Positions 1 through 37,577 of a stretch of 37,577 nt of DNA are shown in pieces. Where the stretch lies: assembly GCA_030698625.1 (NCBI GenBank), contig JAUYMS010000036.1:1-37577 (forward strand), read 5' to 3'. Position numbers and translations under genes: made by a program. The notes beneath the pieces were generated by a model. The model did no database searches. It had not been told where the DNA came from and saw only the letters and a list, made by a program, of their open reading frames with translations. Every line of letters starts with the position of its first letter. Positions within the stretch are counted from its first letter, which is position 1. The DNA comes from Candidatus Omnitrophota bacterium (GTDB lineage Bacteria; Omnitrophota; Omnitrophia; Omnitrophales; Aquincolibacteriaceae).

Positions 1-62
1 CCTGCTTCGCCTTGCTTCAAAATTCCAATGATTTGTTCTTCGGTGTGTCGTTTTCTTGGCAT
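1..62 (-). CDS. IS3-type transposase OrfA, N-terminal fragment (runs off left edge)
   Basis: Read on the reverse strand from the ATG at 62-60, the sequence gives MPRKRHTEEQIIGILKQGEA and leaves the window. This matches the start of IS3-family (IS407-like) OrfA proteins, which open with a basic stretch and then [FH]TxEQIIxxLxxxEAG, the first helix of the DNA-binding helix-turn-helix. On the same strand a strong Shine-Dalgarno GGAGG (73-69) lies 6 nt before the ATG, which supports the start. Only about 20 residues are visible, so whether the element is intact, which subgroup it belongs to, and whether OrfB follows cannot be judged. The fragment overlaps the first codons of the methyltransferase frame on the other strand. 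Confidence 0.8.
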   Translation of the reverse strand, partial: MPRKRHTEEQIIGILKQGEA

Positions 63-92
63 CGCTCGCCTCCGGCTTTCTGCTTTTTAACA
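1..92 (-). mobile_element. End of an insertion sequence (IS3-like), boundary approximate
   Basis: Positions 1-73 hold the transposase start and its ribosome binding site, so they belong to the insertion sequence. The outer end is not certain. Read on the reverse strand, TGTTAAAAAGC beginning at position 92 would give a terminus starting with TG, as IS3 elements have, but the other end and any target duplication are outside the window. The recognisable methyltransferase sequence begins soon after this point. Confidence 0.45.
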
Positions 93-769
93 CCGGAAGA
101 CTTAACTTTCAAGCGGCACGGTTTTTAGGGGTAACACCAGAGCTTCTGCAGAAAACACTCTCGGAGGGGAGTGTATTTTTGGATGTTGGGGCTAATATCG
201 GAATATTTTCTTTGTTTGCGTCACGATTAGTCGGTCGTTCGGGGAAAGTTCTGTCAATAGAAGCGTCGCCTTCTATATACGAATATCTGAAGTATAATCT
301 CGAACTGAACAGATCGAAAAACTGTATCCCGAAGAACATTGCCGCTTTCGAGCGAGACGGGGATACGGTGGAATTTTACGAGCCGGACAGCAATAAGTTT
401 GGAATGGGATCATTAAGTGGCTGTTTTGTTCAACATTCCCCTGTGAAAACACTATCGATTGATTCGTGGATTGCCGGCGTGGGAATTAAGCGTATTACTC
501 TTATGAAGGTCGACGTTGAGGGTTGGGAAGCAGCCGTATTTTTAGGAGCTGAAAAGCTTTTGAGTCGCGAAGACGCCCCGTTGATTGTTTTCGAATTTGC
601 TGATTGGGCTGAGTCGAATAGTGAGAGATATAAGGTCGGACGCGCTCAGGAGATACTCAAAAGCCACGGGTATCGCTTGTGGCGATTGAGCGACTTTCTG
701 AAAAAAAGGAAACCACTCCCTGCTATTTTGAAGCGGGGCGCAAATATGATAGTTGCATTGAAAGCGTAG
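56..769 (+). CDS. FkbM-family SAM-dependent methyltransferase, 5' end replaced by IS
   Basis: Class I methyltransferase of the FkbM family, which O-methylates sugars in surface glycans and natural products. The SAM-binding motif I is VFLDVGANIGIFSLFASR (about residues 41-58), and the FkbM hallmark MKVDVEGWEAAVFLGA lies near residues 149-164. The open frame begins at TTG 56, but that codon and the next few lie inside transposase sequence and its RBS, and an in-frame TGA sits at 29-31. The first residues are therefore IS-derived and the true N-terminus is missing. About 40 residues precede motif I, which is short for the family, so activity is doubtful. A sulfotransferase gene follows 72 nt downstream, which suggests a glycan-decoration cluster. 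The family call is firm; the sugar substrate is unknown. Confidence 0.85.
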   Translation: MASLASGFLLFNTGRLNFQAARFLGVTPELLQKTLSEGSVFLDVGANIGIFSLFASRLVGRSGKVLSIEASPSIYEYLKYNLELNRSKNCIPKNIAAFERDGDTVEFYEPDSNKFGMGSLSGCFVQHSPVKTLSIDSWIAGVGIKRITLMKVDVEGWEAAVFLGAEKLLSREDAPLIVFEFADWAESNSERYKVGRAQEILKSHGYRLWRLSDFLKKRKPLPAILKRGANMIVALKA

Positions 770-841
770 CAAAAGCACGCTTTGAATTGACCGACATAAG
801 GCAGTAAGTCGTGAAGAAAAAGTAATCACAAGGTGCACAGG

Positions 842-1573
842 ATGTTTAGAAATAGAACTCTCAACAAGATCAGGCGCATTGTGCTTCGATGTGGGTCGAC
901 ACCCGGTGAGCTGCAAGCGGATCACAATTTCCTCCTGGAGAAACAGAGGGCTGTTTATTTCTTCATTCCGAAGGTTGCGTGCAGCTCGCTCAAGCTGTTT
1001 TTTCTTAATTTGCTCGAATTGCCCATGCCGAATACCGAGCGGCTCCATAGCGCCCGTTTTCCAAGGCTATCACTTGTTGACATAGATGAAGATCGGGTGA
1101 GCAATCTCTTCCGCTTTTGTTTTGTGCGGAATCCATTTACTCGCTTAGTTTCGGCTTATAAAAGTATGGTGTGCCGGGATAAGGATGATGAGTATTATCG
1201 TGGCGGGGTCTTTCGTGATCTTAACAAGTACGGTGGCTTCTCTCACAGAATGCCGTTCGAAGGGTTTGTTGAGAGAGTCTGTGATATTCCCGACAAGCAT
1301 TCAGACCCGCATTTTAGGACGCAATCAGACTTTGTGATGAATAGCGGGGGGCGTGTAGAAATGGATTTCATCGGCAGATTTGAGAATCTGGAAAGTGACT
1401 TCGCGCGCCTGTGCGATCGGCTGAATATAACGAAGACAGAACTGAAGTATTTGAACTCTACTGATGATGTGGAGTTCAAAGAGCACTACACAGAGAGCAT
1501 CGCAGATAAGGTGATCGCGCGTTACAGGAAGGATTTCGACAATTTTAAGTATTCGACTTCATTCTCCGATTGA
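842..1573 (+). CDS. Carbohydrate sulfotransferase (Sulfotransfer_2 type)
   Basis: Predicted PAPS-dependent sulfotransferase acting on a sugar chain. The 5'-phosphosulfate loop is PKVACSSLK (residues 43-51 from this start), as in chondroitin/HNK-1-type enzymes, where it reads PKVxCTxxK. The 3'-phosphate motif is FVRNPFTRLVSAY (about residues 95-107). The frame can open at GTG 833, but ATG 842 is preferred because AAGG at 830-833 lies 8 nt before it. It encodes 243 residues with no obvious signal peptide or membrane anchor, unlike the Golgi-anchored animal enzymes. It follows the truncated FkbM methyltransferase in the same direction and ends 12 nt before the convergent ygfZ stop. Together they suggest a sulfated and methylated surface polysaccharide; the acceptor cannot be named. 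Confidence 0.85.
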   Translation: MFRNRTLNKIRRIVLRCGSTPGELQADHNFLLEKQRAVYFFIPKVACSSLKLFFLNLLELPMPNTERLHSARFPRLSLVDIDEDRVSNLFRFCFVRNPFTRLVSAYKSMVCRDKDDEYYRGGVFRDLNKYGGFSHRMPFEGFVERVCDIPDKHSDPHFRTQSDFVMNSGGRVEMDFIGRFENLESDFARLCDRLNITKTELKYLNSTDDVEFKEHYTESIADKVIARYRKDFDNFKYSTSFSD

Positions 1574-1585
1574 TGCCGCTATAGT

Positions 1586-2605
1586 TTACCCCCCCAGCTT
1601 TTTCTTGTAGATATACCCCAGGGCAAACCCCCTTTCCTGCGTGACCACGGCCGCAGAACTTGTAACCCAGCCGATCTCTTTGCCGGTGGATCCGTCACAA
1701 ATTTTCTCTCCCGCGCCGGGCAGTTGTTCCCTCTCAAAAGTTAGTGCCTCAATCTTCTTATTCGGGCCGCCGTAGGTAGCGGTTTTGGCTACGACTTCCT
1801 GGCCCGGGTAGCAGCCCTTGGTTTCGCTGGCTGCGATTACTTCCAGCCCTGTCTCCGGCAGTGTGACGGCCTCATCCATATCGATTCCGTAGCGCAGTAT
1901 TCCCGCCTCAATCCTCAGTACCTCACTCGCTTGATAGCCCACCGGCTTTAATCCCGAATGTTTTCCCTTCTCGCAGATTGCGTGAGCAACCTTTCCTGCG
2001 GCGTCTTTGCGAATTAGAAATTCGCATCCGTTCTGGCCCGTGCAGCTGTCGGAAATCGCAAGGACATCCTCGCCCTCAATGACAACTCCTTTAAAGTGAA
2101 ACCGGTTCGGCAGAGCGAAATCATCGCCGAGAAGGGCATGAATGATGCGCGGGGCCTTAGGGCCGGTCAGAGAAAGCAGGGTGTATCTGTCCGTGATATC
2201 TTCGACTTCGACATCTTCGGTAATAATGTATTTCTTTAAGAGTTCGATGAGTTTCGACTCCAAGCCGGGCTCGGTGTCGAGGATAACGAAATTGTCGAAG
2301 ACAAAAACCCGCATATCACAGAGGACCCGGCCGGTTGCCGTAAGCAGAGCGGCGTAGCAACCCTCGCCGGGTTTGAGGGCATTAATTTCATTGGTGAGCA
2401 TGTGGTTCAGGAAATCTTTGCAATCAGCCCCGCTCACATGCACTTTGCCGCGAGAAGAGCGGTCGAGCAATCCGGCCAATTGGTGCACGGCATAGTACTC
2501 GGCTTCCACATCGGTGAAAACGGCAGGAATATTCCAGCCATTCTGTTCGGTGAATTCGGCGCCGAGGTCGGCCCAGAAGGATTTTAAAGGGAGCTCTCTA
2601 GCCAT
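1586..2605 (-). CDS. ygfZ: YgfZ/GcvT-like folate-binding protein, Fe-S enzyme maintenance
   Basis: Member of the YgfZ branch of the glycine-cleavage T-protein fold, a tetrahydrofolate-binding factor needed for normal activity of certain Fe-S enzymes such as MiaB. The diagnostic motif KGCYPGQEVV is at about residue 263, with the conserved Cys in the K-G-C-Y-x-G-Q-E signature. The N-terminal GcvT-like stretch LLDRSSRGKVHVSGADC and the LTATGRVLCDMRV strand pair are also present. At 339 aa it is close to E. coli YgfZ (about 326 aa). Its ATG (2605-2603) lies inside the end of mutY, whose stop is at 2600-2598, giving an 8-nt overlap typical of translational coupling. It is not a real aminomethyltransferase of glycine cleavage, because the KGCYxGQE motif is specific to YgfZ. 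Confidence 0.92.
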   Translation of the reverse strand: MARELPLKSFWADLGAEFTEQNGWNIPAVFTDVEAEYYAVHQLAGLLDRSSRGKVHVSGADCKDFLNHMLTNEINALKPGEGCYAALLTATGRVLCDMRVFVFDNFVILDTEPGLESKLIELLKKYIITEDVEVEDITDRYTLLSLTGPKAPRIIHALLGDDFALPNRFHFKGVVIEGEDVLAISDSCTGQNGCEFLIRKDAAGKVAHAICEKGKHSGLKPVGYQASEVLRIEAGILRYGIDMDEAVTLPETGLEVIAASETKGCYPGQEVVAKTATYGGPNKKIEALTFEREQLPGAGEKICDGSTGKEIGWVTSSAAVVTQERGFALGYIYKKKLGG

Positions 2606-3647
2606 GATGCTTTTCGAGGTCTTTGACGATTTTCTGATGCGGGGAGGGGAAGGCGTGTTTTTTTAAGTTCCCGAGCGGAACCCATTTGTGTGACTTTTCG
2701 CAGATCTCTTGCGCTTCGCGGGCGGGCGCTTCGGCCTCATAGACATCAAGCGTGACGCGGTATTTCGTAAAAGCGTGGGTCACCTGCATGCGGCGCTTCA
2801 ATGCGTTTGCTTGGAGGCCGTGTGCTTTGAGCATGCTACTGCGCCTTTCGTAGTATGGGAACATCCAGAGTCCGCCCCACCGGGCCTTCTCAGGCTGTTG
2901 CTGAATGAGGACCTTACCTTCCTTTCGCAATATGAGCGCAAAGGTTTGCTTCTTTTCGATTTGCTCTTTTTGCGCTTTGACGGGATATCTGCTTTGCTGA
3001 CCGGCCTTGTAAGCTGCACAGTAACGGGAGACCGGACAAAAAAGACAGCTTGGATTATCGGGTGCACAAACCATGGCGCCGAGTTCCATCAAGGCTTGAT
3101 TGAAATCGCCGGTCTGTTTTTTTGGTAACAACTCTTCGGCGAGCTGCCAGAGCTTCGCGACGGTCCGGGTGGAGCTGACATCACTTTTGACGGCGCACAG
3201 GCGCGTCAAGACGCGAATCACATTGCCGTCCAAAATGGGCGCTCTCTTGTCGAAGGCGATACTGGCAATGGCGCCTGCCGTGTAGCGGCCCACTCCCGGA
3301 AGTTTCCCGAGCTCTTCGGGATCGGCCGGGATTTTTCCGCCCAATTCCTCCAACACATACTGAGCCCCTTCATGCAGCATGCGCACCCGCCGGTAATAGC
3401 CGAGCCCGGCCCAGAGTTTCATGGCGTCATCGAGCGGGGCCGTCGTCAAGGATTTCAAAGTAGGAAATCGCTCCAGCCATTTTAGGTAATAGGGGATCAC
3501 GGTATCAACCTGAGTCTGCTGCAGCATGATCTCGGAAACCCAGATCTTGTAGGGGTCCTTCGTGCGCCGCCAGGGCAGGTCCCGGGCATTTTTGCCGTAC
3601 CATTTGAGGAGGTCCTGCTGGAATTTCGACTGGGAGCGTGAGAGCAT
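2598..3647 (-). CDS. mutY: A/G-specific adenine DNA glycosylase MutY
   Basis: Base-excision repair glycosylase that removes adenine mispaired with 8-oxoguanine. Visible features in order: the catalytic Glu in VSEIMLQQTQVDTV (near residue 39); the helix-hairpin-helix LPGVGRYTAGAIASIAF; the catalytic Asp in ILDGNVIRVLTRL; the [4Fe-4S] loop with Cys spacing C-x6-C-x2-C-x5-C (CAPDNPSCLFCPVSRYC); and a C-terminal NUDIX-like 8-oxoG recognition domain with KARWGGLWMFPYYE. The length of 349 aa is normal. Start ATG 3647-3645 gives the expected N-terminus; no strong Shine-Dalgarno precedes it. It is first in a two-gene unit with ygfZ and divergent from amrS. Confidence 0.97.
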   Translation of the reverse strand: MLSRSQSKFQQDLLKWYGKNARDLPWRRTKDPYKIWVSEIMLQQTQVDTVIPYYLKWLERFPTLKSLTTAPLDDAMKLWAGLGYYRRVRMLHEGAQYVLEELGGKIPADPEELGKLPGVGRYTAGAIASIAFDKRAPILDGNVIRVLTRLCAVKSDVSSTRTVAKLWQLAEELLPKKQTGDFNQALMELGAMVCAPDNPSCLFCPVSRYCAAYKAGQQSRYPVKAQKEQIEKKQTFALILRKEGKVLIQQQPEKARWGGLWMFPYYERRSSMLKAHGLQANALKRRMQVTHAFTKYRVTLDVYEAEAPAREAQEICEKSHKWVPLGNLKKHAFPSPHQKIVKDLEKHHG

Positions 3648-3717
3648 CGACGTATCTTAATAATAGGCGATTCGAATTGCAAGCGTGCAGGTGTATACTA
3701 ATACAAAGAGGCGGGAC
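3648..3717. promoter_or_regulatory. Divergent promoter region mutY-ygfZ / amrS
   Basis: A 70-bp spacer between divergent starts. Rightward there is a -10-like TATACT at 3694-3699 with no convincing -35, and AAAGAGG at 3705-3711 is a good ribosome site 6 nt before the amrS ATG. Leftward the reverse strand reads TATTAT at 3665-3660. If both boxes are used, the transcripts would have very short leaders. This is inferred from box similarity only. Confidence 0.35.
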
Positions 3718-6138
3718 ATGGCCGACACATTAGCGCAAACGCTTGCCGGGAATACGCGCGAAGGCGAGCTCTACGAGAAGCTCGATGACGGGAGGATTCG
3801 CTGTTATGCCTGCGGCCACCGCTGCCCCATTCCCGAGGGCAAGGCCGGCGTCTGCAAGATCCGCTTCAATCAGGGCGGAAAACTCTATGTCCCCGCCGGT
3901 TATGTCGCCGGCATACAAGACGACCCCATCGAAAAAAAACCGTTTTTCCACGCTCTGCCCGGCGCCCGCGCGCTCAGCTTCGGCATGCTCGGCTGCGATT
4001 ATCACTGCAGTTATTGCTTTCCGCCCGGTACGCGTATTGCGACGTCCCGGGGGCCTTTGCCGATCGAGCAAATCGTCGAAGACAAGATGTCCGTAGCGGT
4101 ATACACCCATGCCGGCCGTCGCCGGAGAATCTTGCATTATTTCAGGCGGAACTACAAGGGACGCCTGTTGAAAATAAAGCCGGCGTTTCTCCCCGCAATT
4201 GAATGTACCGCTGAACACCAAATACTTTCACGCCTGCGCCCGGACCGCTTTCCGGAAGATGTGCCCACATACCGTGCGGCCACGGAATTGACAAAAAATC
4301 ACTGCCTGACAATCCCCAAGGCTTATGAATTCTCCGAACGGATTGTCCTAGAGCCGGGAGACAGCCTTGAAAGCGCGGCGAAGCAATACCGCGCCGGGCG
4401 TAAAATAGACGTCGAGCAGCTGCGGAAGGTCGTGCGACTGTCTGATCTCGGTCGAAGCTCCAGGGAGATCGGAAAGCTAATCGGTAAATCGGCGTCGCAT
4501 ATACGCCATTTGAAAAGTAAAGTCAAACGAGGTGTATGGAACCTCAAAAATCTGGGCATTTATCAAGCGAAAATCGTCGAAGAGGCCGGCAGAATAAGAC
4601 TCTCTAAAGAACATGCTCCCGGTATTCCCGCCAAAATCGAACTAAGCGAAAAACTCGCTGAGTTATTCGGATATTACTGCGCCGAAGGCTGTGTAACGGA
4701 ATCCAAGGGACGCGTACATTCGGCGACGATCACATTCGCTTTTTCGCGAAAAGAGCAAGACAAGGCGGAGCGGGTACAACTACTCTTAAGTGAGATATTC
4801 GGTGTTCAGGCATCTCTCATAAAGCGAACGACAACGCTCGGTGTATGCAGCGGCAAGACGTCGTTGGCCTTGTTTTTTAGGGCGCTTTGCGGAGGCCGTG
4901 GGAGCAGGAAGCGCGTTCCCGAGGCTATTTTTCGTTGCAAGCGGGACGTTGTTCGGAGTTTCTTGAATGCCTATGTGGCGGGTGATGGCCACATTACAGC
5001 AGGCGGGCATGTCCGGATCAGCACGATCTCGCGGGAATTGGCCTGGGGAGTGGCGTGGCTTGTCCAAAAATTGGGATACTTGCCACAATGCTACGAATAT
5101 GACTCCGTTCAAGAGAGAATGCTCTTGGGCCGCAGCGTCCGGCAGTCGCCGAAAATTTATCTGGTTCGATGGTACGACAGCCCCAAGAAACAGAGGCACG
5201 TGTGGGAGGATAAAGATTATCGTTATGTCCTTATTCATAAGATTGAAGAAGAGGCGTATGAAGGGCCGGTTTATAACCTGGAAGTGGAAGAAGATCATAC
5301 GTACCTTGCCAACGGGGTGGCTGTTCACAATTGCCAGAATTGGGTGACGAGTCAGGCGCTGCGGGATCCGGTGGCCGGCTCATCCATCGTAAAGGTGACG
5401 CCGCAGAAGATTGTTGAAATCGCCCGCGAGCGCGACTGTCAGGTCGTGACCAGCACTTATAATGAGCCGCTCATCACGAGCGAGTGGGCGGTGGAAATTT
5501 TCAGGGAAGCCAAGAAGGCGGGCCTCGTTACGTCTTATGTCTCAAACGGAAACGGCACACCCGAGGTGTTGGATTACATTCAGCCGTGGGTTGATCTCTA
5601 TAAGGTCGATCTCAAGAGTTTTAATGACAGGCATTACCGGGAGCTCGGCGGTGAGCTCGATAATGTGATGCGCACGATTCGTGATCTTTATGCTAGGGGA
5701 ATATGGCTCGAGGTGTTGACACTCCTTATTCCGGGTTTTAATGACAGCCCCGATGAGCTCAAACAATTGACGGAGTTTGTGGCCTCTATTTCTCCCGAGA
5801 TTCCCTGGCATGTCACTGCTTTTCACAAGGATTACAAGATGACCGCCCCCGAAAATACCCGGCCGGAACATTTACTCCGCGCTGTGGACGTCGCAAAACG
5901 CTCGGGGTTAAAATACATTTATCCCGGCAATCTTCCGGGGCAGGTCGGCGATGGTGAGAACACCTTCTGCCCGGATTGCGGCGAGCTTCTCATCGAACGC
6001 TTCGGTTTCGAGGTGCGCGAAGACAGGGTAACACCCGCGGGTGGTTGCTGCCCGAAATGCAGGACTAAAATCCCCGGTTTTTGGCGCGAAAAGTCGAGTA
6101 AACGCCCTTCCGAAGGCCACGTTTCACCCCTCCTGTAG
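3718..6138 (+). CDS. amrS: AmmeMemoRadiSam radical SAM enzyme AmrS, interrupted by an intein
   Basis: Radical SAM protein of the AmrS group, related to pyruvate formate-lyase activases and found with the AMMECR1 and Memo proteins in a system of unknown reaction. The precursor is 806 aa; without the 439-aa intein the host protein is 367 aa, about the family size. N-terminal Cys-rich motif RCYACGHRCPIPEGKAGVC; cluster motif CDYHCSYC (C93, C97, C100) continuing, after the intein, as CQNWVTSQ; substrate-side STYNEP and VDLKSF motifs; C-terminal FCPDCGE and CCPKC pairs as in AmrS. A GTG at 3685 is also in frame, but ATG 3718 has AAAGAGG 6 nt upstream and fits family starts. No AMMECR1 or Memo gene is in the window. 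The enzyme should be inactive until the intein is removed. Confidence 0.93.
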   Translation: MADTLAQTLAGNTREGELYEKLDDGRIRCYACGHRCPIPEGKAGVCKIRFNQGGKLYVPAGYVAGIQDDPIEKKPFFHALPGARALSFGMLGCDYHCSYCFPPGTRIATSRGPLPIEQIVEDKMSVAVYTHAGRRRRILHYFRRNYKGRLLKIKPAFLPAIECTAEHQILSRLRPDRFPEDVPTYRAATELTKNHCLTIPKAYEFSERIVLEPGDSLESAAKQYRAGRKIDVEQLRKVVRLSDLGRSSREIGKLIGKSASHIRHLKSKVKRGVWNLKNLGIYQAKIVEEAGRIRLSKEHAPGIPAKIELSEKLAELFGYYCAEGCVTESKGRVHSATITFAFSRKEQDKAERVQLLLSEIFGVQASLIKRTTTLGVCSGKTSLALFFRALCGGRGSRKRVPEAIFRCKRDVVRSFLNAYVAGDGHITAGGHVRISTISRELAWGVAWLVQKLGYLPQCYEYDSVQERMLLGRSVRQSPKIYLVRWYDSPKKQRHVWEDKDYRYVLIHKIEEEAYEGPVYNLEVEEDHTYLANGVAVHNCQNWVTSQALRDPVAGSSIVKVTPQKIVEIARERDCQVVTSTYNEPLITSEWAVEIFREAKKAGLVTSYVSNGNGTPEVLDYIQPWVDLYKVDLKSFNDRHYRELGGELDNVMRTIRDLYARGIWLEVLTLLIPGFNDSPDELKQLTEFVASISPEIPWHVTAFHKDYKMTAPENTRPEHLLRAVDVAKRSGLKYIYPGNLPGQVGDGENTFCPDCGELLIERFGFEVREDRVTPAGGCCPKCRTKIPGFWREKSSKRPSEGHVSPLL
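4015..5331 (+). mobile_element. Intein with LAGLIDADG homing endonuclease inside amrS
   Basis: A 439-residue in-frame insert with complete splicing signals. Block A starts at C1 (CFPPGTRIATSRGPLPIEQI); block B has T65-x-x-H68 (CTAEHQ); block F is VYNLEVEEDHTYLANG; block G ends VAV-His-Asn, followed by extein Cys+1. Two dodecapeptide endonuclease motifs are present, LFGYYCAEG (217-225) and LNAYVAGDGHI (317-327), both keeping the acidic residue (Glu, Asp), so the homing enzyme looks intact. Residues about 142-170 (LGRSSREIGKLIGKSASHI) look like a helix-turn-helix, probably for DNA contact. Excision joins SY to CQNWV and rebuilds the radical SAM motif. Base composition seems slightly more AT-rich than the host gene, in keeping with mobility. 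Confidence 0.95.
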
Positions 6139-6208
6139 AAGGCTATTCCCGGCTATATAATTGAAGGATACCTGCCCGAGAATGGCGGTTTTCTGACCTT
6201 CGCATCCT

Positions 6209-6233
6209 TAAGTCTATATAGTAAATAGACTTA
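6209..6233. repeat. 9-bp inverted repeat upstream of the giant gene
   Basis: TAAGTCTAT (6209-6217) and ATAGACTTA (6225-6233) are perfect inverted arms around a 7-nt spacer. It lies about 71 nt after the amrS stop and about 27 nt before the candidate promoter of the giant gene. No T-run follows, so it is not a standard intrinsic terminator. An operator or a weak transcript-end hairpin is possible. Confidence 0.55.
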
Positions 6234-6259
6234 TGTCTCACAAAACCCCCTCCCCAAAT

Positions 6260-6328
6260 TTGTAAAAGTGACTTTCGCCGGGTACACTTTACCATTCCTT
6301 TTTTGCCCTTTGGAGCTGGGTCCAAATT
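6260..6328 (+). promoter_or_regulatory. Candidate promoter and leader of the giant gene
   Basis: TTGTAA (6260-6265) and TACACT (6283-6288) are separated by 17 bp, each matching four of six sigma-70 consensus positions. An imperfect inverted repeat, GTAAAAGTG (6262-6270) with CACTTTAC (6285-6292), overlaps both boxes and could be a repressor site. The leader carries GGAG at 6312-6315, 13 nt from the ATG, and GGG at 6318-6320, so ribosome binding looks modest. No other in-frame start gives a signal peptide. Confidence 0.4.
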
Positions 6329-6433
6329 ATGATAACCAAACGCTTTATCACATGTCACGAACGCCTGTGTTCTCTACTCACGCTGTTCTTTTTTTGCGTG
6401 AATACATTCGCCTTTCCCCTGGCCGCCCGCGCG
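6329..6433 (+). other. Sec signal peptide of the giant protein
   Basis: The first residues MITKRFITCHER carry positive charge. A hydrophobic core, about LCSLLTLFFFCVNTFAFPLA, follows, and then A-R-A (33-35), a signal peptidase I site with cleavage after A35 or A36. No lipobox is present, so a secreted or periplasmic product is expected rather than a lipoprotein. Confidence 0.9.
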
Positions 6434-9400
6434 GCCGATATAGCGCCGGAAGTATCGGCGGCCGTCTCTCTGAATACCCATACCTTATCCGCTCTGAGTC
6501 TGCCGGAAGGGATCGGCATTGTGGAAGAGACTCACGCCGCGGATTCGGAACAGCTTGTCCTGCTCATAGAAGACGCGCACACTCACTATGAAGCGCAGAA
6601 ATCCATTCAAGGAATGATTCGGCATCTTGCCGAGGCATACGGCATCTCTCAGTTTGCTCTCGAAGGCGCGCATGGCAGGATGGATGCGACCCTCTTTCGC
6701 TGGTTCCCCGACCAGCACGTCGTGCGCGAACTCTTTGAAAACTACATGCAGCGCGGTGAAATCTCCGGTGCCGTAACCGCCGCGGTCGTCAGTGGTCAGC
6801 CGCTTGATTTTCAAGGTATGGAAGATCCGGCGCTCTTCAACGCGGAGATCGAGGCTTATCTGCGCGCCGGCGACCAAACTGAGGTGCTTAACGGACGGAT
6901 CTCTCCTTGGCGTGCCGATGTTGAACACAAGAAGCGACAATATTACTCCAAGGAATTGCACGAATTGGATGCCCGCTGGAATGAGTTTGAAAACAAAGAT
7001 TCCGACGGCGTCGAGTTTCTCGAATATCTCTTCTCGAAATATTCCGCCACGGCTTATACCAGCCTGAACGTCATCAAAAACGAGATCGAGCAGGGGCATC
7101 TTGCAGGCGGCTTAGAACTCAAGCGCGAACTCGAAGGTCTTGCGGCAACGGTCGGCGAACGGCTTCGCGATATTACGGCCCTGGCTGAATTTCACTCAAA
7201 GAAGCAGGCTTACGATACTCAGAACCTTGAACCCCAGGAGTTTGCGCGTTTTCTCGCCGAAGCCAACCGGGACCACGCTCTGGGATTAGCGCTCTCCGAA
7301 GGAATTCAATCGACGGTCGAAAACCGCAGTCTCTTTCGAAAGATTAAAAGCTCCGAGTTTGTCCTGGAGCTCAATGCGATGATCAGTCAAACCCTCGATT
7401 CTTTGGCGGCTTCAGATGAGGCGAAGGAAACGGTACGTGAGGCAAAGCGGCTTCGCCTAGCCGAAAAGCTTATTCGTTTGGAGCTCTCCAGTCACGACTG
7501 GAAGGAGTTGGGCGTGTTACCGGCGGATTCACACCGCGGGTTAGCGCTTGAAGACCACCGGCGCTTCTACCGGCTCGCCGAGCAGCGGAACGATTCGTTT
7601 CTCGAAAATATCGTGCGGATTCTCGAAGGCCGTCCCGGCAAACCCCTTGCGGTCCTGGCCGGAGGTTTTCACACTCAGGGTTTGAAAAGCCGCCTCCGAG
7701 AGGCGGGTATTTCATATGCAGTTCTGACGCCGGCCATCACCCGGCTTTCCGAAGAAGGTCGCTATGGCAAAATTATGCGCGGCAATGTTTCGTGGAGGGA
7801 CTATTTCCGTATCAAGAATGGTTCGGTGAACCTTTACGATGCCTTTACGGAGGCGTCGGTGATGACCCTCATGGAAGACGGCGGCCGCGGCCTGCTCAAA
7901 ACGTGGCGCGACAATGTCATCACCGTTCTTGCCAAAGAGGGCAGGTTAAGCGAAGCCTCGGAATACACCCGGTTTATTGATCACGCGGCAGCACGCACCA
8001 TTAGCCGCGGCGACTTTGAAAAGGTCCGGTCCGAGTGGAGTGCCAAGATCGGGACTTTTCTTACCGGTCTAAAGCACCTTGTCGATGGCGGTCAGCTTAC
8101 GGAATCCAAGGTCGCGCAATTGTTCTCAGTTTCGGGCGCGTCTCCGGTAACCGACAAACCCCTTTTCCGGACAGCCGTCCTGAGCGGGGCGCTTTACCAG
8201 TTAATGCTATCAAGCCGCACCCCTCCGGTCGGCGAGCCTCACCGCGCCCGTTCTGAGTTAAGAACCGGCGAGCCGCTCGACATCGATAACGCCGTATTTA
8301 AAGGTCTCTTTTCGCTGCAGGCGGCAGACGAAGCCGAAGAGAGTGCGAGCAGCGAAGTTGAATTTGTGCTTGCGAAGACGGATGCCGGGCAAAGCGCTAT
8401 TACAGTTTCGGCGGCAATTACAGAAGATGCTCATTTCGAAGACTCGCTGCAGGATGAGTACACGCGGTTGCTTCTCGATTTGCATGTCAGGCACCTCTAC
8501 ACCCCGGAGGAGATTTCAACCTTTCTGGGGCTGGTGACGACGGCAACCCACATGAAAGAGACCGCACGGCTGGTGATCGAGGGCGGCAAGGCCCGGGTCG
8601 TTGTCAGCAAAGAGGTGTTGGGACAGGCGATTGATCAAACGGCTATGCATGCGATCTTACTGCGCGAATTGGAAGTACTGCTGAGACGGGGTCTGTATTT
8701 GTGGAGCGCTCCGGCGGACGTGCGTGAGGACGAGACGCTCAGAGAAGCCGATACGAGACGAAACCTACAGCGCTTTCTCGAACAAGACCATGAAACGCGG
8801 AGCAGCGAGATCGAGTATCTCAATGCGCAGAAGCAGTATGATTCCGGCAACCTGCGCAAGATTTACGCCGAGGCCCATGCCTCTCTCGATGGGCGTCTAA
8901 AAGCAGCCCCCGGCATGACTCAAACGGAACGGGCGGCTGCTGTTCGCGAGATTACGGACCGGGTTTCAACTCAGGCGGCCGCCGGCGCGGAGGAAAGCAC
9001 GGAACTATTTCATGCGGCAAAACAGGTTGAAGCCTATAAACGCGGCGGAATATTTACCGGCGCGACAGCAGCGGATTTCTGGCAGAAGACGACCCTCGCG
9101 TTCCAGCGCGGGCTTGTCAATCTCCTGCGCGAAATCGTCGAGGAGGTAAGGCGCCAGGATGTCCTCGACGAATTCCGGAAGCAGCTGCGCGAAGAGACGG
9201 GCGGCGCCGCGGCCGAGACACAAACGTCGCTTGAACGGGATGTTGAGTTTGAGATCAAGGCCCATCAGTTGCTGCGCACTAACTTTGAACGGACCTACAG
9301 TCATGCCGATCCCCAAAGCGGGGAAGTCTATAGTTTCACGCTCAGAACGCTTCTGGATTTTTATCAAACCGAGTGGAATCTCGTGCGTGAAACGCAGGGT

Positions 9401-12400
9401 GATTTTGCGGCCGGTGACTTGGGCCATTATGTGCTGAGCCGCCTTGGTATGGACAGGCCCGCTCCGATATCGGACTTCCACGATCCCGAGCGCATTCATG
9501 TGTGGAGAAATGACATGCCTGAGCGCGAGCTCAAAGAGATCGAGAAGATCGCGGACCTTATCGAGTATCTTGCCGGAGACGCCGCCCAGGGAAAAATGGG
9601 GCATGATTGGGATGAGCGCGCAGTCACCCTGAAGAGTGTCCCTGCACGCACCGTTGTCGAACTCCTTGAAAGCAATATCCTGAGGAGCAAATGGCTGGCC
9701 TCACAAGGTAAAAACGGGAACTACAACCAATTCGGGGTCTTCTCCGCGCTGGGCTTTACCACGAGCGGTATTTTGTCGAAAACCAACGAAGAAGTCTTTG
9801 CCATCGTCGAAGTGGCAAGCGCTTTACGTTCCCTGCAGAAATACCCGGAATACTATGCGGCGTTTATTCAGCCGGCCCTTCAAGGCCAACCGCTTGGCGA
9901 CGTACGCAAACTGCCGCTGGCCGCCCGAATCGATATCGCGCATCAAATCCTTGACCGTGACGAACGGGTCGACGACCCGAAGTTTCGCGAACAGCGTGGC
10001 CTTATTGTTAAAGACGATCTCCGAAGCCGCGTTTTCCCAAAGATCTTTCTCGGGCATCTGCGGGAAATTTTTTACTGGAAATCCCTGCTCTTGAAAGTAT
10101 TGGCAAAGATGGAGTCCGCAGAGCAGGAGAAGACGGCCGCAGGGGAGATGGCAAGGCGTCTGACCGAGCGTGATTATGCGGCTCCGGCCGTACTCCGCGG
10201 TAAGGGCGGAATCATTACCCATCTTCTCACCTATGTGCGAGACGATGCCGGGAGCATTCTTTATGAGGATAAACATCCCTTTCTCGGCAAAAGTAAAACG
10301 TATGAGTCTGAAAATGATCTCTATGTGTGGCAGGCCGACCCGGAGGTATTTTTGCGCCGGCGTCTTGACATAGACGACCGTATTTCCGAACGCACCTATT
10401 ATCGTGACGAGAACCCTGTGCTCAGGGTTCAGGTCCGGGCGAGCACCGGTACGGTTACGGGCGTCAGCGTTATTGAAGCAGATCCGGCCCATCATAAAGA
10501 CGGTGTCGCGCCGCCGGATGTCCTGCTGTCCGGCATTTATCCGAGGGGGCTCGCCAAAAGGGATCTGACCTTTGATCCGGGATGGACATTGGAGGATTGG
10601 TCGACGCACCTTATCAGCGAGACCCGCGAAGAGGAGTACACGGCGCCTCCGAAGAAAGTAAAGAGAACACTTGAGTTCGCCGACATTGCCGAACCGCGTA
10701 CCTACCATCTTGAAATTCCCGAATCCGAAATTCCCAAAGACGTCGTCGAAACCGGAACGGTTACGGCCGTGGAGGTATTCGGTCAGCACGCGAAAGACAA
10801 AAAGACAACCTATGTGGATCTCATAGAAGCGAACCAAACCCGCGAGTTTGACGCGCGCGACAAACAGACAAACTCCCCAGAATTCTGGGATGAGATCATG
10901 CAGGAAGGCGTTTTTAAGGACCGCCCGCGGCAACGAACCTTTTACGACACGAGCAAAAGAGGCCGGACGCTGCTGCTTTCACTCCATATGAACGACGAGG
11001 GGCATGTCGTTCGTATTGAACTGCCTGAGGGCTCCGGAACCACGGTGATACAGCCCGCTCCCGCGGAGCTCGTTTTCGAACCCGGGTTTAGCGTCAAGGA
11101 TTGGCACGATTATCTTGAGATGGCTTATGAGTGGAAACCCGCCGGCGAAGTAGAAACGGCGGCCAAAAAGGAAAAGTCTGTCGGAGGAAAGAGGGAACCT
11201 CGAATCTATCACTATGACGTGGCGAAGCCCAAGCGGGGCGCCTCAAAAGACGACACGGCCACCGTGACCGGCGCGGAATACTTCTTCGGCGACGAGAACC
11301 GCGCCGATCTCATGTACGGCGACTACCATGAAGCGGCCAGGGAACACAGGTTTGACCCAAAAGATAAAAAGGCTTCGGCGGCGGGTTTTTGGAAAGCGCT
11401 CGATGACGATGGTGTATTTCGGGAGAATCCGTCGAGGAGTTCGATTTACCGGGTCGACGGCGATGAAAGAATGCCTTTTATTGTGAGCACGATTGATCCG
11501 GAAACGGAAATCGTGAAGCAGGTTGATTGGTATGTCGACGGCATCAAGCGAACCGTGATCCCCGAAGAGCTGAAGTTCAGCGCGGAGTGGGGACCGGGTG
11601 AATGGACAAAGTATTTTACGGAACACGCTACGACGGTCACTCGCATGGAGCGGGTAACGGCCGCGAGGAAGCAAATTGTCGTTCCCTCGGGGCTCATGCT
11701 CAATCCGGAAGCGACTGCCGGGGAACTGGGTCAATACATCGATGAAAACCATCCGCTCGGTAAGCAAAAAACGGAGCGTGCGGGCGTGGAAGTTAAGGTG
11801 CAGTCCTTCGAGAAGACCGACACACCCAGAGTCTTTCATTACGAGGTGCCTGAGCCGGAAGGCGACAATCTCACCGTCACGGGCATGGAAATGAACGGGG
11901 AGCATGCCGCCCGGCCTGAGGAGTATTACGGTGATTTTTATGATGTGACATCGGACTGGGCGAGCATAACGGTGAACCTCCAACAGGAAAAAGAGGCGCA
12001 GGGGATCGCCTACTGGGAAGAACTGGCCGCAGCCGATGTTTTCAAAGCGACCCCGTCTCACCGAACCTATTACTCGAAACAGACGAAGAAGCCGCTCCTC
12101 GCCGTCCATTACGACAGTGAGACGCAGAGGGTAACGCACATCGATATTTCGGGTGATCGAGGGCGGCTAACGAGTACGACATGGCTGGCAGCGGCGGCAG
12201 AAGTTACTTTTGATGAGACCCATACGGCGGCCGATTGGCAGCAGATCCTTACCGAAAAGCCCATACAGAGGCATGTCCTTTACAACGAACGCGAGCAGGA
12301 AACCGTTGTGCTGAATTTTCCCGACGCGTCGGGACAATCTGCTTCGGCCCGCTATATTAGAACCGGCCATGAACGCAGGACGCTTTATGAGTATCCCGAG

Positions 12401-15400
12401 AGCACCTTAGAGGGCCTCGGAAAATTCAATCCGCTGGAAATGACTTATGCCGATTGGCGCGCGCTATACGAACCTTACTACTCGGAGGAAGCCGACGAAA
12501 CCGCACTGAATCGCCGCTTGGCATCGGTGGATGAGAAATTCAAAAAACTTGCGGCCGATGTCAGGCAAGCCGCACAATTTTACGAGCAGCGCCTCAGGGG
12601 TCAAGATGTGGAAGCGGAGCCGAGTTTTGCGCGGCGTATCGAGCGCAGAATCATCGAAGACATTTTGGAGCCGGGCCTGCTGGGACTCATGGGTGAAGAG
12701 GAGATGCGTTCCGACGAGGTTCGGGCACGGCTGCTCCTTACGATCCGGCTTGCGATGGCCGACGAAGTGCTGCCGCTTCTCGGTTTAAACAAGACGGCGA
12801 TGGATGAATTGCTGACGGATATTTTTCACGCCGACGACACCTTCCAGGCGCGAGCCATTCACGGCGATGACGTTCGCGACACGGGCAATGCCGTGGCTGT
12901 TCCGGAAGCCGCCGTCACCGACGGTGACGCCGAAATCTTCATCGAAGGCATTCATGCCAAAGAACATGCCACGGGTCTCGACCGTGCGCGTGAGCTGGTA
13001 ACGTCTACTCCTAACAACCTGGGCCGGAAGATGCGGCGTCTAAAACAAATCGAAGAAATGCTGAGCCCGATTCTTACCGCACATCTCAAGCGAATCTCAA
13101 AGTATGCGGCGCGTGCCGTTGATTATCAGGGCTCTCTCGGAGACGTCGTGCATTCGAACACCTCGTCGGCTTGGCAGTCGGCGATATGGCTCGTGGAGTA
13201 TCTGCGTGAAAATTACGGCGTTTTTCCCGAAGTCTTGGATGAAGACACGATGTCGATGGTGTTTGCCGCGCTTCGCAGAAAGGATTTCGATAAGGAATCC
13301 ATGCCGGGTCATCTGACCGATCAGCAGAGCCATAAGATTCTTGCGGCGACTATGCGCGATGATAAAGATCCGGAGCGTTGGAATGCCAACGTCATTCGCG
13401 ACCGTAACCTCACGCAGATGGCCGGAGAAGAAGAACATCAGGGTAAGTACGATCTTGTGACCTCGATTTTTACGATGAATGATCTCGTGAATGCCCGCGG
13501 CCACGCGGAAGTGGTGCAGAAAGTTCGCGACACCAATCGCGTGCTTAAGCCCGGCGGTCTCTGGGCCATTACCATGGCCGGCTCTAAAGGCTTTCCGCCG
13601 AGGGCCATCGAGCAGATAGAGGCGCATGGCTATGAAGTTGAAGTGCAGGGCGTGGGTTTCAATGATTTGAGAGGCCAGTACTACAGTCAGCTGATTCAAC
13701 AGGGGACCCGCGAGCGCAACGCGATTTTCCTCAGAAATCAGGTCACTCGGCGTCAATTTTACGTGCTTATTTTGAGAAAGGTTCAGGAGCTTCCGGCAGA
13801 TCCCGCCATCATCCCGCATGACGACATTGTGGTGGCGGCCGTTAGGACTCCCGGTGAAGCCCCCGACATCGACGGCGGAACCCTCGAAGATCAGGACAAG
13901 GTCAACGTCTACTCGAACGCCGACCGTGAAGAACTGCTCCGCGACACGCTGCCGATTCACCTGCGCGGGGCGCCGCTCGGTCCTTCTGACCTCGCCGACG
14001 CAGACGATCTGGAGCCCATGCTTTACGGCGGCTTCGGCAGAAGAGAAGCCGACCAATGGCGTCTTAAGGAATACCAAAATAAACTCGCGATGATTCGCCG
14101 GTATATCGCCTTTCTCATCGGCCCGGAAGGTAAGGTGCGCAACACCACCGAACGCGAAGAGGTTGAGGATCTCTTGAACCGGACGTTCCGGGGTGAGACT
14201 TCCCTCCGGGAGCACGACAAGGTGTCCAAGCGGATCCAGACCCAGCGGGGGCGGGTCCAGAATAACAGGGAAGGCGAAGCCAAGAAGCGGGAACTTCTGC
14301 AGGAATACCTCAACTCGTTCTGGACGGACGGCAAAGACCTGTGGCAGCTGACCCTTAAAGAAGACGGCATCTTTACGGTCAATGATTCGGACGGAAAGCC
14401 GGCGCTATCGGTTTCTTATGTTCGTGTCAGTGACAACCGGTTCCGGGCCGTCCGCGTCTTTTATCACCACACCGATAAGGAAGGCAAAATCTTCTATTCT
14501 GAGCCGCGGCAGATGCACCGCGATGTTAAAGAGCAGGATCACGATATGTTCGATCCTCTGAGTGAGGAGGCCCATACCGTTACGTTCTGGCAAAATAAAG
14601 AAGGCCGCCGGGAGGACGGCGCGCTTTATTCGCGCCGCATCGATCTCATGGCGCGAAACCAAGTCTATGAACGCATCGATCACGTGTTTGCCCTGCTGCA
14701 GGGCCGGGCGGGTCAGGAAGTGTATCCGGCCATCCGGCATTTCGGCGAGGATTTCGAAAGCTTGTTCACCGACGATGTAGCGACAATCATGTATGAGAAC
14801 CGCAACGACGAAAGGCTTTTCCCTTATGCGGAACAGCGCGAATTTATCGAGGATGTCTTCCTGGCTTGGCGTACGGCGTCACGCATCATTACGCACGGTG
14901 ATGAAAACAATCCGCAGGAGACGCAGCAGCTCTTGGCGCTAAGAGAACGCGTTAAAGACTTCCGAAGGGCGTTTCCGGAATATCAAGTAGGCCGGGATAC
15001 GAGTGCCCGGCGCCTCGAAGGACATGCAGCAGCCGAGACGGAAAAACATGGCGGATTCGAAGGCGGCATCCCGGCATTTCTTGCCGGAGTGCTTGCGGCC
15101 GAGCGGCGCGAGGAAAAGAAGAATGAAATTTCGGGAGAAGGCGAGCGCTTCAAGTCGCTCGATCTGGATGCCGGCGGCGGAGGTCTCCTGTGGGGAATGT
15201 CCGTAAACGGCATAACGCCTCCGAACGGTACCACCGATCAACATTTCGAACTCGATAAGTCGGAAGGGAATCTTGCATTAACTCGGCCGAGGGGCTATGA
15301 GAGTACCAAGAACGGAGGCCCGGTAACGCAGATAGTCGGAGACCCGACGCGTCCCGCGGCTGCTCTTGGTAAGCAGCATCAAGATGAGCCCTTCAACTGG

Positions 15401-18400
15401 CTTTCCGTACTCCATTCACGCGAACTGCTGAATCCGGCTTCCGCAAAGAGACTCTTTGTCGGCGCCAATCAAGTGACGGCATTACTCGGCGAAGTCTATC
15501 TGACCCTGCCGAAAGACTGGCAGGTTTCAGAGGATCTCATCACGGGCCTCAGGCGCTTGGGTTTTGTGCTTTCATTTCCTTCGCAGAACGCGACTCGGAA
15601 AGTCACGGGCGAGTTCAGGCGGGCCCTCATCGACTATTACACGGTCGGGCAGGGCCGCGATATCTTTATGGCGGGGCAGCGGCAATCTGCGGCCGAGGCC
15701 ATTGCCGAGCGTGTGACGAACGCAATCGAAGGGGATTTTAGAGTTTTAGTGATCAAAAAAACCAGGCACCTTAATCTGGAAGACGAGGACGTGGTCCGGC
15801 AAGTACAGAGTGTTCCGCCCGATCTCTTTAAAATTGAAGGGGACGACCTACCCGTCCAAACAGCGCCAAAAGGTATCAACCCGCTCGAATACGACCAAAC
15901 CGCGATCAAGATGGAAATTGAGACCATCAAGTGGCTCAGTGAGCGGTGGCGGCACAATAACATTGAGGTCACTTACGAAGAAGACGACCTCATAGACCAC
16001 GATGAAGTCGAAGATCTGTTTCCCGGTTTCCGCGCTGCAATCAGGCATCTCTATACTTTTCGCGCTGTCTATTCCGGCAAAGGGACCTTTTCTGCTTTCC
16101 ATAAGCTTATATGGAATAACTATTTTCTCTGGAAAGGCGGGACCGAAAAATACAAACGCAGGGACATCGAGACTCTGCAAAGACTCTATCGCGATGGGAT
16201 CCCGACAGGCTCAGACAACTTCAGCCGCTTCACGCAGAAATGGCTGCTCGATCGCATGGCCGAGCGCGCTGAGGACCTGCGGAGTGGAAAGTATGAGAAA
16301 AGCTTTGAGGAGAATCACCGGCTTGGCGCTGAAACGGAGGCCGTGGCGGCCCGCCTCCAAGAAAAGCTGACGGAGTTTCATGCCCTGCATGAAAATCATG
16401 CGGTGATTCTCTCTGAGGAAGACCGCAAACTATTCGAGATGTTGCATCGGGCTGACGGGGCAACCGCCCAAGTCTTTACGCTGGAACGCTTAATTTGGAT
16501 CGAGAAAATTCTGGACGATCCGGAAACCAAAAAACGCGAGAAGCTTTTTCGATTTGTCGATAACGCGCGTGAGCGGGATCTGCCGCGGCGCCCGGCCAAA
16601 AAGAAAGCGGAGCAGGCCCCTAAAAAAGCGCTCGAAGACAAACCCGCACCCATCACCGCCGAACTTCTTCAGCAGGAACATATCAAGCGGGATATTTTTG
16701 CCATATCGGGAAAAGTCATAGAGCGGTTGAAAGCCAGAGATCAAGGCTATCTCGGGGCTCAGCTTTTGGTGGACCATAAGCCGCATGAATTTCCGAGTTT
16801 CTATGATTTTCATATTGCGGTCATTAGCTCACGCGAATTGGCGGCTCATCCCGATCTTCGCGGGGCCGTAACGACTCTCCAGGGGAAGGAATTATTTTCA
16901 GATCCCCGCATGCAGGAGACCCTGAAGGGTGTCGACCAAGACCGATTCGAAATGTCGACAGCCAAGGCGGATATCGGGACCGACGAGCTCAAAGAAGGCG
17001 CGCCTCTCTACAAGGCACTACAGGCGAATTACCTGCGCCAAAAGTTTTTTCATGCGCATCAAAACGCCGTGCGCTCATTGGCGCAGTTTATGGTTACCGT
17101 TGCCAACCCCAATGCCGAAGTCAGGCATGACGTTTATCTACCGGTGGGCGATGAAAATCAATTTCTGGACTCCGTGGTGCTCAATGCTAAAGGTGAAATC
17201 GAAGAGGCCTATCAGATTGAACAGGGTTTTCTCGATACGAATCTCCATGACAATCCAAAACGCGCCGCAGCGGATACGATTATGGGCCTCAAGCTGAATT
17301 GGGATCGCATCAAGGCGGACCCCTCACTGACGAGTGATGCCGTCCGATTCGCAGAAGACAGTCGCTATTTCCTTTCCCAGTTTTCCCCTTATCCCGGCGT
17401 GATTATGCAGTCGAACTGGTTTGGAGAGCCCGGAAGCGAGGCTGCCGAAAAATCAGACTTCGACGGGCTGATGAGAGCACTGCTCGAAAAGGCTTTCCCC
17501 GGTGACGCAAAGAAAAAAGAGGGCATTGAGGCTGTTCTTAAAACAGTTCGGGATGCCTTTATCATGACCGACCTTAATCGGCCGGAAATCCTGGAGCATG
17601 CCTCGAAGGTTTTTAATGCAATTCATTCGCAGCTCAATATGGCGAGGCTTAATCTGGATGCCGAGCAGAAGAAACAGAGGGCGGAAGGCCAGAGGCTCGA
17701 ACCGCAGTCTAGAGCTATTGATGTCGAGTTGAAGGCGGCCTTGGCCCTCATTATCGCCGGGCAGCGCGGTGGTGCGCAGTACGATCAAATAATTCAGGCC
17801 CAGGAAATGAATTTTCGGTCAGCCGCCGAGCGTGCCGGCGACTTCTTCGGTAGAAGCACGGAAACCTATTTTGATTTTACGCAGGGAAAATACGTTCCGC
17901 GCGACGAATTGGTGCTCCCCATACAGCCTCGAAGCGAAGTCCTGAGGGACACTTCCGAGGAGGTTAAACTTAAATCCGTCCACGGAGAACTTTCTGCCGC
18001 CGATTCGGACTTTGTGCGCTTGGAAACTTCTTACCGTATTATCAATACTTATAGCGAGGTGGATATGTGGCAGATGGACCCCGCCGAGAAAGAGGTCCTC
18101 ATGCGCGGGGTGCGGCGTGTGATGGAAGCCGCGAATACGGCGGAGCGCGAAGAGCGCGCCGGATTTCTCGAGCGTTATGTGCGTTTGAGAAATACCGTAG
18201 CACGCCAACAGCAGGTGTACCTGGCCTTGCGCGGCGGGAGTTACACCTTTGCCGACATTCCTTATGACCAGATACGTCTGGCTTTTGACGCGATCATGAA
18301 GCACGTCTCCGACCTGACGCGGAGCAAAAAATCCACGAATGCCGAAATTCTCACATTCGCGCAACGTGATGCCGAAATTCTTGAAAAAGCCACACTGTCA

Positions 18401-21400
18401 CATCAGGAAAGGGTAGTCGCTATGGTGGAGCAGAATACCGCTTTTAGAAAAACCCCTTACGGCAGCCAGGCCCCCTATGCAAGGAGTGACGACGAGGACC
18501 TCTATAGAAGCCGCATCACAAATCCGAAATTGGCTGCTTACGGCGACCATCACCGCGTAGTTGATTACAGTGCTTTGCCCTATGATTCTAATCCACAAAA
18601 GGCGCTCGCCAAAATTCACGGTGAAGTCTCAAAAATATTGGACGCGACCGGTGATTTTCCTTCGGATGAGGAAAGCGAATTCATGAGGTATCTCACCGAA
18701 AATGCCGCAGTACGAACCGCTGCGCTTGCGGACCTGGTTTTCAGAGCGAAGCAACGGTCCTTTGGAGATACCGACCGGGTGGCACAGTTCATGGATGAGA
18801 TACTCACCCGTGTGCAGGACATCAAGGAACACATCAGCTTTATCACGCTTGTCTACGATACAGCCATTAAAGATGATAATGAATTCCCATTCTACGGAGC
18901 CGCTCTGAATCTCATCTTTAAGGCCATGAACGGACTCATTACCAAGGAAGGGCACATAGACCGTCTCATGACTTGGTTGGCGGAGAAGATTACCAACAAG
19001 GCCTATTTCACGCACCTTCTCCTTACGGTCGCAAAAAGTGCACCAAGTTTAACGACTATCACCTATAGCGCGGAGTCGCCGGTGCTTCAGGCCCTCTCCC
19101 GGGAGGTGACCGGCGACGATCCGGTGCGGTCCGTGCTGGCCGCACATGTTCTCGTGGAAGTAGATAAATTGGCCAAAGGCCTCGGGCAGGAAATGCGGGA
19201 GGCGACGAGTACGGTTCTGGCGAGAGCCACCGTAGCGATTATCGAAAAGTACGGGCTCGAATTCGAAAAATACCAGAGCATTCTCCAGGCCATTTACGCG
19301 GATCAGATAAAAGAAAAATTTCCTATCATCATGGGTATAGCCTTACAGGCTTACCGGAATGAGCTTTCCAAAAAAGAAGAGGACAGGCGCACGTCGCATC
19401 TCGCCCGCGATAACTTCTTCGGCGGAACGCGATACTTTTATGCCAATCACGGACTGCCCGAAAGTGATTTTAAAAAACTGCTCGAAGTCGAAAGCGACGA
19501 AAGAAATGCCTTCGACCGCATTGAGGATGAAACAGTGGAACGTGCGGCATACGGCGGTGTGCCGCGCGAGTATTGGTATCGGCCCGAAGTGCAGCGCGAG
19601 CTCTACAATATAGTCGACGAAATCGTACGGAATTTTTTGCAGATGCCGCCTTATGAGTACCCCTTCTTTGATGATGTTGCCAAGGCCGCCCTCGGAGGCG
19701 ATCTTATCGGAGAGCACCCGATCTTAGGCCGGGCTTTCACTCATGATTTGAATAAGCATTTGCGGCTGCCTTATCTCAGGCACAGGCTGAATCAGGGGAT
19801 CGAAGAGACGTATCGTGCTTTGGGTCAATATGTGGTCCGGTTAGCGCATCCGGAGTCAGAAATTATTTACGATGCACGGATTCGTGTTAAAGACGCCCAG
19901 GGTAAAACGCGCAATCTGCTGCTCGACGCGGTCAATGTAAAAGACGGGATTCAAGACATCTGGCTCTTTCAATCGGGCAAGGTCGATCCGTCGCAGGTCG
20001 ACGGAAGACACGAAGACAATGTTTTCGGCCTATTACAGACCTTTGTTTCACTCGTGCAGGAACCGGATGCAAGCCCGGACATCCGCTTTCGTGAAGACGC
20101 GGGGTTGAACGTCGGCTTCCTTGATCCGCAGAGCAATGATATTGATGTTAGTACTTATCCCGGATTGTCGTCGGAGAATTCCGCGAGCTTAAACGGACTT
20201 GAAGCGCTGATCGATCGACTACCGGGAGATGATGCGGCCAACGGAGTGCGCAAAGAAAAGCTCAAGAAGCTTTTGCAGTACCTCCGTGACCTTGCGGGCG
20301 TGACGAGTCAACTGAGTCCTAAGGAACTCGAAGATGCGACTGTTCAAGCAGTGCTCCTGAAACAGGCCCTGACCTATACAAAAATCGGCATCGACTTTGA
20401 TCTGCGCCAGTTGGAGCCTCAAGTCGAAAAAAGATCGCTTTCGCAGATGGTGGCTGACAGCCAGCAGGAAACTGTCGACATTCTCGATTCGATCGTTTTT
20501 CCCCTGATCGGTGATCCGAGTACAGACTTAGAGCCCAGGAGTTCATTAAAGCAGTTCGATTCCGAAAAGAGAGGTGAGGGGCTCCGAAGTGTCATCGCGA
20601 ATGACTTGACGGGCGGCAGATTCGAGGAGCGGTACAAGGACATCATGGCGAATTATTACCAATTCTCAGACGACGCCGGCGAACAGGGTTATAAGAAACT
20701 CGCTGAGAGGGATTTTGCTTTTGAAGATATGAAACGCACTCGAAACCTGCTTCGCTCCGAATTAAGATCCGCGTTCGATGAGCTGCCGGACCCGCTCAAG
20801 GCCGTGGTAACGCAGGCCAAGAGCCGCGCCAAGTCCGGCCGGCCGCTCTGGCGAGTTAGTGATGAGGAACTGCACGAAACGGAAGATAAGTTGTTGGCCA
20901 TCGTCGAAGCAAAGAGTGACAGCGTGCGCCGGGCTGCAGTGAAGGCATTGAAAACATATATGAGCGCAGACAATACGGCCAATCGCGAACTGCTGTACTT
21001 CATTAAGTTCGCCCATCTTGCCCATATCGCAGATTTTTCTCAAGACGGCGGCTGGCAAGACCGGCTGAGGAAATCAAGAGAGCTTCTTTCGGTCGAGCAT
21101 CCGTACAGGCAGGACCCGGAAGTGTTAATGCTCCAATATCAGACCATCCCTGAAGCCCTCGAAGACACCCGGCTTTCTCATCAGAATAAGGTACATCTCC
21201 TCTCCTATATGGTCGGCGACTTTTTTACGATCCTGGGGGGTAAACAAGCCCTGGCTGAGCCTTTCGTCAGAGCTCTGAAGGAAGAGACCGGCGACTCGCG
21301 CTTTTCTATCCTTTGGACGGACGACCCGAATGAATGGGCGGCGAGGCTCCCCGATTTGAAAGATATCACTCACATCGATTCGGTCGATGAAATTTTTCAT

Positions 21401-24400
21401 ATGACGTATCGTGCGGCCCTCTTGGAGGACTCATTTTTCTTTACCGAATCCGGCCCGATACTCGACAGGCTCGAAGAACTGCTCGGTCAGGATCAAAAAC
21501 ACCGCGACGATTTCATTGATTCCATACAGCACAACACCTGGAGGGCCGGTTTTTGGATGGAACTCCTAATGGCAGATCCCGATAAGGGATTCTTCGCCAA
21601 GCCGAATATTCGCAGGACCCTGCGCGAAGCGGTGGCGGGCGGTGATCCGCGCCGCTCCTATATGGCGCTTCGGTTGGTGCAGACCGCCTACAACAAACTA
21701 AGCCAAGAGAAGTCAGCCGAGCTTTCGCAGGCTGTGAGTTTTCAGGAAGAGATTATTGAAGAGTTGATGAAGACGCACGGTCTAAATATGGAAAGATATC
21801 ACGAGTTTGCTTTTTCATACGTGTTCAGTTTAGGCGAAGAATTGCGGCTTGATCGCTTGAAGACGCTTGCCGCAATAGCGCAGGCAACCTTAGAGGAGGG
21901 CCTGGCAGAAGGAGATATTACCAAGGCCGATTACCTCGCTGTTGAGCAATTTCTCTTGAGGGCCGTTGCGCTTTTGCGCTTGGACAAGACGGAGAGTGAC
22001 GCCATTCTCGGGGTGAAGTCCGGCAAGAATCGCTTCAGCCGGGTCCTGGCGAAGAAAGGGAATCAGAAAAAATACGACAGTCTCATACGCCTCGGCGGAG
22101 CGAAATTTGCGTTCCTGCGGGAACGCCATATGCAGCAGGATCTCTTCGCGCTCGTCGGCCAGTCGATTCTCGGATATGAGCTGAAATCCCGCGCGTTTCC
22201 GGAACTCGAAGCTGTGATCGGCAATTTTCAACGTGCCGCAAGCGGCCCCTTGGCGCAGATGATGGGCGCCTCGTTGCAGCCTGTCCTGACCGGTTTGTCG
22301 ATCGAAAAGGGAACCCCGCTTTACGAACAGATTCGCCTGCAATATCTTCGCCACCGCTATTTACGCGCCCTAAAAGACTCGTTCCGGGGATTGGGGCAAT
22401 ATCAGATTCGTGTCGTGCATGCTCCGGAGGACGTGAAATTCAATTATGTCGTTCGCTCGGACTGGGCGGGCGAAGAGGGTACCGTCGACACTCAGGTTTT
22501 TGACACCGTAATCATCGGAAAGGATGGATCGATTGATAACCGGACCACGTTCGGTTTAGGCCGCACACCGCTTTCCTTCATGGACCAACCGGATATGGAT
22601 TACATCAGTCATGAAGCGGGCAACACGCTAAATAATATACGCATCTCAGATGCGGCGCCCCGGTCGTCGGTGCATGCGGGCGCTACGATCGCTCCGGGCG
22701 CGCTTTCTGCGGACCTGCATCCGAATCCGGAGCTGTTCCGGGGCACCTCGGATTTTTTCTATAATATGCCTCCGCCCGGCGCACCGGATGTCTCCGTTTG
22801 GAAAAACTATATAGAAATGGTTGCCGGAACGGACTCGGCTACCGGCGCCGAACCGGAATTTATTCGAGCTTTTGAAACTCTGCAGGAATTGACCGCAGTC
22901 GCGGAAGAGACCGACTCCGAAAAACTTGCGCACGCGCTTGATGCCGTGGAGGCCGCCCGCGACGCGATTTATATCTCGCGCGTGCAGGCGGATGTGCACA
23001 TACGGGAATATCAGGCGGCAAATCCGGGACAGTCGATCTTTTCACAAGCCGAATCCATCCGGCGCGATCTCGGATATATGCAGGAGGCGCTCGAGGCCGC
23101 AAAAAGCGGCGAGTCGAAGCGGCTCGCGGAACTTAAACGGGAATTTCGGGCAACCATCGACGACATTCGTAAGAAGGGCGGGAAGGGTCAAAGATACGAA
23201 GCCTTTCACGGCGACATCAATGCTTATTACGACTACGAGAAGGGCGGTTACGTACCCGAGAAGGAGCGCGATTTTACTCGCTACGGTGAGGAAGGATTGC
23301 TCAGGCGGGAACTGACTGAGATCGCCGCACTCATCGAACACGGCACGATTTCACGCCGGCCGATGAAACGGGAAGGCAATTATCTGGCGAAACCGGAGAT
23401 GATGATTGATCTTGCCAACGTCATGGGCCGTACAAGGCTATTTGTGCTGGACCCGGCCGAAGAGAAGACCGTCCGCGAACTTGTCGCAGGGATTCTTGCG
23501 TCGCCCGACCTCATTGATCAGAAAGGTGACATCCAGGAAGTAAACAAACTTCGGGAATACGTTCTTCTGCGGAACCGGCTCGTGAGAAAAAACCTCGTCA
23601 TCTATGAATTCGGCCGGGCCGTCGCAATGGGCCGCTACGCCGCCGAGCAGGTGCGCCTTGCCAATGATGCGATCAACGGTATTGCCAACGATAATTCCCT
23701 GACAGACGGTCGTCCGCTGGAGTTATTTCAGGAATTGCAAGTGTTGGAAGAATGGGCCCGCGACGAACGCCGTGATCCCCAGGAGCTTGCCGTCATGCGC
23801 GTGCGGGCGAGCAATTATCACAAGGCTGTGTGGCAACATTACATTAACAAGGGATATGAGGACATCGACGCGATCCTGTCGAAGAGGCTCACCAATCCGT
23901 ATCTGGCGCGATACAGCGGTCACCGTGAAAATCTTCCTGCCGTTTACGGGGATCCCGATGCACTCAACACGGCGCTCGCTAGTGAAAGCACCTATTCCGG
24001 TTTCCGGGTCTTCGTGCGGGATTATGACTGGACCCTCTACGTCATCTTTACCGGCCTCAAGAAGAAAGATCCCGCCAAGTCGCTGCTTGATTATCCCCAT
24101 CTCGCCCGGGCCTTGCAGCGCATCATGGACGACGAGGATCCTGGCCTTGCGATAACGGTATTTCCCTTTCTCCTAGTGCATCAGCAAGATTTTCAGAAAA
24201 TCTCCCCGAAGAAAGCCGACGCGCTTCGGATTTTCATCGATAGTATCATCCTGCAACTTTTCAGGCTGCACGGTTTCGAAGTTGGGAAATACTTCGGTCT
24301 AGCCATGAATTATGCGCTTTCGCTGCACGGGCGTGAGAAGGGCGGGCTTCCGCATCCGAGGGACATAGAACCGATGACAGAGTTTCAAGAGGGTGATTTT

Positions 24401-27400
24401 AGGCCCTTCATTTTGTCCGCGGTAAAAGTCTTTGAAGAGGGGCTCCAGGATAGGGACCCGCGCAAAGTGGACTACGAGGCCGCCGAAAATCTCCTTCGTG
24501 CGCTCGCCCTGCAGTTCCGGGCATCCGAAGAGTATCTCGATGATCTCCTTGACATTGATCCGACCGACCCGGAGCGGAAGACCTTTTTTGAGCGGATCCT
24601 TGCGAACAATCGGGAATACTTGCAGGCCTACAGAGAAGTCATGGGCAAGGAACCGCGCTATCTCAGGAAAAAGTCCGGGGCAGCGGTTCGGAGACAGAAA
24701 AGGGAATTAAAGGAAGGCGAGCTTCCTCAGGAGTTGGAGGAAGTCCTCTGGTATGCGCAGACGATTAGCGCCTCAGATGAAATTCAGTGGCGGATGAGTC
24801 TCGAAGAAACGGACGAGATCAAAGCGGTGATGACGAGTATTTTCACGGCCTCTTCGGAAAAGGAGCGCAAGGCCCGTGCCGCGAGTCTCGAGAGGTATGT
24901 CTTATCGGGGAATACGCGAAACCGCCGTCTCATCGCCGAAGATACCATGCGCCGGCTCCTGCAGATCGGCGACTTTGAACTTCCGGCAACGGGCAGGCAG
25001 TTGGGGAGAATCCTTTCACTTATCCGCACAAGTCTGGCGAATACCGATGATCCCTTTGAACAGGTCGTCTATATCCACTTGACCTCACAAGCACTCGAGG
25101 ATTTTTCACTTGGCCATCAGACTTATCGAAATTTCCTGTCATACCGAAACGGCCAATTCGCGGGTTTGGTCCCGCAGCATCTCAGAGAATACAAAGACGC
25201 TTTCGAGCGCGAGTTCACGCGCCGCGTGACGGCCGAGAATTTCGCGGATTTTCGCAAGCCGGCAGTCGAGGATATTGCATACACGGTGGATCATGACGCG
25301 TTCAGTGACACCGGTCACGTCCTGGCTTACATTAAAATGAGGGATGCTGCCTCGAAGGACGGTTTCGAAGCGAAGTTCGGAAAGGTGATTGCGACTGAGG
25401 CGGGCCGCTGGGCCGTTCTGAGGAATATGTCAGGTACGGCCGGCGAGAAGGCTCCCGGCGACTTCGGCCGCAAGATTGCCGGCCGCGTGATCGCCGCCAT
25501 GACATCCGTCGACGAAGTTTATAATGCCGGACTGCTTATGATGGAGCGTGACTCGGCGTTTCTGTCATCTCTCTCAGAGCCTCTCTTAGAGCGCCTGGAA
25601 CAGATGCTCGCCGATGACAAGGATAAGAGCGCAAAAAAGGCGTTTCTCGATTCACTCACCGCCGGCTCCAACCTTTCGGTGGTTTGGTATAACCTGCTGC
25701 TCGGCGATCGCCATCAATTGCGTGCGGGTTATCCCGCCGTCAAGACGGTTAAGACATTTCTGGATTATCCCCACCTGCGGCAGATCATGCTGGAAGCGCT
25801 TGTCAGCGAAAGGCCGCGGGACGCCTTTTATAGTCACAATGTCTTAGTAGCTGCCGCATCGATTTTTACCGCAGAGAGCCCAGAGATGGCTGCGCAGTTC
25901 GACCGTTTTGCCGATGACATGTTCCGGGCAGTTTTCAATAAATATGGCTTCAATACGGAAGACTATTACGTGCTTCTCTATAAGTATTTTATCTCGGTCT
26001 CTCGAGGGGAGCATGCAGACAAGCGGCTGCAGGCCTTTGCCAAAATCGCCGAGAAGAAGTTTCGTGACGGAATCGCGAAGCGTGACCCCATGGTTTTTGA
26101 TTACCACAAGATCGAAAAGTATCTCAAGAGGATGATTGCGCTGGAAGGCATGGATGCTGCGGCGGCGAACCGCGTTCTGGGAGTTGAGAAAGGGACGAAC
26201 CGCTTTGAGCGCGTGCTGGCCGAGGGACGAAATCAAAAAAGGTTTAATGAACTTGCTGCCCGCACTCTTAATCTAGAAACGACATCGATGCAGCAGGAGA
26301 TGTTCAGCCTCGTGGGATCCGTGATTCGGGAATTCGAAGACGAGGAATTCAAAACACCGACATGGGATGAGGTCTTCGGGAGGATCCGGGATCAGGGGCT
26401 TCACAAGGTGCTTATTTTTGTAAAGAGACTAGGCCTCAAAGAGGGCGGGCCCCTATACGAACAACTAAGGCTGCAGTATTGGCGCCACCGCTTCCTCGCG
26501 CAGATGGAAGATACCTTTCGCGCCATCGGCCAATATCATCTGCGATCCATGACCTCGAGCGGCAATACGATTCGATGGAATTATATCCAGACCACTCATG
26601 ACGTTGCCTCTATCGATAGCCCCTCGGGCGGAGAGGTGTACGGCGGTGTGCAAAAGCAGGTCTACGACGTCGTCCTGCTGGACGAAGACGAAAACATCAC
26701 GATGAAATTCAATTTTCGCAATGGTTTTTTGCCGTTTAGCTATGTTCCCGAACCGGAGGTTGCTTACGTCCGCCGCCACCTGGGACGAACGGCCAATTTG
26801 CTGCGGACCGATCATGTGGCCCGGGATACGGCTCTCTTCGGGAACAACGGTAAAGAACAATCCGCCCTCACCTTTGACTTAAATTCGGGTGAGCAGTTTT
26901 TCGAATCGGCCGGCGCACCGTTCGGCGCCGTGGCGGTGCCGGAGGCCGGCGAAGTCATTCGCGGGACCACGGATTGGGAGTCCTTTGTTTCAAGTTTCGG
27001 TCAGGACGTCCAAGACGTTAATGAAGAAATCCGTAAGAAGTATGTGGAACTGCACGGCGAGTTGCGGAAATTCCTAGCGTTCGGCGAAGAGAAAAACCCC
27101 GATGTCCTGGCAAGCGTTGTCGACGCGCTTGAATTTGCGCAGGGCATGATGGATATCAATCGCGAAGAGTTTGAGGTCAGGGTCAAACTCCACACCGAAA
27201 AATATTCGCGTCAGTTAGAAGGCCAGGACCTAGGCATCTACATGAAGAGAGAAGGCATCGAAAGGGACATCGGTTTAGTCAGCACCATCTTGCAGGTTGC
27301 TCAGCAGGGAAAATGGGATACTGTCGAGAACGGCGTTCGTGAAATGCGTCGGACCATTCAGGACATTGCACGCGGAAAGAAAACGATTGCCGGCATAGAT

Positions 27401-30400
27401 TTTGACGGGAAGGAAGCGACGGGCGAAGAGATGGCGAATTTTGAGTCTTTCGACCACGACGTCAACGCTTACTACGACCCTGAGGCAGGAAAATACGTTC
27501 GCAGAAGCAGCCGCGACTTCGTCATTCGTCGCGATGAAGATATGCTGGGAAATGAATTTGTCAATATCGGTAATGCAATCGCGGAGAAGAAAAGGTTGGG
27601 CAAAAAACTGACTTCGACAGAAAAGACTTTTGACGGGGTCGGCGCGGCTGTGAGCGTTGCCAATGTCTTGGGGAACCTTAGGCTTGCCGAACTCTCCAGG
27701 TTGGAGACGATGACCATACGGTTTCTCGTAACGCTTGTCCTCGGGTCGCCGAAGCTCGGTTTTCCGGGCGCGGTTATCGAGGAAGTCGAGATGCTGGACC
27801 GGTATATCAATCTCCATAATACGCCCGCCAGGGCGCGGCTGCTCAGTTTCGAATTGCTTCGCAATATGAGCGGGTACACCACCGAGACGGGAGCTATTCG
27901 CGATCTTTATGAGAGGCTCTATCTACCGGCCATGCGGCGTCAGGATTACAATGCTATAGGGATTCCCGGGATTCTGTGGGAACTGCAGATGTTGGAAGAG
28001 TGGAGTCATGATGAGGAACGTCCCGAGGAGGAAAGAAGGCTCGCTGCGAATATGGCCTATTCCTATCAAGTCGCTCTGGAGCAGAGATTTGTGGGAAAAG
28101 ACTCCCTGCCCGGCGACTTCAGGGAGGCGTTTCAAAAGGGCCTCAAGAACCCCGTAGTCGAGAGACACATTAAAGAAGGGACGAAGACGGATCGGATTCC
28201 CAGAGAGCCCGCTCAGTTGGCAAAAAAACTTCGCGACGAGACTTATTATGACGAACTCATCCGGATGATGGAAGAAGACCGCGGTGTTCTCCGCGGTTTG
28301 AGCGACGGCGTACTCATGTTTCCGGGTGATTCGGTCTTTAACCATGAAGAGATTCGCAACGCGCTGACACGAATGAGCCGTGAGGGGTCTCCGAATGTGG
28401 TTACAGCCGTTTGGTCTTTTGTCCTTGCCTACCGGGTTGTCCGCGAGCTGACCACAAAGCGCAAGGCCCAGGATGTCGATGACTTCATCGATCAGATAAT
28501 CACGGATCTGATGACGCACGATGGTTTTACCAACCCTGCGCTGCTTTCCGATCTGGCTTCACGCAGTGCCGACCTCCGGGAAGTTCATGGCCTCACGCTC
28601 ATGAATAGGGGAAAGGATCCGGCGAAGAATCAGGCGGATGTCAATCGCCTGGCCATGGCCCCGTTGCTCCGGGCCGCAAAGGCAACGTTTCATGAGGGCC
28701 TCGAACACGGTGACGAAGAGCATCAAGAACTGCTTAATTACGAGGCTGCGGAAACGGCGTTACGCTTTGCTGCGATGCAACTCGGAGCGAGCGATGAATT
28801 TCTCGACGAGATGTTAGAGATCGATTCCGATGATATCGAGCGGCTGACCTTTTTCGAAAAAACCCTCGCCGGAAAGAACCGTTACCTGGATACCTACCGC
28901 GTAGTCATGGAACAGGAGCCCAGATACCTTCAGCTTCGTGAAGGCCTCAGCAGTGTGCGCTCCGAGCTCAGAGCCTCACCTTTTTCAGACGCAGACATTC
29001 GTGACATTCTGGGCACCGACTATGCAGAGATCCTCGAAGCCCTGCTTAGCGACCCCGCCACTCGGGCCAAATACGAAACAAAAGTACCTATCGCGGCCAT
29101 GCTTCTGGCGCATCGCGCACATAAGATGCTCGATGAAGATGCGGCTGCCTTGGTCCAGGCGAACCTGCAACCGCTTAGCGGGGTATCCGAGACGGAATTC
29201 GACGAGCGCATTAAGGGGTTTCGAACGGCACCTGCTGAAGAGAAGCCCAAAAAGAAAATCAGCGCCGGCGCGCCGGCCGAATTTCGTGACGGAATCAAGG
29301 CCATTAATGAAGCCAAGCGGGCTAAAAAGAAGGTCTGGCAACTGCCCGAACGTGATCGCATCACGATCCGGTATATGTTTCAGAATATTCTCCAGGAAAA
29401 TGACGACAAGACCCGAGCCTCGATGGTTCGCGAACTCAAAGCCTTTGTCGGTGATAACGAAGACCGGGCGCAGTATCTGATACCGGTCATTCACGAAATG
29501 GTGGTCAGAAAATACCCCGAGAAATTTTTTGAGGATATTGAGAGTCTTGTTGCCGTCGCGGCCGATAGAAAAACTCAGTCGCTCATGGATGTTTTTACGA
29601 CGTGGCGCCGGTTGGAAGAGGCCATGCAATCGGCTTCAAGCCCGGTGGAACAGGCAACCCATTATCGGAGCGCGACGACGCTCTTCCGGGATTTGCGGGC
29701 CGGGTACTCGCAGCCGGGCGTAACTTTCGAAAATCTGCTTCATGAAGAAGTTCAGGACGATCGTTTTAAGTGGTACGGCTATGAGAAACCCTATGTCTCA
29801 CGGATGGATCAAGGCCTTCGCGATACCCTGACTCCCGCGACGCGCAATATCGTGCTGGGCGTTTATACGGGCATTGAGGAATCGAAAAATAAAGACGCCG
29901 CGGAGCAAGCGGCGGTTATGGCAAAGATCGGTAATTCGGGCGCCAGGATCGTCATGATGGAGAGCTTTATCGATTTTAATATACCCGCAAAAAACCGCGA
30001 GAAGGCGATATGGCTTCTCGAGAGAATTGCCAAGACGGCCGAGAGCGTTGATGAAATTCACGTCTTCGCCAAGGTGTTGGATTATCTGGATAAAGACTTG
30101 GTGCGCGAAACCGCGGGCTTCTTTGTCGCGAGCCTTGACGCACTGTTGGAGAAGCCTGAACACCGGGCACGTTTTGCCGAGATTACGCGGGAAAATTTCT
30201 GGTCTCGCAGCTTATGGCCGGGACTGTTTGCCTCCGACCAAAAGCTCAACGTGGATCTGAAGACAACACTCATGGATCATCCCAATATCCGAAAGGCGCT
30301 CTTGGCGCAGGCAACAAGCAGTAATCCGGTAATCGCAGCGCACCATGTGGCCTTGATAATGGACTATGCGGTATTAGCGTTGGCGGTTGACCCGAAAGTC

Positions 30401-33400
30401 GCACCGCAGATGGAAGCCCTCGTTACAGACCTGTTTGTGAACCTTTTCGAAAAATTCGGTTTCGCGCCGAGCGGATTTATGTCGCAGCTTGATGAATACG
30501 CGACGCACCATTCTCAGGAATTTAGCGACATCTATCTCTGGCTCGGCAAAGCTGCCGAGCATGTCTTCCGGAAGGCCTTGCGCGAAGGCAATTTCAAGAA
30601 TGCCCAATATGACCGCTTTCGCGGCATCATACAAGGGGACGCGGCGCTCGCGAAAATCCCTACCTTAGATAAGATTTTGAATGACCCGGCCGCCTTATCA
30701 AGCAACCGCGAACTCTATGAGCGCATCATGCGCGAGGCTAAAGAGAAATTGCAGACAGATGCGATCCAGGCGGATCTGCGGACGATCACGGCCGATGCCT
30801 TAGATCGGTTTGAAGCTATTTTTCTGCGTGCTCCGAAAAACTTCAAAGAATTCTTCGCCATGATTTCCGAAAGGGGTTATCTCGAATTCCATCATACTCT
30901 GCGTGACTATGATCTCAGCCCAGAAAGTGACCTCGCTCTCGAGTTTGAGGATTTTTATTATCAGCACATTCAGATGCGGGAGATGGAAAACACGTTTCGC
31001 GCTTTGGGGCAGACGGCGATTGCTCTGGGGTCTGACGAAGGGGAGTGGTATTTTGATTATGCGCTTCCTCTTGAAGGCGGCCGCAAGGTCCGCCTGGATG
31101 CAGTTCAGGTCAAGGGCGGAGAAATCGCGCGAGTCCACCTATTCAGCAACGGCCGCCTCGGCAAGACGGACCAGGAGTATATCGATTCCACACTGGGGAT
31201 TCTGCAGCAGCTCACCATGGCCCAGCGCGCAAGCGGTTATGTCACCGGCGAATTTCCCCTCACTAAAAATACTCAAATCTACGTGACCCACCTCGGTTCG
31301 GCTCTGAACCTCCTCGAGCGCTACCGTGGCTGGGTGCGCGGTATGCAAAACGAATTCAGTGTGCGGGTTGATTCTTTGGAAAGGTACGATACCATCGACA
31401 AAATCATCGCGGAGATTCGCGATAATCTCCGTGCCGATGAGCCCGCGGAATTTGCCGAGACGCTGGAGGTTCTGATCCGAGAGATCGGAACTCTCATGGA
31501 GGATAAGTCGCCGGCCGAACGCCAGGAAAGCATCCGCAAATGGCGTTCGATTAACCTGTATTTACAGACACTGCGCCTTCGAGACGGAAAAAGGATCGGG
31601 GTCGGCACTTCGAAATTTATGGCTGCCGGGATCGATGCGGCCGTCAAGGCGCTTGATGCCCACGGTGACATTCCCGTAACGCTGCCGGCATCGTTGAGAA
31701 AACAGTTTCGCATCGACAGTGCAGAAACCATGGGGCAGTTGATCGACCTGCTTTTTTCGAAGGATGTCAGCAGGCATCGGGATCTGCGGGCCGGACTCGC
31801 CGCTTTGTTGGAAGTGCTGGACGGCCTGCCCGCCGAAGGGGACACGATTACTTACAGGCAAGCGTTAATATTAGGAAAAGCTAAGCAAGAGATTTGGGAT
31901 CCGTTCGAACGCGCTTTTGATGACTTAAAAATCGATCCAAAGGATGCGGGCAGATACCAAAGAGCAGCGGATATTATGAACACGATGCAGACGAAACCGG
32001 GTTTTGACGGCAAACCGTTTGTCGAGGGGTTGTTTCCGCCGCTTTTCGGGCTGCCTTCTGACCGCCCGGGAGAAGAAACCCGGACGATTATCGGACTTGT
32101 TGATCCTGACGGGGCTCATTACCGTGCATCCCAACATCTTCCGGGCACTTATGTGAGCGTTGCCGATCCTGATACTTCCCGCACATTCAGCGGGACCGAT
32201 GATATCTTGAAGAATCTCGAATCCGGATGGCAGATACTGACGGTACCCTATAACAGGGACCCCGGTTTTCAACTTACATTGGAGCCGAAAGATGTGATGG
32301 TTGTGCGGCGGTCGGATGTCGAGCGCCAAATGCTTTCCGAAAAGCTCGCTGCGGTCGTCGATCAGGCCGGCGGCAGTACCGCTGCCGCGCAGCAAGGAGT
32401 GGCTACAGACTTTTATTATGACACCGAAGCCGGTGAATATCGCTTAACCAACGAACGCAGTTTCAATTTCGAGAATCGCGACCGCATCCCGCAACAAGTA
32501 GCGGTTCGCTTTCGTAATATTCCGGTGGATACAAAGACAATGCGGCCGGGCCTTATTCCGAAGGGAGATTTACCTTGGGCGAATACGCTTTGGGGCATGG
32601 AAACGGGCAACGCCTACAGCGATGTACCCGTATGGAATTTGAGCGATGATGAGTACCATGAAATCCACTCACGTGTGCGAGCGCTCTATGCTGCCGCCGA
32701 CAAACAAGAAAGAGAGATCTTAGCCCGTCAGCTTTATGACTACGTAAAAGCACGTAACTACATGAGCCGGCGCCTTGAGGCGATTGTCGCGCTGCAGTTG
32801 GTTCCCTATGAGGGTGATTACGAAGTGGCCCAGGTTGCGGAAATCGACGGGATCGTGAGCCCGCTCTTTTATATGTTCGTAAAATCATCGTTTGAATCGA
32901 TACAGGAGATCATCGCGCTGGAGGAATACATCCAGGACCCGAGTACCTCGGCCGCCGGCAAAACCATCATGATGGGAGTCTTGGCGAGCGATGTTGAGCA
33001 GTTAGCCATCATGGACAAAGACGTCCGGCAGGTATTTCAGGGTCTTAGAGCGAATCCGAAGATTGCATGGCTGACATCCAATCTCGGAGATGACTTAAGC
33101 GAGTACGCCGCGGAGCGAAACGACATTTCGGTGCAGGATACCAAAGACATGGCTGCTTTAACGTCGGCAGTGATCAAGGCAACTCAGGACAACGAGGACA
33201 AAAAACTGCGGCAGTTCGAGGAGAAGTCCAAAACATCGCGGGTGCTGCGCATGACTGCTCTCGGGCCTTTGGAATCGGCGATGGATGAGCCCGGGATCAA
33301 AGCAAACCAACTCAGAATCATCGGCCGGGCGATCGGGCTGCTTGCCCGTAATGCAGCCGACTTCGACGAAATTTCCATGTATTTGGACCTCATAGGTTAC

Positions 33401-36400
33401 GGAAATGTTTCGGATAAGCATCACCGCTATATATCAGAACCGCTTCTGGCCGCGGTTGAAGAGAGGCTTGCGGATCCCGTGCAAAGACGGCAGTTTGACA
33501 AGCATCTTCGTGTAAATTTCTGGAGGAATATCTTATGGGCGCGTTTGCTGCAGGGATCGAATCAGGGAATCACGGCTGAATATCCAAATATCACACAGAC
33601 GATTACCGAACTCGTCGCCAGTGAGGATCCCACTCTGGCTTTTGAGGCACTGCAGATTGTTTTGCAATATAGCGACCGGCAGGGGAAAAAAGGCGAAGCA
33701 CTCTTGCGTGTCGCTTTTCTCAAGATTTTCGGGCGCTATGGTTTTGATAGCGAGCATTATGTTCATCTCTTTCATGCGGCGCTCGTCAACTATAGCAGCG
33801 CCTATCCGATCATGGTTGAAGCCATGGCCCAAACCTTCCGCGAGGGTTTACAAACCATGGATGTCAAATATATTGATTATCGCAAGGCCGAGCGATTGGT
33901 CCGCATGCTTGTGGGTCCGGGCCGTAAGAATCCCGACAAACTCCTTGGTATCGATTCCGAGGATCCCGCCAAGAAAACTGTATTCGACCGTGTTCTTGAT
34001 GAAGCGATTCTTGATAAGGCCGTCACCTATCGCGACACCTATAACGTTTTTGTTGAACGATTACAACGAAACTTCTACAGATTTATCACGCGTGAAATCG
34101 AGCATTTTGAGGCTGAGCACTTTCGATTCCCGGATTTTGACGAAATCATCGGCAACATCGGTGCTCACGGTACTTTTCGCGGAGCGGGCCTGACGCAGGG
34201 GAGTTTCTACTACGAGCAACTCCGGCTGCAATATGTGCGGTATGCCTACTTGCGCCAACGCGAGAAGACATTTAGGCGCATGGCCCAAGTGACTTTTTTT
34301 GTTGCGAACCCCGCATTGGATTTGATTTTTGATTACGATCTAAAACTTTACGAGCCCTCCGGGAGCGGTGCCGTTCAGCATCACCGGATTGATATTGCCG
34401 TTCGCGAAAACAACAACCTCAAATCCTTCAATATTTTTACATCGGGGTTGGAAGATGTGCCCTTTAAAGCGAGTCCGCAAAAGGAGTACGTGGACACCGT
34501 AATGGGGACCATTGCCTTAGGAAGCCGCCTCAGACTCGAACCCGGTGCTATGGTCGATCGCATCCCGATTCAGCGTGCGGCGGGTCTGACGACCCAGGTG
34601 GATCTGGTGCCGGCCGTTAATTATCTGGCGGAAACCAAGGTGCTCGGAACAGGGCCGACCGCCAAACGAGCCAGAGACTATATGGACCTGGGGAATTTCC
34701 TGGAGACTTTCGTAAGGCCTCAGATCCCGAAGACCCAGGAGCACGGCGAAGACACTTATAATAAACTGAGGGCGTCCTACCGGTTTTTACAAGATGATCT
34801 CTCAGAGAGAAACTTGAACGACGCCGGGGATCTGGAAAAGAGAACACTGGAATTAGAACTTGTTGAAGCGGCCTTCATGAAGGCGCGCATGGCAATGCAG
34901 GTCAACAAACAGCAGGGGAACACGGCGCCATTCGTGAAGATCCTGGACCAAGCGCTGGAAGAGACCGTCTTGCCTGCCATGACCGCTGGTGCCCGCGACT
35001 ATGCAAAGAGCGCGCGGCTTGCCGGACGGCGCGGTGTCATTGCGCAGCAGAATTTTACCAATCTCGTAGGGGACGCGAACCGTGATTTCCCCATAGCCGA
35101 TCGGCACAAGATTCTCGAACAAAGTACCCGGCAGATGTACGCGCCGGGGGCCGTGGGTGCGGCAGGGCAACCCTTGAGGATGGCGCTTTGGGGAATCGAA
35201 ATGGCCAATGCCTATTCCCAGATCCGTTTGTGGGAAATGGACGATGAGAAAAGAGAATATATTGCCGGAACTGTCCAAAACCTTCTTACTTCGGAAGACT
35301 TCGATAAAGACTATGAGGGATTTGAAGAGTATCTGATCTTAAGCGGCGACGCCGGCATGAATTATTATTTCCAGGCCTTTGCGGCTTTTCAGGAAGCCGT
35401 TTTTACGAAGGACTATCCGCTTGAGAATGTGGTGCGGCTTGACCGTAAGCTGAAAAATGCGCCGAAGGAGCTGTTCCCCGGGCAGGCGCCCCATTTGCTT
35501 TTCCAGTTCATGCAGCGTTTGCAGGAAGCCATTCGGGCCGGAGAAACAAGCCCCTATGAAAGACAGGTCTTCACGGTTCTGAATATCCAGCTATGGAAGG
35601 AGTTGCTGGGTGATTTTCGTGCCGAAGGCATTCCAGCTAAAGAACGCATGACGGAGGGCATGAAGAATCCGGCCCTGACACGCTTTATGGGAGATCCTGA
35701 CCTCCTGCCGCCGAATACAGGGGGCGACCTCAAAGCGGCGACGCTTGAAGCGATAGACGAATTTTTGGCGGAAGAGAGAAATCGCGGACGCTTCATGAAT
35801 TTTGTGCGCGCCAACTGGTGGACGCCATGGAATCTTTTTCACGGAGAGGTGGCCAAGGCATCCGCGAAGTCGCCGCTCTTGTTCAACAATATTCGCGCCA
35901 CATTGCTGGAAAGCGCGCTGGATGACGATCCGCAGGTTGCCCTGACGGTCATCAGGATGCTTTCGGATCAGTATTACCATCTGGTCGATGCCGAGCGGCT
36001 GGCAAAGGAGGGGCCTCTCCCGGAAGGGATGGCCGTGCCGTTTGAACCGGCACAACTGGAGCAGGTTTCCTCATTGCTTGAAGCTATAATTCGCGGATTG
36101 ATTCGGAAACACGGTTTTGATATTGAGACCTATCATGTTCATGTCGATCAGGCCGGTCACTATTTGCCCGAGCATCAAACCATCGTCACAGACGAATTAA
36201 AACGTCTTTTCACCGAAGAATTGCAGATGGCGAGGCCCGAGAAATCCCGGCTGGATTATGCTAAAGCGATTCGCTGGTTTACGGCTTCGGCGGCGTCGAC
36301 TGACGCGGCGAGCACCGAGTCCGCCCGGGCGACAACGGAGAAACTTTTGGAAACAGATGACGGGCGCACCTTTTTCGACCGTATTTTGGATGAGGGCAAG

Positions 36401-37411
36401 AATCGCGAAATTTACGATGCGGCTTTCGCGCGCAGCGAACTCAGAACAGAAGTTGTGAGTGATGCGGTTGTATCCGAAGCGGAGCTTTCCGAGACGGCAA
36501 GATCTTCGGCCGGCTTTCTTTATCTGGAGCGCACGCCGCCGCCCGCCGAGCTGCGTTCTCTTATCCGCGTGGTTCGAGATGCCCCATGGCGCAGTGTCGA
36601 AGGCGCGTTTCGCGTGCTTGTCGATCTGCCCGAGATTCTCGCGGCACAGATTCTTTTCGGAGCAGGTATTGGGGCACGCAGCCGCCACGGTTTGGATGAG
36701 CGCTATGAGAAACTCCGAAACGATCTCGAACGCCTGCCGCTTGAGCAAATCGGGTTTCAGCAGAGCGGTGCGGCCGATGTCGTCTACGTGACTTCCGAGC
36801 TCCCGCAAAAGGGCCTCCTTCTTTCTGTTTTGAAGACCATGCCGTCTACAAACTTACTGGTTATCGTTGTTCCGCCGAAAGGTTATAACGAGGCCTCGCC
36901 CCTCACTCTTCAGGCGACGGTCGATCAAGCGGACGCGTTAGAAGCGGAGTTGAATGCCGGGCTTGATGGAAAGCGGGTTCATATTGAGGTGCCTAAAACT
37001 CGGGCGCGCGCAAGAAGCACTATTCAATACGCCAAGCGGACTCTCTATGGCCTGCGCGGCCGCGATAGTGAAACCTCCTCTGCCGAAGCCGTTCAGGACC
37101 GCCTGGTTTACATTCACCACGAGGAATTGCTCAGCGTGGAAGAATACAGCGCGTTCGGAGAATATATCCGCGATGCGAAGTCGGTATCTCATCGCTTAGC
37201 GAATGGCGATAGAGACGCGTTTGGAAAGCACTTCTTCCTTTTAAAAGGTGCGGCAGATATTTCCCAGCAAACACTCGAAGGGGTCATGCACCGCATTTTC
37301 CGCGGCGAGCGTCACTATACCTATGAGGACAGCATCGTCAGCGCCGACATGCTGGCTGCCATGATGTCCGCCGAAGCCGACATCGCCGCCTACCTCGCCG
37401 CCGCCGCGTAA
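6329..37411 (+). CDS. Giant exported multidomain repeat protein, 10,360 aa, function unknown
   Basis: A single uninterrupted frame of 31,083 nt, roughly 1.1-1.2 MDa. Order of parts: Sec signal peptide (1-35); TIKI/ChaN/EreA-like domain (about 76-470); helix-rich stretch (471-1344); tandem modules (1345-2050); degenerate methyltransferase-like fold (about 2230-2490); linker (to 3441); six divergent solenoid units (3442-10034); alpha/beta C-terminal domain (about 10040-10360). Reading the whole translation, the only cysteines are C9, C14 and C23, all in the signal peptide. No transmembrane helix, LPxTG, beta-barrel, PEP-CTERM or polyketide/peptide synthase motif is evident after the signal. RSELR recurs at residues 641, 4809, 7544 and 10035. 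Giant ORFs are known from Omnitrophota, where roles in attachment or predation have been proposed. The export call is well supported; the function is open, with a scaffold or adhesion role the best guess. Confidence 0.9.
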   Translation: MITKRFITCHERLCSLLTLFFFCVNTFAFPLAARAADIAPEVSAAVSLNTHTLSALSLPEGIGIVEETHAADSEQLVLLIEDAHTHYEAQKSIQGMIRHLAEAYGISQFALEGAHGRMDATLFRWFPDQHVVRELFENYMQRGEISGAVTAAVVSGQPLDFQGMEDPALFNAEIEAYLRAGDQTEVLNGRISPWRADVEHKKRQYYSKELHELDARWNEFENKDSDGVEFLEYLFSKYSATAYTSLNVIKNEIEQGHLAGGLELKRELEGLAATVGERLRDITALAEFHSKKQAYDTQNLEPQEFARFLAEANRDHALGLALSEGIQSTVENRSLFRKIKSSEFVLELNAMISQTLDSLAASDEAKETVREAKRLRLAEKLIRLELSSHDWKELGVLPADSHRGLALEDHRRFYRLAEQRNDSFLENIVRILEGRPGKPLAVLAGGFHTQGLKSRLREAGISYAVLTPAITRLSEEGRYGKIMRGNVSWRDYFRIKNGSVNLYDAFTEASVMTLMEDGGRGLLKTWRDNVITVLAKEGRLSEASEYTRFIDHAAARTISRGDFEKVRSEWSAKIGTFLTGLKHLVDGGQLTESKVAQLFSVSGASPVTDKPLFRTAVLSGALYQLMLSSRTPPVGEPHRARSELRTGEPLDIDNAVFKGLFSLQAADEAEESASSEVEFVLAKTDAGQSAITVSAAITEDAHFEDSLQDEYTRLLLDLHVRHLYTPEEISTFLGLVTTATHMKETARLVIEGGKARVVVSKEVLGQAIDQTAMHAILLRELEVLLRRGLYLWSAPADVREDETLREADTRRNLQRFLEQDHETRSSEIEYLNAQKQYDSGNLRKIYAEAHASLDGRLKAAPGMTQTERAAAVREITDRVSTQAAAGAEESTELFHAAKQVEAYKRGGIFTGATAADFWQKTTLAFQRGLVNLLREIVEEVRRQDVLDEFRKQLREETGGAAAETQTSLERDVEFEIKAHQLLRTNFERTYSHADPQSGEVYSFTLRTLLDFYQTEWNLVRETQGDFAAGDLGHYVLSRLGMDRPAPISDFHDPERIHVWRNDMPERELKEIEKIADLIEYLAGDAAQGKMGHDWDERAVTLKSVPARTVVELLESNILRSKWLASQGKNGNYNQFGVFSALGFTTSGILSKTNEEVFAIVEVASALRSLQKYPEYYAAFIQPALQGQPLGDVRKLPLAARIDIAHQILDRDERVDDPKFREQRGLIVKDDLRSRVFPKIFLGHLREIFYWKSLLLKVLAKMESAEQEKTAAGEMARRLTERDYAAPAVLRGKGGIITHLLTYVRDDAGSILYEDKHPFLGKSKTYESENDLYVWQADPEVFLRRRLDIDDRISERTYYRDENPVLRVQVRASTGTVTGVSVIEADPAHHKDGVAPPDVLLSGIYPRGLAKRDLTFDPGWTLEDWSTHLISETREEEYTAPPKKVKRTLEFADIAEPRTYHLEIPESEIPKDVVETGTVTAVEVFGQHAKDKKTTYVDLIEANQTREFDARDKQTNSPEFWDEIMQEGVFKDRPRQRTFYDTSKRGRTLLLSLHMNDEGHVVRIELPEGSGTTVIQPAPAELVFEPGFSVKDWHDYLEMAYEWKPAGEVETAAKKEKSVGGKREPRIYHYDVAKPKRGASKDDTATVTGAEYFFGDENRADLMYGDYHEAAREHRFDPKDKKASAAGFWKALDDDGVFRENPSRSSIYRVDGDERMPFIVSTIDPETEIVKQVDWYVDGIKRTVIPEELKFSAEWGPGEWTKYFTEHATTVTRMERVTAARKQIVVPSGLMLNPEATAGELGQYIDENHPLGKQKTERAGVEVKVQSFEKTDTPRVFHYEVPEPEGDNLTVTGMEMNGEHAARPEEYYGDFYDVTSDWASITVNLQQEKEAQGIAYWEELAAADVFKATPSHRTYYSKQTKKPLLAVHYDSETQRVTHIDISGDRGRLTSTTWLAAAAEVTFDETHTAADWQQILTEKPIQRHVLYNEREQETVVLNFPDASGQSASARYIRTGHERRTLYEYPESTLEGLGKFNPLEMTYADWRALYEPYYSEEADETALNRRLASVDEKFKKLAADVRQAAQFYEQRLRGQDVEAEPSFARRIERRIIEDILEPGLLGLMGEEEMRSDEVRARLLLTIRLAMADEVLPLLGLNKTAMDELLTDIFHADDTFQARAIHGDDVRDTGNAVAVPEAAVTDGDAEIFIEGIHAKEHATGLDRARELVTSTPNNLGRKMRRLKQIEEMLSPILTAHLKRISKYAARAVDYQGSLGDVVHSNTSSAWQSAIWLVEYLRENYGVFPEVLDEDTMSMVFAALRRKDFDKESMPGHLTDQQSHKILAATMRDDKDPERWNANVIRDRNLTQMAGEEEHQGKYDLVTSIFTMNDLVNARGHAEVVQKVRDTNRVLKPGGLWAITMAGSKGFPPRAIEQIEAHGYEVEVQGVGFNDLRGQYYSQLIQQGTRERNAIFLRNQVTRRQFYVLILRKVQELPADPAIIPHDDIVVAAVRTPGEAPDIDGGTLEDQDKVNVYSNADREELLRDTLPIHLRGAPLGPSDLADADDLEPMLYGGFGRREADQWRLKEYQNKLAMIRRYIAFLIGPEGKVRNTTEREEVEDLLNRTFRGETSLREHDKVSKRIQTQRGRVQNNREGEAKKRELLQEYLNSFWTDGKDLWQLTLKEDGIFTVNDSDGKPALSVSYVRVSDNRFRAVRVFYHHTDKEGKIFYSEPRQMHRDVKEQDHDMFDPLSEEAHTVTFWQNKEGRREDGALYSRRIDLMARNQVYERIDHVFALLQGRAGQEVYPAIRHFGEDFESLFTDDVATIMYENRNDERLFPYAEQREFIEDVFLAWRTASRIITHGDENNPQETQQLLALRERVKDFRRAFPEYQVGRDTSARRLEGHAAAETEKHGGFEGGIPAFLAGVLAAERREEKKNEISGEGERFKSLDLDAGGGGLLWGMSVNGITPPNGTTDQHFELDKSEGNLALTRPRGYESTKNGGPVTQIVGDPTRPAAALGKQHQDEPFNWLSVLHSRELLNPASAKRLFVGANQVTALLGEVYLTLPKDWQVSEDLITGLRRLGFVLSFPSQNATRKVTGEFRRALIDYYTVGQGRDIFMAGQRQSAAEAIAERVTNAIEGDFRVLVIKKTRHLNLEDEDVVRQVQSVPPDLFKIEGDDLPVQTAPKGINPLEYDQTAIKMEIETIKWLSERWRHNNIEVTYEEDDLIDHDEVEDLFPGFRAAIRHLYTFRAVYSGKGTFSAFHKLIWNNYFLWKGGTEKYKRRDIETLQRLYRDGIPTGSDNFSRFTQKWLLDRMAERAEDLRSGKYEKSFEENHRLGAETEAVAARLQEKLTEFHALHENHAVILSEEDRKLFEMLHRADGATAQVFTLERLIWIEKILDDPETKKREKLFRFVDNARERDLPRRPAKKKAEQAPKKALEDKPAPITAELLQQEHIKRDIFAISGKVIERLKARDQGYLGAQLLVDHKPHEFPSFYDFHIAVISSRELAAHPDLRGAVTTLQGKELFSDPRMQETLKGVDQDRFEMSTAKADIGTDELKEGAPLYKALQANYLRQKFFHAHQNAVRSLAQFMVTVANPNAEVRHDVYLPVGDENQFLDSVVLNAKGEIEEAYQIEQGFLDTNLHDNPKRAAADTIMGLKLNWDRIKADPSLTSDAVRFAEDSRYFLSQFSPYPGVIMQSNWFGEPGSEAAEKSDFDGLMRALLEKAFPGDAKKKEGIEAVLKTVRDAFIMTDLNRPEILEHASKVFNAIHSQLNMARLNLDAEQKKQRAEGQRLEPQSRAIDVELKAALALIIAGQRGGAQYDQIIQAQEMNFRSAAERAGDFFGRSTETYFDFTQGKYVPRDELVLPIQPRSEVLRDTSEEVKLKSVHGELSAADSDFVRLETSYRIINTYSEVDMWQMDPAEKEVLMRGVRRVMEAANTAEREERAGFLERYVRLRNTVARQQQVYLALRGGSYTFADIPYDQIRLAFDAIMKHVSDLTRSKKSTNAEILTFAQRDAEILEKATLSHQERVVAMVEQNTAFRKTPYGSQAPYARSDDEDLYRSRITNPKLAAYGDHHRVVDYSALPYDSNPQKALAKIHGEVSKILDATGDFPSDEESEFMRYLTENAAVRTAALADLVFRAKQRSFGDTDRVAQFMDEILTRVQDIKEHISFITLVYDTAIKDDNEFPFYGAALNLIFKAMNGLITKEGHIDRLMTWLAEKITNKAYFTHLLLTVAKSAPSLTTITYSAESPVLQALSREVTGDDPVRSVLAAHVLVEVDKLAKGLGQEMREATSTVLARATVAIIEKYGLEFEKYQSILQAIYADQIKEKFPIIMGIALQAYRNELSKKEEDRRTSHLARDNFFGGTRYFYANHGLPESDFKKLLEVESDERNAFDRIEDETVERAAYGGVPREYWYRPEVQRELYNIVDEIVRNFLQMPPYEYPFFDDVAKAALGGDLIGEHPILGRAFTHDLNKHLRLPYLRHRLNQGIEETYRALGQYVVRLAHPESEIIYDARIRVKDAQGKTRNLLLDAVNVKDGIQDIWLFQSGKVDPSQVDGRHEDNVFGLLQTFVSLVQEPDASPDIRFREDAGLNVGFLDPQSNDIDVSTYPGLSSENSASLNGLEALIDRLPGDDAANGVRKEKLKKLLQYLRDLAGVTSQLSPKELEDATVQAVLLKQALTYTKIGIDFDLRQLEPQVEKRSLSQMVADSQQETVDILDSIVFPLIGDPSTDLEPRSSLKQFDSEKRGEGLRSVIANDLTGGRFEERYKDIMANYYQFSDDAGEQGYKKLAERDFAFEDMKRTRNLLRSELRSAFDELPDPLKAVVTQAKSRAKSGRPLWRVSDEELHETEDKLLAIVEAKSDSVRRAAVKALKTYMSADNTANRELLYFIKFAHLAHIADFSQDGGWQDRLRKSRELLSVEHPYRQDPEVLMLQYQTIPEALEDTRLSHQNKVHLLSYMVGDFFTILGGKQALAEPFVRALKEETGDSRFSILWTDDPNEWAARLPDLKDITHIDSVDEIFHMTYRAALLEDSFFFTESGPILDRLEELLGQDQKHRDDFIDSIQHNTWRAGFWMELLMADPDKGFFAKPNIRRTLREAVAGGDPRRSYMALRLVQTAYNKLSQEKSAELSQAVSFQEEIIEELMKTHGLNMERYHEFAFSYVFSLGEELRLDRLKTLAAIAQATLEEGLAEGDITKADYLAVEQFLLRAVALLRLDKTESDAILGVKSGKNRFSRVLAKKGNQKKYDSLIRLGGAKFAFLRERHMQQDLFALVGQSILGYELKSRAFPELEAVIGNFQRAASGPLAQMMGASLQPVLTGLSIEKGTPLYEQIRLQYLRHRYLRALKDSFRGLGQYQIRVVHAPEDVKFNYVVRSDWAGEEGTVDTQVFDTVIIGKDGSIDNRTTFGLGRTPLSFMDQPDMDYISHEAGNTLNNIRISDAAPRSSVHAGATIAPGALSADLHPNPELFRGTSDFFYNMPPPGAPDVSVWKNYIEMVAGTDSATGAEPEFIRAFETLQELTAVAEETDSEKLAHALDAVEAARDAIYISRVQADVHIREYQAANPGQSIFSQAESIRRDLGYMQEALEAAKSGESKRLAELKREFRATIDDIRKKGGKGQRYEAFHGDINAYYDYEKGGYVPEKERDFTRYGEEGLLRRELTEIAALIEHGTISRRPMKREGNYLAKPEMMIDLANVMGRTRLFVLDPAEEKTVRELVAGILASPDLIDQKGDIQEVNKLREYVLLRNRLVRKNLVIYEFGRAVAMGRYAAEQVRLANDAINGIANDNSLTDGRPLELFQELQVLEEWARDERRDPQELAVMRVRASNYHKAVWQHYINKGYEDIDAILSKRLTNPYLARYSGHRENLPAVYGDPDALNTALASESTYSGFRVFVRDYDWTLYVIFTGLKKKDPAKSLLDYPHLARALQRIMDDEDPGLAITVFPFLLVHQQDFQKISPKKADALRIFIDSIILQLFRLHGFEVGKYFGLAMNYALSLHGREKGGLPHPRDIEPMTEFQEGDFRPFILSAVKVFEEGLQDRDPRKVDYEAAENLLRALALQFRASEEYLDDLLDIDPTDPERKTFFERILANNREYLQAYREVMGKEPRYLRKKSGAAVRRQKRELKEGELPQELEEVLWYAQTISASDEIQWRMSLEETDEIKAVMTSIFTASSEKERKARAASLERYVLSGNTRNRRLIAEDTMRRLLQIGDFELPATGRQLGRILSLIRTSLANTDDPFEQVVYIHLTSQALEDFSLGHQTYRNFLSYRNGQFAGLVPQHLREYKDAFEREFTRRVTAENFADFRKPAVEDIAYTVDHDAFSDTGHVLAYIKMRDAASKDGFEAKFGKVIATEAGRWAVLRNMSGTAGEKAPGDFGRKIAGRVIAAMTSVDEVYNAGLLMMERDSAFLSSLSEPLLERLEQMLADDKDKSAKKAFLDSLTAGSNLSVVWYNLLLGDRHQLRAGYPAVKTVKTFLDYPHLRQIMLEALVSERPRDAFYSHNVLVAAASIFTAESPEMAAQFDRFADDMFRAVFNKYGFNTEDYYVLLYKYFISVSRGEHADKRLQAFAKIAEKKFRDGIAKRDPMVFDYHKIEKYLKRMIALEGMDAAAANRVLGVEKGTNRFERVLAEGRNQKRFNELAARTLNLETTSMQQEMFSLVGSVIREFEDEEFKTPTWDEVFGRIRDQGLHKVLIFVKRLGLKEGGPLYEQLRLQYWRHRFLAQMEDTFRAIGQYHLRSMTSSGNTIRWNYIQTTHDVASIDSPSGGEVYGGVQKQVYDVVLLDEDENITMKFNFRNGFLPFSYVPEPEVAYVRRHLGRTANLLRTDHVARDTALFGNNGKEQSALTFDLNSGEQFFESAGAPFGAVAVPEAGEVIRGTTDWESFVSSFGQDVQDVNEEIRKKYVELHGELRKFLAFGEEKNPDVLASVVDALEFAQGMMDINREEFEVRVKLHTEKYSRQLEGQDLGIYMKREGIERDIGLVSTILQVAQQGKWDTVENGVREMRRTIQDIARGKKTIAGIDFDGKEATGEEMANFESFDHDVNAYYDPEAGKYVRRSSRDFVIRRDEDMLGNEFVNIGNAIAEKKRLGKKLTSTEKTFDGVGAAVSVANVLGNLRLAELSRLETMTIRFLVTLVLGSPKLGFPGAVIEEVEMLDRYINLHNTPARARLLSFELLRNMSGYTTETGAIRDLYERLYLPAMRRQDYNAIGIPGILWELQMLEEWSHDEERPEEERRLAANMAYSYQVALEQRFVGKDSLPGDFREAFQKGLKNPVVERHIKEGTKTDRIPREPAQLAKKLRDETYYDELIRMMEEDRGVLRGLSDGVLMFPGDSVFNHEEIRNALTRMSREGSPNVVTAVWSFVLAYRVVRELTTKRKAQDVDDFIDQIITDLMTHDGFTNPALLSDLASRSADLREVHGLTLMNRGKDPAKNQADVNRLAMAPLLRAAKATFHEGLEHGDEEHQELLNYEAAETALRFAAMQLGASDEFLDEMLEIDSDDIERLTFFEKTLAGKNRYLDTYRVVMEQEPRYLQLREGLSSVRSELRASPFSDADIRDILGTDYAEILEALLSDPATRAKYETKVPIAAMLLAHRAHKMLDEDAAALVQANLQPLSGVSETEFDERIKGFRTAPAEEKPKKKISAGAPAEFRDGIKAINEAKRAKKKVWQLPERDRITIRYMFQNILQENDDKTRASMVRELKAFVGDNEDRAQYLIPVIHEMVVRKYPEKFFEDIESLVAVAADRKTQSLMDVFTTWRRLEEAMQSASSPVEQATHYRSATTLFRDLRAGYSQPGVTFENLLHEEVQDDRFKWYGYEKPYVSRMDQGLRDTLTPATRNIVLGVYTGIEESKNKDAAEQAAVMAKIGNSGARIVMMESFIDFNIPAKNREKAIWLLERIAKTAESVDEIHVFAKVLDYLDKDLVRETAGFFVASLDALLEKPEHRARFAEITRENFWSRSLWPGLFASDQKLNVDLKTTLMDHPNIRKALLAQATSSNPVIAAHHVALIMDYAVLALAVDPKVAPQMEALVTDLFVNLFEKFGFAPSGFMSQLDEYATHHSQEFSDIYLWLGKAAEHVFRKALREGNFKNAQYDRFRGIIQGDAALAKIPTLDKILNDPAALSSNRELYERIMREAKEKLQTDAIQADLRTITADALDRFEAIFLRAPKNFKEFFAMISERGYLEFHHTLRDYDLSPESDLALEFEDFYYQHIQMREMENTFRALGQTAIALGSDEGEWYFDYALPLEGGRKVRLDAVQVKGGEIARVHLFSNGRLGKTDQEYIDSTLGILQQLTMAQRASGYVTGEFPLTKNTQIYVTHLGSALNLLERYRGWVRGMQNEFSVRVDSLERYDTIDKIIAEIRDNLRADEPAEFAETLEVLIREIGTLMEDKSPAERQESIRKWRSINLYLQTLRLRDGKRIGVGTSKFMAAGIDAAVKALDAHGDIPVTLPASLRKQFRIDSAETMGQLIDLLFSKDVSRHRDLRAGLAALLEVLDGLPAEGDTITYRQALILGKAKQEIWDPFERAFDDLKIDPKDAGRYQRAADIMNTMQTKPGFDGKPFVEGLFPPLFGLPSDRPGEETRTIIGLVDPDGAHYRASQHLPGTYVSVADPDTSRTFSGTDDILKNLESGWQILTVPYNRDPGFQLTLEPKDVMVVRRSDVERQMLSEKLAAVVDQAGGSTAAAQQGVATDFYYDTEAGEYRLTNERSFNFENRDRIPQQVAVRFRNIPVDTKTMRPGLIPKGDLPWANTLWGMETGNAYSDVPVWNLSDDEYHEIHSRVRALYAAADKQEREILARQLYDYVKARNYMSRRLEAIVALQLVPYEGDYEVAQVAEIDGIVSPLFYMFVKSSFESIQEIIALEEYIQDPSTSAAGKTIMMGVLASDVEQLAIMDKDVRQVFQGLRANPKIAWLTSNLGDDLSEYAAERNDISVQDTKDMAALTSAVIKATQDNEDKKLRQFEEKSKTSRVLRMTALGPLESAMDEPGIKANQLRIIGRAIGLLARNAADFDEISMYLDLIGYGNVSDKHHRYISEPLLAAVEERLADPVQRRQFDKHLRVNFWRNILWARLLQGSNQGITAEYPNITQTITELVASEDPTLAFEALQIVLQYSDRQGKKGEALLRVAFLKIFGRYGFDSEHYVHLFHAALVNYSSAYPIMVEAMAQTFREGLQTMDVKYIDYRKAERLVRMLVGPGRKNPDKLLGIDSEDPAKKTVFDRVLDEAILDKAVTYRDTYNVFVERLQRNFYRFITREIEHFEAEHFRFPDFDEIIGNIGAHGTFRGAGLTQGSFYYEQLRLQYVRYAYLRQREKTFRRMAQVTFFVANPALDLIFDYDLKLYEPSGSGAVQHHRIDIAVRENNNLKSFNIFTSGLEDVPFKASPQKEYVDTVMGTIALGSRLRLEPGAMVDRIPIQRAAGLTTQVDLVPAVNYLAETKVLGTGPTAKRARDYMDLGNFLETFVRPQIPKTQEHGEDTYNKLRASYRFLQDDLSERNLNDAGDLEKRTLELELVEAAFMKARMAMQVNKQQGNTAPFVKILDQALEETVLPAMTAGARDYAKSARLAGRRGVIAQQNFTNLVGDANRDFPIADRHKILEQSTRQMYAPGAVGAAGQPLRMALWGIEMANAYSQIRLWEMDDEKREYIAGTVQNLLTSEDFDKDYEGFEEYLILSGDAGMNYYFQAFAAFQEAVFTKDYPLENVVRLDRKLKNAPKELFPGQAPHLLFQFMQRLQEAIRAGETSPYERQVFTVLNIQLWKELLGDFRAEGIPAKERMTEGMKNPALTRFMGDPDLLPPNTGGDLKAATLEAIDEFLAEERNRGRFMNFVRANWWTPWNLFHGEVAKASAKSPLLFNNIRATLLESALDDDPQVALTVIRMLSDQYYHLVDAERLAKEGPLPEGMAVPFEPAQLEQVSSLLEAIIRGLIRKHGFDIETYHVHVDQAGHYLPEHQTIVTDELKRLFTEELQMARPEKSRLDYAKAIRWFTASAASTDAASTESARATTEKLLETDDGRTFFDRILDEGKNREIYDAAFARSELRTEVVSDAVVSEAELSETARSSAGFLYLERTPPPAELRSLIRVVRDAPWRSVEGAFRVLVDLPEILAAQILFGAGIGARSRHGLDERYEKLRNDLERLPLEQIGFQQSGAADVVYVTSELPQKGLLLSVLKTMPSTNLLVIVVPPKGYNEASPLTLQATVDQADALEAELNAGLDGKRVHIEVPKTRARARSTIQYAKRTLYGLRGRDSETSSAEAVQDRLVYIHHEELLSVEEYSAFGEYIRDAKSVSHRLANGDRDAFGKHFFLLKGAADISQQTLEGVMHRIFRGERHYTYEDSIVSADMLAAMMSAEADIAAYLAAAA
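6554..7738 (+). other. TIKI/TraB/ChaN/EreA-like domain of the giant protein
   Basis: Residues about 76-470. A strand ending in I-E-D-A-H-T-H (E81, H84, H86) is followed by a long helix. F-A-L-E-G-A-H-G (E112, H115) comes next, and near the end A-V-L-A-G-G-F-H-T-Q-G-L (H448). This spacing of early E/H, then EG, then a late GG-x-H on a strand resembles the ChaN/EreA/TIKI superfamily, some members of which bind metal or haem or act as hydrolases. The likeness is by motif pattern only; an enzymatic role is not shown. Confidence 0.5.
7739..10360 (+). other. Helix-rich region of the giant protein, unassigned
   Basis: Residues 471-1344 are rich in Glu, Arg, Ala and Leu and look mainly helical. They hold the first RSELR (641), which closes the N-terminal part. 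After it comes a stretch (about 650-850) with TAMHAILLRELEVLLRRG, which has the feel of a decayed metalloprotease-like helix but lacks an HExxH motif. No family was recognised. Confidence 0.4.
8249..8263 (+). other. RSELR peptide copy 1 (residue 641)
   Basis: Context R-A-R-S-E-L-R-T-G. It lies at the joint between the N-terminal half (TIKI-like domain plus helices) and the next segment. The codons differ from the other copies, so conservation is at the peptide level. Confidence 0.75.
10361..12478 (+). repeat. Tandem modules of 170-210 aa, about four copies, probably beta-rich
   Basis: Residues about 1345-2050. Shared landmarks recur in order: RTYY (1355), RTFY (1536), SSIY (1703) and RTYY (1912), giving steps of 181, 167 and 209 residues. 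Each copy after the first is preceded by [FY]W-x2-[LI]...V-F-[KR] and followed by a strand such as LLLSLHM or LLAVHYD. In each module come F-x-P/E...DW-x2-[HY]-[LF], PR-x-[YF]-H-[YL]-E and TVTG. The pattern suggests short strands and a common fold. A further partial copy with FWTDGKD...KPALSVSY occurs near residues 2664-2690 (about 14,320-14,400). No family name is offered. Confidence 0.65.
13016..13798 (+). other. Degenerate class I methyltransferase-like domain in the giant protein
   Basis: Residues about 2230-2490. The central part reads YDLVTSIFTMNDLVNA (from 2374), then EVVQKVRDTNRVLKPGGLW (LKPGG at 2406-2410), then strands ending in FYVLILRKV. This is the second half of a Rossmann methyltransferase (motif IV acidic-hydrophobic strand, then LKPGG). 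The glycine-rich motif I is not evident upstream, where AVDYQGSLGDVV stands in its place, so SAM binding is doubtful. The helical stretch before it (2051-2229) is unassigned. Confidence 0.55.
13799..16651 (+). other. Linker region of the giant protein, possibly a second decayed Rossmann domain
   Basis: Residues 2491-3441. It contains the stray FW...KPALSVSY module, then LDLDAGGGG (2944-2952), which looks like a motif I loop, and about 100 residues later PKDWQVSEDLITGLRRLGFVLSF, which could be the late strands of a methyltransferase-like fold. A Lys/Arg/Pro/Ala-rich hinge (RRPAKKKAEQAPKKAL, about residues 3420-3435) leads into the first solenoid unit. Confidence 0.35.
16652..19558 (+). repeat. 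Solenoid unit 1 of the giant protein (residues 3442-4410)
   Basis: Begins with LLQQEHIKRDIFAISGKVI. The A landmark PLYKALQANYLRQKFF...RSLAQ follows, with the aligned Tyr at 3568. The B landmark is YFDFTQGKYVPRDE (Tyr 3847). A W-x-MDPAEKE helix pair and Y-x-x-LRN (landmark C) come next, then a HEAT-like run of helices. Landmark E (the FFxRIL element) is absent or unrecognisable. This is the most divergent unit. Confidence 0.6.
19559..22114 (+). repeat. Solenoid unit 2 of the giant protein (residues 4411-5262)
   Basis: The A landmark is LPYLRHRLN...TYRALGQYVVR (Tyr 4482), followed by a strand-rich stretch with LLLDAVNVKDGIQDIWLF. RSELR (4809) lies just before landmark C (PLWRVSDEELHE). HEAT-like helices follow, and landmark E reads ILGVKSGKNRFSRVLAKKGN (from 5226). 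Helical pairs carry W, L and DP turns as in HEAT repeats. Confidence 0.65.
20753..20767 (+). other. RSELR peptide copy 2 (residue 4809)
   Basis: Context N-L-L-R-S-E-L-R-S-A-F, inside solenoid unit 2, between the B position and landmark C. It is encoded with codons different from copy 1. Confidence 0.75.
22115..26272 (+). repeat. Solenoid unit 3 of the giant protein with internal duplication (residues 5263-6648)
   Basis: Starts with MQQDLFALVGQSI. A: PLYEQIRLQYLRHRYLR...SFRGLGQYQIRV (Tyr 5339). B: YYDYEKGGYVPEKERDF (Tyr 5633). C: NVMGRTRLFVLDPAEEK...LREYVLLRN. HEAT-like D region. E: DIDPTDPERKTFFERILANN (from 6075). Then C, D and E are repeated (W-RMSLEETDE...LERYVLSGN near 24,790; second E VLGVEKGTNRFERVLAEGRN from 6616). 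The joint between the two halves has a degraded RSELR-like QKRELKEGE. Confidence 0.7.
26273..30754 (+). repeat. Solenoid unit 4 of the giant protein with internal duplication (residues 6649-8142)
   Basis: Starts with MQQEMFSLVGSVI. A: PLYEQLRLQYWRHRFLA...TFRAIGQYHLR (Tyr 6717). B: YYDPEAGKYVRRSSRDF (Tyr 7048). C: NVLGNLRLAELSRLE. D, then E: MLEIDSDDIERLTFFEKTLA (from 7495). RSELR follows (7544), then a second C (KKVWQLPERDRI) and a second D with VDEIHVFAKVLDYL and W-SRSLWPGLF. It has the same plan as unit 3, and the two are the closest pair. Confidence 0.7.
28958..28972 (+). other. RSELR peptide copy 3 (residue 7544)
   Basis: Context S-S-V-R-S-E-L-R-A-S-P. It sits after the E landmark of unit 4, at the joint to its duplicated second half. 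The equivalent site in unit 3 reads R-R-Q-K-R-E-L-K. Confidence 0.75.
30755..34045 (+). repeat. Solenoid unit 5 of the giant protein (residues 8143-9239)
   Basis: A: FEDFYYQHIQMREMENTFRAL followed by GQTAIAL (Tyr 8210-8211), then the strand pair VRLDAVQVKGGEIARVHLF. A long insert with VLDGLPAEGDTITYRQALI precedes B: YYDTEAGEYRLTNERSF (Tyr 8696). C: METGNAYSDVPVWNLSDDE. D: W-RNILWARLL and YGFDSEHYVHLF. E: LLGIDSEDPAKKTVFDRVLD (from 9205). Confidence 0.65.
34046..36430 (+). repeat. Solenoid unit 6 of the giant protein (residues 9240-10034)
   Basis: A: FYYEQLRLQYVRYAYLR...TFRRMAQVTF (Tyr 9302). B is weak (RQMYAPGAVG). C: IEMANAYSQIRLWEMDDEK. D: W-TPWNLFHGEV and HGFDIETYHVHV. E: LLETDDGRTFFDRILDEGKN (from 10006). 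The fourth RSELR follows directly. This unit is compact and ends the repeat array. Confidence 0.65.
36431..36445 (+). other. RSELR peptide copy 4 (residue 10035)
   Basis: Context A-F-A-R-S-E-L-R-T-E-V. It marks the exact end of the solenoid array and the start of the C-terminal domain. Confidence 0.75.
36446..37408 (+). other. C-terminal alpha/beta domain of the giant protein
   Basis: Residues about 10040-10360. Alternating strands (ADVVYVTSEL, TNLLVIVVPP, KRVHIEVPK, DRLVYIHHEEL) and helices suggest a three-layer, Rossmann-like fold. No catalytic motif was recognised. The end is Ala-rich (AAYLAAAA), with no sorting signal or membrane anchor. The last codons run into the downstream repeat, so the natural C-terminus may have been altered. 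Confidence 0.45.
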
Positions 37412-37425
37412 CGTAGCGTAACGTA
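37406..37425. repeat. Tandem 10-bp repeat at the giant gene stop
   Basis: GCGTAACGTA occurs twice head to tail. The first copy carries the stop TAA (37409-37411) of the giant gene, and a second in-frame stop (TAG) follows at 37424-37426. Confidence 0.8.
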
Positions 37426-37577
37426 GGGACAGTCCCTCCCCCAGGGACACACTTACGGATTTCTGGCCGTCCGAGACGCACGAGCTGAAAGCAAGTCTGC
37501 CCGAAACGCTAGCGCAGGACGGGCAGGGAACACTCCTTCAAAACGCGCTGCTGCGCTCGGAGTTAATTTTTGGGACT
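37422..37577 (+). pseudogene. Start-less frame with RSEL peptide, runs off right edge
   Basis: The frame after TAA 37419-37421 is open to the window end and contains no ATG, GTG or TTG. From 37458 it reads DFWPSETHELKASLPETLA and, later, LLQNALLRSELIFGT. The RSEL peptide (37554-37565) matches those inside the giant protein. It is one frame off from the giant gene. It could be the continuation of the giant gene cut by the repeat, or the 5' part of a neighbouring gene whose start was lost. Nothing else is recognisable in these bases. Confidence 0.4.
37425..37448. repeat. GGGAC/GTCCC hairpin, REP-like
   Basis: AGGGACAGTCCCT (37425-37437) is a palindrome with a 1-nt centre. GTCCCT (37432-37437) also pairs with AGGGAC (37443-37448) across five C residues. 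Outer CGTAA and TTACG arms flank the block. This resembles short mobile palindromic repeats more than an intrinsic terminator, since no T-run follows. Confidence 0.6.

What the first reader, a model, noticed from the sequence alone, without database searches (positions are those of the whole stretch)
6329..37411. A 10,360-residue exported protein with no cysteine in its mature chain
Reading the whole translation, cysteine occurs only at residues 9, 14 and 23, all inside the signal peptide. A typical bacterial protein of this size would have on the order of a hundred. The neighbouring genes use cysteine normally, so this is not a codon or genome bias. Complete loss over 31 kb implies steady selection, most simply to avoid wrong disulfides in a very long chain that crosses or lives outside the inner membrane.
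Basis: seen in the sequence. Interest (0 to 1): 0.87.

Follow-up and report, generated by a model that had tools for sequence, protein, structure and literature searches.

The report
Cysteine-free giant modular exported protein family
The 10,360-residue protein really has no cysteine after its signal peptide, and it is one of about 40 giant exported proteins filling a fifth of this Omnitrophota genome, all nearly cysteine-free, built from swappable modules separated by the same five-letter peptide RSELR and mostly ending in Ala/Ser-Ala, which suggests secreted polyproteins cut or docked at a genome-specific code.

Summary
In detail: ORF 6329-37411 has 10,360 aa, with Cys only at 9, 14 and 23. 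It is a property of a family, not of this gene. The genome (Omnitrophota, 3.5 Mb) carries about 40 ORFs sharing an N-terminal EreA/ChaN/Tiki-like domain. Thirty-seven giants of 1,900-14,250 aa make up 21% of the genome and hold 44 mature Cys in 246,182 residues (0.018%), against 1.28% in cytosolic and 0.46% in other exported proteins. A relative has 23,959 aa with none. Leftover Cys here come as close pairs (34 of 44), and genomes without a DsbA hit have more Cys in these proteins. This supports selection against thiols in an oxidising compartment.

Following the family gave something stronger. The pentapeptide RSELR occurs 293 times in the giants (0.7 expected), in hundreds of DNA encodings, with almost no one-letter variants, and marks the borders of modules shared between giants. 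Relatives use R[S/A]ExR. Nearly all end in Ala, usually [A/S]A. Modules of sister giants resemble cytoplasmic enzymes, for example a circularly permuted enolase. Best reading: secreted, thiol-free modular polyproteins with a genome-specific recognition code. Cleavage at RSELR is inferred, not shown.

The parts
6329..37411 (+). Giant ORF, 10,360 aa plus stop
   Evidence: open frame, ATG start
6329..6433 (+). Signal peptide (aa 1-35, ends ..LAARA|AD); holds all three Cys
   Evidence: sequence; cleavage site judged by eye, no SignalP run
6470..7801 (+). N-terminal domain (aa 48-491), shared by ~40 ORFs of the genome and most relatives; EreA/ChaN/Tiki-like fold with conserved His, Glu, His
   Evidence: invariant H37, E65, G66; GGFH; PF04187 weak; pLDDT 90.6; EreC, 3b55, HopBA1 hits, none below E 1e-3
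8249..8263 (+). RSELR site 1 (aa 641), after the N-terminal domain
10376..12268 (+). Three degenerate ~185-aa repeats (aa 1350-1980)
13316..13561 (+). Weak class I methyltransferase-like segment (aa 2330-2411)
   Evidence: Methyltransf_12 E=0.011, below curated cut-off
16667..36469 (+). About six degenerate copies of a large helical repeat (~850-1400 aa; aa 3447-10047), HEAT/ARM-like solenoid at low confidence
   Evidence: (pLDDT 64)
20753..20767 (+). RSELR site 2 (aa 4809)
28958..28972 (+). RSELR site 3 (aa 7544), at the end of a repeat copy
36431..36445 (+). RSELR site 4 (aa 10035), 325 aa before the C-terminus
37397..37408 (+). C-terminal tail ..YLAAAA-COOH, instance of the family [A/S]A end

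Best explanation
The ORF is one of about 40 paralogous exported megaproteins of an Omnitrophota bacterium that share one layout: signal peptide, EreA/ChaN/Tiki-like N-terminal domain, a string of exchangeable modules bordered by the invariant pentapeptide RSELR, a last module, and (in 32 of 41) a free [A/S]A C-terminus. Shown: the layout, the module-border role of RSELR, its strictness and its protein-level selection. Cysteine is absent because the chain passes through or lives in an oxidising (DsbA-served) envelope, and a single stray thiol in a chain of thousands of residues can misfold or cross-link it (selection shown statistically; mechanism inferred). Most likely, RSELR is the recognition site of a dedicated envelope enzyme, most simply a protease that cuts the chain into mature modules after export, and the C-terminal tail is an export or quality-control tag (both inferred). 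The N-terminal domain, with its kept His-Glu-His set, may be the processing or accessory enzyme (speculative).
For: Cys. Paralogs and 21% of the genome. RSELR: 293 copies vs 0.7 expected, one-letter variants at most 4 each, other letter orders mean 1.0; 227 different 15-mers encode it; in ORFs outside the family only 2 copies. Borders: 49 of 112 ends of blocks shared between giants lie within 30 aa of RSELR, null mean 9.6, maximum 28 in 2000 shifts, and flanks diverge while the motif stays. First site usually aa 466-760, last 131-448 aa from the end. Motif R[S/A]ExR with differing central residue in relatives. C-terminus: 32 of 41 family ORFs end in [A/S]A vs 18 of 783 others, p=1e-36, and the same in most relatives with a complete C-terminus. 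N-domain.
Against: No cleavage was observed and no protease was found: Peptidase_C11 gave no hit, and the C25 search is uninformative because no control genome rang. No S41 tail-specific protease was found. Giants of the window's own class without the motif exist (G048), as do some with few sites; the window ORF has only four. Site flanks are only mildly linker-like. The N-domain fold match is weak (best E 0.03). Export is inferred from the signal peptide and Cys loss; many modules of sister giants look like cytoplasmic enzymes, which is hard to reconcile with the envelope.
Confidence: 0.5

Rival explanations
1. RSELR is a docking or anchoring motif, not a cleavage site: the giants stay whole as a surface coat or scaffold, and each RSELR binds a repeated cell-surface partner.
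For: The motif is strict and borders modules but number and spacing vary from 1 to 18 per chain. The helical repeats of the window ORF span sites 2 and 3, as expected of a continuous scaffold. PMC10066038 reports the proposal that giant Omnitrophota proteins form a coat or adhesins.
Against: No adhesin domain was found in the window ORF, and the module families seen in other giants are mostly enzyme-like. A docking motif need not sit at module borders.
Confidence: 0.3
2. The giants are effector polyproteins delivered into the cytoplasm of prey or host cells; the enzyme-like modules act there, and thiols are lost because the chain must cross oxidising envelopes unfolded.
For: Modules match enzymes that use ATP, NAD or SAM, or central metabolism: circularly permuted enolase with catalytic residues kept, NagB, DHQ synthase-like and PPDK-like by similarity to own genes, AAA, SNF2 and methyltransferases. 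Predatory or parasitic lifestyles are proposed for the phylum.
Against: No delivery machinery was tested; NagB has lost one catalytic Asp; a large part has no recognisable domain; the window ORF has no clear enzyme.
Confidence: 0.2
3. Cysteine loss is a composition effect or chance, for example codon bias, with no selection.
For: Exported proteins of the genome are generally Cys-poor.
Against: Small ORFs of the same genome hold 1.08% Cys, Trp is used normally in the ORF (102 codons), and leftover Cys are paired.
Confidence: 0.01

Closest known systems
Giant ORFs of Omnitrophota (Seymour et al. 2023, PMC10066038; V. archaeovorus 39,678-aa protein)
   Same: Same phylum, ORFs over 20 kb, several per genome, few annotated domains, presumed outside the cell
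   Different: That paper's main text does not use the word cysteine; a search for the string RSELR in the library found no related paper. Adhesin domains it reports were not seen in the window ORF.
EreA/ChaN/Tiki/HopBA1-like fold superfamily
   Same: N-terminal domain: fold matches and conserved His, Glu, His
   Different: Only weak scores; a long helical insertion; fused to giant chains
Cys-free giant secreted adhesins (RTX/T1SS, filamentous haemagglutinin; from memory)
   Same: Very long exported chains nearly without cysteine
   Different: No RTX, beta-helix or barrel family in the Pfam scan of the window ORF; modules of sister giants resemble enzymes
Viral polyproteins cut at repeated short protease sites (from memory)
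   Same: Modules separated by a strict short recognition peptide
   Different: Bacterial, exported, dozens of paralogs per genome; cleavage not shown

Membership tests
Omnitrophota giant ORF | ORF longer than 20 kb in an Omnitrophota genome | tested here: met
   31 kb ORF. Genome unnamed, but family-level relatives match named Omnitrophota records (G016 C20 is 281,188 bases, as JAKLFP010000004; G021 C44 is 115,843, as CAIOAT010000044)
Omnitrophota giant ORF | Adhesin domains such as discoidin or laminin G (reported in some) | tested here: not met
   No such Pfam hit in aa 1-10000 of the window ORF
EreA/ChaN/Tiki superfamily (N-domain) | Fold match to members | tested here: inconclusive
   Best hits EreC 6xcs E 0.03, with 3b55 and HopBA1 also in the list; PF04187 in 4 of 35 members, best E 0.0014
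EreA/ChaN/Tiki superfamily (N-domain) | Conserved catalytic His/Glu/His | tested here: met
   H37 and E65 invariant, GGFH at least 90% in 35 paralogs; the role of these residues is taken from general knowledge of the fold
RTX/autotransporter adhesin | RTX, haemagglutinin or barrel domains | tested here: not met
   No such Pfam family in aa 1-10000 of the window ORF; NCBIfam none for the last 325 aa
Processed polyprotein | Strict repeated recognition peptide at module borders | tested here: met
Processed polyprotein | Proteolytic cleavage at the peptide | not testable with these tools
   needs proteomics or an assay

The most novel reading that the evidence does not exclude
A bacterium devotes a fifth of its genome to secreted, thiol-free polyproteins whose modules, many of them former cytoplasmic enzymes, are strung together with a five-residue password (RSELR here, other R[S/A]ExR forms in relatives) read by a dedicated enzyme outside the inner membrane, with a [A/S]A C-terminal tag.
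Probability: 0.4. Interest if true: 0.95.

Novelty: new variant of a known kind. Interest (0 to 1): 0.85.

Why it matters
Giant Omnitrophota ORFs are known but their function has been hard to assess because they are poorly conserved and have few known domains (PMC10066038). A common layout with a strict border peptide and tail gives a handle: chains can be parsed into modules, the modules searched and expressed one by one, and cleavage tested directly by proteomics. Cysteine loss over a quarter of a million residues is also a large natural record of selection against thiols in exported proteins, and an independent sign that these enzyme-like chains leave the cytosol.

Tried and rejected
Tandem DNA repeats: none found. 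Chance or composition as the cause of Cys loss: rejected. Pairing of leftover Cys as a phylum-wide rule: rejected, seen in the own genome but not in G016, G041, G007, G025, G018, G021 or G012. RSELR as a DNA-level repeat: rejected, 227 encodings. VKOR: none. Known Arg-specific protease families: C11 no hit; C25 search uninformative. S41 tail-specific protease reading the C-terminus: no hit. The C-terminus as one shared domain: rejected, most last modules are unrelated by profile. Fold of the helical repeat: model too weak for a family. Recent capture of own housekeeping genes: modules are only about 25-35% identical to own genes. Profile A1 was too diverse for the pattern scan, so A2 was used. 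A first version of the DsbA comparison counted one genome twice (G048 is JAHJGZ by hit positions) and was redone.

Full report
Observation. The ORF at 6329-37411 (+) has 10,360 codons; Cys occurs at residues 9, 14 and 23 only. The signal peptide ends by eye at ..LAARA|AD, so the mature chain of about 10,326 aa has none. At the cytosolic rate 132 would be expected, at the rate of other exported proteins of the genome 48.

The family. A search of the window's own genome (3.52 Mb, 50 contigs; the window is the whole of contig C28) with the N-terminal domain gave 72 matched stretches in roughly 45 ORFs, most of them giant. In the 2.17 Mb fetched, 37 giants of at least 1,900 aa (a further 6,396-aa giant without the domain is set aside; two of the 37, C44:2-16675 and C26:78961-85089, were not found by the domain model) total 246,182 aa, 21% of the genome, with 44 Cys outside the first 45 residues. 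Twenty-one have none. Rates: 0.018% in the domain family, 0.46% in other predicted soluble exported proteins (simple predictor, some false positives), 0.85% in membrane and 1.28% in cytosolic proteins. So the window ORF is a typical member.

Why no cysteine. Thirty-four of the 44 leftover Cys lie within 6 aa of another; random placement gives 0.2. The genome has one DsbA-family hit above cut-off and no VKOR hit. In relatives the depletion recurs: one ORF of 23,959 aa has no mature Cys. Genomes without a DsbA hit have more Cys in these proteins (7 genomes, median 2.9 per 1000 aa; 28 with DsbA, 1.2; Mann-Whitney p=0.002). That test is not corrected for ancestry and rests on a sample of ORFs from partly incomplete genomes. 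Leftover Cys in most relatives are unpaired, so pairing is a feature of this genome.

RSELR. A k-mer count over the giants gave one extreme: RSELR, 293 copies in 35 of 37 giants against 0.7 expected. Single-letter variants occur at most 4 times each and other orders of the letters once on average. It is written in 227 different 15-base forms, so selection acts on the protein. Outside the family it occurs twice. Blocks shared between giants begin and end at it (49 of 112 ends within 30 aa; null mean 9.6, maximum 28); around it the flanks diverge. The next residue is mostly A, S or T, then acidic. The window ORF has four sites (aa 641, 4809, 7544, 10035; expected 0.03). In other Omnitrophota the form is R[S/A]ExR, with V, M, L, A, T or I in the centre and preferences that differ between genomes; it is absent from the giants examined in G048, G053 and G057.

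C-terminus. Thirty-two of 41 family ORFs with a stop end in [A/S]A and 36 in A, against 18 of 783 other ORFs ending in [A/S]A (p=1e-36). Most giants of relatives with a complete C-terminus do the same, including one of G048 without the motif. The last modules themselves are mostly unrelated. No S41 protease was found.

N-terminal domain. Thirty-five paralogs align with invariant H37 and E65-G66 and a GGFH motif. The AlphaFold model is confident (pLDDT 90.6). Foldseek ranks erythromycin esterase EreC first and lists the EreA-like 3b55 and HopBA1, none below E 0.001; Pfam ChaN (PF04187) is the most frequent weak hit. The domain is in all 31 genomes sampled of the window's class (own included) and in 25 of 67 others of the phylum.

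Modules. Pfam on about 100,000 residues of nine other giants found many domains of cytoplasmic enzymes, with HEAT and TPR repeats. One giant carries, between two RSELR sites, an enolase with its two halves swapped and its catalytic residues kept by eye on the alignment, and after the next site a NagB-like enzyme lacking one catalytic Asp, with further dehydrogenase and PIG-L hits. The window ORF has only a weak methyltransferase-like segment, three ~185-aa repeats and about six copies of a large helical repeat, HEAT/ARM-like at low confidence.

Reading. Shown: family, Cys depletion, motif, border role, C-terminal bias. Inferred: export (signal peptide plus Cys loss), recognition of RSELR by an enzyme, and cleavage. 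I put cleavage at about one half, docking at 0.3. Membership in the known Omnitrophota giant ORFs is met by size and phylum; adhesin domains are not met. Two searches of the paper library found no earlier report of the motif or of Omnitrophota polyproteins; preprints are not held, so priority is not settled.

Noticed in passing
window 3685-6138: Radical SAM enzyme of the AmmeMemoRadiSam type interrupted by an intein with LAGLIDADG endonuclease signature.
   Followed up: partly
window 56-3647: FkbM methyltransferase, sulfotransferase, GcvT/YgfZ-like protein and MutY upstream of the giant ORF.
   Followed up: no
G000 C48:149034-168221: A 6,396-aa exported ORF without the N-domain and without RSELR; it has 35 Cys, those listed being in close pairs.
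   Followed up: no
G000 C47:98517-132050 and C18:129-9089: The two giants that do not end in A both end near a WCYP sequence, with a Cys close to the C-terminus.
   Followed up: no
G041 C37:183561-184973: N-domain in a 35,113-aa open frame in a relative; could not be fetched.
   Followed up: no
L048 (G000 C13:38333-69241), aa about 4490-5080: Circularly permuted enolase between two RSELR sites, with an M50-like HExGH segment before it by eye.
   Followed up: partly
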